From positions 62,001 to 126,000 of the forward strand of contig JAKURV010000002.1 of assembly GCA_022452035.1 (NCBI GenBank): DNA of 64,000 nucleotides, given 5' to 3'. This DNA comes from Acidimicrobiales bacterium. GTDB taxonomy: Bacteria > Actinomycetota > Acidimicrobiia > Acidimicrobiales > MedAcidi-G1. The first letter of the stretch is position 1. Each line of letters starts with the position of its first letter. The translations under genes and the position numbers were made by a program. The notes beneath the pieces are model-generated. The model was not told the origin of the DNA and ran no database searches. It saw only the letters and a program-made list of their open reading frames with translations. This document shows positions 1 through 64,000 of the stretch, piece by piece.

Positions 1-734
1 GGCATCTCGACCTCACAGGCCTTCATGGCGTCCAGCGGTTCGGTGATCAGGTACTGGTGGATCATCGAGACGATCGGGACGTCGATGCCCGACATGGCAC
101 CAACCTGAGGGGCGTAGTGGCCGGCCGCGTTGACGACGTGGTCGCAGGTGACCTCGCCCTTGTCGGTGGTGACCCGCCAGCGGCCGTCGGACAGTTGGGA
201 CACCCCGGTGACCAGGGTATGACGGGCGATCTCAGCGCCCAGTTGGCGGGCCCCGGTGGCCATAGCGTTGGTGGAGCCGGTGGGGTCGGACCAGCCGTCC
301 GCCGGGGTCCAGAAGCCGAGTACGACGTCGTCGATCGACTCCATGAGGGGGGCCTTCTGGCGGATGTCCTCGTGGCCGATGAGATGGGACTCGATGCCGA
401 TCTGGTCGAGCACGCCCTGGACGTACCGATACCACTCGGCCTGCTCGTGGTTGACGGCCAGGCGGATGGCTCCGCAGCCGTGCCAGCCGGTGGCCATGCC
501 GGTCTCGGCCTCGAGCTTGGTGTAGAGCTCGGCGCCGTAGGCGTGGACCTTGGCCATGTTGAGGCTGCCGATGAAGTGGGGGACGAGGCCGGCAGCGTGC
601 CAGGTGGAGCCGGAGGTGAGCTCGCCCTTCTCAATAAGCAGGGCGTCAGTCCAGCCCTCGTGGGCCAGGTGGTACAGCAGACCGACACCCATGGCGCCGC
701 CGCCGATGATCACGCACTGCGCGTCGTTGCGCAT
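1..734 (-). CDS. FAD-dependent dimethylglycine/sarcosine dehydrogenase-type oxidoreductase (N-terminal part)
   Basis: The gene is read on the minus strand from an ATG at 734-732 and runs off the left edge, so only about 244 residues are visible. The N-terminus carries the dinucleotide-binding motif CVIIGGGAMGVG (about residues 7-18), an acidic residue closing the Rossmann unit (LIEKG), and LTSGSTWHAAG near residues 40-50. In dimethylglycine and sarcosine dehydrogenases the His of that last motif carries covalent FAD. The family oxidatively demethylates N-methylated amino acids such as dimethylglycine. The missing C-terminal part would show whether the usual folate-binding GcvT-like domain is present. 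CGGGAG just upstream of the ATG is a fair ribosome-binding site. The gene is divergent from the unknown gene at 827, with about 90 bases of shared promoter region. The substrate is inferred from the family only. Confidence 0.85.
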   Translation of the reverse strand, partial: MRNDAQCVIIGGGAMGVGLLYHLAHEGWTDALLIEKGELTSGSTWHAAGLVPHFIGSLNMAKVHAYGAELYTKLEAETGMATGWHGCGAIRLAVNHEQAEWYRYVQGVLDQIGIESHLIGHEDIRQKAPLMESIDDVVLGFWTPADGWSDPTGSTNAMATGARQLGAEIARHTLVTGVSQLSDGRWRVTTDKGEVTCDHVVNAAGHYAPQVGAMSGIDVPIVSMIHQYLITEPLDAMKACEVEM

Positions 735-826
735 GGGTGCTCCCGTGGGTGCTCGGACTCTTCCAATGACGGGCCGACCGTAGTCCTTCTGTCGACCGGT
801 GCCGATGGTTCCTAAACTTTCCGGTT

Positions 827-1474
827 GTGAGCCCGTCCGCGGTCATCGGTCCCGACGAGATGGTTGCCGACCACCCGTGTACCGACCCCGACCTCTACGC
901 CGCCGACCGCGGGTTGCTGGCCTACATGCTCCAGGACGTGCGGGCCCTAGCCCGTCTGGTATCCAAGGGCGCCGTCGACGTAGTCGAGTACGAGCCCCTG
1001 GTCTGGTTCGTCCACGGGCTGAAGCGTCGCTTGGTGCCGTGCGACCTGGCTCGGCTGGTCAACGGCCGGGATCTAGAGGTCGTGGGGTTCTTTGGCAGCC
1101 GTCGGCGGCAGTCCAAAGGAGGGGCCGAATCCGACGAAGATCCAATCGACGGACTGGACGCCCGGCTCACCCAGGAGTTTCGCCGGTATCCGGGTATCGC
1201 CAGCTACTCGACCATCGAGACGGTGGACGGCTTCTGGGCCAACCTCGTCCTGCACTCGGTTCCGTCTGATGCAGAGGACTGGCGAGGCAGTGAGGTCCAC
1301 CGGGGGGCGGTCCGGATGTCGCCAACCCTCTACCGGGACGTCCGGATCCACAACGGGCAACTCGCAGGCGGCGTCGATTCGGCTAGCGAAATTGTGCTGC
1401 ACGGGACCAAGTATTGGGACTACGGCTTGGTGCCGGACGCGCAGCCGACGTGGACGGCGGTACGAACGTGGTGA
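827..1474 (+). CDS. Conserved-looking protein of unknown function, coupled to a PhnD-like protein
   Basis: The 215-residue product starts at a GTG and I do not recognise its family. It has no signal peptide or membrane segment and looks like a soluble alpha/beta protein. Visible features are an acidic N-terminus, a segment rich in V and L (residues 30-60), VVGFFGSRRR near residue 85, and an aromatic stretch ending in GFWANLVLHS (about residues 135-145). Its stop codon overlaps the GTG start of the next gene by four bases (GTGA), so the two are probably translationally coupled and work together. The composition matches the high-G+C flanks. It is divergent from the flavoprotein gene at 734-1. 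The reading frame is confident and the function is unknown. Confidence 0.7.
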   Translation: MSPSAVIGPDEMVADHPCTDPDLYAADRGLLAYMLQDVRALARLVSKGAVDVVEYEPLVWFVHGLKRRLVPCDLARLVNGRDLEVVGFFGSRRRQSKGGAESDEDPIDGLDARLTQEFRRYPGIASYSTIETVDGFWANLVLHSVPSDAEDWRGSEVHRGAVRMSPTLYRDVRIHNGQLAGGVDSASEIVLHGTKYWDYGLVPDAQPTWTAVRTW

Positions 1475-2280
1475 GGTCGACCACCCACCCGGTGGCCGGG
1501 CTACCCATGTACGACTGGCCTGAGGTACGAGACGCCGTCGATGCGCTGTGGTCGGCCATCGTGGAGCGACTGCGGGCCAATGGGATCGAGGCTCCTGACA
1601 GCGTCTGGCGACCGACGCGGTCAGAGGAACTGTGGGCGCATCCCGACCTGCTAATCGGGGAAACCTGTGGTTGGCAGGTAGTTGACGAACTCCGTGGCCG
1701 GATCGAAGTGCTCGGCGTCCTGGACCGTGGGGTGGACGGGTGCGAACCTGGCGACTACAGGTCGGTGGTGGTCTGCCGGAACGATGACTCGATCAATGCC
1801 CTAGAGGACCTTCGGGGCCGAACGGTGGCGACTAACGGGGACCGGTCACAGTCCGGATACGGGGCGCTGCTGGCCCTGTTCGCCCCGCTAGCCGTCAGTG
1901 GCCGGTTCTTCGACACCGTGGTCACTTCCGGTTCCCACCGTGCTTCTCTGCGGGCTGTTGCCGAGGGTCGGGCCGACCTTGCGGCCGTCGACGAAGTGTG
2001 CTGGCGCCTTGGTCTCGACCACGAGCCGGCCGTGGACAGCCTGCGGATTGTGGCCTGGACTGATCCGACCCCGGGACTGCCGCTGGTCACCGGGTGGGCC
2101 AGCGCCGGCCTACGTGATGCCCTGAACGAGGCGATCTCTGGGGCTGTAGCGGGCCTCGACGTCGCAGTGCGAGAACCGCTCCACCTCTACGGATACCGGA
2201 TTCGACCTTCGTCGGACTACCAGGTCATCGCTGACCGCCTGGCCGCGGCGGCGGCCGCTGGCTATCCCACCATCGCTTGA
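1471..2280 (+). CDS. PhnD/SsuA-like periplasmic-binding-protein fold, apparently cytosolic
   Basis: The product of about 269 residues resembles the phosphonate/phosphate-binding family (PhnD-like, type 2 periplasmic binding fold). It contains YRSVVVCRNDDSI, then LEDLRGRTVATNGDRSQSGY, where a ligand-binding loop is expected, and later GRADLAAVDEVCWRL and LRIVAWTDPTPGLPLV, typical of the second lobe. No signal peptide or lipobox precedes the domain, so it is probably not a secreted transporter component. The GTG at 1471 is preferred because it overlaps the upstream stop in the common GTGA arrangement; an upstream ATG at 1414 would overlap the previous gene by 61 bases. No permease or ATPase is adjacent. 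A sensory or ligand-carrying role with the upstream unknown protein is possible but is inference. Confidence 0.65.
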   Translation: MRSTTHPVAGLPMYDWPEVRDAVDALWSAIVERLRANGIEAPDSVWRPTRSEELWAHPDLLIGETCGWQVVDELRGRIEVLGVLDRGVDGCEPGDYRSVVVCRNDDSINALEDLRGRTVATNGDRSQSGYGALLALFAPLAVSGRFFDTVVTSGSHRASLRAVAEGRADLAAVDEVCWRLGLDHEPAVDSLRIVAWTDPTPGLPLVTGWASAGLRDALNEAISGAVAGLDVAVREPLHLYGYRIRPSSDYQVIADRLAAAAAAGYPTIA

Positions 2281-2508
2281 CCCGACCCGGCGGAGGCGCC
2301 GATGACGGCTCTAGGGGACCAATAGTGTGGCCAAATGAATCTCGGTGACCAGGGGCCCGAGGCTGGGTTGAGCGAGCATTCGGCCTCAGGTGGTCGGCGG
2401 CGTAGCCATCGTGGACGCCTTCCGTGGCCCCTGTACCGGGCCCTCAGGAGGTGGCGGGGATTGCGCGGCGGTTCCGGAGCACTAACGCCCGGCACTCGGT
2501 GGCGGTCA

Positions 2509-3354
2509 ATGGGCTTGGAGGAACGAGAGGAGGCCTACTCGCCAAGTTCCTGCATCGGTGGTGACTACGGACCGTTCGTAGCCCGCTACCGGACGATGAG
2601 CGCCGACGCTCGGTCGCGAATCCAGACGTGGAGTGAACATGCGTATGGCCCAGCACCGAGCCACCGCCTGGACATGTTTAAGCCTCCGGATGCCACTGGT
2701 CACGCCATACCGGTCCTGGTGTTTTTCCACGGCGGCTACTGGCAGGAACTCTCAAAAGACGAGTCGTCGTTCGCCGCTCCCGCGCTCGTGGGTGCCGGGG
2801 CCGCCCTGGCTGCCGTCGACTACACGCTCGCACCAGACGCGTCCATTCCGGAGATTGTCGATGAGTGCCGTCGAGCTGTTGGGTGGCTCCACCATCAGGC
2901 CGACGAACTCGGCATCGATCCACGTCGGATCGTCGTGTCGGGTAGCTCGGCCGGAGCGCATCTCGCAGCGATGGTGGCCCTACCCGGGTGGCAGCAGGCG
3001 GCCGGCCTACCCGCCGACCTTGTCCGTGCCGCGGTGCTGATATCGGGGATCTACGACCTCGCCCCACTGGTCGGTACCTCCATCGACATCCCGCTGAACC
3101 TCGCTGATTCCGAGGTGGAGTCAATGAGTCCGGCGCGCGCCACCCTCGATGGTTTTCCCAGGAGCCTTGTCTGCTGGGGAGAGGTCGAGACAACCGAGTT
3201 CAAAGCCCAGAGCCGGGAGTTTGCCAACGGCCTGACGCAGGCTGGTACGACCTGCACCGTCCGTGAAGTGCCGGCAAGGAACCACTTTGACGTGGTTCTC
3301 GACCTAGCTGACCCCACGACGGACATCACCCGCCGGGTACTGTCAGTCCTCTAG
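2509..3354 (+). CDS. kynB: Alpha/beta hydrolase, probable arylformamidase (kynurenine formamidase)
   Basis: The 281-residue product is an alpha/beta hydrolase of the arylformamidase/carboxylesterase type. It shows the oxyanion-hole motif HGGYW (about residues 76-80), the nucleophile elbow GSSAGAH, and a late His in NHFDVV. It would hydrolyse N-formylkynurenine to kynurenine and formate. The assignment rests on the fold plus position: tryptophan 2,3-dioxygenase begins 39 bases downstream in the same direction, and the pair would carry out the first two steps of tryptophan breakdown. Bacterial KynB is often a different metal-dependent cyclase fold, so this is the alternative hydrolase-type formamidase; the symbol is functional only. 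The ATG at 2509 gives the usual N-terminus (EREEAYSPSS). The 228 bases upstream show no convincing gene. A general esterase is the alternative. Confidence 0.75.
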   Translation: MGLEEREEAYSPSSCIGGDYGPFVARYRTMSADARSRIQTWSEHAYGPAPSHRLDMFKPPDATGHAIPVLVFFHGGYWQELSKDESSFAAPALVGAGAALAAVDYTLAPDASIPEIVDECRRAVGWLHHQADELGIDPRRIVVSGSSAGAHLAAMVALPGWQQAAGLPADLVRAAVLISGIYDLAPLVGTSIDIPLNLADSEVESMSPARATLDGFPRSLVCWGEVETTEFKAQSREFANGLTQAGTTCTVREVPARNHFDVVLDLADPTTDITRRVLSVL

Positions 3355-3393
3355 GTCTGACGGGCGAGACCCGACGGGCGACGGAGACGGTGG

Positions 3394-4338
3394 ATGCCCG
3401 CATTCAAGCCACAAATACCGATAGTGGTCGACCCCACAGGGGTCCACGCCAGCACGGATCCCCGGCCAATGGGAATGGGGACCGCCGCCAGCCGCGCCGA
3501 GGTGGTGGAAGGAACCGGTGGTAGCCCTCTGGTCGACTTTGCTGCGACGAGCAATCCGTATATCGACTACCAGAGCGTCGACCTCCTCCTGTCGCTCCAG
3601 CACCCGCGTAGCGAGGCCTACGACGAGATGTGCTTCTTCATCATGGGCCAGGCCAAGGAGTTGCTCTTCAAGTTGTTGCACTTCGAACTGCACAACGCCC
3701 GGCACCTGCTCCGGGAGGGTTCGGCGGACGACGCCCTGACCGTCCTCGACCGGAGCCGGGAGGTCGCGAGACTCCTGACTTCCACATGGGACGTGGTGAC
3801 CACTATCTCGGCTGAGGGCTTCAACCAGTTTCGCGACCACCTGGACCAGGCTTCGGGGCAACTCTCATTCATGTACCGCCACGTTGAGTTCATCCTGGGC
3901 AACAAGGACCGTCGTCTGGCCAGCGCGCACCGGAATGTTCCTCACGTCTGGCCGTACATGGAAGAAGCCCTGGAAACGCCGAGCCTCTACGACGAGGTCA
4001 TCGCCCTCTTGGAACATCGCGGATACGAGGTTTCCGGTGAGGCCCTGGACCGGGATTGGTCGGAGCCGTACCAGCCGCAGGAGAGCGTCGAGCAGGCCTG
4101 GTTTGACATCTACTGTCGACGGGGATCCGACGACGACCTCTACCGGCTCGGCGAAGCGCTCATCGCTCTCGATGACCAGATGGCTCAGTACCGATGGCGG
4201 CACTTTGTCCTGGTCGCACGCATCATCGGGCACAAGCCAGGTACCGGTGGTTCGGATGGCGTCGGCTGGCTGCATCAGACCACCGGACACCGGTACTTCC
4301 CGGAACTGTGGACGGTCCGGACCCGGCTCGGGACTTGA
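3394..4338 (+). CDS. kynA: Tryptophan 2,3-dioxygenase
   Basis: The 314-residue product is a clear heme-dependent tryptophan 2,3-dioxygenase, which opens the indole ring of L-tryptophan to N-formylkynurenine. Diagnostic stretches are LLSLQHPRSEAYDEMCFFIM near the N-terminus, QAKELLFKLLHFELHNAR, the QFRDHLDQASGQLSFMYRHVEF segment split over residues 148-169, and the C-terminal signature GTGGSDGVGWLHQTTGHRYF, in which the glycine-rich loop closes over the substrate. Length is near the family norm. A short tail before DFAATSNPYIDYQ suggests that the ATG at 3469 is a possible later start. It follows the formamidase gene closely. Its last 129 bases plus 8 bases beyond the stop recur in degenerate form at 26394-26519. 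Confidence 0.93.
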   Translation: MPAFKPQIPIVVDPTGVHASTDPRPMGMGTAASRAEVVEGTGGSPLVDFAATSNPYIDYQSVDLLLSLQHPRSEAYDEMCFFIMGQAKELLFKLLHFELHNARHLLREGSADDALTVLDRSREVARLLTSTWDVVTTISAEGFNQFRDHLDQASGQLSFMYRHVEFILGNKDRRLASAHRNVPHVWPYMEEALETPSLYDEVIALLEHRGYEVSGEALDRDWSEPYQPQESVEQAWFDIYCRRGSDDDLYRLGEALIALDDQMAQYRWRHFVLVARIIGHKPGTGGSDGVGWLHQTTGHRYFPELWTVRTRLGT

Positions 4339-4346
4339 CCGTCACC
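4210..4346 (+). repeat. Direct repeat, copy 1 (kynA 3' end)
   Basis: This 137-base interval covers the last 129 bases of kynA and 8 bases past its stop. It matches 26394-26519 in the same orientation. Hand alignment gives 111 identities over 126 aligned columns, with one 10-base and one 1-base gap in copy 2. The right-hand 71 bases (4276-4346) match 26449-26519 at 66 of 71 positions. This copy lies in the intact gene. Confidence 0.85.
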
Positions 4347-4506
4347 CCAGAGAGGCTTTCGCGGCGGCTATAGAAGCGTCGATGTGTTCCGTGGTGCCAG
4401 TGGGCACACTGCCCAGAACTTGGCCGTCGTAGGGCGAGAGGACCTCAGTCACTTCGGTGGCCTCGACTCGATTGGTGCCGACGACTATCAGGTGGTGTTC
4501 GCTCAT
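4342..4506 (-). pseudogene. Remnant of an aldehyde dehydrogenase N-terminus
   Basis: An ATG at 4506-4504 on the minus strand opens 54 codons ending at a TGA at 4344-4342, convergent with kynA and four bases from its stop. The peptide reads like the first 54 residues of an NAD-dependent aldehyde dehydrogenase: LSPYDGQVLGSVPTGTTEHI followed by DASIAAAKASL, the usual strand-turn-helix ahead of the cofactor domain. A complete enzyme would need more than 400 further residues, and the frame stops just inside copy 1 of the repeat. It therefore looks like a gene truncated at the same breakpoint that defines the repeat. It is not the start of the plus-strand dehydrogenase at 4640, which has a different N-terminus. 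A real 54-residue protein is unlikely. Confidence 0.55.
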
Positions 4507-4556
4507 GGTGATCTCCGGCGGGGTGTGCCAGACCGGGACAATCTAAAATGCCCAAG

Positions 4557-4576
4557 ATCTTTTGGGACCAAACGAC
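4557..4576. promoter_or_regulatory. Putative MarR/HpaR-type operator, site 1
   Basis: The sequence ATCTTTTGGGACCAAACGAC contains the palindrome TTTGG-GA-CCAAA. It matches the best site (20304-20323) at 15 of 20 positions. It lies 63 bases ahead of the hpaE-like gene, just downstream of a possible -10 box TAAAAT at 4544-4549, where a repressor would block transcription. Binding is inferred from recurrence only. Confidence 0.5.
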
Positions 4577-4639
4577 CGGGTCCGTCGGCTGCCTATGTGC
4601 ACTTGAGGCGCCGACTAACTGGCAGGAAGGGGGACGGAC

Positions 4640-6130
4640 GTGGGCGAGCGACCGCGGGTTGAGGTGGCTGGCGTGCCGGTGTCGGTGGACCACTACGTAG
4701 CCGGGCGTCGCCTCTCGTCTGCCACCTCTTTTGAAGACCGTTCGCCGCTGGACTGGTCGGCCGTCTTAGCCGAGGTATCCGCAGGAGACGCTGGCGTAGC
4801 GGACGTGGCCTTGGCAGCAGCGACGGAAGCATTCGAGGGCTGGGCTGCTCTCGGTCCCTCGGGCCGCGCCCCGTATCTTCGTCGGCTGGCCGATCTGGTT
4901 GACGAGCGGGTGGCGGACCTGGCTGCAGTGGAGTGCGTCGACATGGCTATGCGCCACGAGAGCCTCCGTAACAGGGTTATCGGCCGGGGAGCGCGCAACT
5001 TCCGTGCCTACGCCGAGTTGGCGGAAGAGCACGAGGAGCGCACCTGGTCATCCAACGGCACTACCAACAGAGTGCAGCGCCTCCCGGCTGGTCCCGCCGT
5101 GGTGATTACGCCGTGGAACGCCCCATTCATGCTGGCTACCTGGAAGTTGGCCCCCGCTCTGGCCGCCGGGAACCCAGTAGTCCTTAAGCCCGCCGAGTGG
5201 TCGCCACTGTCGGCCAGCCTGCTGGCCGACCTGGTTGATGAGGCCGGGCTGCCTCCCGGAGTGTTCAACGTGGTCCAGGGGATCGGCACCGACGTGGGTT
5301 CGGCTCTGATTTCCGACCCGCGAGTCCGACGTCTCTCGTTCACCGGCTCGTCGGCCACCGCCCGAGACATCGGGGTGGCGGCCGCAGCCAACATCGTCCC
5401 ATTTACCGCTGAGTTAGGAGGCAAGGGCGCTCTGGTGGTATTTGCCGACAGTGACCTCGAGGCCGCGGCTCGCACGGCTGCTGGTCAATACGATGACTCG
5501 GGACAGGTCTGCTTGGCTGGCACGCGGCTGCTGGTCGAGGCGTCGGTTGCGGGCGATTTCCTGGCCCGGTTTCACGACCACGTGGATGCCCACGTGCTGG
5601 GTGACAGCCACGATGACGCAACCACGATCACCCCAATGATCCATCCCACCCACGTGTCCCGGGTTGAGGGCTTCATCGAACGGGCCCGGGCGGCTGGTGA
5701 CGAGGTGCTGCGTGGTGGTGCTCGCTACGTGCCTGACTGGTGGTCTGGACGGCCCGATCACGCACTATGGGTCGAGCCGACGCTGATCTCTCCGGCGTCT
5801 AACGACAGCGAGATCGTGCAGAACGAGGTGTTCGGCCCCGTTCTGACCTTCCAGACGTTCGCCAGCGAGGATGAGGCGGTGGCTCTTGCCAACTCCACTG
5901 CCTACGGTCTTTCAGCCACCCTGTTCACTGGCTCGGCGCAGAGGGCTGAACGGGTCGGCGGTGCACTGCGGGCCGGCACCACCTGGGTCAACTGCTTCTT
6001 GGTACGTGACCTGACCGCTCCGTTTGGGGGCCTCGGGATCAGCGGGTTGGGCCGCGAGGGCGGCGACTATGCGCTGGAGTTCCACGCCGACCTGAAGACC
6101 CTCCAAGTGAAGGATGGGACGATTAGTTGA
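4640..6130 (+). CDS. hpaE: NAD(P)-dependent aldehyde dehydrogenase, HpaE-like (carboxymethyl-hydroxymuconate semialdehyde dehydrogenase type)
   Basis: The 496-residue product is a full-length aldehyde dehydrogenase. PWNAPFMLATWKLAPALAAG and VLKPAEWSP form the cofactor domain, FTGSSATARDIG is the Gly-rich loop, ELGGK carries the general base Glu, and SGQVCLAGTRLLVE carries the catalytic Cys. The C-terminus WVNCFLVRDLTAPFGG followed by GLGREGGDYALEF is typical of the HpaE and aminomuconate semialdehyde dehydrogenase branch. That branch oxidises ring-cleavage semialdehydes. Given the hpaD-type dioxygenase and hpaG-like genes in the block, oxidation of 5-carboxymethyl-2-hydroxymuconate semialdehyde is the best inference. 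2-aminomuconate semialdehyde, from the adjacent tryptophan route, is a real alternative. The GTG start has a good GGAAGGGGG ribosome-binding site 8 bases upstream, and operator site 1 lies in the promoter region. Confidence 0.8.
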   Translation: MGERPRVEVAGVPVSVDHYVAGRRLSSATSFEDRSPLDWSAVLAEVSAGDAGVADVALAAATEAFEGWAALGPSGRAPYLRRLADLVDERVADLAAVECVDMAMRHESLRNRVIGRGARNFRAYAELAEEHEERTWSSNGTTNRVQRLPAGPAVVITPWNAPFMLATWKLAPALAAGNPVVLKPAEWSPLSASLLADLVDEAGLPPGVFNVVQGIGTDVGSALISDPRVRRLSFTGSSATARDIGVAAAANIVPFTAELGGKGALVVFADSDLEAAARTAAGQYDDSGQVCLAGTRLLVEASVAGDFLARFHDHVDAHVLGDSHDDATTITPMIHPTHVSRVEGFIERARAAGDEVLRGGARYVPDWWSGRPDHALWVEPTLISPASNDSEIVQNEVFGPVLTFQTFASEDEAVALANSTAYGLSATLFTGSAQRAERVGGALRAGTTWVNCFLVRDLTAPFGGLGISGLGREGGDYALEFHADLKTLQVKDGTIS

Positions 6131-6164
6131 TGGATCACCTTGATCCGTCAGGCATGATCTGACG
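6128..6164. promoter_or_regulatory. Nested inverted repeats before the acyl-CoA dehydrogenase gene
   Basis: TGATGGATCA (6128-6137) and TGATCCGTCA (6141-6150) form a 9-of-10 inverted repeat with a 3-base spacer that overlaps the upstream TGA stop. CGTCAG (6146-6151) and CTGACG (6159-6164) form a second, perfect 6-base pair ending two bases before the ATG at 6167. This could be an operator or a translation-affecting hairpin. Confidence 0.35.
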
Positions 6165-6166
6165 CC

Positions 6167-7333
6167 ATGACTGAACTCTGGACTTCTCGACGCCGCGAAT
6201 TGGTAGGACGCGTAGCGGGGATGGGAGCAGCCTTCGCCGCTCGTGCGGATGCCGTGGATCGCAACGCGGCGTTTCCGCACGAGAACTACGCAGACCTCCG
6301 GGATGCCGGCTTCCTAGGCCTATGTATCCCGGAGGAGCATGGTGGTCTGGGAGGTGACTTCGTGACCTATGCCCTGGTGTCTGAGGAGCTTGGCCGACAC
6401 TGCGGGTCGACGGCGCTGACCTTCAACATGCACACGGCCACAATGCTGCTGACTGGGCAGATTGCCGACGATCTGGACATGTCGGACACCGAGAGGGACG
6501 AACACGACCGGCGGCGGATCGGCATGTGGAAGGGCGTCATCGACCACGGCCACCTCCACGCTCAGCCATTTAGTGAGGGACGGGCCTCCGGAGAGACTGC
6601 CGGATTCGCAGTGCAGGCTGTCCCGGTCGACGGGGGGTACCGGGTGTCGGGCCGCAAGATCTTCGCCTCTCTGTCCGAAGTTGCTGATAGCCACAACGTG
6701 ACTTGCATGGTTGAGGGGGACGACCGGGTCCGGTTTCTTGGTGTGCCGGCGGATGCAGAAGGCGTGGGTATCGAGGGTGATTGGGATCCGCTGGGAATGC
6801 GGGGCACTAACTCCAAGAACCTGCTCTTCGAGGACGCCTTCGTTCCCGCCGAATACGAGTTTCTGCCGCCCGGCTGCTTCGATCAGATGGCGACCCGGTG
6901 GCCGTACTTCTACATGACGTTGTCCTTCACCTATCTGGGGATCCAGCGTGCGGTGCTCGACTACACGGCGGAGGCTCTGCGAGGCGACGATGGTCCGGTA
7001 GAGCGTCGGGACCTGCCACAGAAACAGCACGGCTGGGCCCAGATGCGCCTTGCATGGGAACGCTCGCAGGCCCTCACCTACCGGGTACTGGGCGAGGTCG
7101 GAGTCGACCCGGGACCGGATCGGGTCGAACGGGCCTTGGCGGCCACGGTTACGGCCATGGAGACTGCACCAGAGGTGGCGGCCACCGCTGTGCGGGTATG
7201 CGGTGGCCGGTCGTTGCTGCGTCCCAGCGCACTGGAGCGGATGTATCGCGATGCCCGCTGCGGTGCCACCATGCTCCCGTGGAGTGTCGAGGCCGCCCTC
7301 GACCGTCTGGGCCGTGCTGGGCTTTACGACTGA
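6167..7333 (+). CDS. Acyl-CoA dehydrogenase family protein
   Basis: The 388-residue product has the acyl-CoA dehydrogenase layout. The N-terminal helical domain includes FPHENYADLRDAGFLGLCIP and EEHGGLGGDFVTYALVSEEL. The middle beta domain has VDGGYRVSGRKIFASLSEVA and WDPLGMRGTNSKNLLFEDAF. The C-terminal helices include the late motif VCGGRSLLRPSALERMYRDA. These flavoproteins dehydrogenate acyl-CoA thioesters, but some relatives act as monooxygenases or desulfurases on non-CoA substrates. It lies 36 bases after hpaE and 27 bases before the NicX-type gene, so the three look like one operon. Its substrate is probably an intermediate of that pathway and cannot be named. The ATG lies directly after a pair of inverted repeats. 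Confidence 0.8.
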   Translation: MTELWTSRRRELVGRVAGMGAAFAARADAVDRNAAFPHENYADLRDAGFLGLCIPEEHGGLGGDFVTYALVSEELGRHCGSTALTFNMHTATMLLTGQIADDLDMSDTERDEHDRRRIGMWKGVIDHGHLHAQPFSEGRASGETAGFAVQAVPVDGGYRVSGRKIFASLSEVADSHNVTCMVEGDDRVRFLGVPADAEGVGIEGDWDPLGMRGTNSKNLLFEDAFVPAEYEFLPPGCFDQMATRWPYFYMTLSFTYLGIQRAVLDYTAEALRGDDGPVERRDLPQKQHGWAQMRLAWERSQALTYRVLGEVGVDPGPDRVERALAATVTAMETAPEVAATAVRVCGGRSLLRPSALERMYRDARCGATMLPWSVEAALDRLGRAGLYD

Positions 7334-7360
7334 TCTGACGAGTGGAAAGCGAGGACCTGT

Positions 7361-8398
7361 ATGAGCGTTCCGTGGCACCGGGTCGAGGCCTTCTCGGATC
7401 ACTTTGTCCGCTGCGCAGTGACGACCGAAGAGACGGCGGTGGTCCTTGCCGAGGACGACAGCCGACCCGAGTTGGTCGAGGTGGCGGTACTGGCCCTCCA
7501 GCGCCTCGGTGTGGCGGTGTCGACGATGGTGGTGCCTACACCGCCGAATCGGGGACCGGTGCCGGTGCGTTCCACGGGAGCCACGGTGGCTATCGCCCAC
7601 AACCCAGCCGTCGTCGCGGGCCTGGCCGCCTCCGACTTCATCGTGGACTGCACCGTGGAAGGCTTGTTACACGCTGAGGAACGCTTGGCACTACTCGCCG
7701 ACGGCGCTCGTGCCCTGATGCTCTCCAACGAGCACCCGGAGGTGTTCGACCGGGTGGGCCATGACGAGCGGATGGGCGAGCGGGTTGAGCGAGGCCGCCA
7801 GCGGCTAGCTGCTGCGTCGACCATGCAGGTCACCTCGGCTGCAGGAACCAACCTCACCGTGGACCTGGAGGGTGCTGCGGTAGCCGGCTCGGACGGCACG
7901 GTCACAGCGCCGGGTGGTATCTCCCACTGGCCTGGCGGACTCGTGCTGTGCTTCCCGGCCGCCGGATCAACCTCAGGTACCGTGGTGATGGCACCGGGTG
8001 ACGCCAATCTGACCTTCAAGGAGTATGTGCGGTCGCCAATCGCCTGCACGCTGGAGGCCGATCACGTAGTAGCCGTAGAGGGAGACGGCTTGGATGCCGA
8101 GTTGTTCTCTTCTTACCTGGCGGCGTGGGAGGAGCCTGAGGCCTACGCAGTGAGTCATTTAGGTTGGGGCATGAATCACGCCTGCAGGTGGGACGTCCTC
8201 CCCTTGTACGACAAGGCTGACGTGAACGGCACGGAACTACGGGCCTTCGCCGGAAACTTCCTGTGGTCGACCGGTGCTAACGAGGTTGCCGGCCGATTTT
8301 GCCGAGGACATTTCGACTTGCCGATGCGTAACTGCACTGTCACCCTCGACGGTGATCCCGTGGTGGTCAACGGCGTGCTGGTTGACGAACTGGCCTGA
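7361..8398 (+). CDS. NicX-type 2,5-dihydroxypyridine 5,6-dioxygenase family protein
   Basis: The 345-residue product resembles the M29-aminopeptidase-like family that includes NicX, the iron dioxygenase opening 2,5-dihydroxypyridine in nicotinate breakdown. Supporting segments are the central AGTNLTVDLEGAA, the glycine-rich GGISHWPGGLVLCFP, and the metal-region motifs SHLGWGMNHACRW and GNFLWSTGANEVAGRFCRGH near the C-terminus. Length fits NicX. It is the last gene of a probable hpaE-acyl-CoA dehydrogenase-nicX operon and converges on a P450 gene. Ring cleavage of an aminated or pyridine-type aromatic would fit the neighbourhood. Some family members are true aminopeptidases or unassigned, so the family is confident and the reaction is not. 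Confidence 0.72.
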   Translation: MSVPWHRVEAFSDHFVRCAVTTEETAVVLAEDDSRPELVEVAVLALQRLGVAVSTMVVPTPPNRGPVPVRSTGATVAIAHNPAVVAGLAASDFIVDCTVEGLLHAEERLALLADGARALMLSNEHPEVFDRVGHDERMGERVERGRQRLAAASTMQVTSAAGTNLTVDLEGAAVAGSDGTVTAPGGISHWPGGLVLCFPAAGSTSGTVVMAPGDANLTFKEYVRSPIACTLEADHVVAVEGDGLDAELFSSYLAAWEEPEAYAVSHLGWGMNHACRWDVLPLYDKADVNGTELRAFAGNFLWSTGANEVAGRFCRGHFDLPMRNCTVTLDGDPVVVNGVLVDELA

Positions 8399-8449
8399 GT
8401 CGGCTGGCACAGGACATCCAAGTGCTGGTGGATTAGTCCGGGTGACGAC

Positions 8450-9718
8450 TCAGGTGACCTGAACAGTGAGGTGCTTGGTTCCGCTGATCAGGTTGGAGCG
8501 CAGCCGATCAGATTTATCGACTACCTGGATGTCGTTCGTTTTGGCCAGCAACTCTTGAAGGGTGACCCGGATCTCCATGCGGGCCAGCCACGCCCCCAGA
8601 CACAGGTGCGGACCGTTACGGCCAAAGGCCACGTGGTCATTAGGGTCCCGGCGGAGATCGAACCGGTAGGGGTCGTCGAACTTCCGCTCGTCGTAATTCG
8701 CAGCCGTCCACCACAGCACCACCTTGTCGCCTGCACGGATAGTGCGGTCGTGGAGTTCTTGGTCACTGGTCGCAGTGCGACGGAAGTGGGTGGTAACCGT
8801 GGTCCAGCGGAGAATCTCTTCGACGGCCGTTTCCACCAGCGCCGGCTCGTCCCGTAGAGCCTGCATCTGCACGGGATGGTCTACGAGAGCCCGCAGACCT
8901 TCAGTCAGGGAGTAGCGGGTGGTGTCGTTGCCAGCCGCCACCAGTAGAGCGAAGAAGTTGTTGAATTCCAGATCGTTGAGCGGTGCGCCGTCGGTGGTTG
9001 GTGCCAACAAACGCGAGATCACGTCGTCACGGGGGCATCCACGACGTTCGGCGGCTGCCTCCTGGGCATACCGGAAGACCTCTAGGCCGGCTGGGCTGCG
9101 GAAGGGGATAAGTCGAAACTCATCGGTATCGACCTGATCGACGACGTGGTCGGTGTACTCGGGGTCGGAGTTGGATAGCAACTGGTCGCCCCAGTCCACA
9201 AGCTGCTCAGCATGTTCGTCGGGCACCCCGAGGAGCCGGCCCAACATACGCATGGGCAGCACACGGGCCACCTCGCCCACGAAGTCGAACTCGCCGAGGG
9301 CCAGGGCCTCGTCCAGGATGCCGGCCGTGAGCTCCCGGATGGGCTCCTCATAGGACTCGACGGTCTGGCGGGTAAAGCCCCGGTTGACCAGCCTCCGAAG
9401 GCGGGTGTGGTCAGGCGGGTCGAGCTCCATCATCGTCCGCCGGGCCTCAGTCTCCTCGGCATCCATTTCCTCCAGCCGGATCCCCTGATACGAGGTGAAG
9501 TCCTCGCAGCGGCGGTTGAGTTCGATGACGTCCGCGTGCCGGGTGATGGTCCAAAAGCCGGCGCCGTCGACCTCGTCGACCCAGGCCACCGGATCCTCGT
9601 CACGTAGGCGCTGGAATGTGGCGTATGGGGTGCCATCGACCCAGGTGTCGTGGGAGGCCAGATCGGCGTGGCCGTCGTCGGAGTCCGGTGTCCAAGGGTG
9701 GCGGGCGATCGGGGTCAT
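8450..9718 (-). CDS. Cytochrome P450 (CYP125/142/124-like group), paralogue 1
   Basis: The product of about 422 residues is a soluble bacterial P450. It has the I-helix oxygen-activation motif AAGNDTTRYSL, the K-helix ETAVEEILRW (ExxR), and the heme loop FGRNGPHLCLGAWLARME with its Cys ligand. The pattern resembles CYP124/125/142-type hydroxylases of terpenoid, steroid or fatty-acyl chains. The ATG at 9718 is preferred because the upstream decarboxylase-like gene stops at 9730, leaving an 11-base gap. The two genes therefore form an operon from the divergent promoter near 10560. It is visibly similar to the P450 at 23926-25179 (compare RLIPFRSPAGLEVFRYAQ with RLLPFRSPSSLKVFEYAQ), so one probably arose by duplication. 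No ferredoxin gene is nearby. Confidence 0.9.
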   Translation of the reverse strand: MTPIARHPWTPDSDDGHADLASHDTWVDGTPYATFQRLRDEDPVAWVDEVDGAGFWTITRHADVIELNRRCEDFTSYQGIRLEEMDAEETEARRTMMELDPPDHTRLRRLVNRGFTRQTVESYEEPIRELTAGILDEALALGEFDFVGEVARVLPMRMLGRLLGVPDEHAEQLVDWGDQLLSNSDPEYTDHVVDQVDTDEFRLIPFRSPAGLEVFRYAQEAAAERRGCPRDDVISRLLAPTTDGAPLNDLEFNNFFALLVAAGNDTTRYSLTEGLRALVDHPVQMQALRDEPALVETAVEEILRWTTVTTHFRRTATSDQELHDRTIRAGDKVVLWWTAANYDERKFDDPYRFDLRRDPNDHVAFGRNGPHLCLGAWLARMEIRVTLQELLAKTNDIQVVDKSDRLRSNLISGTKHLTVQVT

Positions 9719-9729
9719 TGCAACGACGC

Positions 9730-10554
9730 TTACGAACCAGCTCCCGGCCGCAGGTCGGCCAGTGTGGTGCCGCCGTTCCACGACACACCCACGCTGCGCC
9801 AGTAGCCGGCGATCATCTCCCGAGGAGCGAGGCGGCTGAGTTCCTCGACCGGAGATTCGAATACCCGCAGGTCGACGTCACCGGTGAAGGCCGGACTTAC
9901 CTCGGCGTCATAGCCCTGCATGGTGACCAGTTCGTTCAGCGAATCGGTGCCGTCAACCTCGATGGTCGGCAGAAACCGGTGGTGGAGCATGGGCAAGGCG
10001 TTGACGAACCCGGAGTGTTCGCTAGGACCGGTGATTGTGAACTCGGCTTCGACCAGTCGGCGTCCGTAGGCAGAACAGGTAGCACCGAAACGGCCACCTG
10101 GTTTGAGGCGGGGGCCGGCCTTCCCGACGGTGACCGGTCGGGTCATCCAGATGTCGCCGAGCTTCTTGGGGTACCCCTGTACATGGCCGCGGAGCATGGC
10201 GTAGTCCTTGTCGACCCAGATGTAGACGCAGCGGCTGTAGGTCTCGCCCTCATACGTGCAGCGGACGACGACTAAGCACTCCTTGTATTGAAGGCGGTCA
10301 GGGTCGACCACTTCGTTGAAGTCGTTGGAGCACGACTGCCAGTCGGCCCAGATAACGGCTACAGCTCCCGGGTCCTCGTTTGCCGGGGCCAGCGGTTCCG
10401 GGAGCAATTCGGCCACCGCCACTGGGTCGGCCCGGTACTCCACGGTGAGCATGTCGCCCGAGTAGTGCCAGGGTGGTGACGGGACGAGAGCCGAGGCTCC
10501 CGTAGCACTGCGGGGGAAGGTGAAGCCCTTTAGGTTCGGCATGCGGGACAGCAT
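9730..10554 (-). CDS. Acetoacetate decarboxylase family protein
   Basis: The 274-residue product matches the acetoacetate decarboxylase fold. The motif HVQGYPKKLGDIWMTRP holds the paired lysines in which one forms the Schiff base with the substrate, and earlier segments (MLTVEYRADPVAVAELLPEP, AVIWADWQSC) fit the N-terminal half. Acetoacetate itself is not certain, because many relatives act on other beta-keto acids or on ring-cleavage products. It leads a two-gene operon with P450 paralogue 1 and is divergent from an FAH-fold hydrolase, with a shared 20-base palindrome directly upstream. The ATG at 10554 abuts that palindrome; the ATG at 10542 (MPNLKGF) is an equally plausible start and leaves more room for a leader. 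Confidence 0.78.
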   Translation of the reverse strand: MLSRMPNLKGFTFPRSATGASALVPSPPWHYSGDMLTVEYRADPVAVAELLPEPLAPANEDPGAVAVIWADWQSCSNDFNEVVDPDRLQYKECLVVVRCTYEGETYSRCVYIWVDKDYAMLRGHVQGYPKKLGDIWMTRPVTVGKAGPRLKPGGRFGATCSAYGRRLVEAEFTITGPSEHSGFVNALPMLHHRFLPTIEVDGTDSLNELVTMQGYDAEVSPAFTGDVDLRVFESPVEELSRLAPREMIAGYWRSVGVSWNGGTTLADLRPGAGS

Positions 10555-10574
10555 ATCTTTTGGTCCCTAATGAT
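10555..10574. promoter_or_regulatory. Putative MarR/HpaR-type operator, site 2
   Basis: The sequence ATCTTTTGGTCCCTAATGAT matches the site at 20304-20323 at 17 of 20 positions. It lies between the divergent decarboxylase-like/P450 genes and the FAH-fold gene at 10635, so one bound repressor could control both directions. Confidence 0.6.
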
Positions 10575-10634
10575 TTCCATGCAAAGATTGCTTTGGCTCA
10601 TCATGAACCCGGGCCGGTTAATGGGAAGTGGGAG

Positions 10635-11504
10635 ATGACAAGGAACCGAAGCGCTACTCGCGAGACGCGGCGGATTCTCCTAGACGGGTCGGTGACCTCC
10701 GTATCGGTGGATGGCGACCATCTAGTGGCCGACGACGGCTGGCGCATCCCAGAGTCCGAGGCGTTCCACCTCCCTCCCAGTGAGCCATCCAAGATTCTGT
10801 GCGTCCACCTCAACCACGTCAGTCGGGTCGAAGAGTTCCAGGTTTCGCTGCCGGCAGCGCCTACCTACTTTCACAAGCCCACGTCTTCGCTGAACGGACA
10901 TCGAGGAGACGTGGTGCGTCCTGAGCGCTGTCATTGGCTGAACTATGAGGGCGAGATCGTCATCGTGATTGGCCGGCCTTGTCGCAATGTGAGTCCGAGC
11001 GACGCAGGTGAGTACATCGCTGGATACACGATCGGGAATGACTACGGCCTGCATGATTTTCGAGACACCGACGCCGGTTCAATGCTGCGGGTCAAGGGGT
11101 CGGACACCCTGTGCCCGGTAGGCCCCGGTCTGGTGGAAGGGTGGGACTTCCGTGGCAAGGGCATCCGGACACTGGTCAATGGCAAGGTCGTGCAGGACGG
11201 CAATACCGAAGAGATGACCTGGGATATGCACTACCTCGTAGCGGATCTAGCCAGGACGATCAGTCTGTATCCCGGCGACATGATCTTCTCGGGTACCCCA
11301 GCCAATTCCCGGCCCGTCAGCCCGGGCGATGTGGTCTCAGTAGAAGTCGAAGGTCTGGGTGTACTTGAGAACACGGTCGTGGCAGGACCAGATGAAATTC
11401 GCGACGATGTAGGAGCTCAACCCTCCCAGTCTGAAGAAGTTCTCTCGACAGCGCTCGGTGGGGACTGGGAATTTCGCGGCATTCGTCCCCCTCACCGGGG
11501 TTAG
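10635..11504 (+). CDS. Fumarylacetoacetate hydrolase-fold protein, HpaG-like, copy 1
   Basis: The product of about 289 residues belongs to the FAH superfamily, which includes HpaG (opet decarboxylase/HHDD isomerase) and acylpyruvases. The metal site is visible in the order NYEGEIVIVIG (ExE), then NDYGLHDFRDTD. Further along are RVKGSDTLCPVGPGLV, DLARTISLYPGDMIFSGTPA and a C-terminal VEVEGLGVLENTVV, all standard positions for this fold. It probably processes a ring-cleavage product as a decarboxylase, isomerase or C-C hydrolase. The ATG at 10635 is chosen because GTGGGAG lies just upstream; a longer TTG frame would run through the operator. The gene precedes the Liv-type transporter genes by about 90 bases. 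A second, less similar FAH protein follows hpaD at 21294. Confidence 0.82.
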   Translation: MTRNRSATRETRRILLDGSVTSVSVDGDHLVADDGWRIPESEAFHLPPSEPSKILCVHLNHVSRVEEFQVSLPAAPTYFHKPTSSLNGHRGDVVRPERCHWLNYEGEIVIVIGRPCRNVSPSDAGEYIAGYTIGNDYGLHDFRDTDAGSMLRVKGSDTLCPVGPGLVEGWDFRGKGIRTLVNGKVVQDGNTEEMTWDMHYLVADLARTISLYPGDMIFSGTPANSRPVSPGDVVSVEVEGLGVLENTVVAGPDEIRDDVGAQPSQSEEVLSTALGGDWEFRGIRPPHRG

Positions 11505-11594
11505 GTCCTCGCGATCCGCGAGTTGGACCCCAAATAGTTCGAGGTCTACCTTTTTATGAATTGTGAACTGGTGTCTTCTGAGGGGGCAATCGGA

Positions 11595-12791
11595 GTGAAG
11601 AAGTCAGCAATTATCAGCATCCTGCTCGCGTTGTCTTTGCTTGCCGCAGGATGCGGCAGCGATGAGGACTCGTCTTCGACACTGAAGGTGGGCTACGCAG
11701 CGGACCTTTCCGATCTGGGTGGCTTTGCAGATATGCCTGCGAGTCAGGCCGGAGAGCACTTTGTTGCTCTAGTCAACTGCGCTGGTGGTATCGACGCAGA
11801 AGTTGGGATCGATATTGATGCCGTATTGGCGACAGACCTCGACAACTGCAGCGAGGTTTCCGGGACAACACTCGAATGGATGATGGAGAACATCGCAGGT
11901 GACCCCGAGGTGACTCAACGTGCGAGCCAGTCCCTTATCGATTGGGGTGCTTCGGCGTTGCTAGGTCCGCCATTCCCGGACTTTGGAGAACCGCTTCTCC
12001 AGGTGACCGCCGGTGAGATTCCAGTTCTTTTCGTGGCCTCAACTGAGCCGACGTTGGCCGACGCGTCGATTAACTCCTATCTGGTCGCGTTCGACGACAC
12101 AATGCAGGCCACCGCGGCGGCCGAGTTCGCGCTGGATCAGGGTTGGTCCACAGCGGTCACGTTCTCTGCCCCTGGCCCCTATTTTGGTTACAACCCCGAA
12201 GTGTTTACCGAGGTCTTCACTGCCGGGGGCGGTTCAATTATCGCCGACTACGGCTTTGCGCCTATCGACGACATGGACTTCTCGACGCAGGTCAACGAAC
12301 TCGCTAGTGGAGGACAGGCACCGGACGTGGTTTATTCGGCCATGTTGTCGTTCCAGTCCGCTGTCCTGCGGGGCCAAATGGATGCAGCGGGTGTAACGAC
12401 CAACTACTTGGTGACGGACGCGTTTGAGGCCACGGGCGGTTACTTCACCGACGGGGTCGAAGGCTTCTACCACACGACCCATTCGTTCCCGTCCGAGGGC
12501 AGTCGTATTAAGGCTCTTGCCGACAGCTATGAGGCGACATACGGCGCACCGCTTGAGAACGCTTCATTCGGTGGTTTGGCTGTAGACGCGATCGCAGTTG
12601 TGATCGACGCGTTCGCTCGGACCAAATCAACGGATCCGAAAGTTCTTGGTGCGGCGATCAAGAACGCCAAGGATGTCCACGGGGCGACCGGAGATCTGAC
12701 CTACTTGGGCTTGGGAGGCGTTCCCGACAAGCCTGTGTTTGTCCATCAAGTTGTTGGCGGTGCTCCAACTCTTGCGGCCACTATTGACTGA
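11595..12791 (+). CDS. ABC transporter substrate-binding lipoprotein, Liv/Urt type
   Basis: The product of about 398 residues starts at a GTG with AGGGGG upstream. It has a short positive N-terminus (KKSAIIS), a hydrophobic stretch and a lipobox LLAAGC, so it should be a lipid-anchored extracellular protein. The mature part is a type 1 periplasmic binding fold (LKVGYAADLSDLGGFADMPA, later DVVYSAMLSFQSAVLRGQMD and a C-terminal YEATYGAPLENASFGGLAVD). The usual relatives bind branched-chain amino acids, amides, urea or aromatic acids. Here the ligand is probably the aromatic or amine substrate of the surrounding pathway (inference). An ATG at 11556 is in frame but lacks a ribosome-binding site and would weaken the signal peptide. 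An ATPase, a permease and a permease-ATPase fusion follow directly. Confidence 0.88.
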   Translation: MKKSAIISILLALSLLAAGCGSDEDSSSTLKVGYAADLSDLGGFADMPASQAGEHFVALVNCAGGIDAEVGIDIDAVLATDLDNCSEVSGTTLEWMMENIAGDPEVTQRASQSLIDWGASALLGPPFPDFGEPLLQVTAGEIPVLFVASTEPTLADASINSYLVAFDDTMQATAAAEFALDQGWSTAVTFSAPGPYFGYNPEVFTEVFTAGGGSIIADYGFAPIDDMDFSTQVNELASGGQAPDVVYSAMLSFQSAVLRGQMDAAGVTTNYLVTDAFEATGGYFTDGVEGFYHTTHSFPSEGSRIKALADSYEATYGAPLENASFGGLAVDAIAVVIDAFARTKSTDPKVLGAAIKNAKDVHGATGDLTYLGLGGVPDKPVFVHQVVGGAPTLAATID

Positions 12792-12807
12792 GTGCGCTGG
12801 GTAGTCG

Positions 12808-13524
12808 GTGCTTGAAGTCGAATCGCTTACTACCCGTTATGGAGCGATCGCTGCCATAAGAGAAGTTGGCCTAACTGTCCGGGCCGGTGAGGTTGTCTGC
12901 CTCATCGGCCCGAACGGTGCTGGCAAGACCACGCTCCTGGCGACGGTTGCTGGTCTTCTGAAGCCCTCTAGCGGCAAGATTTCGCTCGGCGACGACGACA
13001 TCACCAGTTGGGCTCCAGACCGGATTCTCCGGTCTGGCTTAGCACTCGTCCCGGAGCACCGTCGGATCTTTGCCGACCTCACCGTCAATGAGAATCTCTT
13101 GGTTGGGGGTGTCACCAAGACCGCTGCCAGGAGAATCGAGCTGCGCAATGAGGTTGTAGAGCTCTTCCCGGCCTTGGGTAGCAAGCTGGGCACTTCGGCG
13201 GGTTACCTCTCGGGTGGTGAGGCACAGCAACTAGCTATAGGTCGCGCCTTGATGGCTGAGCCCCAGTTGCTCCTCTTGGACGAGCCGACTCTCGGGCTTT
13301 CCCCAAAGCTTGCTGATGTTGTTTTTGATCTCATCGAGACACTCAGAAATGCCAGCCTCACCCTCTTAGTCGTTGAGCAGAGTGCCCAGCGGATTCTCGA
13401 AGTTGCGGACCGTGGATACGTGCTGCGATCTGGAGAGGTTGTAGCTAGTGGCCTCGCCCGTGACTTGCTCGCGCGCCAAGATCTTTTTGATACCTATCTC
13501 GGCCGAAATGTCGACCTCGTATGA
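12808..13524 (+). CDS. livF: Liv-type ABC transporter ATP-binding protein (LivF-like)
   Basis: The 238-residue ATPase has Walker A GPNGAGKTT (about residues 35-43), the Q-loop replaced by a typical LivF VPEHRRIFADLTV segment, the signature YLSGGEAQQLAIGRAL, Walker B PQLLLLDEPTLGLSP, and the switch region VVEQSAQRILEVADRGYVLR. The LivF branch is recognisable by the early KTTLLATVAGL and ENLLVGG elements. It would energise import of the ligand bound by the upstream lipoprotein. The start is a GTG 17 bases after the lipoprotein gene, and the end overlaps the permease ATG by four bases. The order binding protein, ATPase, permease, fused permease-ATPase is not the E. coli order. Confidence 0.88.
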   Translation: MLEVESLTTRYGAIAAIREVGLTVRAGEVVCLIGPNGAGKTTLLATVAGLLKPSSGKISLGDDDITSWAPDRILRSGLALVPEHRRIFADLTVNENLLVGGVTKTAARRIELRNEVVELFPALGSKLGTSAGYLSGGEAQQLAIGRALMAEPQLLLLDEPTLGLSPKLADVVFDLIETLRNASLTLLVVEQSAQRILEVADRGYVLRSGEVVASGLARDLLARQDLFDTYLGRNVDLV

Positions 13525-14408
13525 CCGAACTTCTTCAGCAGGTCGTGGATGGCTTCGGTCGTGGTGGGATCTACGCGCTGATTGCCCTGGGGATCGCGGT
13601 CATTTTTGGGGTGATGCACCTGGTGAATTTCGCTCATGGCGAGCTCATAACCGTGAGTGCCTATGCGGCTTACGGCCTTTTCGTCGCTGGATGGGACTGG
13701 TGGCTTATTGCCCCAGCGATTGTCCTGATTGCTGGCCTGACATCGGTGGCCATCGAGTTCGTTGCTTTCCGCTGGGTAAGGGGAGCGCCAGATTTCACAA
13801 TGCTCATGACGTCGTTTGGTGTTCACTTCTTGGTGCAGGCCGCGTTCGTGATGTATGTCTCGGCAAACTTCCGCCAGTTCCCCCGGCCGGGATGGATCTT
13901 TCAGACTTGGAAAGTGGGCGGCGTCAGCCTGGAAGTGTTCGACCTTCTGGTCATTCTCTTCACTCTCCTGACACTGGGTGCCACGTACTGGGTACTTCAG
14001 CGCACGATGTTCGGGATGAGTTTGCGGGCAGCTGCTGAGGACTTTGATGCCGCCAGACTGATGGGGATTCGGAGTGATCGGATCATTCGCGGCGCCTTTG
14101 CACTCTCTGGTTTGCTAGCTGGAGTTGCCGCCGTCTTTTGGCTGATGCGCAGCGGCCAGGCAGGGCCAACGGCGGGACTCAGCCCAATGCTCAAAGGCGT
14201 GCTTGCTGCCCTTATCGGAGGGCTCGGAAGCCTTACTGGAGCGGTCATGGGCGGCGTCATACTCGGTCTCGCCGAGGTACTCCTGATCTCTCGCCTTCCA
14301 GAAGGCCTGGTGGGCCTAACCGACGGGATCGTCTTCCTCCTCATAGCGCTTCTCTTTGTCTTCAGACCACAAGGCCTCATAACCGTGCGTCGGGCGGAGC
14401 GCGTGTAG
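13521..14408 (+). CDS. livH: Liv-type ABC transporter permease (LivH-like)
   Basis: The 295-residue permease starts with the LivH signature VVDGFGRGGIYALIALGIAVIF and GVMHLVNFAHGELI, and has about eight hydrophobic segments. The conserved cytoplasmic coupling loop reads FGMSLRAAAEDFDAARLMGI, ahead of a membrane segment. The C-terminal half contains GVLAALIGGLGSLTGAVMGG, also standard for the family. It starts with ATG overlapping the livF stop and ends in TAG overlapping the GTG of the next gene (TAGTG), so the four genes are one tight operon. It supplies one half of the membrane pore. Confidence 0.9.
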   Translation: MTELLQQVVDGFGRGGIYALIALGIAVIFGVMHLVNFAHGELITVSAYAAYGLFVAGWDWWLIAPAIVLIAGLTSVAIEFVAFRWVRGAPDFTMLMTSFGVHFLVQAAFVMYVSANFRQFPRPGWIFQTWKVGGVSLEVFDLLVILFTLLTLGATYWVLQRTMFGMSLRAAAEDFDAARLMGIRSDRIIRGAFALSGLLAGVAAVFWLMRSGQAGPTAGLSPMLKGVLAALIGGLGSLTGAVMGGVILGLAEVLLISRLPEGLVGLTDGIVFLLIALLFVFRPQGLITVRRAERV

Positions 14409-16258
14409 TGCCCAGACGGATGGTTGATCGTCTGGTTCTTCCCCTGGCGGGATCTTTAACCACGTATCTGCTCCTTGTCGGCGGCGGGATCATCTACACA
14501 GCCGTTGGGAACTCTGCGAGCGAGGGTCTGGTTACCCAGATGCTCATCAACGCGATTGTTGTACTCGGAATCCAGATCTACATCGGCAACACAGGTGTTC
14601 TCTCCTTTGGACATATCGGCTTTGGGGCCATCGCTGGCTATGCATTTGCTGTTTGCGCAATTGCCCCGGAACGAAAAGCAGTACAGATCCCGGATGCTCC
14701 GTTTGGCCTAGCTGAAGTGGCCCTGACCCCGTTTCAGTCGTCCTTGACCGCAGCACTCATCGCGGTAGTGGTTGCTTTCGTCATTGGTTTGGGACTTGCT
14801 CGTTCGGGAGCACGTTCGGGTGCCGTAGCTGCCACAGTCATCACCCTCGCGTTGCTGTTCGTTGTCCACGAAGTCGCAAGGAATTGGATTGACCTGACTC
14901 GCGGCGGCAAGACAGGACTCTCCTTCAGTCCGCTCGGGGGCGTGACACTTCAAGGGCGGGGATGGATCTATCTGGCGTTGCTCCTCGCCCTCCTGGTAGC
15001 GCGGCTCTTCAAGGAAACGAGATATGGCCGGCTCGCCCAGGCCGCGCGAGAAGATGATCTGGCAGCACGTTCAATGGGGATTCATCCCGCGTTACAGCAG
15101 ATGATCGCACTCCTATTGTCCGTCTTCGTTGTGTCCATTGGAGCAACTCTTCGGGTATTTGAACTCGGAAGTATCAATCCGAGACTCTTCTTCTTCAAAT
15201 ACACCCTGCTTACCTTGACAATGCTCATTGTCGGAGGTCGAAACAGCGTCACGGGTTCTCTCGTAGGTGTAGTGATCATCAGTACCGGTAGCGAACTCAC
15301 TCGTTACCTCGCCGGGCCGTCAGTTGACCTTCCATTTCTCGACTGGGTCCTTCGAAGCGGACTCACGGATGTATTTCTTGGTGCATCAATGCTGGGCTTC
15401 ATGATCTTCAGGCCTAATGGAATCTTGGGAGACTGGGAGCCCGATCATTGGTTGACGAGGCGCGCAACTAGGAAGCCCGGAGATCAGCCACCCGCCCTTC
15501 GTCCAGTTGAGGATTCTCGCCCCGAAGGCTTCCTCCATGCGACCGGGATAGTCGTTGATTTCGGAGGATTCCGAGCGCTCGATGGGGCAAGCCTGACGGC
15601 CTCGAGCAATGAGGTAGTCGGCCTCATCGGCCCTAATGGGGCCGGGAAGACCACGCTGCTGAACGCAATCACGTCTCTTGTCACCTCCAGCGCTGGGTCG
15701 ATTCGGCTAGACGAGCAAGTTCTCGACGGTCTGCCTTCACACCTGATCGCCCGGGCTGGGATTGTCAGGACCTTTCAGAACCTCAGGTTGTTTCCTGCAC
15801 TTTCAGTCGAGGAGAACATCGAAGTCGCCCGTCTAGCAACTGCCGGACACATTGCCGGCCGCTCGCTGCCGGACGTTGAACTCTTGGTTCGTGCCAGTGG
15901 CTTGGCAGAGCTCCGACATCGGCGCGCCGGTGAACTGGACTATGGGAACGCGCGGCGTCTCGAACTTGCCCGGGCGGCCGCAGCTGGCCCCCGATTTCTG
16001 CTGCTTGATGAACCCACGAGCGGCATGGGTGATCTCGAGTCGGAGCAGATGATTCACCGGATTCGAGAAATAGCGGGACTCGTTCAAGCCGGTGTCGTCG
16101 TCGTCGATCACGACCTGAACTTCATCACGGGTATCTGTGATCGCGTCTATGTCCTTGATCAGGGAAAGGTGATCGCTGTGGGCACACCCGACGAGGTTTC
16201 TCAGGACCCGGTTGTACAAGCCGCCTACCTGGGTGGGCCGATCGGCTCGTCCACCTAA
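14408..16258 (+). CDS. Fused Liv-type permease and ATPase (LivM-LivG)
   Basis: The 616-residue product joins two proteins that are usually separate. Residues about 1-335 are a LivM permease with multiple membrane helices and the motif NTGVLSFGHIGFGAIAGYAF, plus the coupling loop YGRLAQAAREDDLAARSMGI. After a linker near residues 345-375 comes a LivG ATPase: Walker A GPNGAGKTTLLNAI, IVRTFQNLRLFPALSVEENI, a variant signature LDYGNARRLELARA in place of the usual LSYGQQR form, Walker B PRFLLLDEPTSGM, and VVVDHDLNFITGICDRVYVL. The two domains are continuous in one frame with no stop or start between them. The GTG at 14408 overlaps the livH stop. Fusions of this kind are known in actinobacteria. 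The gene converges on an SDR gene six bases away. Confidence 0.88.
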   Translation: MPRRMVDRLVLPLAGSLTTYLLLVGGGIIYTAVGNSASEGLVTQMLINAIVVLGIQIYIGNTGVLSFGHIGFGAIAGYAFAVCAIAPERKAVQIPDAPFGLAEVALTPFQSSLTAALIAVVVAFVIGLGLARSGARSGAVAATVITLALLFVVHEVARNWIDLTRGGKTGLSFSPLGGVTLQGRGWIYLALLLALLVARLFKETRYGRLAQAAREDDLAARSMGIHPALQQMIALLLSVFVVSIGATLRVFELGSINPRLFFFKYTLLTLTMLIVGGRNSVTGSLVGVVIISTGSELTRYLAGPSVDLPFLDWVLRSGLTDVFLGASMLGFMIFRPNGILGDWEPDHWLTRRATRKPGDQPPALRPVEDSRPEGFLHATGIVVDFGGFRALDGASLTASSNEVVGLIGPNGAGKTTLLNAITSLVTSSAGSIRLDEQVLDGLPSHLIARAGIVRTFQNLRLFPALSVEENIEVARLATAGHIAGRSLPDVELLVRASGLAELRHRRAGELDYGNARRLELARAAAAGPRFLLLDEPTSGMGDLESEQMIHRIREIAGLVQAGVVVVDHDLNFITGICDRVYVLDQGKVIAVGTPDEVSQDPVVQAAYLGGPIGSST

Positions 16259-16264
16259 TCCTTC

Positions 16265-17026
16265 TCAGCGCGTCAACCAACCTCCATCTACCGGTAGGTG
16301 CACCCCGGTGATCCATGACGACTGGTCGGAGAGAAGGAAGGACACTGCTGAAGCGACGTCTTCCGGTTGACCAATCCGGGGAATCAGGAGCCTGTCCTTA
16401 AGCGCTTCCAGTGTCTCCGGAGCGGTAATGCCCTCCAAGGAGACGAAGTCGGTGGCGATCGGTCCAGGTGCCACTGCGTTGACTCGGATGGAGAACTTGG
16501 CCAATTCAACGGCGAGAGCCTTTGTGAGCATCTTGACCCCGCCCTTGGACGCGTTGTAATGGACCTGGCAGTAGCCGGCGGAGGAAACAACCACCTCAGC
16601 TTCGACCGTCGAGATGTTGACGACGGATCCACCGCCAGTGCTGGCAATATCACGCGCTACTTCTTGCGTGACCAGCCAAGTTCCTTTCAGGTTCACATCG
16701 ACAACCAGGTCCCACTCTTCTTCCGTTAGGTCGGCCAAAGAAGTCATGGTGACGACGCCAGCGCAGTTCACGAGCCCAGTGATTTCACCTAACCGGCTAG
16801 TTGCATTGTCTGCAGCTGACCGTATGGAACCTCGGTCTCGGACGTCTATCTCTTGAAAGATCACGCGCCCTCCTGCGGAAGCAATGGACTCACAAGTCTC
16901 GTGACCCTTTGTGACGTCACTGTCGGCCACAACAACGGACGACCCCTCGTTCGTGAGCCGTTCCGCTACGGCTCTGCCGATTCCAGAAGCCGCGCCGGTT
17001 ACAAAAACCACATTGGCTTGGCTCAT
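16265..17026 (-). CDS. Short-chain dehydrogenase/reductase
   Basis: The 253-residue product is a classical SDR. The cofactor motif is TGAASGIG (about residues 11-18), followed by an acidic residue (VVADSD) that favours NAD. CAGVV corresponds to the NAG motif, VVNISTVEA contains the catalytic Ser, and VHYNASKGG contains the YxxxK pair. The C-terminus SSWITGVHLPVDGG is typical. It would oxidise or reduce an alcohol or ketone made by the P450 upstream. The ATG at 17026 overlaps the P450 stop in an ATGA arrangement, so it is translationally coupled as the third gene of the ligase-P450-SDR operon. Confidence 0.9.
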   Translation of the reverse strand: MSQANVVFVTGAASGIGRAVAERLTNEGSSVVVADSDVTKGHETCESIASAGGRVIFQEIDVRDRGSIRSAADNATSRLGEITGLVNCAGVVTMTSLADLTEEEWDLVVDVNLKGTWLVTQEVARDIASTGGGSVVNISTVEAEVVVSSAGYCQVHYNASKGGVKMLTKALAVELAKFSIRVNAVAPGPIATDFVSLEGITAPETLEALKDRLLIPRIGQPEDVASAVSFLLSDQSSWITGVHLPVDGGWLTR

Positions 17027-18261
17027 GGTTGGTCCCACCTACACGGGAGGCCGGTGGGTCCGCGGAACTCGAATCCGTGCAGCTTGATGGCCTTACCTGG
17101 CTGGATCTCCAGATCTGGTAGACGATCGAGGATCCTTTGGGAACCGATCCTGACCACCTGCCTACCGAGCCACTCACCCAGACATCTGTGGTCGCCAGTC
17201 GCAAATGCCGCGTGGCCACCTTCGGAGCGGTGCAGATCGAACTTCTTGGGATCCGACCACCGTTCTTCGTCGAGATTCGCCGATCGAATGACTCCGGCGA
17301 CCAACGACCCTTGCGGAAGGACCTTGTCGCCTAGTCGAGTCTCACGAGTCGTCTGCCGCGTAATGGTTCCTACCGGAGAATGCAATCGAAAGACCTCCTC
17401 GACGCACCTGCGCCAGAGACCAGGTTCCAAAGCCAACTCATTTCGTAGTTGGTGATCGGCGAGCACAGTTCCAACGACTAGGCCAATCCCGTCGCGTGGC
17501 TCGTTGATGCCTCCGCTAATCATTAGGCGGACGTTGTTCACGATTTCGGATCGATCCAATGGCTGACCGTCGACTTCAGCGGCAACAAATTGAGCAATGG
17601 CTGACAGGTCGTTGCGGTTTTCAACGGTCGCATCGATTTTCTGGTCGATTGCTCTTCCCAGGGATTCGCGTGCCTGATTTCCGATAGAGGTCAATTCAGG
17701 GTCGTTCGCGAAGTTCGCTATGTCGGCACATAGCCCCTCGCACCACTGCCAGACCTGCTCCCAACCGTGAGAATCGAGCCCGAGCACAGAAGCCAAAGAG
17801 TTTGCGGCCAGGGGAGCGGCAAACGAAGTCATGAGGTCGGCCTCGCCCTCCTCAATGAATCCGTCCACCAGTTGGTCAGCGAGATCGACCAACGTCTCCG
17901 AAGCAAAGCTCCCGGCCACCCCACCAGCCTGGAAGATTGGGAGCATTGCATCTCGCGTTCGAGAGGCCTCAGGTTTGTCCTTGGTGAGCATGTTCGGACC
18001 TAGTGCTCTTGCCAAGAAAGACGGGCTGGTGTTGGCAGTGAAGACATCGGGGTGATCTTCCATGTGGATGAGGTCATCCCATTTCGTGACCATCCACATA
18101 TCGAGAGACGGCACAAAGCAGACGGGTTCCTCCGCCCGCATCCGAGCAAGAATCGGATCAGGGTCGAGTTCCAACTCTCTTAGGTTGACCGACTCGCCGA
18201 TGTTCAAGGTCGAGCACAACTTTCTGGTCGCTAGAGGTACGGGAGGTAGGTCTGCTTCTCC
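17023..18261 (-). CDS. Cytochrome P450, divergent type, third gene family member in the block
   Basis: The product of about 412 residues is a soluble bacterial P450 with heme loop FATGDHRCLGEWLGRQ, ExxR in CVEEVFRLHSP, and an unusual I-helix ISGGINEPRDGI, where Glu-Pro replaces the common Asp/Glu-Thr pair used for proton delivery. It is not close to the two CYP125-like paralogues. The start is uncertain. The ATG at 18261 overlaps the upstream ligase gene by 31 bases; a TTG near 18216 lies inside the same reading frame just after the ligase stop. It lies between a glutamine-synthetase-like ligase and an SDR in one operon, so it probably oxidises the gamma-glutamylated product of the ligase (inference). 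Confidence 0.85.
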   Translation of the reverse strand, partial: GEADLPPVPLATRKLCSTLNIGESVNLRELELDPDPILARMRAEEPVCFVPSLDMWMVTKWDDLIHMEDHPDVFTANTSPSFLARALGPNMLTKDKPEASRTRDAMLPIFQAGGVAGSFASETLVDLADQLVDGFIEEGEADLMTSFAAPLAANSLASVLGLDSHGWEQVWQWCEGLCADIANFANDPELTSIGNQARESLGRAIDQKIDATVENRNDLSAIAQFVAAEVDGQPLDRSEIVNNVRLMISGGINEPRDGIGLVVGTVLADHQLRNELALEPGLWRRCVEEVFRLHSPVGTITRQTTRETRLGDKVLPQGSLVAGVIRSANLDEERWSDPKKFDLHRSEGGHAAFATGDHRCLGEWLGRQVVRIGSQRILDRLPDLEIQPGKAIKLHGFEFRGPTGLPCRWDQP

Positions 18262-19550
18262 CATTCTGTGAAGGAGCCGATTGTCTCTTCCCAGGTTCCG
18301 TTCGCAGCAAGGTATTTGGCCCACTCGGCTTTTTTGATTGCGATGTACTGGGCGACCATTTCTGGGCCAATCGCGTCAGTGAACTGCTCGTCGGCTTGAA
18401 GGGCTTCGATGGCAGCCCCAAGGTGATCGGGTGTGTGCTCCTCGGTGCAGGCCGTCTCAAGTGCATCCCCGGTCTCCGGATCCGGACAGGGAAGGCTCGC
18501 TTCCACACCTAGGCGCGACGCAGTCAATACGGCGGCGATTGCCGAATAGGTGCTTGCCGCTCCGTCGGGCATTCGGTTCTCAAGGCGAGTTGATGCGTCG
18601 CGTTCCGGGTTTACGCGAACCGTGGCGCACCTATGGTCATGCCCCCAGTTCTTCCAGTAACCGGAGATTTGGCCGGGCAACAGGCGCTTGTAGGAGTTAG
18701 CCGTAGGTGCGCATAGCGCTGCCATCGCGGACATGTGGTGGAGTTGTCCGGCGATACAGAACTTCGCGAGCGCTGAGAGTCCATCTGGAGCCGATAGATC
18801 GACCATGGCGTTGTTGCCGGAACTGTCTTCCAGGCTCAGGTTGACATGTAGCCCGTTACCTCCATATTCCGGGATCGGTCGCGGCATGAAGGTGAGGAGG
18901 TGCCCATTCTGCGCGGCCACTTCCATGGCCATTGTCCTGAAAAGAAACACCTCATCTGCACATGCCATTGCGTCATCGAATTCGAGGGTCAGTTCGAACT
19001 GACCCATGTCGAATTCTCCGTTGATTGATTCGACCCGGAAACCCAGTCGGTCTGCAGTCTCATCGATGGCTCGCACAATCCCCGCCGGGTCGGTACGTAC
19101 GCCTGTGCCGTAAACCATCGAACCGGGTGCGTTATAGGGACGCCATCCTCCATCGGGATCGGGTTCCATGACGTAGGCCTCTAGCTCAATCCCCACCTTC
19201 GGTTTGAAACCCATCGATTCCCAGGCGCTGACCGCATTGCGAAGCACTGTCCTTGGAGCTAGGGGTACTGGCTCACCATTTCGCTCAAGATCCCCAACGA
19301 CGACGCCAACGCCGTCCTCCCAACCTGGCCTTATCTCAGACATGTCGAAATGGCATTCCATGTCTGGCATTCCCTCAAGGAATCCCGTTCCGGGTATTGG
19401 GCTCATGTCCCGGTCGTACTCCAAGGACAAAACAGTCAGGCAGTGTCGCGTTCCTCGTTCAGCGAGGCGGTAGGGCAGGTACTTGCCGCGAGCAAGATTC
19501 AAGTGGTCGGGCCACAGGACACGGACTCTCCTGTACTCGTCTGTTCCCAT
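18231..19550 (-). CDS. Glutamine-synthetase-like ligase (probable gamma-glutamyl amine ligase)
   Basis: The 439-residue product keeps the glutamine synthetase fold. GIELEAYVM gives the ExE metal ligands. NGEFDMGQFELTLEF gives the second pair of Glu residues. GGNGLHVNLSL corresponds to the His metal site. APTANSYKRLLPGQISGYWK and the following HDHRCATVRV give the nucleotide and glutamate binding parts. It is not housekeeping GlnA: it lacks the usual beta-Grasp start and the C-terminal adenylylation segment. Relatives such as PuuA, IpuC and the aniline-pathway enzymes join glutamate to an amine. It is first in an operon with a P450 and an SDR, and divergent from the MarR gene. Glutamylation of an amine before oxidation is the best inference; the amine is unknown. 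Confidence 0.8.
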   Translation of the reverse strand: MGTDEYRRVRVLWPDHLNLARGKYLPYRLAERGTRHCLTVLSLEYDRDMSPIPGTGFLEGMPDMECHFDMSEIRPGWEDGVGVVVGDLERNGEPVPLAPRTVLRNAVSAWESMGFKPKVGIELEAYVMEPDPDGGWRPYNAPGSMVYGTGVRTDPAGIVRAIDETADRLGFRVESINGEFDMGQFELTLEFDDAMACADEVFLFRTMAMEVAAQNGHLLTFMPRPIPEYGGNGLHVNLSLEDSSGNNAMVDLSAPDGLSALAKFCIAGQLHHMSAMAALCAPTANSYKRLLPGQISGYWKNWGHDHRCATVRVNPERDASTRLENRMPDGAASTYSAIAAVLTASRLGVEASLPCPDPETGDALETACTEEHTPDHLGAAIEALQADEQFTDAIGPEMVAQYIAIKKAEWAKYLAANGTWEETIGSFTEWEKQTYLPYL

Positions 19551-19646
19551 TTGTCAGCCTCTTCCATCCTGTTGTTGAAGGGTCTCGCAGTATCGCCTGA
19601 ACGATTATTGCTAGTGAGTTGTTCTCCAAGGCAATCCGCTTACTAA

Positions 19647-19666
19647 ATCGTTCGGTACCGAATAGT
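19647..19666. promoter_or_regulatory. Putative MarR/HpaR-type operator, site 4 (weaker)
   Basis: ATCGTTCGGTACCGAATAGT holds the perfect 12-base palindrome TTCGGTACCGAA and shares the TTnGG/CCnAA framework of the other three sites (13 of 20 matches to the best one). It lies 11 bases before the marR ATG and follows a possible -10 TACTAA at 19641, so it would suit autoregulation and might also affect the divergent ligase operon. Confidence 0.5.
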
Positions 19667-19677
19667 AGTGTCCGTAT

Positions 19678-20199
19678 ATGCCCCGAGCCTTTTCCGCAGG
19701 TGATGAGGAATTGATCGAGGCTGAACGTCTGATTCGGGACCGGATGTCGGGCCTCGACCTCGACCTCCTGTCGTTGGCGGCAGTGTCGAACGTGTTCCGG
19801 ACGGCCACGGTGCTCCGAAACCACATGGAGCGTGACGTGTTGCGTCGCCACCAGCTGTCGTGGAGTGCCTTCGTGGTGCTATTCGTGTTGCGGATCTGGG
19901 GTTCCCAAGAGTCACGCAGCTTGGCTACCGAGGCGGGAATTTCTGGAGGCACCCTTTCCGGGGTACTCGACACCCTGGAACGGAAGGGCTTAGCCGAGAG
20001 GAGAGCCATCCCCGAGGATCGGCGCCGCGTCGAGGTGGTCCTCACAGCAACTGGGACGAAGGTGGTCGACGAGGTAATGCCGGCCCTCAACCGTGAGGAG
20101 GCGCTGGTCACCGGCGGGCTTACCGACGACGAGATGGCCACCCTGGCCCGGCTACTGCGCAAGGTGTTGAGAACCACCGAGGATCTCGATGAGCGATGA
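19678..20199 (+). CDS. MarR-family transcriptional regulator (HpaR-like candidate)
   Basis: The 173-residue product is a MarR winged-helix repressor. Helices around residues 55-100 contain SWSAFVVLFVLRIWG and SRSLATEAGISGGTLSGVLD, where the recognition helix lies. The wing has the characteristic DRRRVEVVLTATG. N- and C-terminal helices for dimerisation are present. HpaR, which represses the homoprotocatechuate genes in E. coli, is of this family, and here hpaD-, hpaE- and hpaG-like genes each carry a related palindrome upstream. The gene itself has a weaker version of the palindrome ahead of its start. It is divergent from the ligase-P450-SDR operon. No Shine-Dalgarno sequence is obvious, so translation may be weak. 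Ligand and target are inference. Confidence 0.9.
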   Translation: MPRAFSAGDEELIEAERLIRDRMSGLDLDLLSLAAVSNVFRTATVLRNHMERDVLRRHQLSWSAFVVLFVLRIWGSQESRSLATEAGISGGTLSGVLDTLERKGLAERRAIPEDRRRVEVVLTATGTKVVDEVMPALNREEALVTGGLTDDEMATLARLLRKVLRTTEDLDER

Positions 20200-20303
20200 C
20201 CGGCATTCGACCAGTGCTTCGCCTCTGCTGGTTCGGCACGGCCACAAAAGTTGTTGAGGAGACGTCGGCCCTGGGCGGCTTTGAAGCAAGTGCGGAGGCT
20301 TGA

Positions 20304-20323
20304 ATCATTTGGCCCCAAATGAT
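20304..20323. promoter_or_regulatory. Putative MarR/HpaR-type operator, site 3 (best palindrome)
   Basis: ATCATTTGGCCCCAAATGAT is a 20-base palindrome with 9 of 10 paired positions. It lies 54 bases before the hpaD-type gene. TTGAAT at 20300-20305 and TTAGTG at 20322-20327 could be -35 and -10 elements, placing the palindrome between them. Confidence 0.65.
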
Positions 20324-20376
20324 TAGTGTTCGTGATATGCAGTCCCAAACGGCACTCACCAGACAAGGTTTAAGCC

Positions 20377-21303
20377 ATGGGTGAGATCGTGGGAGCGGCT
20401 GTCGTCTCGCATGTTCCACCCATCGTCATGCCGGAGGTTCTTCGCCGAGAACTCAACGACGGAGATGACTTTTCACTCGTGACCGGGCTCCATCGGTTAC
20501 GCACTGAGTGTCTAGATCGTCTGGTGCCCGACACCATCGTCGTATTTGACACGCACTGGTTCACGACTGTGGAACACGTTGTCACCTCACACGAGCAACG
20601 GACAGGAAGATTCACATCTGATGAGCTACCGAGAGGGATGTCCCAAGTCCCCTATGACATGCCAGGTGACCCCGACCTTGCCCGGTCGATCGAGTCCCTA
20701 GCTTCTGGTCGGGATGACACCTGGATCCTGGCCTGCGACGACCCCTATCTCCCGGTTCACTATCCAACGATCAATCTTCTGGGGTTCCTCCAGGGCGATG
20801 AAAGGTGGATCTCGGTCGGGGTGTGCCAAACGGCGACTCCAGAGGATTTTCTCCTGTTTGGGGATCTCTTGGCGCAGGCTGTCGACGCGTCCGACCGGCG
20901 CGTTGTTTTGCTGGCTTCCGGGGGGTTAAGCCATCGCTTCTGGCCGTTGAGAGAGTTTGCCGACCATGAATCGGCCTCTCTGGAAAACATTCGTACCCCA
21001 GAGGCTCGCGACGCTGATCAGAAGGTGCTCCAATGGTGGGAGCACGGTGACCACTGCCAAGTGATCGAATACCAGGCTGAATATAAGAGACATGCCCCTG
21101 AGGGCTTCTTCGGCCACTACCTGATGATGGTCGGTGCGATTGGCGGGAGTGGGTGCAGTGCGGCTGGCCGTCGGTATTCAGAGTATGAATCAGCGGCTGG
21201 AACAGGCCAGGTTCATATGTGGTTTGAGAGGCCTGCCGAGGGCTGGACCGCCCAGAGTCAGAAGATTCAGAACGCGGATCAGTTAGGAAACTCGTGCGAA
21301 TAG
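20377..21303 (+). CDS. hpaD: Class III (LigB-type) extradiol dioxygenase, 3,4-dihydroxyphenylacetate 2,3-dioxygenase type
   Basis: The 308-residue product fits the HpaD branch of the LigB superfamily. SHVPPIV near residue 12 and VFDTHWFT near residue 56 supply N-terminal metal-site residues. TSDELPRGMSQVPYDMPGDP follows as in enterobacterial HpaD. VLLASGGLSHRFWPLREF carries the catalytic His region, and the C-terminus ends in AAGTGQVHMWFERP, matching the family's SGTGQVN element. It would cleave homoprotocatechuate with iron and oxygen to 5-carboxymethyl-2-hydroxymuconate semialdehyde, the substrate of HpaE. It is first in an operon with an FAH protein, a cupin and a flavin monooxygenase, with the clearest operator upstream. 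Related catechol substrates cannot be excluded. Confidence 0.85.
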   Translation: MGEIVGAAVVSHVPPIVMPEVLRRELNDGDDFSLVTGLHRLRTECLDRLVPDTIVVFDTHWFTTVEHVVTSHEQRTGRFTSDELPRGMSQVPYDMPGDPDLARSIESLASGRDDTWILACDDPYLPVHYPTINLLGFLQGDERWISVGVCQTATPEDFLLFGDLLAQAVDASDRRVVLLASGGLSHRFWPLREFADHESASLENIRTPEARDADQKVLQWWEHGDHCQVIEYQAEYKRHAPEGFFGHYLMMVGAIGGSGCSAAGRRYSEYESAAGTGQVHMWFERPAEGWTAQSQKIQNADQLGNSCE

Positions 21304-22142
21304 CGAACGTGGAAGGTCGGGGATCGCTGATCATCGATGGTCGGGTTGTAGATGTTGAATCGGCTACGTCCGGGAAGATCTCCAGTGATCCCATGGAACT
21401 CGTCGATCTCAAGAATCACCGCCTAATGGCCGAACTCGGATCAGTTGACGAGTCCGAGGAGGTGATGGATTCCAGATTGGGTCCGCCGGTTCCAAGACCC
21501 GGAAAAATTATTGCCATCGCTCTCAATTATCGAAGCCATGCCGAGGAGGCGAACAAACCGATTCCGACTGAACCACACGTAATGGTCAAGTTCTCCACTT
21601 GCATCGCCGGTCCTTACGAAGATGTGCTGATGCACGACCTGGAGATGGTCGACTATGAGGTGGAACTTGTCCTAGCAATTGGGCGGCGTGGGGTTCGAAT
21701 TCCCAGCGCTTCAGCTTGGGACCACATATCTGGGTTGACGGTGGGTAACGATGTGAGTGATCGAAACGAGCAGTTTCGGCCTCCAATCAAGCAGTTCTCA
21801 ATGGCTAAGAGTTACGACCGGTTTGGGCCCATCGGTCCAGTCCTCGTGACCCCGGATGACCTTCCAAGTCGCGACGATCTCGAGATCTCTCTAAAAGTCG
21901 ATGGTGAGTTGCGCCAACATGCGAGAACCAGCGACTTCATCTTTCCCGTACCGATCCTGATCGAGTGGCTTTCTCGATACGTCACTCTCGAAGTGGGTGA
22001 CCTGATCTTCACAGGAACGACTGGTGGCGTCGGTGATTCGATGGACCCACCCACCTATCTGCGCAACGGTCAGGTCGTAGAGGCCTCGATTGAGGGGATC
22101 GGCACGATCCGCAACAGATTTGTCGCCGGAGATCTTCCATGA
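21294..22142 (+). CDS. Fumarylacetoacetate hydrolase-fold protein, HpaG-like, copy 2
   Basis: The 282-residue product is a full FAH-fold enzyme. PGKIIAIALNYRSHAEEANK opens the catalytic domain, VDYEVELVLAIGRRG gives the ExE metal pair, GLTVGNDVSDRNEQ gives the Asp ligand, and AKSYDRFGPIGPVLVTPDDL and GDLIFTGTTGGVGDSMDP follow in the usual order. It is the common bacterial type of about 280 residues, acting as a decarboxylase/isomerase or acylpyruvate hydrolase. The GTG start overlaps the end of hpaD by 10 bases, so it is cotranslated and probably acts on the hpaD/hpaE product. HpaG is often a fused double FAH domain; here two separate FAH genes (10635 and 21294) could fill that role. Confidence 0.87.
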   Translation: MRIANVEGRGSLIIDGRVVDVESATSGKISSDPMELVDLKNHRLMAELGSVDESEEVMDSRLGPPVPRPGKIIAIALNYRSHAEEANKPIPTEPHVMVKFSTCIAGPYEDVLMHDLEMVDYEVELVLAIGRRGVRIPSASAWDHISGLTVGNDVSDRNEQFRPPIKQFSMAKSYDRFGPIGPVLVTPDDLPSRDDLEISLKVDGELRQHARTSDFIFPVPILIEWLSRYVTLEVGDLIFTGTTGGVGDSMDPPTYLRNGQVVEASIEGIGTIRNRFVAGDLP

Positions 22143-22510
22143 AGATCGTGACCGGTGGTGATCGAGATAGCAGTTATGGGGGATTGTTCACCGGACACGT
22201 CGAACTCGAGATGCTTCATGCCACACCAGGTGATCAAGACCCTGATACTGCCCTGGTCCATTTCCATTCAGGAGCGGTGACGAACTGGCACCATCACCCT
22301 GGTGGACAATTGCTCTTTGTCGTGTCTGGTAGCGCCCGCGTGGGGACGTTGGCCGACGGAGCGGTGGCTATCAACCCTGGCCACTTGGTTGTTGCCCCAC
22401 CGGACGAGGCTCATTGGCATGGCGCGACAGATGGGTGTGACTGCACGTTGCTTGCCGTCACTTGGGGTACCACTTGCTGGCACGACAAAGTGCCGGACTT
22501 AGCCGACTAG
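22139..22510 (+). CDS. Small cupin-domain protein
   Basis: The 123-residue product is a single cupin barrel. Motif 1 is VTNWHHHPGGQLLFVVSGSA, with three His residues and a Gln in place of the usual Glu region, and motif 2 is INPGHLVVAPPDEAHWHGA. Two metal-binding histidine sets are present, so it should bind a divalent metal. Small cupins of this type serve as dioxygenases, isomerases or carboxymuconolactone-type helpers, and the sequence does not tell which. The ATG overlaps the FAH stop by four bases and the next gene starts four bases after its stop. It may replace one of the missing Hpa steps (isomerase), which is inference. Confidence 0.82.
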   Translation: MKIVTGGDRDSSYGGLFTGHVELEMLHATPGDQDPDTALVHFHSGAVTNWHHHPGGQLLFVVSGSARVGTLADGAVAINPGHLVVAPPDEAHWHGATDGCDCTLLAVTWGTTCWHDKVPDLAD

Positions 22511-22514
22511 AGAC

Positions 22515-23915
22515 GTGCCCCAGGTTGCAGTAATCGGCTGTGGGCCCGTTGGCGCTCTTCTGGCGAATCTTCTGGGCATAGCCGGGGTAGAGACTTCAGT
22601 CCACGAGGCCTCCCTGGATGCCTACCCGCTTCCACGTGCTTGTCACCTAGACGCAGAGATCATGAGGATCTTCCAGGGGGCGGGACTCTCGGATCAGGTG
22701 GAGCGACTCGTCGAACCCTCTCGGGGGATGGAATTCGTCGACGCGGACGGGACAAGGCTCTTCACCTACGAGGACTTTGAGAGGTCACCGATCCTCGGTT
22801 GGTGTGAGGACTATGTGTTCCAGCAGCCGGAACTCGATCGTGTCCTTCGGGAAGGGCTCGAAAGGTTTCCCAATGTCGAGTTGACTCTTGGGTCAGAGGT
22901 CACAGACCTCGACTCCGTTGACGCACGGTTTGTTGTCGCCTGTGATGGCGCCTCGAGCGCGACCCGGCGGGGTCTCGGCATTGGCCTGGCGGACTGGGGG
23001 TTTGACCAGTATTGGCTTGTAGTGGATCTCATGTTTGATGACGATCCCCAACTTCCTTCGGTTATCCAGCAGGTCTGCGATCCGAAGAGGCCGGCTACCT
23101 ACGTGCCCTCTGCCCACGGCCATCACCGCTGGGAGTTTCGCCTTCTAGAAGGCGAGAATCACGATCAATTTGAAGAGCACCAAAGGGTTCGTGAACTGCT
23201 ACGACCTTGGATCCCCGATGATGCCGGCGAGATCGTGCGGGCTGCTCCCTACCGGTTTCATGCCGTCGTGGCCGAAAGGTGGAGAGATGGTCGGTTCTTC
23301 CTTGCGGGCGACTCGGCTCACCAGATGCCACCGTTCATCGGCCAGGGGATGTGTTCGGGAATCCGTGACGCCGCCAATCTCGCGTGGAAACTGCGATCTG
23401 TTCTCAACTACGGAGCCCCAGAAACACTTCTCGACACCTACGAGCTGGAACGCCGCAGCCATGTCGAGCGGTGTATCGCCATGTCGATTGAGGCTGGACG
23501 CATCGTCTCAGGACAAGTCACAGAGTTTCCCACCCCTGACGCCGACGAATCGGAGCGCTGGTCACGTCTCCCACCGCTAATGGAAGGGATCTTTTCTTCA
23601 GGGTCCGACAAGAGAATTGGACATCAGGCACGTCAACCGAGGGTTCTTTCCAATGGAACCGCGCTCCTGCTCGACGACGTCGGTGGTTCTGACTGGTATC
23701 TCGTGTCCCGAGTCCCACACCAGACAGGAAACTGGTGCCAAACAGTCCTCGTTGACGACTTGGTTGACCTAGACAGTGACCTTGATCTCCTTCTAGCTGG
23801 ACGAGCAGCAGTGCTAATCCGGCCAGATCGCTATGTCTTTGGCTCAGCGAACGAAGAATCCATCGGCGAACTTGTCAAGACCGCCGAAAGACTGGTCTGG
23901 GGTGGGGTGCCCTGA
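22515..23915 (+). CDS. FAD-dependent aromatic monooxygenase (MhpA/PheA-like)
   Basis: The 466-residue product belongs to the group A flavin monooxygenases. It has VAVIGCGPVGALLANLLGIA (FAD-binding GxGxxG), then ARFVVACDGASSATRRGLGI (the DG motif), and RDGRFFLAGDSAHQMPPFIG (the GD motif that closes on FAD), followed by GQGMCSGIRDAANLAWKL. These place it near 3-(3-hydroxyphenyl)propionate hydroxylase and related phenol hydroxylases that use NAD(P)H to add oxygen to a ring. Its C-terminal thioredoxin-like tail is short. As the last gene of the hpaD operon it would make or modify the catechol that HpaD cleaves. It converges on the second CYP125-like P450 gene with a gap of ten bases. Confidence 0.87.
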   Translation: MPQVAVIGCGPVGALLANLLGIAGVETSVHEASLDAYPLPRACHLDAEIMRIFQGAGLSDQVERLVEPSRGMEFVDADGTRLFTYEDFERSPILGWCEDYVFQQPELDRVLREGLERFPNVELTLGSEVTDLDSVDARFVVACDGASSATRRGLGIGLADWGFDQYWLVVDLMFDDDPQLPSVIQQVCDPKRPATYVPSAHGHHRWEFRLLEGENHDQFEEHQRVRELLRPWIPDDAGEIVRAAPYRFHAVVAERWRDGRFFLAGDSAHQMPPFIGQGMCSGIRDAANLAWKLRSVLNYGAPETLLDTYELERRSHVERCIAMSIEAGRIVSGQVTEFPTPDADESERWSRLPPLMEGIFSSGSDKRIGHQARQPRVLSNGTALLLDDVGGSDWYLVSRVPHQTGNWCQTVLVDDLVDLDSDLDLLLAGRAAVLIRPDRYVFGSANEESIGELVKTAERLVWGGVP

Positions 23916-23925
23916 CAATCTGCAA

Positions 23926-25179
23926 CTACAAAGGTTCCAGGGTTAGCGGCAAGTGTTTCAGGCCGTTGATGAAGTTCGAACGGATTCGTTCTGGGTCGCC
24001 ATCGGCTTGGATGCGTCTAATACGCCTCACGACTTCTTCCAGGAAGACCCTGACTTCCAACCTGGCCATCCAAGCCCCTAGGCAGATATGCGGGCCTCCA
24101 CCTCCGAACGTCACGTGCGGGTTGGGATCTCGGCTGAGGTCAAGCGTGAATGGGTCGGCGAAAGCACGCTCGTCGTAATTGGCGGAGATGTACCACGTCA
24201 CGACCTTGTCGCCGGCAGAGATCGGCACCCCAGCCAACTCCGTGTCGCAAACCGCTGTCCTTCTGAAATGGATCTGGGGGCTAGCCCATCGAAGGATCTC
24301 TTCTGTCGCGGCGCCCATCAGGTCGGGTTCTTCTCGCAGCCGGTCCAACTGATCGGGAAACTTTGCCAGGGCCAAGGCTCCGTGGCTCAGGCTGTGGCGG
24401 GTGGTCTCGTTCCCCGCGATAACCAGCAGAAGGAAAAAGGTCTGAAACTCAGAGGGAGTTAGTTCTTCTGAGGCCGCGAGAATCGAAACCACGTCTGCTT
24501 CAGGCCGCTTCGCTCTTTCGTTGGCGAGTTTCTGGGCGTACTCGAACACCTTGAGAGAACTGGGACTCCTGAACGGAAGTAGTCGATAGGGCTCGGTGTC
24601 TTCCTTGTCGTACAGCAACTCGGAGAAGTCCGGGTCGTTGTGGTACACGACGGCGTCGGCCCAGTGGAACAGTTGTTCAGCGTCCTGATCAGGGACACCG
24701 AGCAACTTACTGATCATCTGGATCGGGAACTTTCGGGCAACTGTCTCGACAAAGTCGACTCGGTGATCCAAGAGGGCCTCGTCCATGTTTTCTGCGATTA
24801 GAGCTCTAGCGGTGCTTTCCCATTTTTCGATAGCTCCGCGGGTGAAATTGCGGGAAACAAGTTTCCTGATCCTGGTGTGCTCGGGGGGGTCTGTCTCCAG
24901 CATCGTTCGACGGGCTTCACGCGCTTCGGGGTCCTTTTCCAGCTCCTCGAGTTCGGTTCCTCCCACCTGTGACGAGAAGGTTCGGTGGTCGCGGTGAACT
25001 TCGACGAGATTGTCAAGACGCGTGATTGCCCAGAAACCAGAGTTTCCGTCCGGTTCGTCGAACCACGCAACAGGAGCGGAGGCACGTAGCGTCGCGAACT
25101 CGGCATGGGGGACACGCTCTGCCCAGACGTCATTGTCCAATATCTGGATGCCGGGTGCTGTTTCCTGCTTTCGGGCCAT
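23926..25179 (-). CDS. Cytochrome P450 (CYP125/142/124-like group), paralogue 2
   Basis: The 417-residue product has all P450 landmarks: I-helix VIAGNETTRHSL, ATEEILRWAS (ExxR), and heme loop FGGGGPHICLGAWMARLE. It resembles paralogue 1 at 8450-9718 across the whole length, including the D-rich loop ETDPPEHTRIRKLVSRNFTR and the RLLPFRSP segment. The function is probably hydroxylation of a side chain or terpenoid-like substrate. The ATG at 25179 lies 11 bases after the stop of an apparent gene remnant. No ferredoxin or ferredoxin reductase partner is in the window. The composition is lower in G+C than paralogue 1, suggesting that the two have separate histories despite their similarity. Confidence 0.9.
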   Translation of the reverse strand: MARKQETAPGIQILDNDVWAERVPHAEFATLRASAPVAWFDEPDGNSGFWAITRLDNLVEVHRDHRTFSSQVGGTELEELEKDPEAREARRTMLETDPPEHTRIRKLVSRNFTRGAIEKWESTARALIAENMDEALLDHRVDFVETVARKFPIQMISKLLGVPDQDAEQLFHWADAVVYHNDPDFSELLYDKEDTEPYRLLPFRSPSSLKVFEYAQKLANERAKRPEADVVSILAASEELTPSEFQTFFLLLVIAGNETTRHSLSHGALALAKFPDQLDRLREEPDLMGAATEEILRWASPQIHFRRTAVCDTELAGVPISAGDKVVTWYISANYDERAFADPFTLDLSRDPNPHVTFGGGGPHICLGAWMARLEVRVFLEEVVRRIRRIQADGDPERIRSNFINGLKHLPLTLEPL

Positions 25180-25190
25180 GGAGTTGGTGC

Positions 25191-25502
25191 TTAGTGGAGG
25201 AACCGGTCAACTAGGCGGTCTGCCTGTCGACGGGTTTCCACTTGGTGATCGACTGATTCAGAGATCATTGACATCGGATCGATACCGGGGTCTGCCAACT
25301 CCTTCGGGCCGGTCTCGTCATGGTCGATAACCAGTGCCTCTCCCACGGAATCGAACTCTATGGCGTTCTGTACTGCCCGGTACCAGCCTGCGACTTAGCG
25401 TTTGAAGAGGAGCGGTCCTCTGCTTCTAAACCAATACGACTCCAGATCGTCCAGGAGTCGCGGTCGACAATCGTCCGACGCTCACAGGCGAGGAGAGCGT
25501 TA
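25191..25502 (-). pseudogene. Probable frameshifted gene remnant of unknown family
   Basis: No intact gene fills the 320 bases between the P450 and the hydrolase, but the minus strand shows coding-like peptide in two frames. One frame, from about 25499, reads NALLACERRTIVDRDSWTIW and SRIGLEAED before a TAG at 25360-25358. A second frame, from 25394 to a TAA at 25193-25191, reads GWYRAVQNAIEFDSVGEALV, then VIDHDETGPKELADPGID and a helical RRQADRLVDRFL tail. The two would join through a single frameshift near 25385. No start codon suits either piece. I do not recognise the family. The alternatives are a real gene with a sequencing error or chance open frames. Confidence 0.35.
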
Positions 25503-26324
25503 GGAACCGGCGCCTCTGGTCGTCGGTTCTTGAGCGTCGAGGAACTCGCGGACGAGCCGGTTGAACTCCTGGGGGGCCTCGTTGGGGGTTAAGTGTCCGA
25601 TGCCGGGTAGTTCTACAAGGTTCGCGTTGCGGATGCCGTCGGCCAGCAGCCGTGCCACGGCGGGAGGTGTCGACGGGTCGAGTTCGCCTACGACGACCAG
25701 CGTTGGCACGTGGATCGTGGCCAGGGCGTCCCGGACGTCGTGGTCCGGCAAACAGCGCACAGCGTCCTCGTATGCCCCGGATGTCAGGCGCTTCATGGCC
25801 GCCACGGCTAGGTCGAAGTCGGGACCGGAGAACCCGGGTCCGGAGATGCCGACCATCACGGACTCGGCGATGTCTGTGGGGGTGAGACCGGCTCGCAGGG
25901 GTTCGAGTCGCTGCTCGATCCATTCCTCACGGGTCGTACCGTCGAGGCCGAAGGCGGGGCTGGTGTCGGCAAGTACGAGTGATCGGACACGGTCGGGGTG
26001 TTCGAGCGCGACGTGGAGTGCGTGTTGTCCGCCGAATGACAGCCCGACCAGGTGCGCTGAGTCCACGCCGAGCCGATCGAGCAGGGATACGGCGGCACTG
26101 GCGATTGCTGGAAAGGTCAGGGACTCGAGGGGTTCGGAGGCTCCGAAGCCAGGGAGGTCCCATGCGACACACCGCCAGCGATCAGAAAGATCCTCGAGTT
26201 GACGGTCCCAAGCGATTCGGCTGTGACCGAGGCCGTGTAAGAAAAGCACGACGTCACCGGTCCCGGCCTCCCGCCAGGCAATCGGGCGCTCATCGACGTC
26301 GATCAACACGGAGGTGTCCGACAT
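25500..26324 (-). CDS. Alpha/beta hydrolase (PcaD/MhpC-like)
   Basis: The 274-residue product is an alpha/beta hydrolase of the enol-lactonase/meta-cleavage hydrolase type. FLHGLGHSRIAWDRQLEDLS contains the oxyanion segment, VGLSFGGQHALHVAL the nucleophile Ser, VVGELDPSTPP the Asp, and GIGHLTPNEAPQEF the His. Such enzymes open 3-oxoadipate enol-lactone or cut C-C bonds in ring-cleavage products. It is the last gene of the catabolic block before copy 2 of the repeat and reads on the minus strand toward the P450. Codon use is more G+C-rich than that of the P450. The substrate cannot be read from the sequence. Confidence 0.85.
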   Translation of the reverse strand: MSDTSVLIDVDERPIAWREAGTGDVVLFLHGLGHSRIAWDRQLEDLSDRWRCVAWDLPGFGASEPLESLTFPAIASAAVSLLDRLGVDSAHLVGLSFGGQHALHVALEHPDRVRSLVLADTSPAFGLDGTTREEWIEQRLEPLRAGLTPTDIAESVMVGISGPGFSGPDFDLAVAAMKRLTSGAYEDAVRCLPDHDVRDALATIHVPTLVVVGELDPSTPPAVARLLADGIRNANLVELPGIGHLTPNEAPQEFNRLVREFLDAQEPTTRGAGS

Positions 26325-26393
26325 CCGAGTAACGCTATCTGTGGTCGTCGTTCCCGGATTGGGCTGGGGCCAGGTAGTCGCTCAACTCACCAA

Positions 26394-26511
26394 CTGGTCT
26401 TACGCCTCATCGGTACAAGTCGGGCACCGGTGGTTCGGATGGCTAAAGCAGACGACCGGACACCGGTACTTCCCTGAACTGTGGACGGTCTGGACCCGGT
26501 TCGGGACCTGA
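26394..26511 (+). pseudogene. 3' fragment of tryptophan 2,3-dioxygenase (kynA remnant)
   Basis: The fragment encodes the same C-terminus as the intact kynA: GWLKQTTGHRYFPELW and then TVWTRFGT with a TGA at 26509-26511, against GWLHQTTGHRYFPELW and TVRTRLGT in the intact gene. Upstream, nucleotide similarity continues to 26394, but gaps of 10 and 1 bases break the frame and the rest of the gene is absent. It is therefore a decayed partial copy, not a functional enzyme. It lies 55 bases before the initiator tRNA gene. Confidence 0.85.
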
Positions 26512-26519
26512 CCGTCACC
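26394..26519 (+). repeat. Direct repeat, copy 2
   Basis: This is the second copy of the 137-base kynA 3'-end repeat (copy 1 at 4210-4346, same orientation), 126 bases long because of two gaps. Similarity continues 8 bases past the stop codon, so it is duplication at the DNA level and not protein conservation alone. The two copies bound a 22.0-kb segment (4347-26393). Confidence 0.85.
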
Positions 26520-26565
26520 GCCAAAGGCCCGAGTGACCGACCAAATCGGCCGTTAGCCTCGCTCC

Positions 26566-26642
<77 letters not shown>

Positions 26643-26651
26643 AGTAGAAGG

Positions 26652-26684
26652 CCCGGTCCTATTGACCGGGACTTCGTCGTTTTG
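26652..26684 (+). terminator. Rho-independent terminator after the tRNA
   Basis: CCCGGTC (26652-26658) pairs perfectly with GACCGGG (26664-26670) around a 5-base loop, followed by a T-rich tract ending in TTTT. It starts 10 bases after the tRNA CCA end. Confidence 0.75.
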
Positions 26685-26710
26685 GACCACGCCCTAGGGT
26701 TGTTAACCGA

Positions 26711-27463
26711 ATGATGTCTGGCACTCCCCAAGCCTGGTCAGTTCGGGCCCGGAACCTTCCTGAGCACGCGGAAAACCCGATTCATACCGACGAAGGTGGC
26801 CGGGCTGCCGGGTTCAATACTGCCCTGGTTGCCGGGGTCACTGTTCATGCATACATGGTCCGGCCGGTTGTCGAGGCGTGGGGTGAGGGCTGGCTGGCAG
26901 CTGGTTCGTCCACCGTGGAGTTCCTGGCCCCGGTGGAGGCTGGAGACCTGGTCGATTGTGTACCCGAACCCGTTGGCAACGGATCGGTTGAGGTACAGGC
27001 TTTGGTCGACGGTGACCTGCGAGCCCGACTGGTCGCCCATCCGCCCGGTGGTGTTCATGCCGTGGGAAAGGACTGGTCGGACCGGCCTCTCTGCGAACGC
27101 CTTCCGGACCATGTCGAGCCCTTGGTCGACCAATGGATCAACTATGCAGAGCGGGCTGGGGCCGACCTTGCGCTGTGTGCCAAGGCCGCGGTTGTGCACC
27201 CGTCAGTCTGGCCAGCGTTGGCCAACGGGGTGATGACCCGCCACCTGGTAGATGGATCGTGGATCCACACCTCGAGCCGCATCGCCCATCACGCTGCGGT
27301 GCCTGTCGGTGTCTCCGCACTGGTGGAGGCCACCGTCGTCGACCGGTTCGATACTCGGAGCGGTAGCCGGGCCGTAGTCGACGTACGGATTTCTGTCGAC
27401 GGGTTACCCGTGGTCACGATCGAACATGAGGCCCTCGTTTCCCTAGGGCCCACCGCCCCTTGA
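26711..27463 (+). CDS. MaoC-like double hotdog-fold protein
   Basis: The 250-residue product resembles MaoC/FAS1-type hotdog dehydratases or thioesterases. The N-terminal copy has ENPIHTDEGGRAAGFNTALV, with the hydratase Asp-His type motif in degenerate form and the central helix AGVTVHAYMVRPVVEAWGEG. The second half, from about residue 145, has ANGVMTRHLVDGSWIHTSSR and a last-strand GLPVVTIEHEAL, consistent with a second hotdog. The usual role is hydration of an enoyl-CoA or release of an acyl group. It stands alone between the tRNA and a TauD-type gene, and no partner is evident. The ATG at 26711 is used; an ATG one codon later is equivalent. Confidence 0.68.
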   Translation: MMSGTPQAWSVRARNLPEHAENPIHTDEGGRAAGFNTALVAGVTVHAYMVRPVVEAWGEGWLAAGSSTVEFLAPVEAGDLVDCVPEPVGNGSVEVQALVDGDLRARLVAHPPGGVHAVGKDWSDRPLCERLPDHVEPLVDQWINYAERAGADLALCAKAAVVHPSVWPALANGVMTRHLVDGSWIHTSSRIAHHAAVPVGVSALVEATVVDRFDTRSGSRAVVDVRISVDGLPVVTIEHEALVSLGPTAP

Positions 27464-27628
27464 CCGATATCGGCACGAAGCGAAACCACCCCAGTCAGCC
27501 TCCCAGAGGGGGTCAAGCGGCGGCGCGCGTAAGGGCCTTCCCGTCTACTTCCGGTGGGTGCGCCAGATCCCATCCATCTGTCCAGCCTCGTAGGATCGGA
27601 CGGCACCCGTTCGCTGGAGGTTGGCCAG

Positions 27629-28450
27629 ATGGCCCTTGACGTCCGACCGCTCACCGCCACCCTGGGAGCCGACGTGTCCGGTGTGGACATGGCCGATGTC
27701 GACGGTTCGACCTTGGAGGCGCTCCATCGGGCCTGGCTGGACCACAAGGTCCTGGTCCTGCGCGATCAGAACATCACCACCGAGGAGCACATCGCCTTCG
27801 GACGGTTGTTCGGCGACCTTGAGGTCCACCCTTTCGCGGTGTACCGCGGGGCTCGTACCGACCACCCGGAGGTCGTGACCCTAAGGTCCGATGCCGAGAC
27901 CACTTACTCAGCGTCGGTCTGGCACTCCGACGTCACCTGGCGAGAAGCGCCGTCGATGGGTTCGGTCCTGCGGGCCGTCGAGATACCTCCGGTTGGTGGT
28001 GACACGTGCTTCGCTGATGCCACAGCCGCCTACGATCGTCTGCCCGACGCCTGGAAGTCCCGGGTTGATGACCTGGTGGCTGTCCACGACTTCACCCGCG
28101 CGTTTGGTGGTCGGCTTGACGCCGCCGAACTGGCCGAGAAGCAGGCGACCTACCCGGCGGTCGAGCATCCGGTCGTCCGTACCCATCCGGCAACCGGTGC
28201 CCGAGGGATCTACACCAATCGGTCGTTCACTTCACATGTGATGGGTGTTGACGCCGACGAGTCCACGGAGATCCTCAGGAGACTGGAGCGGGCGATCATG
28301 GATCCGAGTGTGCAGTGCCGGATTCGGTGGGAGGTCGACACGTTCGTGATGTGGGACAACCGGGCCGTCCAACACTTTGGGACGAACGACTTCTATCCGG
28401 AGACCCGACATATGGAGCGGGTCTCCATCGTCGGCGACCGGCCCGTCTGA
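27629..28450 (+). CDS. TauD/TfdA-family 2-oxoglutarate-dependent dioxygenase
   Basis: The 273-residue product is a TauD/TfdA dioxygenase. ALDVRPLTATLGADVSGVDM opens it, VWHSDVTWREAPSMGSVLRA carries the HxD iron ligands and WDNRAVQHFGTNDF the distal His, with the 2-oxoglutarate-binding Arg region at the C-terminus. These enzymes hydroxylate next to a sulfonate, carboxylate or amine so that the group is lost, as when taurine gives sulfite and aminoacetaldehyde. The ATG at 27629 has CTGGAGG 8 bases upstream, which decides against the longer frame from 27554. It converges on an LLM flavin oxidoreductase. Together with Xsc at 42825 it suggests sulfonate use, but the substrate is not proven. Confidence 0.9.
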   Translation: MALDVRPLTATLGADVSGVDMADVDGSTLEALHRAWLDHKVLVLRDQNITTEEHIAFGRLFGDLEVHPFAVYRGARTDHPEVVTLRSDAETTYSASVWHSDVTWREAPSMGSVLRAVEIPPVGGDTCFADATAAYDRLPDAWKSRVDDLVAVHDFTRAFGGRLDAAELAEKQATYPAVEHPVVRTHPATGARGIYTNRSFTSHVMGVDADESTEILRRLERAIMDPSVQCRIRWEVDTFVMWDNRAVQHFGTNDFYPETRHMERVSIVGDRPV

Positions 28451-28465
28451 TCCCGTGGCCCCGCC

Positions 28466-29503
28466 TCAGGTAAAGGCGGGGATGACTTCGGAGCAGAAGA
28501 GTTCCATGGACCGTTTCTGCTCGGTCAGCCCGAGGCCGAGGCTGGCGTAGTAGACGAACTCGTCGACCCCCAGTTCTTGGTAGCGCCGCAGCTTGGCCAC
28601 TACCTCGTCGGGGGTGCCGAACACCAGGTTCTCGCTCAGGGTCACCGGCTCGTAGTCAGCAGCGTTGGCTACCTGGTCCATGGGGATTGTCCTTGGGAAG
28701 CCGTTTTGGACGTCGCCTAGGTTCTTGAACAGGTTCTCGAATTGGCTTAGCTGACGCTGGGCCGCCTCGACGGGGACCATCCACTGGTCGGCCGAGTCGT
28801 AGACGGCGGTGTGGCGCATGACGGCCCAGGTAGGCGTGTCGTATCCGGTATGGGCGGCAATCGAGGCGTCGAGTTGTGAACGGTAGAGCTCGGCTTCGGC
28901 GAACGGACGGGCGATGGGCCACGACAGGATGTTGCAGTCGTTCTTCACCGCAAAGTCGAAGGTGATGGGCGAGCGGGCGGCCACCCAGATTGGTGGGTGG
29001 GGCTTCTGCACCGGCTTAGGTACCGAGGTGGAAGTTGGGAATGACCAGAACTCACCGTCGTGGGCGTAGTCACCGGCCCACAGTTTCTTGAGGACAGGCA
29101 GCATCTCCTGCATATGGCGCCAGGCGTCGGACTGCTTCAGGCCGGGGTGCATGCGGTCGAACTCGCGTTGGTAGGCACCCGATCCGATTCCAAACTCCAG
29201 TCGACCGCCGCTGATCAGGTCGAGGAAGGCCGCCTCTCCGGCCAGGTTCACCGGGTGCCAGTAGGCGGCGACAGCTACCGCCGTACCGAGGCGGATCCGG
29301 TCAGTGTGGCTGGCCCACCAGGTGAGGATCTGGAGGGGGTTGGGGGCGATGGTCATCTCGAGGGCATGGTGTTCGGCGGCCCAGGCGATGGTGAACCCGC
29401 CCTCCTCGGCCATCTGGACCATCTCGAGGGTGTGGTGGGCCACCTCGTTCATGTCGCGGCTGTCATCGAGTCGCTCGAGGTTGATGGCGAGTTGGAACCT
29501 CAT
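28466..29503 (-). CDS. Luciferase-like (LLM class) flavin-dependent monooxygenase
   Basis: The 345-residue product has the LLM TIM-barrel layout: MRFQLAINLERLDDSRDMNE at the start, AWAAEHHALEMTIAPNPLQI (the EHH motif), DRIRLGTAVAVAAYWHPVNL, AGEAAFLDLISGGRLEFGIG, and a late VFGTPDEVVAKLRRYQELGV. Members include alkanal, alkanesulfonate and nitrilotriacetate monooxygenases that need reduced flavin from a separate reductase. The ATG at 29503 follows the stop of the thiamine-diphosphate enzyme by one base, so the two are cotranscribed and probably successive in a pathway. An SsuD-like role on a sulfonate, followed by the Xsc-like enzyme, is attractive but inferred. No flavin reductase is nearby. 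Confidence 0.88.
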   Translation of the reverse strand: MRFQLAINLERLDDSRDMNEVAHHTLEMVQMAEEGGFTIAWAAEHHALEMTIAPNPLQILTWWASHTDRIRLGTAVAVAAYWHPVNLAGEAAFLDLISGGRLEFGIGSGAYQREFDRMHPGLKQSDAWRHMQEMLPVLKKLWAGDYAHDGEFWSFPTSTSVPKPVQKPHPPIWVAARSPITFDFAVKNDCNILSWPIARPFAEAELYRSQLDASIAAHTGYDTPTWAVMRHTAVYDSADQWMVPVEAAQRQLSQFENLFKNLGDVQNGFPRTIPMDQVANAADYEPVTLSENLVFGTPDEVVAKLRRYQELGVDEFVYYASLGLGLTEQKRSMELFCSEVIPAFT

Positions 29504-29504
29504 G

Positions 29505-31238
29505 TCAGCCGGCCTCCCCGTCGGAGATGGTCGGGGTCCGGTGGGCGAACGAGTCACGCCGAAAGCTGTAGAGGGCATCGGGGTCGACGGCCACGTCGAT
29601 CACCGCTGGCCGACCGGCGTCTAGGGCGGCGCGGACGGCTTCGGCAACCTCGTCGAGGCGTTCCACCCGGTAGCCGGCGGCTCCGTAGAGCTCGGCGACT
29701 TGGTCGAAAGGCGGGTTGTGCAGGTCGGCACCGATGTAGCGGCCGTCGAAGAACTCGCGCTGGTAGGCCTTCTCGGCACCCCAACAGCCGTTGTTCATCA
29801 CCACGGTCACTGTGTCTACGCCGTAGTCGACCGCCGTGCTGAGCTCGGACAGGATCATGCCAAAGCCCCCATCCCCCATAAGGCTGACTACTGGCCGCTC
29901 GGGCCTGGCCAGTTTCACGCCTAGCCCGCAGGCGAACGAGAACCCGACTAGGCCGAAGTCCAGGGGGCTGAACAGGCACGGCGGCTCGAAATGGTTCAGG
30001 GCGTCGGTGGCCTGTAGGCAGAGCGTTCCGGAGTCCAGGGTGACGGCGGCGTTCCGGGGTAGCACGGCTCGCAGTTCGCGAAACAGGCCCGCCGGCTGGA
30101 TCGGGTAGGCGTCCGACACCTCGTCCCGACGGGCCCGGTGGTCGGCTCGGTCGTCAGCGAAGGATCGGGCCCAGGCCTCTGCGGTCGTCCGTACCCGGTG
30201 ATCGGCCAGGGCCTCGACGAGTTGCTGGGCCACCGTGGGGGCGTCGGCGTGGATTCCGACATCGACGGGAAAGAACCGGCCGATCGCCGTGGGCTCCAAC
30301 TCGACTTGGATAATCGCCGCTTCCCGGTTGACGTTTTCCCAAGAGAAAAAGGTCGAGTTGAAGCCGAGGCGGGTTCCAAGAGCCAGGATTACATCGGCTT
30401 CGCAAACCAGTCGAGAGGCCACCAGGTTGCCCCGGGGGCCCATCTGCCCAGCGCACAGCGGATGGTCGGACGGAATCGCGTCGCCGTGTCCGGGCGAGGT
30501 GACGATCGGGGCATCCAACGCCTCGGCCAGGGCGCTGACCGCGGAGTGGTCGCCGCCGTTCTTGATGCCGGCACCAGCCACGATGACCGGACGGTCGGCG
30601 TCGGCCAGTAGGCCAGCGGCCCGGCAGATTGGTTCGTCGGCTCCGGCGGGTGCTTCGTGAGCCCGGGAGGTGGCTGGGTCCCAGGGTGGGGGGAACTCGG
30701 CGGTTCCGGCGAGGACGTCGCGGGGCAGGTTCAGGTGCACTGGTCCGCGACGTGGAGCCAGGGCGACCCGGAACGCCTCGCGGATCATCTCAGGGATCCG
30801 GTCGGTCGACGGCACGGTCCATGTCCTCTTGGTGAGGGGCCGGAACAGGGCGTCCTGATCCACCTCCTGGAAGGCGTCCCGGTGAACGTGAGCCGTGGAC
30901 AGTGCTCCAGCGATGGACACAACCGGCGAGAAGGCCGCCGCCGCCTGGGCTACACCAGTGACGAGGTTGGTAGCACCGGGGCCATTCTGTCCGGCCAGCA
31001 CAACGCCGGCCCGTCCGGAGGCCCGGGCGTAGCCGTCGGCCATGTGGGTCCCGGTCCGCTCGTCGCGGACGCCGACGTAGGTCACGTCGTCGGCGTCGTA
31101 CAGCCCATCGAAGACTTCCATGGCGGCCGATCCGATGAGCCCGAACACGTGACGCACTCCCTCGGCTTGGAGGGCTTCGACGGTGGCCTGGCCACCGGAC
31201 AGCGTGGCCGGCCGCGTTCGCCTCGCCTGGCCGCTCAT
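29505..31238 (-). CDS. Thiamine-diphosphate-dependent enzyme, acetolactate synthase/Xsc-like
   Basis: The product of about 577 residues has the three-domain ThDP decarboxylase/synthase plan. The PYR domain has VFGLIGSAAMEVFDGLYDAD and the catalytic Glu in VRDERTGTHMADGYARASGR. The middle domain has ADVILALGTRLGFNSTFF. The PP domain has the GDG motif in SLMGDGGFGMILSELSTAVD and MNNGCWGAEKAYQREFF. The GSA start and the NNxxWGAEKxxQ segment recall sulfoacetaldehyde acetyltransferase, but the similarity to the Xsc at 42825 is only partial. The reaction is likely decarboxylation or acetyl-phosphate formation on a small 2-oxo acid or aldehyde. The ATG at 31238 is preferred over the GTG at 31253 because of the GGGGGA just upstream. 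Confidence 0.85.
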   Translation of the reverse strand: MSGQARRTRPATLSGGQATVEALQAEGVRHVFGLIGSAAMEVFDGLYDADDVTYVGVRDERTGTHMADGYARASGRAGVVLAGQNGPGATNLVTGVAQAAAAFSPVVSIAGALSTAHVHRDAFQEVDQDALFRPLTKRTWTVPSTDRIPEMIREAFRVALAPRRGPVHLNLPRDVLAGTAEFPPPWDPATSRAHEAPAGADEPICRAAGLLADADRPVIVAGAGIKNGGDHSAVSALAEALDAPIVTSPGHGDAIPSDHPLCAGQMGPRGNLVASRLVCEADVILALGTRLGFNSTFFSWENVNREAAIIQVELEPTAIGRFFPVDVGIHADAPTVAQQLVEALADHRVRTTAEAWARSFADDRADHRARRDEVSDAYPIQPAGLFRELRAVLPRNAAVTLDSGTLCLQATDALNHFEPPCLFSPLDFGLVGFSFACGLGVKLARPERPVVSLMGDGGFGMILSELSTAVDYGVDTVTVVMNNGCWGAEKAYQREFFDGRYIGADLHNPPFDQVAELYGAAGYRVERLDEVAEAVRAALDAGRPAVIDVAVDPDALYSFRRDSFAHRTPTISDGEAG

Positions 31239-31668
31239 CACAGGTCCCCCCACAGGCCGTTCAGCATCGTTCCTTCGAGAAATCCACTGTTAGTTCGGCG
31301 AAGGCTCCGCGGCACATCCATTCTCCGGTGCCGGAGGCCGGCGACGACAATGGTGGCCCGGTTACCGGCCCCCTCCGGGGAGTTCATGGCTGCGGAGGCT
31401 AGGCGGTAGGGGCGTCAAGCCCGCAGCCCTGTGGGCCTCACGGGATCGACGGGACCCGGCCAACCCACCTGTCGCTCAGCACTGACGTTCTACCGTTGGG
31501 CCTCGGTCTGGTTCGGCGGACCGGCAGAGGGCCCCCTCCGGCCCTGGAGGCCTTTACAGGCTCTGCCCAGGAGTCACAGGAGCTCCCACGGTGACTCCCT
31601 GAACAGGGAACATAGAATCAGCGGATTCAGAAAATCGATCACATCACTTTGACGGATGTTTGAGGGCC
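31239..31668. other. Intergenic region between divergent operons
   Basis: I see no convincing gene in these 430 bases; the open frames lack family features. It must hold the promoters of the ThDP-LLM operon (left) and the M20-to-PhyH operon (right). One inverted repeat stands out: GGAGTCAC (31570-31577) and GTGACTCC (31591-31598), perfect over 8 bases with a 13-base spacer, about 70 bases ahead of the M20 start, a possible operator. G+C-rich dyads also occur near 31358-31376. Confidence 0.45.
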
Positions 31669-32838
31669 ATGAATGATTTCCGGATGGTGATGGCCTCGGA
31701 CCCGACCGTTGAGACGGTCGTGGACCTTCTGGCCGATCTGGTGGCCTTCCCGACTGAGAGCCGGTCGTCGAACCTCGATCTGGTCGACCTGTATGCCGAG
31801 CGGGCCGCCGCTGTCGGCGGCACCGCCACCGTGGTTCCTGGCGAGGCGGGTCAGGCCAACCTGCACCTCCGCTTCGGACCTGACGCCTCCGGTGGCGTCC
31901 TGCTGTCGGGGCACACCGACGTTGTCCCCGCCGGATCCGGATGGTCCACCGACCCGTATGTCCTCACCGAGGTAGACGGGCAACTCCGGGCCCGGGGGTC
32001 GGCCGACATGAAGGGCTTCCTTGCCGCCGCCCTCGTCGTGATGGAGTCGGTCGACGTGGACGGCCTCCGCGCTCCGGTCCACCTGGGGCTCAGCTACGAC
32101 GAGGAGATCGGCTGCGTAGGCGTCCACGGCCTGCTGGACACCCTGTCCGCCGACGGGTCCTGTGCCCCCGAGGTAGTGGTGGTCGGGGAGCCGACCAGCA
32201 TGAGGCTCTGCAATGCCCATGCCGGGAAGGTGGCCTGCCGGATCGAGCTGGCCGCCGCCGCCGGGCACTCCAGCCGGGCGGCCACCGACCCCAGCGCCGT
32301 ACACGAGGCTGTGGCCCTCGCCGTGGCCATCGAGGACCTCAACGACCCGTCGCGCGGTGTCAGCGCCAACGTCGGGACACTCCGCGGCGGTGTCGCCGTC
32401 AATGTGCTGGCCCCAACCTGCACCATGGAGTTCGAGGTCCGCCACTCCGTCGACGTCGACCCTGACGAGGTGCTGGCCGACCTACTGGCCCGGGTGGTCT
32501 CCGCCGACGCCCGCCTGTCAGCTTTCGGCGGCTATGCCACCACCGAGGAGTTCATCCGCTACCCGGCCCTAGCCACTGACCCGGAGATCAAGGCCGTGGC
32601 CAGAGTCAAGGCCCTTGTCGGCCGTGGCGAACCGGGACCAGTCGGGTTCGGAACCGAAGCCGGCCTCTACTCCGACCGCCTGGCCACCCCCGCCGTAATC
32701 GTCGGCCCCGGCGACATCGCTGACGCCCACCGGCCCGACGAGCACGTGGCCCCCGACCAGCTCGACCGGTGCATTGACCTGCTTCGACGCACCGTCGACT
32801 CGTTCTGCATCAATCCCGAAACGGGAGGCACCCCATGA
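31669..32838 (+). CDS. M20-family deacylase (ArgE/DapE-like), copy 1
   Basis: The product of about 389 residues is an M20 metallo-amidase. SGHTDVVPAGSGW holds the first zinc His, GSADMKGFLAA the bridging Asp, YDEEIGCVG the catalytic and metal Glu pair, EPTSMRLCNAHAGKV a later metal Glu, and AGHSSRAATDPSAV the dimerisation domain; PVGFGTEAGLYSD and the His in DAHRPDEHV complete it. It resembles acetylornithine deacetylase and should remove an acyl group from an N-acyl amino acid. The ATG at 31669 has GAGGGCC close upstream; a TTG at 31660 is an alternative. It heads a six-gene run and overlaps the next gene in an ATGA. A similar M20 gene lies at 40644. Confidence 0.85.
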   Translation: MNDFRMVMASDPTVETVVDLLADLVAFPTESRSSNLDLVDLYAERAAAVGGTATVVPGEAGQANLHLRFGPDASGGVLLSGHTDVVPAGSGWSTDPYVLTEVDGQLRARGSADMKGFLAAALVVMESVDVDGLRAPVHLGLSYDEEIGCVGVHGLLDTLSADGSCAPEVVVVGEPTSMRLCNAHAGKVACRIELAAAAGHSSRAATDPSAVHEAVALAVAIEDLNDPSRGVSANVGTLRGGVAVNVLAPTCTMEFEVRHSVDVDPDEVLADLLARVVSADARLSAFGGYATTEEFIRYPALATDPEIKAVARVKALVGRGEPGPVGFGTEAGLYSDRLATPAVIVGPGDIADAHRPDEHVAPDQLDRCIDLLRRTVDSFCINPETGGTP

Positions 32839-34091
32839 CCACCGCTGCCCGCCTGACGGACCCCACGAGCGTCCCCTGGACCGAGCCGCCGACCGCCAGG
32901 GACATCCTCGCCCGGATCGACGAGCTCGGCCCCGGTTGGCGCGAGCGCCGACGGGCGCTTGACGAGGCCGTCGAGTTCCCCCACGAGAACTTCGCCGAGG
33001 CGAAGGCCGCCGGTCTCCACGCCCTAACCCTGCCCACCGAATACGGCGGCGCCGGGGTCTGGCTTCCCGGTCGCTACAGCCACTGGTACGAGGCGCTGGA
33101 ACGGATGGCCTGGTGGGAGACCAACACGGCCCAGCTGCTGCAGGTCCACAACCACGCCGCTGGAATCATCGCCTGGCACTCGACCCCCTCTCAGCGCGAC
33201 TACTTCCTACCCCGCATCGCCTCCGGGGACTTTTGCGCCTCGCTGGGCTCGGAGGCTCACCTGTACGAGAACGGCGCCGAGGTGCTGGAGTCCGAACTAA
33301 CCAAGGTTGACGGCGGCTACCGCCTCACGGCCCGCAAGGGCTTCGCCTCGGTGGCTGCCACGGCGAAGTACCTGATGGTTTGGTGTGCCGTCGAGGGCGA
33401 CACGCCGTACGCCCACCGGATGCTGTTCGCCGTGGTCGACGTGGACTGGGACGGCGTGGAACTGCTCGACGACTGGCAGATGCTGGGGATGCGGTCGACC
33501 ATCTCCTGCGGGGTGCGGTTCACCGACGTGTTTGTCCCCGACGACCACGTGGTCGGTACCCCCGGTGGGTGGGTCACCGGGGACCCTCGCACCTTCTCGT
33601 GCGGCTACGCCGCCAACCACCTCGGCTCGGCCCAGGCGGCTTTCGATTTCCTGGCCGAGTACATCACTGAGCGTCCCGACCTGCGGGACTCGGAGTCTGT
33701 CCGGGTGAAGTTGGGCCAGATGGACGCCCAACTGTTCGCAGCCAGGGCCTGCCTGCGGTCTACGGGATCCCGCCTGGACCGGGGCGACGACCCCGACGAT
33801 TGCGAGGCCGACGCCGTGCGCACTATGCACCTCGCCAAGGATGCTGTCCTGACCATTCCCTACCAGGGCTTTGACCTCGTAGGGGCCCGGGCCTGTCACG
33901 AGCGGTACCCCCTGGGCCAGATGATGCGCGACGCCCGCACCTTCACCCTGCATTTCCGCGACGACCTGTACGTCGAGCGGCTCGCCCAACTGGCGCTCGG
34001 CAACGGATTCTCGGCCAAGGGTGGTCGCGGAGGCTCTACCCCGTTCGAGGCCGGCACTGGAGCCACCGCCCAGGCCACGGCCGGGGCATGA
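32835..34091 (+). CDS. Acyl-CoA dehydrogenase family protein
   Basis: The 418-residue product follows the acyl-CoA dehydrogenase plan: VEFPHENFAEAKAAGLHALT, LPTEYGGAGVWLPGRYSHWY, a beta domain with VDGGYRLTARKGFASVAATA and LDDWQMLGMRSTISCGVRF, and C-terminal helices with ERYPLGQMMRDARTFTLHFR. The usual catalytic Glu position is not obvious in the C-terminal part, so it may be one of the family members that act on non-CoA substrates, such as amines or sulfur compounds, or as flavin monooxygenases. It overlaps the M20 stop by four bases, so it is coupled to it. A specific substrate cannot be given. Confidence 0.8.
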   Translation: MTTAARLTDPTSVPWTEPPTARDILARIDELGPGWRERRRALDEAVEFPHENFAEAKAAGLHALTLPTEYGGAGVWLPGRYSHWYEALERMAWWETNTAQLLQVHNHAAGIIAWHSTPSQRDYFLPRIASGDFCASLGSEAHLYENGAEVLESELTKVDGGYRLTARKGFASVAATAKYLMVWCAVEGDTPYAHRMLFAVVDVDWDGVELLDDWQMLGMRSTISCGVRFTDVFVPDDHVVGTPGGWVTGDPRTFSCGYAANHLGSAQAAFDFLAEYITERPDLRDSESVRVKLGQMDAQLFAARACLRSTGSRLDRGDDPDDCEADAVRTMHLAKDAVLTIPYQGFDLVGARACHERYPLGQMMRDARTFTLHFRDDLYVERLAQLALGNGFSAKGGRGGSTPFEAGTGATAQATAGA

Positions 34092-34140
34092 TGCCCACCG
34101 CTTGAATCCGGATCCGCACCACTGAGGAAGCTCGACCACC

Positions 34141-34554
34141 ATGGCCCACCAGCGACTCCGTCCCTTCAACACGAGGGACACCTACCCCGAACAGAACCTC
34201 GACAACGACCTCAGCCAGGGCGTGGTGGCCCGCGGCACGATGGTGTTCCTGCGGGGTCAGGTCTCCCAAGACCTCGAGACCCGAGAGTCGCTTTACGTCG
34301 GCGACGCCGGGAAGCAGGCCGAGAAGGCGATGGCCAATATCGCCATGCTGTTGGAAGAAGCGGGGTCGGCGCTGGACCAGGTATGTCGGTTTGTCGTCTA
34401 CCTCACCGATATCGGCCACCGGGAGGCCGTGTACCGCGAGATGGGAAGGTGGCATGTGGGCGTCCATCCCTGCCAAACCGGGATTGTCGTTTCCGCCTTG
34501 GCCCGCCCCGAGTGGTTGGTCGAGATTGAGGCCACGGCGGTCATCCCCGACTGA
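34141..34554 (+). CDS. RidA/YjgF-family enamine/imine deaminase-like protein
   Basis: The 137-residue product fits the RidA family by length and motifs: GVVARGTMVFLRGQVSQDLE near the start, AEKAMANIAMLLEEAGSALD, VCRFVVYLTDIGHREAVYRE, and the C-terminal region ALARPEWLVEIEATAVIP. The substrate-binding Arg that usually lies in the R-E-R-A stretch is not obvious, so it belongs to the divergent Rid subfamilies. Such proteins hydrolyse reactive imines made by amine oxidation. It lies between an acyl-CoA dehydrogenase-like gene and a Rieske oxygenase, where imine intermediates would be expected if the substrate is an amine. Confidence 0.85.
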   Translation: MAHQRLRPFNTRDTYPEQNLDNDLSQGVVARGTMVFLRGQVSQDLETRESLYVGDAGKQAEKAMANIAMLLEEAGSALDQVCRFVVYLTDIGHREAVYREMGRWHVGVHPCQTGIVVSALARPEWLVEIEATAVIPD

Positions 34555-34577
34555 CCGGTCTGCCGTCCGCTGCCCTG

Positions 34578-35714
34578 ATGCGCTCCTCCCAGACTGACGA
34601 GGTCCTAGCCGGTTTACGAGCCGTGGCCAATGGCTCGTTGTCGGCAGCTACCAACATGCCGCCGGCCATGTACCACGACGACGAGATCCTGACCCTCGAA
34701 CGCGACCGGGTGTTCGCCCGTGACTGGGTGTCACCCGGCCTGGCCGCTGAGATTCCCAAGCCCGGGGACCGCCTTACCTGGTCGATTGCCGATCGCCCAG
34801 TGTTTTGCGTTCGGGGAGCCGACGGCTTGATCCGTACCTTCTCCAACGTCTGCCGCCACCGCATGATGACCTTGGTCGATGGCGACGGGACTGGGCTTCG
34901 GATCACCTGTCCGTACCACGCCTGGACCTACGACCTCGAGGGCCACCTAGTCGGAACCAACCACATGGAGGCCACTGATGGGTTCGACGAGGCCGACGTC
35001 TGCCTGCCCGAGGTCCGCACCGAGGTCTGGCAGGGCTGGATCTACTCCACCCTGAACTCCGACGCCTTGCCAGTGGCCGAGCTCCTGGCGCCCATGGAGG
35101 AGTTCGTGGCCCGCTACGGAGTGCCCGACTACGTCCCCGTCCATCGACAGGACGAGACGTGGGGCGGAAACTGGAAGTTCCTTGTCGAGAACTTCATGGA
35201 GGGCTACCACTTACCGGTTGCCCACAGATCCACGCTCGGCACCTGGATGCCCATGGACTCGGTGGTGTTTCCTGACCGGCGCCACGAGGGCTTCACCTAC
35301 CAGATGTTCGAAAAGGACGAAAACGCTCAGTACGGACGGGCCCATCGGGACAACGACCGGCTGGAAGAGCCCTGGCGGTCCACCACCTTTATGCCGACGG
35401 TGTTCCCATCACACATGTACATCCTGGCCCCCGACCACCTCTGGTACCTGTCGCTACGCCCGGACGGCGTCAATCGGGTCGACCTGCGGTTCGGGATCGC
35501 CCTGGCCCCGGAGGTCCACGCCTCGCTGGACGACCCCGAGGCGTGGATTGCCGAGATGGTCGGGTTCTTCACTGCGGTGTGTGAGGAGGACCGGCGGGTT
35601 GTAGAGGGCATCCACGCCGGGTCCCGCTCTCCGATGGCCTCACCGGGACCCCTGAGCTGGCTGGAGCACGAGATCCACGACCTCATGGGCTACCTCGCCG
35701 ACCGGCTGGCCTAG
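34578..35714 (+). CDS. Rieske non-heme iron oxygenase alpha subunit (GbcA/CntA-like)
   Basis: The 378-residue product has an N-terminal Rieske domain (NVCRHRMMTL then TCPYHAWTYDLEGHLVG, the CxH and CxxH cluster) and a C-terminal catalytic domain starting with NWKFLVENFMEGYHLPVAHR, in which the Glu-x-x-x-His-x-x-x-x-His pattern supplies iron ligands. The architecture and length match glycine betaine, carnitine and stachydrine oxygenases that demethylate or cleave quaternary amines. The required reductase (GbcB-like) is not in the window. It is the fourth gene of the M20-to-PhyH operon. A second, clearly different Rieske gene lies at 57761. Confidence 0.88.
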   Translation: MRSSQTDEVLAGLRAVANGSLSAATNMPPAMYHDDEILTLERDRVFARDWVSPGLAAEIPKPGDRLTWSIADRPVFCVRGADGLIRTFSNVCRHRMMTLVDGDGTGLRITCPYHAWTYDLEGHLVGTNHMEATDGFDEADVCLPEVRTEVWQGWIYSTLNSDALPVAELLAPMEEFVARYGVPDYVPVHRQDETWGGNWKFLVENFMEGYHLPVAHRSTLGTWMPMDSVVFPDRRHEGFTYQMFEKDENAQYGRAHRDNDRLEEPWRSTTFMPTVFPSHMYILAPDHLWYLSLRPDGVNRVDLRFGIALAPEVHASLDDPEAWIAEMVGFFTAVCEEDRRVVEGIHAGSRSPMASPGPLSWLEHEIHDLMGYLADRLA

Positions 35715-35723
35715 GTTCCGCGC

Positions 35724-36401
35724 ATGACCTTCTCGATCACCGGCCACTGCGCCCTCACCGGCATGTTCGGGGTGGCCATCACTACGTCGTCCATTTGCGT
35801 TGGATCACGGTGCCCGCACGCCCGGGCCGGCGTCGGGGCCGTAGCTACCCAGAACGTCACCGACCCGACCTTGGCCGCTTGCGTGTTCGAACGCCTGGAG
35901 GCCGGAGACTCGGCGGTGGAGGCCGTGGCAGCCGTCATGGAAGGTCGGGCACACGCCGACTACCGCCAACTGGCTGTGGTGGACGCAGCCGGCCGGACCG
36001 GGCACTTCACCGGCGCCCACATCCTGGGCACCAACCGGGTCGTGGAGGGCGAACACTGCGTAGCCGCCGGCAACCTGCTGAGCACTAGGGAGGTCCCGGC
36101 CGCCATGTGCGCGACGTTCGGGGCCCATCCAGACGCCCACCTGGCCGACCGCCTCCTCCTCGGGCTGGAAGCCGGACAGGCCGCCGGAGGGGAGGAGGGC
36201 CTGGTGCACTCGGCGGCCCTGCTCGTCCACCATGAGCAGCCGTTCGCCCTCGTCGACCTGCGCTGCGACTGGGACGACGTCGACCCGGTGGCTGTGGTGC
36301 GGCACCTCTGGACCGACTACAAGCCCCAGATGCAGCCCTACCTCGACCGGGCCGTCGATCCGGCGGTCGCGCCCAGCTACGGCGTGGCTGGCGACCCGTG
36401 A
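35724..36401 (+). CDS. DUF1028-family protein (Ntn-hydrolase-like)
   Basis: The 225-residue product matches DUF1028: MTFSITGHCALTGMFGVAIT at the start, VGSRCPHARAGVGAVATQNV, RQLAVVDAAGRTGHFTGAHI and HCVAAGNLLSTREVPAAM. The fold is thought to be Ntn-hydrolase-like, with function uncertain; the family is commonly found with amidases and RidA proteins, as here. It starts 10 bases after the Rieske stop. A peptidase or amidase role on the operon's substrate is possible, but that is inference from company only. Confidence 0.85.
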   Translation: MTFSITGHCALTGMFGVAITTSSICVGSRCPHARAGVGAVATQNVTDPTLAACVFERLEAGDSAVEAVAAVMEGRAHADYRQLAVVDAAGRTGHFTGAHILGTNRVVEGEHCVAAGNLLSTREVPAAMCATFGAHPDAHLADRLLLGLEAGQAAGGEEGLVHSAALLVHHEQPFALVDLRCDWDDVDPVAVVRHLWTDYKPQMQPYLDRAVDPAVAPSYGVAGDP

Positions 36402-36414
36402 TCGGGCGGTTGGC

Positions 36415-37275
36415 TTGCTGACTGATCGGCAGGTCGCCGAGTTCTGGCGCGACGGCGTCGTGACCGTGCCCGATGCCGTCAACCCGACCCAGCTGGCCGC
36501 CCTACGGGCCGACCTTGACGGCTGGGTGGAAGAGAGCCGCTCCCATGAGGAACCCTGGGGCGAAACCCTGGACGGGCGGCCTCGGTTCGACGTGCAACCC
36601 GGTCACTCCGCGACTCGCCCGGCCCTGCGCCGGGTGGCGGCGCCGTCCGAGGTGTCCAATGCCCACTACGAGGTCATGGTGGACAGCGCCATGGTGGACA
36701 TGGTGACCGCCCTCATCGGACCCGACGTCAAGGTCCACCACTCCAAGGTCAACACCAAGCTGCCTGGTTCGGCCACCGAGGTGGAGTGGCACCAGGACTT
36801 CCCCTACACGCCGCACTCCAACACCGACCTGGTGACCGCCCTGCTTATGGTCGACGAGGTCACCGAAGAGAACGGACCGTTGGAGGTGGCGCCCGGTTCG
36901 CACGACGGCCCCCTGCACTCCCTCTGGCACGACGGGACGTTCACCGGTGCCATCGCCCCCGACGTGGCCTCCGGCCTGCGGCGCGATGCCGTGCGGTGTA
37001 CCGGTGAAGCGGGATCTGTCTGCCTGATGCACACGAAGTTGGCGCACGGTTCGGCGCCCAACCGATCGGACCGGCCGCGCACCCTGTTCATCTGCGTCTA
37101 CGCGGCGGGTGATGCCCTGCCGTGCGGGCCAAGCCCGGTTCCCACCGTGCATCAGGGGCTGTTCGTCCGGGGCTTCGACTCTGGCCGCGTCCGTTCGGTG
37201 CCCTATGAGGTGGATATGCCCGAACTCCCGATCGGAGCCTCGTTTTTCTCCCAGCAGGAGGCAGCCGGCACCTAA
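36415..37275 (+). CDS. PhyH-family 2-oxoglutarate-dependent dioxygenase, copy 1
   Basis: The product of about 286 residues belongs to the phytanoyl-CoA dioxygenase/EctD superfamily. LTDRQVAEFWRDGVVTVPDA is the usual N-terminus. EVEWHQDFPYTPHSNTDLVT has the HxD iron pair, GPLEVAPGSHDGPLHSLWHD follows, and TKLAHGSAPNRSDRPRTLFI holds the distal His and the 2-oxoglutarate Arg. The start is a TTG just after the DUF1028 stop at 36401; no ATG or GTG fits, and the ribosome-binding site is poor, so translation may be coupled. It hydroxylates an unknown small substrate. It ends the operon before a strong hairpin. Confidence 0.83.
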   Translation: MLTDRQVAEFWRDGVVTVPDAVNPTQLAALRADLDGWVEESRSHEEPWGETLDGRPRFDVQPGHSATRPALRRVAAPSEVSNAHYEVMVDSAMVDMVTALIGPDVKVHHSKVNTKLPGSATEVEWHQDFPYTPHSNTDLVTALLMVDEVTEENGPLEVAPGSHDGPLHSLWHDGTFTGAIAPDVASGLRRDAVRCTGEAGSVCLMHTKLAHGSAPNRSDRPRTLFICVYAAGDALPCGPSPVPTVHQGLFVRGFDSGRVRSVPYEVDMPELPIGASFFSQQEAAGT

Positions 37276-37308
37276 AGGCGCATATGACGACCAACGAGTC
37301 TCACCTAA

Positions 37309-37348
37309 GCGGTCGGGGCCCGCGCCACCTGGGCGCTGGTGGTTTGAG
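37309..37348. terminator. Convergent-gene hairpin (possible bidirectional terminator)
   Basis: GCGGTCGGGGCC (37309-37320) pairs with GGCCCCGCCGC (37338-37348) with one bulged base, and the loop has a further CCACC/GGTGG-type pairing. It lies between two convergent genes (ends at 37275 and 37358). There is no T tract, so the mechanism is not certain. Confidence 0.45.
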
Positions 37349-37357
37349 GCCCCGCCG

Positions 37358-38509
37358 CTAGCGGACGACCAGGTCCAGGTCGGAGCGGCTGAGCCGCTTG
37401 CAGCCGTCGTCGGTCACCACCACCGAGTGGCCCAGCGTCATGGCCCGGCCGGCGTCGAAGTCCAGCAGGATCATGTGGAGGAAGAACACGTGGCCCGGCT
37501 GGAAGACCAGTGGGTTGCCCTCATAGATCATTGGCCAGTCCGTCCATACCGGGGCGTAGACGGCACCCATGCCGTAGCCACAGGCGTTGAGGCGGTGCTT
37601 CTGGTAGCCGGCACCGTCCAGGACTCGGGCGTGGGTGGTGAACACCTCGCCCAGGGTGGCGCCCGGTCGGACCGCCTCCTCGCAGGCCAGCAGGGCCTCG
37701 TGGCAGGCAGCGTGCATGGTCCGGTGCTCCGGCGAGGCCTCTCCGACCAGCAGGGTCCGCATCATCGCTGCGTGGTAGCGACGTTCCACCCCGCACCACT
37801 CCAGCGTGAGCTGGTCCATCGGGTCGAGTTGGCGCCGGCCGGTGACGTACCGGACCATCAGCGCCCCCGGTCCCGAGCCGATGATCATCTCGTTGCCGGC
37901 GTAGTCGCCACCACCGCCCAGTACGGCACCCTGCATATCGGCCAGGATCCGGGCCTCGGAGACCCCGACGCCAGCCAGGTCGATGGCTACGTCCCAGGCG
38001 TCGTCGGCTAGTTCGGCCGCCCGCCTCGTATAGGCCAGTTCCTGCGGGCTCTTCACCCGCCGCAGTTCCTGGACCAGCGTTGAGGCATCGGTCCAGGCCA
38101 GGAAGCCGTCGAGCTTGGCCTCCAGCATCCGCCAGTGGATGGCCCGCAGCCCGTAGGAGTCGAGCTCGATGCCCACTCGCGAGCCCGCGAGTCCTAGGTC
38201 GGCCAGCATCTCGCGGAGGTCGACTGTCGGATCCATGCCGTCAACGTCTACGTAGACGCGGACGTCGGTGACGTCGGAGGTGTAGGCGGCGGTCCCCCGG
38301 TCGGGCGCTCGGTTCAACAGGGCAATCCGGCCGTCGGCGGTCATGGCCATGCACTGAAAGCTGGAGAACCCGAACGTGTCGTAGCCGGTCAGCCAATACA
38401 TCGACTCCTGCTTGAACATGAGCAGAGCATCGAGGCCGGACGCCGCGATGGCGCGGGCCGTGCGGTCCTTACGGTCCTGCATCTCCTCGGGGGTGAAGTG
38501 GATGGGCAC
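37358..38509 (-). CDS. M24-family creatinase/ectoine hydrolase-like protein, copy 1
   Basis: The 383-residue product has the pita-bread M24 fold with an N-terminal creatinase domain: FKQESMYWLTGYDTFGFSSF, VQELRRVKSPQELAYTRRAA linking the two domains, and a C-terminal GYGMGAVYAPVWTDWPMIYE. The canonical metal motif with two Asp residues and TRT reads TLEWCGVERRYHAAMMRTLL here, so metal ligands are missing, as in creatinase and ectoine hydrolase. It should hydrolyse a ring amide or guanidino-type C-N bond. It pairs with a PhyH gene ahead of it (38533) in one minus-strand operon, divergent from the DoeA-like gene. Confidence 0.82.
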   Translation of the reverse strand: MPIHFTPEEMQDRKDRTARAIAASGLDALLMFKQESMYWLTGYDTFGFSSFQCMAMTADGRIALLNRAPDRGTAAYTSDVTDVRVYVDVDGMDPTVDLREMLADLGLAGSRVGIELDSYGLRAIHWRMLEAKLDGFLAWTDASTLVQELRRVKSPQELAYTRRAAELADDAWDVAIDLAGVGVSEARILADMQGAVLGGGGDYAGNEMIIGSGPGALMVRYVTGRRQLDPMDQLTLEWCGVERRYHAAMMRTLLVGEASPEHRTMHAACHEALLACEEAVRPGATLGEVFTTHARVLDGAGYQKHRLNACGYGMGAVYAPVWTDWPMIYEGNPLVFQPGHVFFLHMILLDFDAGRAMTLGHSVVVTDDGCKRLSRSDLDLVVR

Positions 38510-38532
38510 TGGGTTCCCTCGGGTCTCGTCGG

Positions 38533-39360
38533 TCAGTAGGGGCGGCGCTCGGCGCTGCCGTGGTAGAGCACATCGGACAGGGCGGCGTTGGCCGCCGCTC
38601 GCACAGCCCGTCCCTCAGCCGTGCACTCACCGATCGGACGGGGGACCACGGTGAAAGAGGGATCGACGGGCCCTGGACCAACCGGAAGGACGTGGTGCTC
38701 GCCTCGGCTGGGACGGACCTCGGCCCCGACGTAGGACTGGAATGCCACCCCGACTCGCCGGTCTGTGCTGCTGTTGGGACGGGAACCGTGGACTAGGTGG
38801 GGATGGTGGAGCGACATCTGGCCCGGTCGGAGTTCCACGTCCACGGTGGTGGCCTCGTCGATTCCGTCGACGTACTGGCCCCGGGTCAGGATGTTGTCGG
38901 GTCCGAACTGATCCACATGGGGTTGGATGCCGTCCCGGTGGGTGCCCGACGCCACGGACACACAACCACTCTCCGCGGTGCTCGACGTCAGGGCCACCCA
39001 GGCGGTGACTAGGTCGGCGGAGTCGACACCCATGTAGGTCGCGTCCTGGTGCCAGCTCACATGGGCTGCGCTGTCTGGTTCCTTGATGAACAGCACCGAG
39101 TTGAGCAGTGCCGTGGGCCGGTCGACAAGGGCGGCAGCGCAATCGAGGATCACCGGGTGGAGGGCGAGGTCGGCCAGGAACGGCAGCACCAGGTGGGCGT
39201 TATTGCGATGGCCCCCGTGCAGGTCGTCCGGGTACCGGACCTCGGCGCTTTCCAAGGCGGCAAGCAAGCCGGCCGCCTCCTCCTCGGAGAGGACGTCGAC
39301 CGGGGCCACCCACCCGTGGTCCTGGTAGTGGACCACCTGTTTGTCGGAGAGTACAGGCAC
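38533..39360 (-). CDS. PhyH-family 2-oxoglutarate-dependent dioxygenase, copy 2 (EctD-like superfamily)
   Basis: The product of about 275 residues has LSDKQVVHYQDHGWVAPVDV at the start, HVSWHQDATYMGVDSADLVT with the HxD pair, SGCVSVASGTHRDGIQPHVD, and MSLHHPHLVHGSRPNSSTDR with the distal His and Arg. The layout is that of ectoine hydroxylase and other PhyH enzymes. The GTG at 39360 is preferred; a longer frame begins at a TTG (39432) only 24 bases from the divergent DoeA-like start and would leave little promoter room. Being first in an operon with an M24 hydrolase and divergent from a DoeA-like gene, it may prepare or hydroxylate an ectoine-like compound (inference). Confidence 0.82.
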   Translation of the reverse strand: MPVLSDKQVVHYQDHGWVAPVDVLSEEEAAGLLAALESAEVRYPDDLHGGHRNNAHLVLPFLADLALHPVILDCAAALVDRPTALLNSVLFIKEPDSAAHVSWHQDATYMGVDSADLVTAWVALTSSTAESGCVSVASGTHRDGIQPHVDQFGPDNILTRGQYVDGIDEATTVDVELRPGQMSLHHPHLVHGSRPNSSTDRRVGVAFQSYVGAEVRPSRGEHHVLPVGPGPVDPSFTVVPRPIGECTAEGRAVRAAANAALSDVLYHGSAERRPY

Positions 39361-39456
39361 GGGACGGGACGCTAGATCCGCCCGTGTCCCCGATCTAGCC
39401 TCCACGGACTCGGGGCAGGGTGTCCCGCACAACGCTGCTAGCCCAAAGGAGCACCG

Positions 39457-40641
39457 ATGCCGGACGTGGACCTGCCGTTCAGTCGTCAGGAGTACGCCGA
39501 CCGTCTAACCAAGGTGCGGGCGTCGATGGAGGCCCGGGGGATTGAGGTCCTGGTGGCCGCCGATCCGTCGAATATGTCATGGCTTACCGGCTATGACGGC
39601 TGGTCGTTCTACACGCCGCAGGCCGTGGTCGTGACCCACGACGGGGAGCCCTGGTGGTGGGGCCGGCGCATGGACGCCAACGGGGCCCGGCGCACCGTCT
39701 ATATGGACGAGGCTCAAATCCTCGACTACTCGGACGACCATGTCATGTCCACCGAACGGCACGCCTTTGGTCAACTGGCCGGCCTGCTGGACGGGATGGG
39801 CCACGGATCAGCCCGCGTTGGCGTCGAGCTCGACAACTACTACTACTCGGCTGCCGCCCACCAACACCTGTGCGCTGGCCTACCCGACGCCGAGGTGCTG
39901 GACGCCACAGCACTTGTGAACTGGCAGCGGGGCGTGAAGTCCGACCGGGAACTGGAGTACATGCGCCGCGGCGCCCGGATTGTGGAGCGCATGCACGCCC
40001 GCATCCGCGACGTCATCCAGCCGGGCATGCGCAAATGCGATCTGGTGGCCGAGATCTACGCCACCGGAGTCTCAGGTACTGAAGAGTTCGGTGGTGACTA
40101 TCCGGCCTTCGTCCCCATGATGCCCACCGGCGCTGACGCGTCGGCGCCCCACCTGACCTGGGACGACAAGCCACTGAAGGTCGGAGAGGGGACATTCTTC
40201 GAGATCGCCGGCGCCTATCGGCGCTACCAGTTGCCCCTATGTCGCACCACGTTCCTCGGGACCCCGCCTGACGACATGCGCCGGGCCGAGAAGGCGGTAC
40301 TGAACGGACTCGATGCCGGGCTTGCTGCCGCCCGGGCCGGAAACCGGGCAAAAGACGTGGCCACCGACTTCTACGCCACCATGGAGGCCGCCGGCTTCCA
40401 CAAGGAGGGCCGCTGTGGCTACCCGATCGGGATCAGCTATCCGCCGGACTGGGGGGAGCGGACCATCTCGTTTCGGACCACCGACGAGACGGTTCTCCAG
40501 CCCGGTATGACATTCCACTTCATGCCGGGCCTCTGGATGGACACCTGGGGACTGGAGATCACCGAGAGCATCGTGATCACCGAGGACGGTCCAGCCGAGG
40601 CGCTGGCCGATGTCCCCCGGGCCATCTACGTGAAGGGCTGA
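39457..40641 (+). CDS. doeA: Ectoine hydrolase-like M24 protein (DoeA-like)
   Basis: The 394-residue product resembles ectoine hydrolase DoeA over its full length: DPSNMSWLTGYDGWSFYTPQ, VELDNYYYSAAAHQHLCAGL, NWQRGVKSDRELEYMRRGAR, GTEEFGGDYPAFVPMMPTGA, RYQLPLCRTTFLG and GYPIGISYPPDWGERTISFR. The usual M24 metal Asp residues are absent (EIAGAYRRYQLPLCRT in place of the D-x-G/D-x-TRT motif), as in DoeA. The expected reaction opens the ring of ectoine, giving N-acetyl-diaminobutyrate. The ATG has AAAGGAGCACC just upstream. An M20 deacylase follows after two bases and could remove the acetyl group. Other cyclic amides or creatine-like molecules are possible substrates. Confidence 0.78.
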   Translation: MPDVDLPFSRQEYADRLTKVRASMEARGIEVLVAADPSNMSWLTGYDGWSFYTPQAVVVTHDGEPWWWGRRMDANGARRTVYMDEAQILDYSDDHVMSTERHAFGQLAGLLDGMGHGSARVGVELDNYYYSAAAHQHLCAGLPDAEVLDATALVNWQRGVKSDRELEYMRRGARIVERMHARIRDVIQPGMRKCDLVAEIYATGVSGTEEFGGDYPAFVPMMPTGADASAPHLTWDDKPLKVGEGTFFEIAGAYRRYQLPLCRTTFLGTPPDDMRRAEKAVLNGLDAGLAAARAGNRAKDVATDFYATMEAAGFHKEGRCGYPIGISYPPDWGERTISFRTTDETVLQPGMTFHFMPGLWMDTWGLEITESIVITEDGPAEALADVPRAIYVKG

Positions 40642-40643
40642 GG

Positions 40644-41843
40644 ATGGCCGGGAGTGTGGTGCCGGTACCGGTCGACGAAGCCCTGGATCTCCTCGACGTT
40701 CTGATCGCCTACGACACCGTGGCTCTGACCCCGAATCTGGACCTGATCAGCGACGTCCAGGACCGCCTGGAGGCCCTCGGAGCGTCCGTGGTCCTCACCC
40801 ACGACGACAGCGGCACGAAGGCCAACCTGTTCGCCACCATCGGTCCCAACATCAATGGTGGGGTGGTCCTTTCGGGGCACTCGGACGTCGTCCCGGTAGA
40901 CCCGGCGGACTGGACCACGCCGCCGTTCACCGCTGACCGCCGCCACGGCCGGGTCTACGGCCGAGGAACGGCCGACATGAAGGGGTTTGTGGCCTGCGTC
41001 CTGGCCATGGCCCCCATATACGCGGAACTGGATCTGACGGTGCCGATCCACGTGGCGTTGACCTTCGACGAGGAGGACGGCTTCCACGGGGCACCGATCC
41101 TGCTGGCCGACCTGGTGGAGCGAGGCGTCCGGCCGTCGGCGGCCATCATCGGCGAACCGACTGGGTTGCGGACCGTGGGCGCCCACAAGGGCTGTTACGA
41201 GTACCGCACCATGGTGACGGGAATGAACGGTCACAGTTCGGCCCCCGCTGAGGCAGTCAGCGCCGTGCACCACGCCTCGCGCTGGATCTCCGGTCTGTTG
41301 GGCCTGGCCGACGATCTGGCCAACCGGGCACCCGATCCCAGCCCCTACGACCCGCCGTCGACCACCTTTAACGTGGGGACGATCAGTGGCGGGCAGGGAC
41401 GATGCGTGGTCGCCGACCGGTGCTGGTTCGATTGGGAGATGCGCCCCGTCCAGGCTTCGGACACTTCGTTCGTCAAGGAACATATGGCGGCCGTAGAGAC
41501 CGCCCTGCTCGACGAGATGCGGGCTGTGCACCCCGAGGCCTCCATCCGAACCGACGTGGTCTGCGAGATCGATGGCTTGGAGTGGCGGGACGCCTCGCCG
41601 GCCCTTGACCTTGTGCGGGTCCTGCTGGCCGACGAGGTAGCGGCGAACGGCGGCACCCTGCCGGTGGACGTGGTGGCCTACGGAACCGAGGCGGGGTTGT
41701 TCCAGGCAGCCGGCATCCCGGCGGTGCTCTGGGGCCCGGGGGACATAGGCGTGGCTCACCGGCCGGACGAGTTCGTCGAGGTGGCCGACCTTGAAGTCTG
41801 TCTGGCCCTGTTGGCCCGCTTGGGCGGACACCTCGCCCGCTGA
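40644..41843 (+). CDS. M20-family deacylase (ArgE-like), copy 2
   Basis: The 399-residue product is an ArgE-type M20 deacetylase: LSGHSDVVPVDPADWTTPPF (zinc His), GRGTADMKGFVACVLAMAP (bridging Asp), TFDEEDGFHGAP (Glu pair), IGEPTGLRTVGAHKGCYEYR, and the late His in GVAHRPDEFVE. Acetylornithine deacetylase is the closest general family. Its start lies two bases after the doeA-like stop, so it may deacetylate N-acetyl-diaminobutyrate, the job that DoeB, an unrelated aspartoacylase-type enzyme, does in known ectoine pathways. A biosynthetic argE role is less likely because no arginine genes are nearby. Confidence 0.85.
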   Translation: MAGSVVPVPVDEALDLLDVLIAYDTVALTPNLDLISDVQDRLEALGASVVLTHDDSGTKANLFATIGPNINGGVVLSGHSDVVPVDPADWTTPPFTADRRHGRVYGRGTADMKGFVACVLAMAPIYAELDLTVPIHVALTFDEEDGFHGAPILLADLVERGVRPSAAIIGEPTGLRTVGAHKGCYEYRTMVTGMNGHSSAPAEAVSAVHHASRWISGLLGLADDLANRAPDPSPYDPPSTTFNVGTISGGQGRCVVADRCWFDWEMRPVQASDTSFVKEHMAAVETALLDEMRAVHPEASIRTDVVCEIDGLEWRDASPALDLVRVLLADEVAANGGTLPVDVVAYGTEAGLFQAAGIPAVLWGPGDIGVAHRPDEFVEVADLEVCLALLARLGGHLAR

Positions 41844-41860
41844 GCAGGCTCGACGAGACC

Positions 41861-42730
41861 GTGGTTCCACCGATTTTCGACCCGGGTCTGGAAACGGCTT
41901 TCCATGCCGACGGTTTCGTCACCGTGGAACGCCTGATTCCCGAACACGTCCTGAGCCCGCTCCACGAGCGGTTCGACCGCCTGTTCCGTGGCGTGTTCGA
42001 GACTGGGGTGGCGCCCGACGAGGTCAACTGGCAGGACGGGTCGGGAGACCCCACGCTGACCCGCCAGATCTGCAACGGCTGGAAGGCCGACCGGCTGGTC
42101 GCCTCGGTGGTCCTCTCCGAGCGCATCGGAGAGGTGCTGGCCCGCCTGGCCGGTTGGCCCGGAGCCCGGATCATTCAAGACAACCTGCTGTGGAAGCCGC
42201 CCGGCGCCCGGTCAGTGGGCTTCCACCGGGACAACGCCTACCTCGCCTGGTACCGGCCGCAGGAGATGGCCACCTGCTGGATCGCCCTGGACCCGACGGC
42301 AGCGGTCGGGGGGACGGTGGAATTCGCCCGGGGGTCACACCGGTGGTCGACGGACGGCAACCCTTTTATGCAGTTCCACGCCCCGGACGACCATCGGGAC
42401 CCGATGGAGGCGGCGGCCGCTGCCGAGGGCGTGGCGTCCGACGTGGTGCCCGTCGAAGTTCCGGCCGGGGGAGGGTCGTTTCACCACGGCTGGACGTGGC
42501 ACGGGTCGGCCCCCAACCGGTCTGACGTCCACCGCCGGGTTCTGGTGCTGCACTGCGGTAGCAGTGAGGCCCGGTTCCACCGGCCAGGCTTCGAGGAGGG
42601 CAACGGGCCCATCTACTCCCGGTACGCCCGCCCGGACGTCGACGACATGGACGAGGTCCACTTCCCGGTGCTGTGGCGCGACGACGGATACCGCACTCCA
42701 GGACTAGAAAGTCTCACAGTTCAGTTATAG
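41861..42730 (+). CDS. PhyH-family 2-oxoglutarate-dependent dioxygenase, copy 3
   Basis: The 289-residue product begins at a GTG 17 bases after the M20 stop. AFHADGFVTVERLIPEHVLS is the N-terminus, SVGFHRDNAYLAWYRPQEMA supplies the HxD pair, GGTVEFARGSHRWSTDGNPF follows, and FHHGWTWHGSAPNRSDVHRR holds the distal His and the co-substrate Arg. The DLxK-like spacing is that of a standard PhyH enzyme with two extra insertions. It follows the DoeA-M20 pair and precedes Xsc, so it may connect a nitrogenous osmolyte to a sulfonate route by hydroxylation and spontaneous cleavage (inference). Confidence 0.87.
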   Translation: MVPPIFDPGLETAFHADGFVTVERLIPEHVLSPLHERFDRLFRGVFETGVAPDEVNWQDGSGDPTLTRQICNGWKADRLVASVVLSERIGEVLARLAGWPGARIIQDNLLWKPPGARSVGFHRDNAYLAWYRPQEMATCWIALDPTAAVGGTVEFARGSHRWSTDGNPFMQFHAPDDHRDPMEAAAAAEGVASDVVPVEVPAGGGSFHHGWTWHGSAPNRSDVHRRVLVLHCGSSEARFHRPGFEEGNGPIYSRYARPDVDDMDEVHFPVLWRDDGYRTPGLESLTVQL

Positions 42731-42824
42731 GCTCTCACTCACAGTGATCGAGACCCGCCGTGGCGGGCCGGAGGCGGTCCCGTCCGCCGCCACACCGAAT
42801 TCCGGAACCCACAGGAGCATTCCC

Positions 42825-44591
42825 ATGACCCGCATGACCCCCAGCGAGGCCTTCGTCGAGACGATGGTGGCCAACGGCGTCACCACCACCTTCGGCATCA
42901 TGGGCTCGGCCTTCATGGACGCCATGGACATCTTTACTCCGGCCGGGATCCGCCTGATCCCGGTGGTGCACGAACAGGGTGCCGCCCACATGGCCGACGG
43001 CTATGCCCGAGTTAGCGGCCGTCACGGCGTGGTCATCGGCCAGAACGGCCCCGGGATCTCCAACTGCGTGACAGCCATTGCGGCGGCCTTCTGGGCCCAT
43101 AGCCCGGTGGTCATCGTGACCCCGGAGACCGGGACGATGGGCATTGGCCTGGGTGGCTTCCAGGAGGCCAACCAACTCCCCATGTTCCAGGAGTTCACCA
43201 AGTACCAGGGCCACATCGTCAACGAGAACCGGATGGCCGAGATCACAGCACGGTGCTTCGACCGGGCCATGTCCGAGATCGGCCCCACCCAGCTGAACAT
43301 CCCCCGGGACCGGTTCTACGGCGAGATCGACGTCGAGATCGCCGAGCCGATGGTTTTAGATCGAGGCCCGGGCGGTGACGACAGCTTGGACGCGGCGGCC
43401 GAGATGCTGGCCAACGCTGAGTTCCCGGTCATGGTTTCGGGCGGCGGCGTGGTCATGGGCGACGCGGTGGCCGACGCCATCGTCCTGGCTGAGCGGCTGG
43501 GCTGCCCGGTGGTTAACAGCTACCTGCATAACGACTCCTTCCCAGCCAGCCATCCGCAGTGGTGCGGCCCGCTGGGCTACCAGGGGTCCAAGGCGGCCAT
43601 GAAGCTCATCTCAGGGGCTGACGTGGTACTGGCCCTCGGCACGCGGCTCGGTCCGTTCGGCACGCTTCCCCAACACGAGATGGACTACTGGCCCGCCGAC
43701 GCCAAGATCATCCAGGTCGACGCCGACCACAAGATGCTGGGCTTGGTCAAGAAGATCTCCGTGGGCATCTGCGGCGACGCCGGAGCGGCGGCACGAGCCC
43801 TGACCGACCGCCTAGCCGATCGCACCCTGGCCTGTGACACCAGCCGCGACGAACGTGCCGACCGTATGGCGACGGAGAAGAAGGCCTGGGAGGACGAGCT
43901 GGACGAGTGGACGCATGAAACCGACGACTTCAGCATCGACATGATCAAGGAGGCCATCGACGAGGAGGGCAACTGGCTACACCCCCGCCAGGTCCTTCGC
44001 GAGCTCGAGAAGGCCATGCCGGCCCGGGCCATGGTCTCGACCGACATCGGCAACATCAACTCGGTGGCCAACAGCTATCTGCGGTTCGACGAGCCCCGCT
44101 CGTTCTTCGCAGCCATGAGTTGGGGAAACTGTGGCTACGCCCTGCCGACCATCATCGGTGCCAAGGCGGCCGCCCCCGACCGTCCAGCGCTCTCGTACGC
44201 CGGCGACGGTGCTTGGGCCATGAGCATGGTGGAAGTCATGACAGCCGTTCGCCACAACATCCCGGTTACCGCGGTGGTGTTCCACAACCGCCAGTGGGGA
44301 GCCGAGAAGAAGAACCAGGTCGACTTCTACGGTCGACGGTTCGTAGCCGGCGAGTTGGACGGTGGCGAGAACTACGCCGAGATCGCCCGGGCCATGGGCG
44401 CCGAAGGGGTCCAGGTGGACCAACTCGAAGACGTCGGCCCGACGATGTCGGCGGCGATCGACGCCCAGATGAACGAGGGCAGGACCACGGTCATAGAGAT
44501 CATGTGCACCAAGGAACTTGGCGACCCGTTCCGGAAGGACGCCCTGTCCACGCCGGTGCGCCACCTCGAGCAGTACGCCGACTTCGTCTGA
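42825..44591 (+). CDS. xsc: Sulfoacetaldehyde acetyltransferase (Xsc)
   Basis: The 588-residue product is a thiamine-diphosphate enzyme of the Xsc branch: MTPSEAFVETMVANGVTTTF, FGIMGSAFMDAMDIFTPAGI, HEQGAAHMADGYARVSGRHG with the cofactor-activating Glu, QNGPGISNCVTAIAAAFWAH, ETGTMGIGLGGFQEANQLPM, TQLNIPRDRFYGEIDVEI, and the PP-domain SYAGDGAWAMSMVEVMTAVR followed by VFHNRQWGAEKKNQVDFYGR. Xsc converts sulfoacetaldehyde and phosphate to acetyl phosphate and sulfite. The ATG at 42825 has AGGAG 8 bases upstream. No taurine aminotransferase (Tpa) or phosphotransacetylase is in the window, so the route to sulfoacetaldehyde is open; the PhyH or TauD enzymes or the flavoprotein at 46127 are candidates. 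Confidence 0.85.
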   Translation: MTRMTPSEAFVETMVANGVTTTFGIMGSAFMDAMDIFTPAGIRLIPVVHEQGAAHMADGYARVSGRHGVVIGQNGPGISNCVTAIAAAFWAHSPVVIVTPETGTMGIGLGGFQEANQLPMFQEFTKYQGHIVNENRMAEITARCFDRAMSEIGPTQLNIPRDRFYGEIDVEIAEPMVLDRGPGGDDSLDAAAEMLANAEFPVMVSGGGVVMGDAVADAIVLAERLGCPVVNSYLHNDSFPASHPQWCGPLGYQGSKAAMKLISGADVVLALGTRLGPFGTLPQHEMDYWPADAKIIQVDADHKMLGLVKKISVGICGDAGAAARALTDRLADRTLACDTSRDERADRMATEKKAWEDELDEWTHETDDFSIDMIKEAIDEEGNWLHPRQVLRELEKAMPARAMVSTDIGNINSVANSYLRFDEPRSFFAAMSWGNCGYALPTIIGAKAAAPDRPALSYAGDGAWAMSMVEVMTAVRHNIPVTAVVFHNRQWGAEKKNQVDFYGRRFVAGELDGGENYAEIARAMGAEGVQVDQLEDVGPTMSAAIDAQMNEGRTTVIEIMCTKELGDPFRKDALSTPVRHLEQYADFV

Positions 44592-44625
44592 TTGGACTCT
44601 TCGGGCCCACGGCCCGTGTCGAAAC

Positions 44626-45186
44626 TCAGATCCCGGTCGCCTGGGCCGGCTTGTGGGAAACGTCCCCGGGGTCGAGTTCACGGGTCCAGGCGGCGAATTC
44701 CAGCAGGATCCCATCGGGGTCCCGGAAATAGACGGAGCGCACGAACACCCCATCGTGCACATCGCGGGCCACCCCCCACTCGGAGTCGTCATGGTTCATG
44801 ACCTCCGAGCACTCCACGCCGGCGGCTCGGAGCCGGTCCACATAGCCGTCGATGTCGGAGGCCGGCACGTGGAAGGCCACGTGGTTCATCGAGCCGTGGG
44901 CCGAGTGGATGGCCCCCCGGTCCGGCCGGTCGGCCGGCATCGACACCCCCGGGGCGGCCGGTGGTGCGTCAGGGAACCAGAAGAAGGCCACTGAGTTCCC
45001 GTTACCGCAGTCGAAGAAGAAGTGCTGGCCCGCTCCGCCGCCCAACTCGATGGTCTTGGTGAGTGGCATACCCAGGATGCCCTCGTAAAAGGCCACGGTG
45101 GCTGCCATGTCACGGCAGACCAGGGCCAGATGATTGATACCCCGGACCTCGAACCCGTGGCCCTTCTGCCCCCGGTCGTCGACCAT
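44626..45186 (-). CDS. Glyoxalase/VOC-superfamily protein
   Basis: The 186-residue product contains two vicinal-oxygen-chelate repeats: FEVRGINHLALVCRDMAATV with AFYEGILGMPLTKTIEL, then GSMNHVAFHVPASDIDGYVD and VYFRDPDGILLEFAAWT. His and Glu positions fit a metal site, as in extradiol dioxygenases, glyoxalases and fosfomycin-resistance proteins. The function cannot be narrowed. It converges on xsc with 34 bases between stops and is divergent from the SDR at 45275. It is likely a lyase, isomerase or dioxygenase acting on a pathway intermediate. Confidence 0.82.
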   Translation of the reverse strand: MVDDRGQKGHGFEVRGINHLALVCRDMAATVAFYEGILGMPLTKTIELGGGAGQHFFFDCGNGNSVAFFWFPDAPPAAPGVSMPADRPDRGAIHSAHGSMNHVAFHVPASDIDGYVDRLRAAGVECSEVMNHDDSEWGVARDVHDGVFVRSVYFRDPDGILLEFAAWTRELDPGDVSHKPAQATGI

Positions 45187-45274
45187 GGAAGCCGACCCTA
45201 GACGGGGCCCGGTTCAGACCCCAGCCGAGGCGCTGCCAGACTCGTACCGTCCAACCCCCAACCAAAGTGCCGAC

Positions 45275-46051
45275 ATGACGACACCCGAACAGCAACTCAC
45301 CGATTTCACCGACAGGGTGGTAGTGGTGACCGGCGGCAGTCGGGGGCTGGGCCAGGCCATGGTCGAGGCATTCGCCCGCTGTGGCGCCGACGTGGTGGTG
45401 GCCAGCCGCAAGATGGACGCCTGCGTGAAGGTTGCCAAAGAGGTCTCGACGGCCACCGGCCGCCGGACCCTGCCGGTGGCCTGCCACGTCGGTGACTGGG
45501 CGCAGTGCGACGCCCTCACCGAGGCCGTGTACGCCGAGTTCGGACGGTGCGACGTGCTGGTCAACAACGCCGGCAGCTCCCCGCTCTACCCATCGCTGGT
45601 CGAGGTCGGAGAGGCCCTGTTCGACAAGACGATGGCCGTCAACCTACGGGGAACCTTCCGGCTGTCGTCCACCTTCGGATCCCGCATGGTCGAGGCGGGC
45701 GGCGGCGCCATCATCAACGTGAGCTCCGTCTCGGCCTCGGCTCCCACTCCCGTGGAGGCCATCTACGGGGCAGCCAAGGCCGGGGTGCATTCGCTGACCG
45801 AGTCGTTCGCCCGGGCCTACGGCCCGACTGTTCGGGTCAACTGCCTACAGCCCGGACCGTTCCTCACCGACGTCTCCACCCACTGGCCGGCCAGCGCTCA
45901 CGAGGGGTTCCGCGAGCGCCTAGCCCTCCAGCGGGCCGGAAAGGTCGACGAGATCGTGGGGGCAGCCCTGTACCTGGCATCGGACGCCGCATCGTTCACG
46001 ACGGGCTCGGTGCTCAAGGTGGATGGCGGCGCCGTGTACGGAACGGGCTGA
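45275..46051 (+). CDS. Short-chain dehydrogenase/reductase
   Basis: The 258-residue product is a classical SDR: VVTGGSRGLGQAMVEAFARC (cofactor site), CDVLVNNAGSSPLYPSLVEV (NAG motif), INVSSVSASAPTPVEAIYGA (catalytic Ser) and AIYGAAKAGV with the YxxxK pair, then GSVLKVDGGAVYG. All catalytic residues are present. The ATG at 45275 starts the family's usual N-terminus; the open frame upstream of it is rich in Pro and Ser and looks non-coding. It precedes a flavin oxidase by 75 bases and may handle an alcohol or oxo acid from the same substrate. Confidence 0.9.
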   Translation: MTTPEQQLTDFTDRVVVVTGGSRGLGQAMVEAFARCGADVVVASRKMDACVKVAKEVSTATGRRTLPVACHVGDWAQCDALTEAVYAEFGRCDVLVNNAGSSPLYPSLVEVGEALFDKTMAVNLRGTFRLSSTFGSRMVEAGGGAIINVSSVSASAPTPVEAIYGAAKAGVHSLTESFARAYGPTVRVNCLQPGPFLTDVSTHWPASAHEGFRERLALQRAGKVDEIVGAALYLASDAASFTTGSVLKVDGGAVYGTG

Positions 46052-46126
46052 GCCGGGTACCAGACTGCAGCGAGCAGTGCCGACCCGCCCGGTACTGCCG
46101 GACGGACCGGAACGAGGAGCGACGAC

Positions 46127-47590
46127 GTGGTGGATATCGGCCGGCCCGCGAAGGGGCAGAACCAGTGGTACCCGTTCATGGACCGACCGGTCCCGGCCAC
46201 CGTCGAAGGCGTGCTGCAGAACCCCCCTGTCGTACCCCTCCACGACGTGGCGACTCTGCCCGCCTCGGCTCGTTACGTGGTGGTAGGGGCCGGGATACAC
46301 GGCCTGTCCACCGCCTATCACCTGGCCAGGGAACTAGAGCGCACAGGAAAGGGATCGGGCAGCGACGTGGTCCTCATCGATAAGGCGGGCCCGGGTGCCG
46401 GCGCCACCGGCCTGGCCTGCGGCTGTGTGCGGAACCTCTACATGACCGAACCGCTCCACGCCATCCTCCGGGCCAGCGTCGAGGTATGGGAGTCCGATCC
46501 CGTCAACTTTGGGTTCCAGCAGGTCGGCTACGTATCGATCGGCGAGGAGAACCAGGCCGAGGACTACGTAAAGGTAAACGAGTCGCAGGTAGCTAGCGGC
46601 TACCCGTCTGACCTCTACACGGGGGCCGACGCCCACCGATTCCTGAAGAGCTTGTGGCCCGACTTCAAGACTGAGAACTGCGATGTAGTCCTCCACGAGC
46701 ACCGCTCCGGCTATGCCGGTACCCACATGGTCATGTGGGGTCTCGATCAGAAGGCCCGCCAGTGGGGGGTGCGGCGGGTTTACGGGGTGGCCGTCACCGG
46801 CTACGACCTAGACGCCTCAGGTTCGGTCGTCGCCGTAGAGACCACGGCGGGGCGTATCGAGACCGACCAGGTGGTCGTGGGAGCCGGGGCGTGGACGCCC
46901 CAGCATTGGGCGTGGCTGGGCGGGCCGTCCGTCCTGGACGTCACCTACCCCGACGGCCACCTCGAGACGGGCATCGACATGTGGACCTACTGGCGCCTCT
47001 TAGAGGGCGAGGTCTTCCTTCCCCCGGGAGTCGACTACCGCACCGCCGACGGTAAGGACGGCCCGGTCCTCCACGTCGAGCTGATGAACACACCCGTCCA
47101 CGGCGACGACGGCGAGGTGATCCAGGACTACGTGTACACCTACACCCGGTATGCCGCTGAGCGGGTGGGGGCACCAGGGCTCCAGGGCGGGACCATTCCG
47201 GTCAACATGGGCCCCGAGGCGAACGCCGACCCGTATGGCCACCTCAACGACGACTACCAGGCCGATGATTGGTTCGCCGAGTACTACTGCCGGACACTCG
47301 GGATGCTCTTCGAGCGCTTTGAGGACCTGCTGCCACACTTCAAACAGCGCCGCAACGGCGGGATCGGCGCCTTCACCCCCGACAACGTGCCCATATTCGA
47401 CCACCTGGCCGAGAATGCCTTCGTCATCGCCGACTCAAACCATGGCTTCAAGATGATCGGTGTGGGCCGGCTCACGGCGTCGATGCTGGTCCACGGGGAG
47501 AAGCCCGAAGAACTGCGGCCGTTCACGCTCGGCCGCTACGCCGACGGCACCACGTTCGGCGACCGGAACTCCAACTCCCCCTGGGTTTAG
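46127..47590 (+). CDS. DAO-family FAD-dependent amine oxidase/dehydrogenase
   Basis: The 487-residue product starts at a GTG with GAGGAGCG upstream. It has RYVVVGAGIHGLSTAYHLAR (FAD-binding GxGxxG), an acidic strand end (VVLIDK), GATGLACGCVRNLYMTEPLH, IETDQVVVGAGAWTPQHWAW (second FAD contact), and NHGFKMIGVGRLTASMLVHG in the C-terminal closing motif. It belongs to the DAO group with sarcosine oxidase, dimethylglycine oxidase and the large subunit of taurine dehydrogenase. Next to xsc, oxidation of taurine to sulfoacetaldehyde is conceivable, but no TauX-like small subunit is visible. Demethylation of N-methyl amino acids is the main alternative. Confidence 0.85.
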   Translation: MVDIGRPAKGQNQWYPFMDRPVPATVEGVLQNPPVVPLHDVATLPASARYVVVGAGIHGLSTAYHLARELERTGKGSGSDVVLIDKAGPGAGATGLACGCVRNLYMTEPLHAILRASVEVWESDPVNFGFQQVGYVSIGEENQAEDYVKVNESQVASGYPSDLYTGADAHRFLKSLWPDFKTENCDVVLHEHRSGYAGTHMVMWGLDQKARQWGVRRVYGVAVTGYDLDASGSVVAVETTAGRIETDQVVVGAGAWTPQHWAWLGGPSVLDVTYPDGHLETGIDMWTYWRLLEGEVFLPPGVDYRTADGKDGPVLHVELMNTPVHGDDGEVIQDYVYTYTRYAAERVGAPGLQGGTIPVNMGPEANADPYGHLNDDYQADDWFAEYYCRTLGMLFERFEDLLPHFKQRRNGGIGAFTPDNVPIFDHLAENAFVIADSNHGFKMIGVGRLTASMLVHGEKPEELRPFTLGRYADGTTFGDRNSNSPWV

Positions 47591-47677
47591 GACCCCGAGG
47601 GTCGGCCCTCAGCGACTGCCTTCAGGGCATCCAGCTACGGAAGACGGTGTTCCGAGGAGCTCGCCTACCATGCGCCA

Positions 47678-49132
47678 GTGTCCGACGACCTACCCACCGA
47701 CCAGCTGGTGGCGCTGGCCGACGAGCTGCGCGACCTCCTGGGTTCTGGTGGCTGGCTGGACCCGGCGGACGCCCCCCAGTTGACCGTCGACTACCGGGGC
47801 GCCTATTCCGGCGTTCCGGTCCTCATCGCGCGCCCCGACACGGTGGAAGACCTACGAGACGTCGTCCGGGCCTGCGCGGCGGCCGGGGTCGCCGTCGTCA
47901 CCCAGGGTGGCCACACCTCGCTGTCCGGTGGTTCGGTCCCCACCGACTACCGACCGTCGGTACTGCTGTCGACCTCACGCTTGAACCGGATCACCTCGGT
48001 GGACCCGGCTCGGTTCACCATCACCGTCGAGGCGGGGTGCACCATCGAACAGGTCCAGCAGGCCGCCGCCGCGGTGGACCGGCATTTAGGCATGGACTGG
48101 GGTGCCCGAGGCACGGCCACCGTAGGAGGAGCCATCTCCACCAACGCTGGAGGGCTGAACGTCCTGCGGTACGGCCCGACCCGGGACAGCGTGCTGGGTC
48201 TGGAGGCGGTGCTCGCTGACGGTGAGGTATTCGATGGGCTGCGGGCCCTTCGGAAGGACAACACCGGCTACGACCTCAAGCACCTGTTCATCGGCGGTGA
48301 GGGCACTCTGGGGGTGGTGACCCGCGCCATCCTCAAGCTCTTCCCCCGACAGGACCACCACAGAACCCTCTTCGCGGCGCTGGCCGACCTCGACCATGTC
48401 AACGACCTCTACGCCCGGGCCTGTGCGCTGGACCACGGTGGCCTAACGGCGTTCGAGTTGGTTCCAGAGAGCGGCGTAGCCGGTACCGTCGAGGCTCTGG
48501 GTGTCGTCCGACCACTCGAGACCCAGGCCGAGTGGTATCTGCTGGCCCGGTTCAGCGGCAGCAGCCCGGTTGATGAAACCGCCCTGACCTTCCTGTCCGC
48601 AGCCGTCGAAGCCGGTCTGATCCTGGACGCAGTGGTTGCCGACACGGCTGCCCAGGAAGAGAACCTGTGGTTGCTGCGCGACGAACTCCCGCCCGAGACG
48701 CTCTTCGACGCTAAGGGAGCCAAGTTCGACGCCGCGGTCCCCATCGACCGGGTGGCTGAGTTCCAGCGGCGGGCCGAAGTCATCGCCCATGACCTATGCG
48801 GGCCAGAAACCGTGGTCTTCTCCTTCGGGCACCTGGGCGATGGGAATCTCCACATGTACGTGCTTGAGTCCCTGGAGAGGGGCAGCCGGCTCCAACCCGA
48901 CCTGATCGTCGAGGCAACCCGGGCCATTGACTCTCTCCTTTGGGAAATGGGAGGGACGGTCAGTGCCGAACATGGCGTCGGCCAGGACCTCCTGAGCCGA
49001 GTGGCCGGCCAGAAGTCGACCGTCGAACTGGACATGATGCGGAGAGTCAAGGAGGCCCTGGACCCCGACGACCTGTTCAACCCGGGCCGGGGCGCCCACT
49101 CGGCACCGCCGTGGAAGGAAGGACCCGGGTGA
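47678..49132 (+). CDS. FAD-linked oxidase, GlcD/D-2-hydroxy-acid dehydrogenase type
   Basis: The 484-residue product matches the FAD-binding PCMH/VAO family. GVAVVTQGGHTSLSGGSVPT contains the FAD pyrophosphate loop. GARGTATVGGAISTNAGGLN, RYGPTRDSVLGLEAVLADGE, KDNTGYDLKHLFIGGEGTLG and the C-terminal HGVGQDLLSRVAG follow in standard order. The C-terminal oxidase domain has FGHLGDGNLHMYVLES. It should oxidise a D-2-hydroxy acid (lactate, glycolate or 2-hydroxyglutarate class), passing electrons to a cytochrome or electron-transfer flavoprotein. The start is a GTG without an obvious ribosome-binding site. A weak GAGGG/CCCTC hairpin lies just before it. Confidence 0.88.
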   Translation: MSDDLPTDQLVALADELRDLLGSGGWLDPADAPQLTVDYRGAYSGVPVLIARPDTVEDLRDVVRACAAAGVAVVTQGGHTSLSGGSVPTDYRPSVLLSTSRLNRITSVDPARFTITVEAGCTIEQVQQAAAAVDRHLGMDWGARGTATVGGAISTNAGGLNVLRYGPTRDSVLGLEAVLADGEVFDGLRALRKDNTGYDLKHLFIGGEGTLGVVTRAILKLFPRQDHHRTLFAALADLDHVNDLYARACALDHGGLTAFELVPESGVAGTVEALGVVRPLETQAEWYLLARFSGSSPVDETALTFLSAAVEAGLILDAVVADTAAQEENLWLLRDELPPETLFDAKGAKFDAAVPIDRVAEFQRRAEVIAHDLCGPETVVFSFGHLGDGNLHMYVLESLERGSRLQPDLIVEATRAIDSLLWEMGGTVSAEHGVGQDLLSRVAGQKSTVELDMMRRVKEALDPDDLFNPGRGAHSAPPWKEGPG

Positions 49133-49172
49133 CCGCGCGCCAACGGTGGCTGACTGCTGTAGCTAAAAGCGG

Positions 49173-49913
49173 TCAGGAGGCAGAAAGCGAGCCACCCTCC
49201 ACGGGTAGTCCCGTGCCGCTGATGTAGTTAGCCGTCTCCGAGCACAAGAAGGCCACAACCCGGCCGAAGTCGGCCGGATCACCGATCCGGCCCATGGGAT
49301 GGGAGGCGGCCACCGCGTCCAGGTCCTGGTATATCTCCTTGAGGCGACCGGTGGCGTGCAGTCCCGGCTGGACCGAATTAACCGTCACGCCATCCCTGGC
49401 CACCTCGGTGGCCGTGGTCTTCAGGAAGCCAGTCAGGCCGGCCCGGGCAGTGTTGGACAGCATCAGCATCGCTGACGGCTCGCGGACAGTGGCCGACGTG
49501 ATAGCCACCACGCGGCCCCAGCCCCGCTCCCTCATGGGAGGAATAAGGGCCTTGCACATGCGCACGTGGGCCAACAGGTTCAACTGCAGGGCCGCCGGGT
49601 ACAGGTCCAGGTCGGTGGACTCAAAGGTGCCAGGCGGGGGACCACCGGCATTAGCCACCAGGATGTCGACGAAGCCGAGCACCTCGACGGCCTCGGCCAG
49701 CATGGCGTCCACGGAGGCGTCGTCGGAAAGGTCGGCGGTGAGGGTGACCGGATCTCCGTCCACCGTGGAGGCCGCGGCGGCCAACCGTTCAGCCGATCGG
49801 GATACCAGTGCTACCCGCACCCCTTCGGCGGCCAGGGCACGGGCCGAGGCCAGCCCCAGGCCGCTCGAAGCGCCAGTGACCAGCGCCGTCCGTCCTTCGA
49901 TTCCGAGGTCCAC
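49173..49913 (-). CDS. SDR-family protein with altered catalytic motif
   Basis: The 246-residue product has a clear SDR Rossmann start (VTGASSGLGLASARALAAEG), VDILVANAGGPPPGTFESTD, VVAITSATVREPSAMLMLSN and NYISGTGLPVEGGSLS. Where classical SDRs have YxxxK, the sequence reads SNTARAGLTG, so the catalytic Tyr and Lys are replaced (Ser or Asn and Arg). It may be inactive, regulatory, or a member of the known SDR subgroup with LSNxxRAG. It is convergent with the FAD-linked oxidase gene (gap 40 bases) and divergent from the small membrane protein gene at 50028. Confidence 0.85.
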   Translation of the reverse strand: MDLGIEGRTALVTGASSGLGLASARALAAEGVRVALVSRSAERLAAAASTVDGDPVTLTADLSDDASVDAMLAEAVEVLGFVDILVANAGGPPPGTFESTDLDLYPAALQLNLLAHVRMCKALIPPMRERGWGRVVAITSATVREPSAMLMLSNTARAGLTGFLKTTATEVARDGVTVNSVQPGLHATGRLKEIYQDLDAVAASHPMGRIGDPADFGRVVAFLCSETANYISGTGLPVEGGSLSAS

Positions 49914-50027
49914 GGTGGGCCCCTCCTCCGGGCCGTGCGGTCCCCGACACCGGACCGTCGGGCGGACGGTAGTTCCCCGACGCTCCGGCGTCGCCGTCCG
50001 GGAGGGTCAACTGGCAGGCTGTGGCCC

Positions 50028-50201
50028 GTGCACATTGACAGCGAGGCCCTGACCTGGTGGCTATTCCTGGCTTCTGCCGTGGTGTTTGTGTTGGCGTCGG
50101 TCCGAGCCGGTGACTTGTTGTTTACCGTCGGCTCGGTTCTCTTCCTTGCCGCCTGCGCGGTGTTCCTTGCCGGGCGTGGGCGCCCGACCGGCGACCGGTG
50201 A
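50028..50201 (+). CDS. Small two-helix membrane protein
   Basis: A GTG at 50028 opens 57 codons that end at 50201, overlapping the GTG start of the ThDP enzyme by four bases (GTGA). The product has two hydrophobic helices, about residues 8-26 (ALTWWLFLASAVVFVLASVR) and 31-50 (LLFTVGSVLFLAACAVFLAG), with a short charged turn and a basic tail. It resembles the small cytochrome-oxidase-type or holin-like membrane peptides only in shape. The tight coupling makes it credible as a real gene. Function unknown. Confidence 0.6.
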   Translation: MHIDSEALTWWLFLASAVVFVLASVRAGDLLFTVGSVLFLAACAVFLAGRGRPTGDR

Positions 50202-51874
50202 CCGGCACCAGCCAGAACGGCGGGCGGCTACTAGTCGACTGCCTGCTGGCCCAGGGCGTCGACACGGCCTTCGGGGTGCCAGGTGAGAGCTACCTGGCCG
50301 TGCTGGACGCTCTTCACGACGTCGGGGACCGCCTACGGTTCGTGGCCTGTCGCCACGAAGGCGGCGCGGCCTACATGTCCGAAGCTTGGGCTCGGCTTAC
50401 CGGACGAACCGGCATCTGCTTCGTGACCCGCGGCCCTGGTGCCGCCAACGCCTCGGTAGGGATCCACACCGCCGACCAGAGCTCCACGCCCCTGGTTCTG
50501 TTCGTCGGCCAGGTGGGTCGTGGCCACCGGGGCCTGGAGGCCTTCCAGGAAGTCGAATACACGTCGTTCTTTGATGACCTGGCCAAGTGGGTCGTCGAGG
50601 TCGACGACCCAGACGATCTTCCGCGGGTAGTCGAGGCGGCATTCACCGTTGCCCAGGCCGACCGACCGGGCCCTGTCGTCGTGGCGCTCCCTGAGGACAT
50701 ACTGCGCGAGGCGGCTACAGCAGGACCCAGACCGCCGGTGGAGGTGATCGAGCGAGATCCGCCCCTGGCCGACATGACCGCTGTAGGAGACCTCCTGTCT
50801 GATGCCGAGCGGCCCGTTCTACTAGTGGGCGGAGGGGGTTGGACGGCCGACGGGCGCGAGTCGCTGTCCGCCTTCGCCTGCCGCGCTGACCTGCCGGTCG
50901 TGGTGTCGTTCCGCCGCCACGACCTGTTTGACAACACCGACGATCACTACTGCGGTGAGGCCGGGGTGGGGATGCCACCGGCTGTCCGGGAGACGCTGGC
51001 CGGGGCCGACGTGGTGCTGGCTCTGAACTGCCGGTTCGGCGAGATGACCACAGGCGGCTACACGCTATTTGGGACCGACGGCACGGATGCCGGACAGCGC
51101 ATCGCCCATATTCACGCCTCGGCGTTCGAGTTCGGCAAGGTGGTCCGAGCCGAGGTACCCGTCCACGCCGGTCCCAACGCCGCCGCCCGGGCCCTGGCCG
51201 CCACACCGGTGGACAGCTCCCGGTGGGTGGGGTGGCGGTCTGATCGGCGGGACGCCTTTTTGGCCACCCTGGATTGCCCACCGCAGCTTGGCGACCTAGA
51301 TCTCGGAGAGGTGACGGCCTGGCTACGGGACCGCTTACCGGATGACGTGGTGGTGACCAACGGGGCTGGCAACTTCTCGGTGTGGCCTAACAAGTTTCTG
51401 CTCTACGGACCTGGGGCCCGGCTCCTGGCCCCCCAGAACGGCACCATGGGCTACGGCCTTCCGGCAGCCGTCGCCGCCAAGGTGGTCGACCCGGACCGGA
51501 CCGTCGTCTGTTTCGCCGGGGACGGCGACGTCCAGATGACGTTCCCGGAACTGGGGACGGCCGTCCAGGCAGGCGCCCTGCCGGTGGTTCTGGTCGTGGA
51601 CAACTCCTCGTGGGGCACCATCCGGATGCACCAGGAATTCCACCATCCGGGTCGCGTTTCGGCCACTGATCTCATGAATCCCGACTTCGTTGCCCTGGCC
51701 AGCGCCTACGGCATGCACGCTGAACGGGTTGACCGGACCGACCAGTTCGCACCAGCCTTCGAGCGGGCGCTGGCCTCGGTCACCGGCGCACTCCTGCACC
51801 TCGTGACAACTGCCGAGCAGCTCACCCCCCGCCTTACTGTCCAGGACGCACGCCGCGCCGACGGAAGGGAATGA
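50198..51874 (+). CDS. Thiamine-diphosphate-dependent enzyme, acetolactate synthase-like
   Basis: The 558-residue product has a PYR domain with LLVDCLLAQGVDTAFGVPGE, VACRHEGGAAYMSEAWARLT (catalytic Glu slightly displaced), TRGPGAANASVGIHTADQSS, and a PP domain VVCFAGDGDVQMTFPELGTA with the GDG-DNSSWGT motif. It resembles acetolactate synthase and benzoylformate decarboxylase more than Xsc. Without an IlvN regulatory subunit gene nearby, a catabolic decarboxylase or oxalyl-CoA-type role is more probable than branched-chain biosynthesis. It starts at a GTG coupled to the small membrane gene and is followed after 7 bases by a PhyH gene. Confidence 0.87.
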   Translation: MTGTSQNGGRLLVDCLLAQGVDTAFGVPGESYLAVLDALHDVGDRLRFVACRHEGGAAYMSEAWARLTGRTGICFVTRGPGAANASVGIHTADQSSTPLVLFVGQVGRGHRGLEAFQEVEYTSFFDDLAKWVVEVDDPDDLPRVVEAAFTVAQADRPGPVVVALPEDILREAATAGPRPPVEVIERDPPLADMTAVGDLLSDAERPVLLVGGGGWTADGRESLSAFACRADLPVVVSFRRHDLFDNTDDHYCGEAGVGMPPAVRETLAGADVVLALNCRFGEMTTGGYTLFGTDGTDAGQRIAHIHASAFEFGKVVRAEVPVHAGPNAAARALAATPVDSSRWVGWRSDRRDAFLATLDCPPQLGDLDLGEVTAWLRDRLPDDVVVTNGAGNFSVWPNKFLLYGPGARLLAPQNGTMGYGLPAAVAAKVVDPDRTVVCFAGDGDVQMTFPELGTAVQAGALPVVLVVDNSSWGTIRMHQEFHHPGRVSATDLMNPDFVALASAYGMHAERVDRTDQFAPAFERALASVTGALLHLVTTAEQLTPRLTVQDARRADGRE

Positions 51875-51881
51875 TCGGGCC

Positions 51882-52739
51882 ATGGATTCCAAACCCCTAT
51901 GTCGCTTCCCGGCTACCGCCCCGGTGACCGACATGCTCGAGGCGTTCGACGCTGACGGTGGGCTGGTCGTCGAGGAGATGGTCGAACAACCTGTCATCAA
52001 TGCCATCAGGGAGGCAGCTGACCTCCACGCCGAAGGTGTTGTACCGGGGTCGGCCGACCAGGGCATGGGGGAGGAGGGGACGTTCTTCGTTGGAAAGAAC
52101 ACCAAACGCTTTTCGAGCCTGGGTCTGCTCACCGACGCCTTCTTCGACCTCCTAGAGAATGAGGTCTACACGGCGCTGGCCGATGCCGTGCTGTTGCCCA
52201 ACTGCGGTTCCTATTGGGTGAACACTTCCCAGGTCATGTACATCGGCCCCGGCGAAACCGCCCAGGTTCTGCATCGGGACGCCGACAACTGGTTCCAGCA
52301 CATGGCGCCGACATGGCCCGACACGCCTGAGGTGACGATCAGCGCCATGATCGGGCTGGAGGAGGTGACCGAAGAGCTAGGGGCCACGAGATGCGTGCCC
52401 GGGAGCCACCGCTGGCCAGAGTTAAACGTCTACGAGTTCGACGTCGAGACGGTGCCCGCCGAGCTGGAATCCGGCGACGCCTTCGTCTACTCAGGGAAGG
52501 TGCTCCACGGGGGCGGGGCTAACACCACGCCGGGACGGTGGCGACGGGCTTTGCACTTGAGCTTCGTAGTCGGTTGGCTGACGCCAGAGGAGGCCCATCC
52601 GCTCGACCACGTCGACGGGCTGGCCGACCGGTCGCCACGGGTACAGCGGCTGCTCGGCCAGCGGTCGTACGACCCGCGTCCGCACCTCGGCGGTGGCCTG
52701 TGGCTCCGACACGTCCGTCCGCTGGAGGACCAGGCTTGA
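51882..52739 (+). CDS. PhyH-family 2-oxoglutarate-dependent dioxygenase, copy 4
   Basis: The 285-residue product has the PhyH plan: VTDMLEAFDADGGLVVEEMV, AQVLHRDADNWFQHMAPTWP with the HxD iron pair, LGATRCVPGSHRWPELNVYE, and GDAFVYSGKVLHGGGANTTP with the distal His. It is least like the other three PhyH proteins in the window. It lies 7 bases after a ThDP enzyme and is convergent with the BetI-like repressor. It may hydroxylate a substrate whose product is decarboxylated by that enzyme; this is inference from order only. Confidence 0.86.
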   Translation: MDSKPLCRFPATAPVTDMLEAFDADGGLVVEEMVEQPVINAIREAADLHAEGVVPGSADQGMGEEGTFFVGKNTKRFSSLGLLTDAFFDLLENEVYTALADAVLLPNCGSYWVNTSQVMYIGPGETAQVLHRDADNWFQHMAPTWPDTPEVTISAMIGLEEVTEELGATRCVPGSHRWPELNVYEFDVETVPAELESGDAFVYSGKVLHGGGANTTPGRWRRALHLSFVVGWLTPEEAHPLDHVDGLADRSPRVQRLLGQRSYDPRPHLGGGLWLRHVRPLEDQA

Positions 52740-52776
52740 TCGCCGGTCGCTCGACCGGATTCCGTCGAGCGACGGG

Positions 52777-53382
52777 TTAGCCGATCTCGGCCTCGATTGC
52801 GTCGGCGACCAAGCGTCGCGTCTCGACGTCGTTGATCGCCCCGCCATGGGCCACCTGCTGGATGGCCAAGCCCTCGATAAGGCAGGCCAGCCGCCATGCC
52901 GAGTCCCTGGGGTTGACACAGGCGAAGTCCCCGGAGGCGACACCGTTGGTGAGGGTGTCAGCGAGAACCTCAACCCACGCCTCGTCCAACTCCATGACCG
53001 TCCGTCGAAAGGATTCGGACCGCAGCGCCACCGCCCAGCCCTCGATCCACAGTCGCCAACTAGAGAAGCCGCTGGCTGGGAAGAAATTGTCGACCACTAT
53101 GTCGAGGAGTTCTCTCGGCGTTCCGTCGGTGTTCACCAGGAGCCGTAAAGCTTCTAGTTCCTTTTCGGCGGCGTGCCGGAACGCGGCGGCTAGGAGTTCA
53201 TCCTTGGTGTCGAAGTGGTAGTGGACGAGACCGGTCGAGATCCCGAGGTACTTCGCCACGTCGCCCACCCGAGTGGAGGCGATTCCTTGCTTGCTCATCA
53301 CCGTGCAGGTGGCCTCAAGGATCTGGATCCGGCGCTTCTCAACGGCCGGTCCGGGTCCTTGCGACTTTTCCACCGGCCGCAT
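52777..53382 (-). CDS. TetR-family regulator, BetI-like
   Basis: The 201-residue product has an N-terminal TetR helix-turn-helix: RRIQILEATCTVMSKQGIAS, STRVGDVAKYLGISTGLVHY and HFDTKDELLAAAF. The C-terminal part (FPASGFSSWRLWIEGWAVAL and LACLIEGLAIQQVAHGGA) matches the BetI-type ligand domain (tetracycline-repressor class, betaine/choline sensing relatives). It is divergent from potA with a TGAC-rich palindrome 14 bases ahead of its start; a near-identical palindrome precedes potD and the Rieske gene. It probably represses the transporter unit until its ligand, perhaps a betaine or polyamine, appears. Confidence 0.92.
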   Translation of the reverse strand: MRPVEKSQGPGPAVEKRRIQILEATCTVMSKQGIASTRVGDVAKYLGISTGLVHYHFDTKDELLAAAFRHAAEKELEALRLLVNTDGTPRELLDIVVDNFFPASGFSSWRLWIEGWAVALRSESFRRTVMELDEAWVEVLADTLTNGVASGDFACVNPRDSAWRLACLIEGLAIQQVAHGGAINDVETRRLVADAIEAEIG

Positions 53383-53395
53383 CCTATCGACTGAC

Positions 53396-53417
53396 TGACT
53401 GACCCGTCAGTTCGTCA
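53396..53417. promoter_or_regulatory. Putative TetR operator A
   Basis: A 22-base dyad that begins TGACTGAC, has CAGT in its right half and ends GTCA. It matches 57664-57685 at 18 of 22 positions. It lies between the tetR start (53382) and potA (53443), so it could control both. Confidence 0.6.
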
Positions 53418-53442
53418 CAGCCCGAGCCGATACGCTGCGACG

Positions 53443-54486
53443 ATGGCGGTCGCCACGGGCCACGTGGTCCTCTCCGACCTCGAGAAGCGGTTCGACGACG
53501 TGGCCGTAGTCCGGGGCATCGACCTCGACATAGCGCCCGGCGAGTTCTTCTCCCTGCTCGGGCCGTCGGGATGTGGCAAGACCACAACGCTGCGCATAAT
53601 CGGGGGCTTCGAACGGCCGGACCGGGGTTCGGTGTGGATCGACAGCGAGGAGGTCACTGACCTGGCGCCGGAACACCGGCCGGTCAACACCGTCTTCCAG
53701 AGTTACGCGCTTTTCCCCCACCTCACCGTGGAACGCAACGTGGCCTTCGGGCTGCGGTTCCAGAAGGTTCCGACCGATGAGGTGGCGACGCGGGTCGCAC
53801 GGGCGCTGGCCCTGGTCGAGCTCAGTGGCTTGGAGGGTCGGCGTCCCCACCAGCTTTCCGGAGGGCAGCAGCAGCGCGTCGCTCTGGCCCGGGCCCTGAT
53901 ACTGGAGCCGCGGGTCCTGCTGCTCGACGAGCCGTTGGGGGCGTTGGACGCCCGTCTCCGCAAGGCCCTTCAAGTCGAGCTACGCAGCCTCCAGCAGGCG
54001 ATCGGCATCACCTTTGTGTACGTCACCCACGACCAGGAGGAGGCGCTGACGATGAGCGACCGCTTGGCCGTGATGGACGAGGGCCGTCTGGTGCAGGTGG
54101 GGACCCCTCGGGAGGTCTATGAGGAGCCGATCGACGGCTCGGTGGCCGATTTCCTGGGCGTGGCCAACCTGCTCGACGTGGAACACCTGGGCGGAGGGAG
54201 GATCCAGGTTGGGGACCGAGTACTTCGGGCGACTGGTGACGGACCGGTCGGGCGCTGCCGGGTGGTCATTCGTCCCGAGAGGGTCCGGCTGGTCGAAGGA
54301 GAGCCAGACAATGGACTACCCGTTGTAGTGGAGCGGCGGGTTTTCACTGGCGCCACCACCCAGGTCCACCTCCGAAGCGGAGACCTGGCCTTTCATGCCT
54401 TGGTGGCCAATAGCGGCGGGGTGGCAGGCGACGGTGTTACCCACGCGGAGATGCCGGTCGACGCCCTCCGCTTGCTGGCCAGTTGA
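53443..54486 (+). CDS. potA: Pot-type ABC transporter ATPase (PotA-like)
   Basis: The 347-residue ATPase has Walker A LGPSGCGKTTTLRIIGG, Q-loop TVFQSYALFPHLTVERNVAF, signature HQLSGGQQQRVALARALI, Walker B RVLLLDEPLGALD and the His switch in VYVTHDQEEALTMSDRLAV. After about residue 240 comes the TOBE_2 regulatory domain (GRCRVVIRPERVRLVEGEPD). This layout fits polyamine, sulfate or glycine betaine importers of the Pot/Fbp group. It is separated from potB, potC and potD by lying on the opposite strand, and the group is held together by the two TetR operators. The substrate is inferred only. Confidence 0.9.
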   Translation: MAVATGHVVLSDLEKRFDDVAVVRGIDLDIAPGEFFSLLGPSGCGKTTTLRIIGGFERPDRGSVWIDSEEVTDLAPEHRPVNTVFQSYALFPHLTVERNVAFGLRFQKVPTDEVATRVARALALVELSGLEGRRPHQLSGGQQQRVALARALILEPRVLLLDEPLGALDARLRKALQVELRSLQQAIGITFVYVTHDQEEALTMSDRLAVMDEGRLVQVGTPREVYEEPIDGSVADFLGVANLLDVEHLGGGRIQVGDRVLRATGDGPVGRCRVVIRPERVRLVEGEPDNGLPVVVERRVFTGATTQVHLRSGDLAFHALVANSGGVAGDGVTHAEMPVDALRLLAS

Positions 54487-54507
54487 CCGATTCCAGGTCC
54501 GTTGGGC

Positions 54508-55383
54508 TCAGATGCCGACTGAGGTGAGGTCGGCCAGCGCTGACTCCTTGGTGCCGCGACGACGCCGGAACCATGACATGACGGTGGCTCCGAGGGCGAG
54601 GGCGACCAGCGTGGAGGCGACGAGGAACGAGGCTAGGGCGTTTAGCGCCGGCGTAGAGCTGGTCCGCACGGCCGAGTAGATCCGGACAGGCACCGTCTCC
54701 GACCCGGCCCCCGAGGACAGGAAGGCGCTGATTACGAAGTCGTCGATCGACATGGCGAACACGATCACGAAACCGGCGAAGATGGCCGGGGCAAGCAGCG
54801 GGAGGAGAACCAGGCGGAGGGCCTGGAACTGGCTAGCGCCCAGGTCCCGAGCCGCCTCCTCGTAGTCCCGTCCTATCGACAGGAGCCGGCCGCGGGCCAC
54901 CACAACCACGTACGAAATGGAGAAGGTCACGTGGCCTAGCAACTGGGCTGGCCGTCCCAGCGGGATTCCGGTGTACAGGCTCGTGAAGACCAACAGCAGC
55001 GAGGCACCCATCACGATCTCGGGGGTGACGAGCGGGACCAACATCAACCAGTTGGCGCCGCTGGCCGTCCGGGACCGCCATCGAGCTAGGCCGATAGCCA
55101 GAGTGATACCGATCGGGGTGGCCACCAGCATGGTGAGGAGAGCCAGAACCAACGAGTTGCGCAGGGCACTGTGCAGTGTCTCGTCGTGGAGAAGCGAGGC
55201 ATTAGGTTCCCCGGTCCACCAGCGCAGCGAGAAGCCCTGCCAGACGGAGCGACTGCGCCCACCATTGAACGAGAACAAGACGGCGATGGCCACCGGCAGA
55301 AACATCCAAAGCACGTAGGCCCACGTCCAGGTGGCAAGGCCGATCGGCCGCCGCCACGGGTTCCGACTTCGTCGGCCGCTCAC
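54508..55383 (-). CDS. potC: Pot-type ABC transporter permease (PotC-like)
   Basis: The 291-residue permease has six or so membrane helices and the coupling motif LSIGRDYEEAARDLGASQFQ, then ALRLVLLPLLAPAIFAGFVI, followed by FAMSIDDFVISAFLSSGAGS, standard for PotC. It begins with a GTG overlapping the potB stop (GTGA) and converges on potA with 21 bases between. It forms the second half of the pore. Confidence 0.88.
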   Translation of the reverse strand: MSGRRSRNPWRRPIGLATWTWAYVLWMFLPVAIAVLFSFNGGRSRSVWQGFSLRWWTGEPNASLLHDETLHSALRNSLVLALLTMLVATPIGITLAIGLARWRSRTASGANWLMLVPLVTPEIVMGASLLLVFTSLYTGIPLGRPAQLLGHVTFSISYVVVVARGRLLSIGRDYEEAARDLGASQFQALRLVLLPLLAPAIFAGFVIVFAMSIDDFVISAFLSSGAGSETVPVRIYSAVRTSSTPALNALASFLVASTLVALALGATVMSWFRRRRGTKESALADLTSVGI

Positions 55384-56309
55384 GCCCGGATCTCCCGCTG
55401 CATCCGCATGGTGCTGACTAGGTAGTAGGACATGAGGACGACCAGAAGGGCCGACAGCACCAAGACCAGGACAGCCCCCTTCTGGGGCTGGGTGGTGGCG
55501 TTCAGGTAGAAGTCGACCTGGTTCCCCACCATCTCAGTGGCCGGCGACCGCGACAGCATGTCGTTCGTGTAGTAGTCACCGAACATGGGCAGGGCGATGA
55601 TCACACCGGCCCCGAGCATCCCGGGACGCGACAGTGGGATGGTCACGAGGTGGAACGTCCGGCCCGGTCCGGCCCCCAGGTCACGGGCTGCCTCAAGGAG
55701 CCGGCCGTCGAGTCGCTCGAGGGCGGCGTAAAGGGGGAGGACTAGGAATGGGACGTAGCCGTATACCAGACCCAGCACCACGGTGATCGGCTGGCCGTCC
55801 AACCAGTTCACCTGGACCCCGAACACCGAGAAGGCCCGGGTTACCCAGCCGTCAACCTGTAGCAGGTTGACCCAGGCCAGCATCCGCATCAGGTAGTTGA
55901 CCCAGAACGGCAGGATCATTAGGGCTAGGAGTAGGCCGCGCCACCGTCCAGCGTGCCGAGCCAGGTAGTACGCCACCGGATAGCCGACGAGGAACGAAAG
56001 GACGACGGCACACACCACATAGGAAATGGTGCGTAGGAACACCTTCCGGAGGCTCCCCCCGAAAATTTCGCCGAGGACCTCGCCCGCATTGCCGAAGCTC
56101 CAGTTGAGAGGGTTCCAGGCCGGGACGGCGTTACGGAAGACGGGATCAATGTCTCCGAAGGCCACGCAGACCAGCGCGTAGAACGGCAGCACGAACAGCA
56201 CCAGTAGCCAGACCGTCCCTGGGAGGGCGAACAGCCCCCACAGGGTGCCCCGGTCAGCGCGCCGTCGTGACCTGTCGGAGGTTGTTACGGAGGTTGGGGT
56301 GCCGGTCAC
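55380..56309 (-). CDS. potB: Pot-type ABC transporter permease (PotB-like)
   Basis: The product of about 309 residues has the PotB plan: LWGLFALPGTVWLLVLFVLP as the first helix, about six membrane segments, and the coupling loop RLDGRLLEAARDLGAGPGRT then FHLVTIPLSRPGMLGAGVII. A GTG at 56309 is favoured; a longer frame to 56399 would overlap the end of potD and adds only a proline-rich start. The next gene (potC) overlaps its stop, so the order potD-potB-potC is a single operon on the minus strand. Confidence 0.87.
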   Translation of the reverse strand: MTGTPTSVTTSDRSRRRADRGTLWGLFALPGTVWLLVLFVLPFYALVCVAFGDIDPVFRNAVPAWNPLNWSFGNAGEVLGEIFGGSLRKVFLRTISYVVCAVVLSFLVGYPVAYYLARHAGRWRGLLLALMILPFWVNYLMRMLAWVNLLQVDGWVTRAFSVFGVQVNWLDGQPITVVLGLVYGYVPFLVLPLYAALERLDGRLLEAARDLGAGPGRTFHLVTIPLSRPGMLGAGVIIALPMFGDYYTNDMLSRSPATEMVGNQVDFYLNATTQPQKGAVLVLVLSALLVVLMSYYLVSTMRMQREIRA

Positions 56310-56355
56310 CGTCGTCGCTCGGCGGGAAACCGGTCGCCCGACAGTGGGCCGAGGA

Positions 56356-57609
56356 TCAGCCGGCGGTGAACTTGGCCCAGACGTCGGTCCAGCGGGCATC
56401 CACGTCCGGCTCTAGGGCCACGGCTCGGTTGCCCTTGGCGTACTGCGCCGGGGTTATCAGGGCGTTGGCCAGATTGGCCGGGACGTATTCCCAGTCAATC
56501 AGCGTCTGGGCGTCCAGGGCCTCAAGGGCCGGCTGGTAGCCCGTCCACCCGAAGTTTTCCAGGGCGTTGTCGACGTCGAGGAAGAAGTTGATGAACTCAT
56601 GGGCCAGGACGGGACGTTGGGCGTTCCTGGCCACGCAGAAGACGTCGTTTCCGGTCACCATGTCGTCGGGCTGCCAATAGCCAAGTTCGGTCCATGAGGC
56701 ATCCTCCGGGAGGTACCAGACACCGAGGAGCATGTCACCTGACCAGCACTGGTTGACTACGCGTGTTCCGGCGGGGACCTCGGTGTAGGCGAGGATGTCG
56801 ATCTTTGGGTTTGTGGCAGCCGACATCTCCCGGAGGTCCTCCAGGGCGGCGTTCAGGACCTTCTGGTCGCCGGTGTTGATGTCCTCACCGTTGCGGTGCA
56901 GCACCGAGCCGATCACATCGCGGTAGGAGTCCAAGATACCGAGGCGACCGGAATAGGCGGAGTCCCACAGGATGTCCCACCCGTTGCCCGACTCGAAGTA
57001 GGACGTGTCGACGTCCATATCCGTCCGGTAGCCGATCCCCGTCGAATAAATGATGTACGGCGTCGTGTACTGGGCACCCACGTCGTAGTAGGGGTCGCGG
57101 AGGCCTTCAATGACGTTGCCGAAATTGGACAAGTAGGAGTGATTGAGGGGCTGGAGCAATTCAGCAGCCACCAGCCGGGACAGAACGGAGTCGGTCATCC
57201 CGATGATGAGGTCGGGCGTGAAGGCACCGGAGCGGAGCTTGTTGAGTGCCCCCTCCTCGGTGTCGTAGGTGGTGACGGCGGTCTTGACGCCGTAGGTCTC
57301 CTCAAACCGGGCGACCACGTCCGGGTTGAGGTAGTCCACGTAGTTGAGGATCTGCAGGGTTCCGCCCTCGTGAGCTTTCCCGGCGGCTACGGCGTCCCCG
57401 ACCGTAGGGAGCGTGACCGGCTTGTCAGGCCGGGCCAGTTTCAGGGCTGTGCCCGAACCGCCGTCGCTTCCGCAGGCGGCGAGGATCGACGGGCCGAGTA
57501 CCAGGCCCCCAGCGGCCACAGCCGAGCCACCGAGGAACTGGCGCCTACTGACCGGAGCGCGGCTGGCGGAGGTAGTCGGGTGTCGGTGTTCAGACCGGCG
57601 GTTCTTCAT
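56356..57609 (-). CDS. potD: Pot-type substrate-binding protein, Tat-exported lipoprotein
   Basis: The product of about 417 residues starts at an ATG with AGGGGG upstream. A twin-arginine motif SRRQFLGG precedes a hydrophobic stretch, followed by the lipobox ILAAC, so it should be exported folded and lipid anchored. The mature protein resembles PotD/PotF (LQILNYVDYLNPDVVARFEE, DTEEGALNKLRSGAFTPDLI, RNAQRPVLAHEFINFFLDVD). Residues that bind the amine in PotD are not securely visible, so polyamine, betaine or related cations are all possible. It is the first gene of the potDBC operon, reading left from an operator shared with the Rieske gene. Confidence 0.88.
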   Translation of the reverse strand: MKNRRSEHRHPTTSASRAPVSRRQFLGGSAVAAGGLVLGPSILAACGSDGGSGTALKLARPDKPVTLPTVGDAVAAGKAHEGGTLQILNYVDYLNPDVVARFEETYGVKTAVTTYDTEEGALNKLRSGAFTPDLIIGMTDSVLSRLVAAELLQPLNHSYLSNFGNVIEGLRDPYYDVGAQYTTPYIIYSTGIGYRTDMDVDTSYFESGNGWDILWDSAYSGRLGILDSYRDVIGSVLHRNGEDINTGDQKVLNAALEDLREMSAATNPKIDILAYTEVPAGTRVVNQCWSGDMLLGVWYLPEDASWTELGYWQPDDMVTGNDVFCVARNAQRPVLAHEFINFFLDVDNALENFGWTGYQPALEALDAQTLIDWEYVPANLANALITPAQYAKGNRAVALEPDVDARWTDVWAKFTAG

Positions 57610-57663
57610 CGATGGGCCCCCTCGTGGTAGTTCTCGCGAAGGCGCGGCACTATAGTCAGCCAC

Positions 57664-57685
57664 TGACTGACTCGCCAGTCAGTCA
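57664..57685. promoter_or_regulatory. Putative TetR operator B
   Basis: A near-perfect 22-base dyad, TGACTGACTCG then CCAGTCAGTCA, with 10 of 11 paired positions. It lies between potD (start 57609) and the Rieske gene (start 57761) and repeats operator A. Confidence 0.65.
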
Positions 57686-57760
57686 CTTCGGTCAGAGGTC
57701 TGAGAAGTCCGAGGGAATTGGGACAAGGTGGGGCCAACTGGGGTTCCGGAGGAGGGATAC

Positions 57761-58861
57761 GTGTCCACGGCGATGAAGCCCACATTGCGGGGGGAGGACT
57801 ACCGGTCTCCCGCCATCTACGACGCCGACCTCGAGAGCGTCTTCCACCGGCGGTGGTGCTACGTCGGTCGCTCCGAGCGGCTCGCTCACGTGGGCGATCG
57901 CCTGGTGATCGACGTCGGCGCTGAGAGCGTCCTCGTACTCCGCAACCGGGATGGAGACCTACAGGCCTATTACAACGTGTGTCGGCACCGGGGTTCGCAG
58001 CTGTGCGACGCCAGCGGGAGTGGCTTCGGAGCGGCGATCACCTGCCCGTACCACGCTTGGAGCTATTCGCTGGACGGCGAGCTGGTGGCGACCCCGAACG
58101 TGGCGAAGGAAGAGCTCGACCGCATGGCGTTCCCACTCCATCGGGTCGCGGTGGAGAGTTGGCAGGGGATGCTCTTCGTCAGCCTGGCTACCGACCCTCC
58201 GCCATTGGTGGACTGGCTGGCCGAACACAGTGACGAGATTCTGTCGTTCGAGCGATTGCAGCTGGACCGCCTCCGGCTTGGGAGGCTGGAGACCAGCACG
58301 GTGGCCGCCAACTGGAAGATCCTGGTGGAGAACTACGCCGAGTGTCTCCACTGCCCGCAGATTCACCCCGAACTGGTGGAGATCATCCCCCTCCACCAAC
58401 AGGGTGACGTGATCGACGAGGGCCGAAACGACGGTGGCGCCTGGTTGGCAGAGGGGGCCAACAGCTTTACTGCCGACGGCACGGCCCCACTCCCGGTGAT
58501 CGCCACCATGACGCCAGACGACGCACGGTCCTACCTCTCGGCGTTCGTCTACCCGAACCTCTTCGTCGACATCACCGGTACCAGCGTGATCCTGACTCGG
58601 TTAATCCCCCGGGGTCCGGCGCGGACCGACTACGAGATCGAGTACCTGTTCGAGCCCTCCGCAGTTGAGTCTGACGACTTCGACCCCAGCGCGGTCTGTG
58701 ACTTCAGCAACCTGGTCCTGGCCCAGGACAACGCGGTCTGCGAACGCACCCAACGGGGGGTGAGCTCGCGCTCGTTCGACCGGGGGATGTTCGCTGCCCG
58801 GGACTCACTCTGCTGGGACTTCACCCAGCAATACCTCGCCGATCTAGCCGCAGAGTCGTGA
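57761..58861 (+). CDS. Rieske non-heme iron oxygenase alpha subunit, second type
   Basis: The product of about 366 residues begins at a GTG with GGAGGAGGG 6 bases upstream. The Rieske domain has YNVCRHRGSQLCDASGSGFG and ITCPYHAWSYSLDGELVATP (CxH, CxxH). The catalytic domain has VAANWKILVENYAECLHCPQ, where Glu and His ligands are expected, and a late FEPSAVESDDFDPSAVCDF. Relatives demethylate quaternary amines or hydroxylate rings. It is co-located with a Pot-type importer and a BetI-like regulator, so oxidation of the imported cation (for example a betaine) is a sensible inference. The reductase is not found in the window. A cupin gene overlaps its end. Confidence 0.88.
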   Translation: MSTAMKPTLRGEDYRSPAIYDADLESVFHRRWCYVGRSERLAHVGDRLVIDVGAESVLVLRNRDGDLQAYYNVCRHRGSQLCDASGSGFGAAITCPYHAWSYSLDGELVATPNVAKEELDRMAFPLHRVAVESWQGMLFVSLATDPPPLVDWLAEHSDEILSFERLQLDRLRLGRLETSTVAANWKILVENYAECLHCPQIHPELVEIIPLHQQGDVIDEGRNDGGAWLAEGANSFTADGTAPLPVIATMTPDDARSYLSAFVYPNLFVDITGTSVILTRLIPRGPARTDYEIEYLFEPSAVESDDFDPSAVCDFSNLVLAQDNAVCERTQRGVSSRSFDRGMFAARDSLCWDFTQQYLADLAAES

Positions 58862-59262
58862 CCGTAGACGGGCACGGGGAGTGGCAGGGGCCGCACATGG
58901 ACCCCATCGGTTCCGCCGAACGGCGGGTGGCCAACCGGTTCGAAGCCGAGTTCGTCCCGTTCATCGTCGACGGGGAACCGTCGCCCGGCGAGTGGATCCT
59001 GCAGCTCGACGGGTCGTATCCGCTGGGGGGCGGCTTTCACGTCTACCGCATGGACCCGGGCACGAGGACCACACCCCACGAGCACACCTGCGACGAGCAA
59101 TTCCTGATGCTGGAGGGCGAGCTGATTGACCACGACGGCCACGCATACCGGCCGGGGGATCTGGTGCTGCTGGCCGCAGGGACCCGGCACGACTCGAGAA
59201 CCGAGACCGGATGCACCCTCGCCGTCTTCATTGCTACGACAGAGGAGAACCTGGTCGACTGA
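58858..59262 (+). CDS. Cupin-domain protein
   Basis: The 134-residue product starts at a GTG overlapping the Rieske stop by four bases. It has one cupin barrel: MDPGTRTTPHEHTCDEQFLM (motif 1 with two His residues and a Glu) and YRPGDLVLLAAGTRHDSRTE (motif 2 with His). It would bind a metal and could sense or isomerise the product of the Rieske oxygenase. It converges with the amidohydrolase gene at 59312, with no clear terminator between them. The exact function is unknown. Confidence 0.82.
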   Translation: MTVDGHGEWQGPHMDPIGSAERRVANRFEAEFVPFIVDGEPSPGEWILQLDGSYPLGGGFHVYRMDPGTRTTPHEHTCDEQFLMLEGELIDHDGHAYRPGDLVLLAAGTRHDSRTETGCTLAVFIATTEENLVD

Positions 59263-59311
59263 CCGGTTCCGCCGTTGGTTCTTCTTCAGTTGTTTTCTGT
59301 GCTGGCGGTCC

Positions 59312-60940
59312 TCACGGCGTGCGGCCGTCGGTGAGGGTCCAGGCGGGATGACCGTCGACCCAGGTCTCTAAGACGGTTACGTCCGGGAGACGGTCAACGG
59401 CGACAGTGAACGGGTCGTCGGCCAGGAGCACGAGGTCGGCGGGGTTCCCGACGGCCAGTGACCCGACGTCGTCTCGCCGCAGAGCGTGGGCTCCGCCCAC
59501 CGTGTAGCCGGTGAGGGATTGTGCCCGGGTGATCCGGTTTTCGTCGCCGAGGATCCGTCCCGCGGAGGTCAGACGCGTCTCAGCTGCCCAGCAGGACAGC
59601 ATCACGCATGGCCTAGTCACCGGGGCGTCCGAGGACAGCACGACGGGGAGGCCGGCCGCGGCGATCCGTCCTGAGGGGTACATGCCATCGGCCACCTCGG
59701 GGTGGTCGCGGCGCACACCCTCTCCGTAAAGGTGGACCTGGGTTGGCTGTGGGACCGGGACTACTCCGAGCCGACACATCTCGGTTAGCTGGTCGGCAGA
59801 CGGAAAGCCACAGTGCTCTATGCGGTGCCGGAGGTCGGGGCGCAGTGGGGCCCGGCCTAGAGCGTCCAGCACCAGTTGGATGGCCTCAGGTCCTTGCGCG
59901 TGGGTGGCGGTCTGACGACCGGCAGTGGCCGAGGCGACCAGCAGGTCTTCCAGTTCGCCCGGACCGTGGTACAGGTGCCCGTGGGTGGCTCCGCAGCCGC
60001 ACGGTAGGTAGGCGGTGCCCCCAGTCAGGGCACCGTCGGCATAGTGCTTGACTCCGCCGACCGATAGGTGGTCATTCCCTAGCCACGACTCGATCCCCAG
60101 GCGGTCCAGGCTGTCGACGTGACTGGACAGGACGTACATCACCACGCGCAACGCGAGGCGCCCGGCGTCCCGAGCGACGAGGAATGCCCGCATTTCCCGT
60201 TCGGTGACCTGGCAGTCGCCCACGGTGGTGATTCCGGTAGCCAGGAACGCCTCCTGAGCGTCGTCCAGCATGCTGGCCAGATCGTCCGGGTCGTCCGGCA
60301 GATGGAGGTTGGGGCCGTGGTTTCCAAGTTTCACCCCGTCGGGTCCGGTGAGCAGGTCGCAGGCGGCGTCGAATACTCGACCGGTGGGCCGTCCGTCCTC
60401 GTCACGGTCGATGACGCCACCGGGCGGGGTGGGCACCGCCGCGGTTATACCGGCCTCGGCCAGCCCATGGCTGTTTACCGAGAATCCGTGGCCGCTGACG
60501 TGCATCACGGTGACCGTCCGGTCGTCAGCTACCCGGTCCAGCTCCAGGGCCGTGGGGTGCCGACCCTCGGTTAGGCGGTGGTGGTCGTAGCCAAAGCCGC
60601 GAATCGGAGCTACGGAGCGGGCCTCGTTTCGGGCGTGTTCGCCGAGAAGTTTGATCACCTCGTCGACGCTGGATGCCGAGGTCAGGTCGGCCCACGAGGC
60701 GCACTGGCCGTACATGAGAGGGTGGGTATGGGCGTCGACGAAGCCCGGGAGAATGGTACGGCCGTCTAGGTCGACCTCCTGAGCGTCGCCGAGGGCTCGT
60801 GCGCTGGCCAGCGATCCGATGTGGGTGAGCCGGCGACCGTCGATTCGGACCGCCTCGACGGTGCCGACATGGCCTTTCACTAGCGGATAGGTCGGTCCAC
60901 CGGTGATGATCGTGCCCCGTTTGGGATCGTGGTTGACCAC
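59312..60940 (-). CDS. Amidohydrolase family protein (YtcJ-like)
   Basis: The 542-residue product is an amidohydrolase-3 type enzyme: [20 protein letters not shown] has the HxH metal pair, [20 protein letters not shown] holds the Lys region, the His in [20 protein letters not shown] and the Asp in [20 protein letters not shown] complete the metal site. Such YtcJ-like proteins hydrolyse N-acyl or amide bonds of unknown substrates. The start is a GTG with GGGAG upstream, three bases after the psuG stop, so the two genes form an operon. It does not belong to the transport cluster on its left. Confidence 0.87.
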
Positions 60941-60943
60941 CGT

Positions 60944-61882
60944 TCAGTTTCTCCCGACGTCGAGGGCCGGAAGGGCGGCCAGCGCTGTAGCGATTTCGGC
61001 CGCCACCGCGGCGTTGTGCTTCACCAGGGCCACGTTGGCCTCGAGGCTGGCGCCGTGGGTGGTCTCGCCGATGTGTGCCAGCAGGAATGGTGTTACGTCG
61101 CGGCCGCGCACTCCGGCACCGTCGGCTGCGGCCAGGCCGCCCACTATGGCCTCGGCGATGGCCTGTGGGTCGGCCTCGTCGGCTACAGGGATGGGGTTGG
61201 CCACCACCACTCCGCTGAGCAGGCCGCACCCCCAGTGGGCGTGAAGAATTCCGGCCGTGGTGTCTGGATGGTCAGATCGGACCGACACCGGCAGGTCGCC
61301 GCCCCGGGTCCAGAACTCGGGCATTACGTCGGTGCCCTGCCCGACGACCGGGACGCCGAGCGTCTCCAAGGCCTCAATGGTTCGGGGCAAGTCGAGGACC
61401 GCTTTGGCTCCGGCACAAACCACGGCTACCGGCAGTGTGGCCAGCGCGGTGAGGTCGGCCGAAATATCGCGATCCTCGCCCCTGTGCACACCGCCGATCC
61501 CGCCTGTGGCGAATAGTCGGATCCCAGCCCGGTGGGCAGCGAACAGGGTGGCGGCCACCGTGGTGGAACCTGTCCGACCTTCGGCCAGCAGGTACCCCAG
61601 GTCGCGAAGGCTGGCCTTCTCAGCTTCCCCACTACCTAGGCGCTCAATCTCGTCGACCGAGAGACCGACCCGAAGTGATCCGTCGATGACGGCCACGGTG
61701 GCCGGGACGGCACCGGCGGCCCGGACCTCGGCTGCGCAGGCCAGCGCAGTCTCGACGTTCTGCGGAGACGGCAGACCGTGGCTGACAATGGTGGACTCCA
61801 AGGCCACTACAGCCCGCCCGTCAGCCAGTGCCGCCGACACCTCGTCGGACACCCGCAGCCGTTCGGTCGATTTTTTCCCCAC
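60944..61882 (-). CDS. psuG: Pseudouridine-5'-phosphate glycosidase
   Basis: The product of about 312 residues matches PsuG: VVALESTIVSHGLPSPQNVE near the start, AAGAVPATVAVIDGSLRVG, KASLRDLGYLLAEGRTGSTT, FATGGIGGVHRG (the GGIGGVHR signature), AVVCAGAKAVLDLPRTIEAL and TPFLLAHIGETTHGASLEAN. It cleaves the C-C bond of pseudouridine 5'-phosphate to uracil and ribose 5-phosphate. The GTG at 61882 gives the normal family length; a longer frame upstream encodes no family sequence. The kinase PsuK is not adjacent. It is divergent from the small gene at 61984. Confidence 0.93.
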   Translation of the reverse strand: MGKKSTERLRVSDEVSAALADGRAVVALESTIVSHGLPSPQNVETALACAAEVRAAGAVPATVAVIDGSLRVGLSVDEIERLGSGEAEKASLRDLGYLLAEGRTGSTTVAATLFAAHRAGIRLFATGGIGGVHRGEDRDISADLTALATLPVAVVCAGAKAVLDLPRTIEALETLGVPVVGQGTDVMPEFWTRGGDLPVSVRSDHPDTTAGILHAHWGCGLLSGVVVANPIPVADEADPQAIAEAIVGGLAAADGAGVRGRDVTPFLLAHIGETTHGASLEANVALVKHNAAVAAEIATALAALPALDVGRN

Positions 61883-61983
61883 GGTTCCAGTGTGGCCGGT
61901 GTAGAAGGCGGCGCGCCCGTCGGGCCGGAGGGGGTACGCCGGTAGAATGGACGGGCCCACATCACCAGCGGGAGGCACCCCCC

Positions 61984-62316
61984 GTGGCTAGCAAGACCAG
62001 TAGCACGCCGGCAGCGATCGGCATCGTGAAGTCGGTGGAGTTCGACGGCAGCAGTGCTGTGCTGAGTTTCGGTGATTCGTCAACCACGTCAACGCTGGTT
62101 GTCGAAGCCGAGCCCAACATTTCGGGCGCCGAGCGACGGTTGAAGGCCTTCCACGACGTCTACACGGTGGTCGTCCGTGCCGATGCCGATGACGTGTCGG
62201 CCGAGCTCTACGGCGTGAACCACAACGGTGAGGTCAATCGCCCGGTGCCGGTGGCCGATGCTCTGGGTCTGTGGGAGCTGGGTGTTCCGATTCGAGTAGA
62301 GCGGGCTGCCGCCTGA
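61984..62316 (+). CDS. Small protein of unknown function
   Basis: The 110-residue product starts at a GTG with GGGAGG 8 bases upstream. It reads like a small soluble beta-rich domain: AAIGIVKSVEFDGSSAVLSF, then RRLKAFHDVYTVVVRADADD and a conserved-looking C-terminal PVADALGLWELGVPIRVERA. No signal peptide, membrane helix or known motif is visible. It is divergent from psuG and followed after 167 bases by the proline dehydrogenase gene. The reading frame is convincing and the function is unknown. Confidence 0.68.
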   Translation: MASKTSSTPAAIGIVKSVEFDGSSAVLSFGDSSTTSTLVVEAEPNISGAERRLKAFHDVYTVVVRADADDVSAELYGVNHNGEVNRPVPVADALGLWELGVPIRVERAAA

Positions 62317-62483
62317 TCTGACGGTCGGAGACCACCCAACCTCCACCGAGCCCTGGTCGAGTTAGCGGTCAACCGCCCTTAGAGGTCCGAAACTGCGCCG
62401 GGGTCCACCGCGGAATTGTCCGATTCGGGGACCATGGAGGGGTCGATCGCACAAGACCCCGATCGATTCCCGACGATGTGGGC

Positions 62484-64000
62484 ATGCTGACCTCCCATCC
62501 CCCGGTCGGTGCCACTGGCACCGAGGACCGCCCGACGCCCGTCGTCGATTCACCCGGCCCGTTGGCTCCTGCCATCGACCCCGAGACCCTGGCCTCCGAC
62601 GCGGTGGCCGTAGTAGCCCGGTGGCTGACCACGGCCCACTGCGACGAGACATCCACAGAGCGTCGGCTGGCCGACCGGATGCGAGGAATCATCGACGACC
62701 CAATCGGCGTGGGGTTCACCATGCGGTTCGTAGACCGGGTAGCTCGCCACCGGAGCAACACTCTGGCTGCCGATCAACTGGCCCGGCTGGTGGCTGACGG
62801 TGACCTCCCCGGGTTCCTGGGCCGGGTCGACCGGCTGTTGTTGCGGCTGGGAGCCCGTCTCGCCCCGGTCCTACCCCAGCTGGTCATGCCATTGGCCCGC
62901 CGTCGCCTCCGAGGGCTCGTCGGCCACCTTGTGGTGGACGCCGCCCCCGGCAGCGTCCACGCCCACTTGGCCCGTCGCCGGTTGGAGGGCTACACCCTGA
63001 ATGTCAACTTGCTGGGGGAGGCGGTCCTGGGCGAGGCCGAGGCGTCCCGCCGCTTCGAGCGCACCCTGGCCCTGGTGGAGGACCCCGAGGTTGACTACGT
63101 GTCGGTCAAGGTCTCGGCCATCGCCAGCCAACTCAATCTGTGGGCTTTCGACCACACGTTGACTCGAGTCAAGGACCGCCTACGGATCCTGTACCAGCGG
63201 GCCGCTGTCGCTCCGGCTCCCACCGGCCGGCCCACCTTCGTCAACCTGGACATGGAGGAGCATCGGGACCTGGAGCTCACCCTCCGGGCCTTCACCGAAC
63301 TCCTGGATGAGCCCGACCTACGGGACGTCGATGCCGGGATCGTCCTGCAGGCCTACCTGCCGGATGCCTTCGGTGCCCTCCAGCGCATCACCGCCTGGGC
63401 TGGTCCCCGGAAGGATGCCGGGGGTGGCGAGGTCAAGGTTCGCCTGGTGAAAGGGGCCAACCTGGCCATGGAAAGGGTCGATGCTGCCCTACACGGGTGG
63501 GTGCAGGCGCCCTACGACACCAAGGCCGAGGTGGACGCCAACTACAAGCGTTGCGTGGACTGGGCCCTGCGGCCCGTGCACACGCGGGCGGTGCGGATCG
63601 GGCTGGCCAGCCACAACCTGTTCGACGTGGCCTGGGCCCACCTCCTGGCCGAGGCCCGTGGGGTAGCTGACCGAGTCGAGTTCGAGATGCTGCAGGGGAT
63701 GGTCCCCGCTCAGGCCCGGACAGTGCTAGATGACACCGGCGAGCTTCTGCTGTACACGCCGATTGTGGGCCGCCGGGACTTCGACGTAGCCGTCAGCTAC
63801 CTATTCCGTCGCCTGGAGGAGAACAGCTCCGACCAGAACTTTCTCCGGCACCTGTTCAGCCTGCGGCCCGGGACCCCCGAGTTTGACGAGCAGGCCCGCC
63901 TGTTCCGTGCCGCGGTGGCCGGGCGTTGGGACCTCGCTGACCTGCCCCGTCGAGAGACCGAGCGGCCACCGTCGGGCGACGGGTTGTTCCGGAATCATCC
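62484..64000 (+). CDS. putA: Bifunctional proline dehydrogenase/PutA-type protein (N-terminal part)
   Basis: The gene starts at an ATG at 62484 and runs off the right edge, so about 505 residues are visible. After a low-complexity start, the proline dehydrogenase barrel is clear: YTLNVNLLGEAVLGEAEASR, DYVSVKVSAIASQLNLWAFD, FVNLDMEEHRDLELTLRAFT, AGIVLQAYLPDAFGALQRIT, KVRLVKGANLAMERVDAA and FEMLQGMVPAQARTV, the FAD-binding and proline-binding parts. The C-terminal NAD-dependent glutamate semialdehyde dehydrogenase domain lies beyond the window if present; a lone proline dehydrogenase would end about here, and the sequence at the edge (EENSSDQNFLRHLFSLRPGT) suggests it continues. It oxidises proline to glutamate through pyrroline-5-carboxylate. 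Confidence 0.88.
   Translation, partial: MLTSHPPVGATGTEDRPTPVVDSPGPLAPAIDPETLASDAVAVVARWLTTAHCDETSTERRLADRMRGIIDDPIGVGFTMRFVDRVARHRSNTLAADQLARLVADGDLPGFLGRVDRLLLRLGARLAPVLPQLVMPLARRRLRGLVGHLVVDAAPGSVHAHLARRRLEGYTLNVNLLGEAVLGEAEASRRFERTLALVEDPEVDYVSVKVSAIASQLNLWAFDHTLTRVKDRLRILYQRAAVAPAPTGRPTFVNLDMEEHRDLELTLRAFTELLDEPDLRDVDAGIVLQAYLPDAFGALQRITAWAGPRKDAGGGEVKVRLVKGANLAMERVDAALHGWVQAPYDTKAEVDANYKRCVDWALRPVHTRAVRIGLASHNLFDVAWAHLLAEARGVADRVEFEMLQGMVPAQARTVLDDTGELLLYTPIVGRRDFDVAVSYLFRRLEENSSDQNFLRHLFSLRPGTPEFDEQARLFRAAVAGRWDLADLPRRETERPPSGDGLFRNH

Follow-up and report, generated by a model that had tools for sequence, protein, structure and literature searches.

Within the 64,000-nucleotide stretch of DNA analysed (hereafter the window), genes related to aromatic degradation form one cluster at about 4.5-24 kb, and the hpa-like genes are thus not dispersed as the initial annotation had described. 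On the forward strand, an HpaE-like aldehyde dehydrogenase (ALDH) gene (4640-6130) is followed by the genes for an acyl-CoA-dehydrogenase-fold flavoprotein (6167-7333; Pfam Acyl-CoA_dh domains) and a ring-cleaving dioxygenase (7361-8398) assigned by similarity as NicX-like (match to structure 7cn3, 2,5-dihydroxypyridine 5,6-dioxygenase, at E 8.5e-47; Pfam and NCBIfam gave nothing at E 0.001). Upstream of the ALDH gene and in the opposite direction lies a 54-codon frame (4345-4505), the remnant of a second ALDH gene, with 72% identity over 43 amino acids to the N-terminus of a longer gene in the relative G010. On the reverse strand, the gene for an MppR-like ADC-fold enzyme (9730-10542, the probable start codon being at 10542; Pfam ADC, scanned as 9730-10554) is followed on its 3' side by a cytochrome P450 gene (8450-9721; Pfam p450, 74 bits, scanned as 8450-9781). 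Divergent from this pair are the genes for FAH1, an HpaG-like protein of the FAA-hydrolase fold (10635-11504, +; scanned as 10560-11504), and for a branched-chain-type ABC transporter consisting of binding protein, ATPase, permease and permease-ATPase (11556-16258, +; Pfam Peripla_BP_6, ABC_tran and BPD_transp_2).

The right half of the cluster includes a predicted operon for a glutamine-synthetase (GS)-like ligase, a P450 and an SDR protein (16265-19550, -; Pfam Gln-synt_C, p450 and adh_short_C2), a gene for a MarR-family regulator of 173 amino acids (19678-20199, +), and a predicted operon (20377-23915, +) for a LigB-type, HpaD-like extradiol dioxygenase, a second FAA-hydrolase-fold protein (FAH2), a cupin and an FAD monooxygenase (the last three with Pfam FAA_hydrolase, Cupin_2 and FAD_binding_3, respectively). 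The monooxygenase passes the cut-off of the 3-(3-hydroxyphenyl)propionate hydroxylase subfamily (466 vs 390 bits). In relatives of the same family, a PLP decarboxylase gene is located between the MarR and LigB genes.

Four palindromes with 9-bp arms and a 2-bp centre, all putative operators, are located in front of these genes. S1 (ATCTTTTGGGACCAAACGAC; 4557-4576) lies between the ALDH operon and the divergent ALDH remnant, S2 (ATCTTTTGGTCCCTAATGAT; 10555-10574) is common to the divergent ADC-P450 and FAH1-transporter units, S4 (ATCGTTCGGTACCGAATAGT; 19647-19666), which is probably autoregulatory, is common to the MarR gene and the GS-like operon reading away from it, and S3 (ATCATTTGGCCCCAAATGAT; 20304-20323), with perfect arms, lies upstream of the LigB operon. 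The mismatches to the pattern ATCNTTTGGNNCCAAANGAT are none for S3, one for S1 and four for S4. Direct comparison confirmed the four sites and their identities to the site at 20304 (S2, 17/20; S1, 15/20; S4, 13/20) as first reported. The sharing of S2 by divergent genes was likewise supported; S4 is also a divergent promoter.

In the 2.18-Mb genome, ATCNTTTGGNNCCAAANGAT at three mismatches or fewer matched five places (reversed control, one), three of which are S1-S3 at 0-1 mismatches. The remaining two (C1:21088 and C3:11867, three mismatches each) fall within reading frames, one that resembles GMP synthase and one of 450 codons, respectively, and were treated as chance. Three sites exceed chance by far on the pattern itself. 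The exact core TTTGGNNCCAAA is present in the genome at S1 and S3 only. Allowing two mismatches, the core occurs at 21 places in the window against 11.5 +/- 3.7 in shuffles; this enrichment of about twofold, which would leave room for palindromes arisen by chance even though none of 100 shuffles reached 21, was set aside as the main test. A scoring matrix constructed from 48 sites of relatives only, leaving out those of the own genome, ranked S3 (33.1), S2 (28.7), S1 (25.3) and S4 (21.4) as the first four positions of the window, while the fifth scored 9.7 and the maximum in 30 random windows was 14.4. Given this matrix and the promoter conservation described below, which already refute an origin by chance, its probability is negligible. 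S4 could not be justified from the window alone, and was accepted because palindromes precede the MarR gene in relatives and its matrix score is 21.4 against 14.4.

In 14 genomes, counting the own genome, a MarR match covers most of the length at 44% identity or more; all of them contain 1-5 sites at two mismatches or fewer and no reversed-control site, and the stretches read include LigB, ADC or both in every case. Among readable genomes of the same family, own included, all 11 show a site ending exactly 11 bp 5' of the MarR start, and in all nine outside the genus g3 the ALDH promoter carries a site at 0-4 mismatches. For the promoters of ADC (0-2 mismatches) and LigB (0-3 mismatches) the counts among readable genomes outside g3, again including the own, are 15/15 and 14/15, respectively. 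The sites missing are those of LigB in G081 and of ALDH in G064 and G081; the ALDH promoter site was found in none of three g3 genomes and neither of two genomes of other families. FAH1 of G064 was scored as missing since its site overlaps the estimated start. Promoters with more than 20 N or fewer than 60 bases were skipped (including ADC of G016 and LigB of G014), the MarR promoter of G037 was uncounted, since its contig begins inside the gene and its row is an artefact, and a 38%-identical ADC homolog of G059, lacking the site (8 mismatches), was left out of the ortholog count. Upstream of the genes for NicX-like protein, FAH2, cupin, FAD monooxygenase, SDR and LivF, every genome row showed 6-9 mismatches. 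In a few cases the DNA upstream of a non-target gene comes as close as 3-5 mismatches, for instance that of the P450 of G018 (3 mismatches), which lies within the ADC gene.

The site accompanies the MarR gene down to 41-49% identity in other families, and a near-copy of the operator precedes the 41%-identical MarR of G071. The reverse situation was observed in the genus g3, of which three genomes (G018, G031 and G047) retain the cluster in synteny, with about 60-87% identity: no MarR match was found in them at E 0.001, the gap between the GS-like and LigB genes is 181-184 bp with nothing else within, and the promoters of ALDH, ADC, FAH1, LigB and GS lack the palindrome in all three (6-8 mismatches). 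Two places in G018 (L106, 8253 and 8353; three mismatches) were rejected; they fall within the P450 and ADC coding sequences, with weaker counterparts or none in G031 and G047. Each g3 genome has 2-3 sites at two mismatches or fewer, all on contigs other than that of the cluster, which were taken as chance in these low-GC-looking genomes.

It is conceivable that the palindromes serve another transcription factor and the MarR gene merely adjoins. G082, G083 and four fragmented congeners indeed have sites with no MarR ortholog found, and altogether 26 of 85 genomes without such a MarR carry at least one site at two mismatches or fewer; four of these are the congeners, which have pathway genes, and eight of the other 22 also show reversed-control sites. 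Of the four congeners, G015 and G016 have contigs that break off at or within the decarboxylase gene adjoining MarR, and in G004 and G007 the stretch read stops short of the MarR region, so that gaps are the likely explanation. The constant position 11 bp before the MarR start, the pairing of site and MarR in distant families and their joint absence from g3 all stand against another factor, which is accordingly very improbable. Based on the conservation at orthologous promoters, this joint absence in three genomes and the lack of sites before most downstream operon genes, the palindromes very likely make up one regulon under the MarR protein, its own gene included, as the initial annotation had proposed also for the ADC-P450 operon. 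The regulon exceeds that proposal, with six transcription units facing the sites. Two units overlooked before, the operon of the GS-like ligase, P450 and SDR and that of the ABC transporter, probably belong to it; the transporter, in front of which no palindrome of its own was found in the window (7 mismatches), is probably read through from S2, and in G064 and G006 the palindrome precedes a related transporter operon. Also rejected was a repeat in front of the transporter at 11522, which has a 3-bp centre and matches poorly (7 mismatches).

The regulator contains the MarR winged-helix domain (Pfam PF01047, 46.8 bits vs a cut-off of 24.6), 39 alignment columns are invariant among the 14 orthologs, down to 45% identity, and a PADLOC scan gave no match. 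In the MarR family, a palindromic operator in the own promoter, here S4, is usual though not universal. HpaR, a member of this family, is released by 4-hydroxyphenylacetate or 3,4-dihydroxyphenylacetate, and the regulator could be HpaR itself, the cluster then being a homoprotocatechuate pathway induced by one of these compounds. The best NCBIfam models are HpaR for MarR, HpaE for ALDH and HpaD_Fe for LigB, with HpaG-C second best for FAH1, and the best solved structures are homoprotocatechuate 2,3-dioxygenase (8iq8) for LigB and CHMS dehydrogenase (2d4e) for ALDH. The HpaR regulon of E. coli W and Yersinia is also alike in that an autoregulated MarR protein controls genes for ring cleavage, semialdehyde dehydrogenase and FAH-fold isomerase/decarboxylase through inverted repeats; HpaR represses the meta operon and itself according to PMC7180172, which gives the Yersinia sites 4-5 bp arms and a 4-bp spacer, different from the arms and centre of the window sites.

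The curated cut-offs were, however, missed throughout: 53.3 vs 121.2 bits for MarR with the HpaR model (TIGR02337), 457 vs 638 for ALDH with HpaE, 137 vs 316 for LigB with HpaD_Fe, and 199 vs 276 for FAH1 with HpaG-C. None of the three proteins first labelled hpaE, hpaG and hpaD scores as an equivalog; S1, S2 and S3 do face these HpaE-, HpaG- and HpaD-like genes. Furthermore, a separate HpaR above the cut-off was detected in two of 21 genomes searched, both of congeners (G002, 142.1 bits; G012, 138.5 bits), each of which holds the cluster MarR as well; in G002, the one of the two in which neighbours were scored in this way, this HpaR adjoins a genuine HpaE (ALDH, 769 bits vs 638), and the palindrome was found at neither HpaR locus. 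A tentative separation is seen in the MarR tree, built without the partial sequences L133 and L205: the two HpaR rows stand apart from 84 family rows, but there are long branches that meet, and only 60% of bootstrap trees place the family on one side of a branch. Finally, the gene set differs, since the conserved GS-like, MppR-like and P450 partners are absent from the hpa pathway as presented in the accessible part of PMC7180172. That the regulator is HpaR or senses 3,4-dihydroxyphenylacetate was thus not supported, and a homoprotocatechuate pathway under HpaR is unlikely.

Based on the promoter sequences printed, a TAnnnT -10-like box was seen by eye to abut the operator in 10/10 LigB, 10/10 MarR and 12/12 ADC promoters, which points to repression by blocking of RNA polymerase. 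A clear -10 element at the operator edge was not found in the ALDH-ward and FAH1-ward promoters, and a scan with the sigma-70 consensus gave no promoter at the sites. The four palindromes are very likely the operators of MarR, of which a dimer would repress the whole aromatic-degradation cluster together with its own gene until an aromatic compound releases it. The dimer is predicted to bind each palindrome with one subunit per half-site ATCNTTTGG and to sit between the -35 region and the -10-like box touching the operator, and thereby RNA polymerase would be kept off the promoters of the cluster and of the MarR gene; MarR would then be released by an aromatic compound, either the substrate or an intermediate of ring cleavage. 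Activation by MarR, in place of or in addition to repression, has a parallel in Yersinia pseudotuberculosis HpaR, whose action at a remote site activates one promoter (PMC7180172). The present operators directly adjoin the -10-like box and occupy what is presumably the -35/-10 spacer, where a dimer would instead exclude RNA polymerase, and g3 retains the cluster without MarR; an activating role is considered improbable.

The enzyme set of the cluster (HpaD-, HpaE-, HpaG-like, NicX-like, MppR-like and GS-like proteins and P450s) differs from the known homoprotocatechuate set. Neither HpaH hydratase nor HpaI aldolase was seen among the proteins in general family scans of 3.4-25.2 kb. The ADC-fold protein matches MppR (4jm3) at 217 bits, and K156 of the 4jm3 chain, the lysine that forms a Schiff base in MppR, aligns with K126. 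The protein fails the MppR model TIGR04460 (231 bits vs 380), and judging from these scores it has the MppR fold but is not the same enzyme as MppR, which is itself biosynthetic. In Saccharolobus solfataricus, the ADC-like enzymes linked to phenol degradation share the fold and the aligned lysine, and ring-cleavage and semialdehyde dehydrogenase genes adjoin them as well; they are aldolases by proposal only in the accessible part of PMC7820114. Tentatively, the conserved core of MarR, FAH, ALDH, LigB and ADC, joined by the GS-like ligase and P450, may represent an undescribed meta-cleavage pathway for a nitrogen-bearing phenol, in which the MppR-like ADC-fold enzyme replaces HpaH/HpaI and control is exerted through ATCRTTTGGNNCCAAAYGAT by a MarR lineage of its own that is separate from HpaR. 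The phenol would enter via decarboxylation and the GS-like ligase, and the ADC-fold enzyme would perform the final hydration and retro-aldol step. No described pathway with this gene set was found in the literature searched, which was of partial coverage, and the matches listed for the half-site strings look by title like chance or primer matches.

Other MarR regulators of aromatic catabolism are comparable in kind. PcaV, the Streptomyces MarR regulator of protocatechuate catabolism, was matched through its structure 4fht at E 2.6e-4, a weak similarity (24 bits), and concerns another pathway. CouR of Rhodococcus jostii RHA1, an actinobacterial MarR repressor, controls p-hydroxycinnamate catabolism and is released by a compound of that pathway (PMC4737184); its pathway is different, and the likeness is one of description.

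The system is conserved, solid and ordinary in kind. It offers a testable operator-regulator pair for an aromatic-degradation cluster that is widespread and whose membership can be read from DNA, by taking the genes that follow the palindrome as members of the pathway. Naming such clusters hpa by best hit is misleading, genuine HpaR loci existing apart within the same genus. Beyond the relatives, 80 named loci were fetched by MarR similarity as the best of 329 confirmed, and eight duplicating genomes of the relatives set were dropped. The remaining 72 contain 66 sites (three mismatches or fewer) in 46 loci, against a mean of 0.75 and a maximum of 4 for 40 control patterns; of the 66 sites, 51 lie within 200 bp upstream of a homologous gene, 15 elsewhere and none inside one. 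In 26 of the 72 loci, all with a MarR relative, no site was present at three mismatches, indicating that the exact motif drifts. No site was present in 15 short loci of 2-3.5 kb that surround MarR paralogs. The core of MarR, FAH, ALDH, LigB and ADC with the operator was present in Acidimicrobiia, Streptomyces and other actinobacterial records, and since homologous clusters exist in Streptomyces records, the substrate can be sought by a promoter-MarR reporter. A few bins labelled Acidobacteria also carry the core gene set, with the operator at three mismatches only.

A total of five matches to the palindrome ATCNTTTGGNNCCAAANGAT at up to three mismatches were found in the 2.18-Mb genome that contains the window (G000:C2:62001-126000), against one for its reversed control. 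Three of them are the proposed MarR operators S3 (20304-20323, before the LigB unit; no mismatch), S1 (4557-4576, before the ALDH unit; one mismatch) and S2 (10555-10574, between the divergent ADC and FAH1 units; one mismatch), and the other two, with three mismatches each, both lie within reading frames. S4 (19647-19666, between the MarR gene and the GS-like unit) carries four mismatches and is supported by the comparative evidence. A symmetric matrix was made from 48 sites of relatives, the own genome contributing none. Over 64 kb its top scores were at 20304 (33.1), 10555 (28.7), 4557 (25.3) and 19647 (21.4), followed by a fifth-best score of 9.7, and the maximum in 30 Markov-1 random windows was 14.4. 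The four palindromes were therefore placed correctly in the initial annotation, with the sequences it reported, and its list is complete for the window at that cut-off. Since the 48 sites were first found with a window-derived pattern and neighbouring species share ancestry, this matrix test is independent of the four sequences, not of the idea of the motif.

In 15 of 100 genomes (the own one and 99 relatives), the MarR protein (gene at 19678-20199, + strand) has a match of at least 41% identity over most of its length. In 14 of these, 1-5 sites each were found at up to two mismatches, together with no reversed-control site; the fifteenth, G071, has no site at this level, and no clear pathway genes were identified in the stretch read. 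Upstream of its 41%-identical MarR, G071 carries a reverse-oriented near-copy of S4 (locus L098, 7503-7522), and no other site was seen. Of the remaining 85 genomes, 26 likewise contain one or more sites with two mismatches or fewer: G004, G007, G015 and G016, which are congeners that have pathway genes, and 22 others, eight of which also have reversed-control sites. Near-perfect palindromes were observed in order members without a close MarR ortholog (G083, L097 139-158, no mismatch; G082, L114 4524-4543, one mismatch).

Gene maps and promoter scoring indicated that, outside the genus g3 (see below), the ADC promoter carries the site in all 15 readable genomes (up to two mismatches) and the LigB promoter in 14 of 15 (up to three). 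At up to four mismatches, each of the 11 readable same-family genomes has the site at the MarR promoter, at a constant 11 bp upstream of the start, and 9 of 9 readable ones outside g3 have it at the ALDH promoter; in other families the ALDH promoter has it in neither of two genomes. The downstream operon genes NicX-like, FAH2, cupin, FAD monooxygenase, SDR and LivF gave 6-9 mismatches in all rows, and ACAD gave 7-9 except in G064, where a perfect site precedes it; in a few rows, the stretches upstream of P450 and LivM/K went down to 3-5. In G002, an extra palindrome with one mismatch (L111 842-861, G002:C74) precedes an operon of arylmalonate-decarboxylase-like and M24 peptidase-like genes, a possible species-specific member of the regulon.

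The three g3 genomes (G018, G031 and G047; same family, 78-84% complete) keep the gene order ALDH-ACAD-NicX-P450-ADC/FAH1-transporter-SDR-P450-GS. LigB-FAH2-cupin-FAD monooxygenase-P450 is also kept in G018 and G031, the G047 contig ending in FAH2. The GS-LigB gap is 181-184 bp and contains neither MarR nor PLP decarboxylase, a MarR search of the three genomes gave no match at E 0.001, and none of their ALDH, ADC, FAH1, LigB and GS promoters has the palindrome (6-8 mismatches). MarR and operators might instead have been gained elsewhere, but their presence in two further families (G064 and G081) makes loss in g3 the simpler reading. Promoter conservation, this joint absence and the relatives-only matrix altogether bear out the MarR regulon proposed in the initial annotation: it is real and conserved.

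A MarR-similarity scan of named genomes confirmed 329 relatives, of which the best 80 loci were used; among these, the closest named relatives are Acidimicrobiales metagenome bins. At up to three mismatches, 83 sites were detected in 54 of these 80 loci, and 40 control patterns (39 symmetric half-site permutations and the reversed pattern) gave a mean of 0.88 and a maximum of 5, the reversed pattern 0. Removal of eight loci duplicating genomes of the relatives set left 72, mutually related and not 72 independent trials, with 66 sites in 46 loci (controls, mean 0.75, maximum 4) and none in 26. Of the 66, 51 are found in the 200 bp upstream of a homologous gene and none inside such a gene; the other 15 are elsewhere. 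Fifteen short loci of MarR paralogs gave no site. The unit common to many loci is GS-like gene, site, FAH1-ALDH-LigB-ADC-MarR. Site-bearing records include Streptomyces, Nonomuraea, Nocardioides and Streptosporangiaceae; some bins labelled Acidobacteria, a label that may be wrong, have sites with three mismatches only.

The likening of the MarR protein to HpaR, the homoprotocatechuate repressor, was not upheld. It scores 53.3 bits on the HpaR model (cut-off 121.2), and the HpaE-, HpaD- and HpaG-like proteins are all below their model cut-offs. Two of 21 genomes searched pass the HpaR model. In G002 (L118 4926-8463), a separate HpaR-class MarR (142 bits) adjoins an ALDH with 769 bits on HpaE (cut-off 638), 26 kb from the ortholog of the window MarR on the same contig; in G012 (L119), another MarR reaches 138.5 bits. 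The palindrome is absent from both HpaR loci (best matrix scores -0.7 and -10.4). HpaR rows stand apart in the MarR tree, but on long branches. The HpaR/homoprotocatechuate name should be dropped for both MarR and cluster, pending test.

The nearest solved relative of LigB is homoprotocatechuate 2,3-dioxygenase, and ALDH is a CHMS/aminomuconate-type dehydrogenase. The set also holds two FAH-fold proteins, a GS-like ligase, P450s and a NicX-like dioxygenase (7361-8398, +), recognised only via the solved structure 7cn3, with no Pfam or NCBIfam match. The FAD monooxygenase (22515-23915, +) passes a subfamily cut-off for 3-(3-hydroxyphenyl)propionate/3-hydroxycinnamate hydroxylases (466 bits, cut-off 390), which hints at a phenylpropanoid-like substrate. 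ADC has the MppR-like ADC fold with the aligned lysine, at a score under the MppR cut-off. In S. solfataricus, according to one report (PMC7820114), phenol strongly induces ADC-like proteins, proposed to be aldolases; this analogy suggests that ADC might be the last step of a meta-cleavage route.

By eye, a TAnnnT hexamer starts at operator position 20 or 21 in all printed promoters of LigB (10), MarR (10) and ADC (12), and eight of the 10 LigB promoters have TTGA immediately 5' of the operator. Downstream of the hexamer, the MarR start codon comes after 6 bases in 10 of 10, and the ADC start after 7 in 11 of 12 (6 in one). This arrangement fits operators that would fill the -35/-10 spacer and repress by excluding polymerase, the MarR and ADC transcripts probably being leaderless. 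A generic promoter scan found nothing at the sites, and no clear -10 was seen by eye at the operator edge in the FAH1 and ALDH directions.

An alpha/beta hydrolase gene and, downstream of it, a tryptophan 2,3-dioxygenase-like gene (2335-4338, +; dioxygenase 283 bits, cut-off 391), with no operator upstream of the latter (8 mismatches), are perhaps a tryptophan-to-kynurenine pair. A 54-codon remnant (4345-4505, -; 72% identity over 43 aa to the G010 copy) is left of a second aldehyde dehydrogenase gene, which several relatives carry at full length, transcribed divergently from ALDH on the other side of S1. Between MarR and LigB, same-family relatives have a PLP decarboxylase gene (Pfam Pyridoxal_deC), followed by the S3 site; in the window the decarboxylase gene is gone (20200-20303) and S3 is kept.
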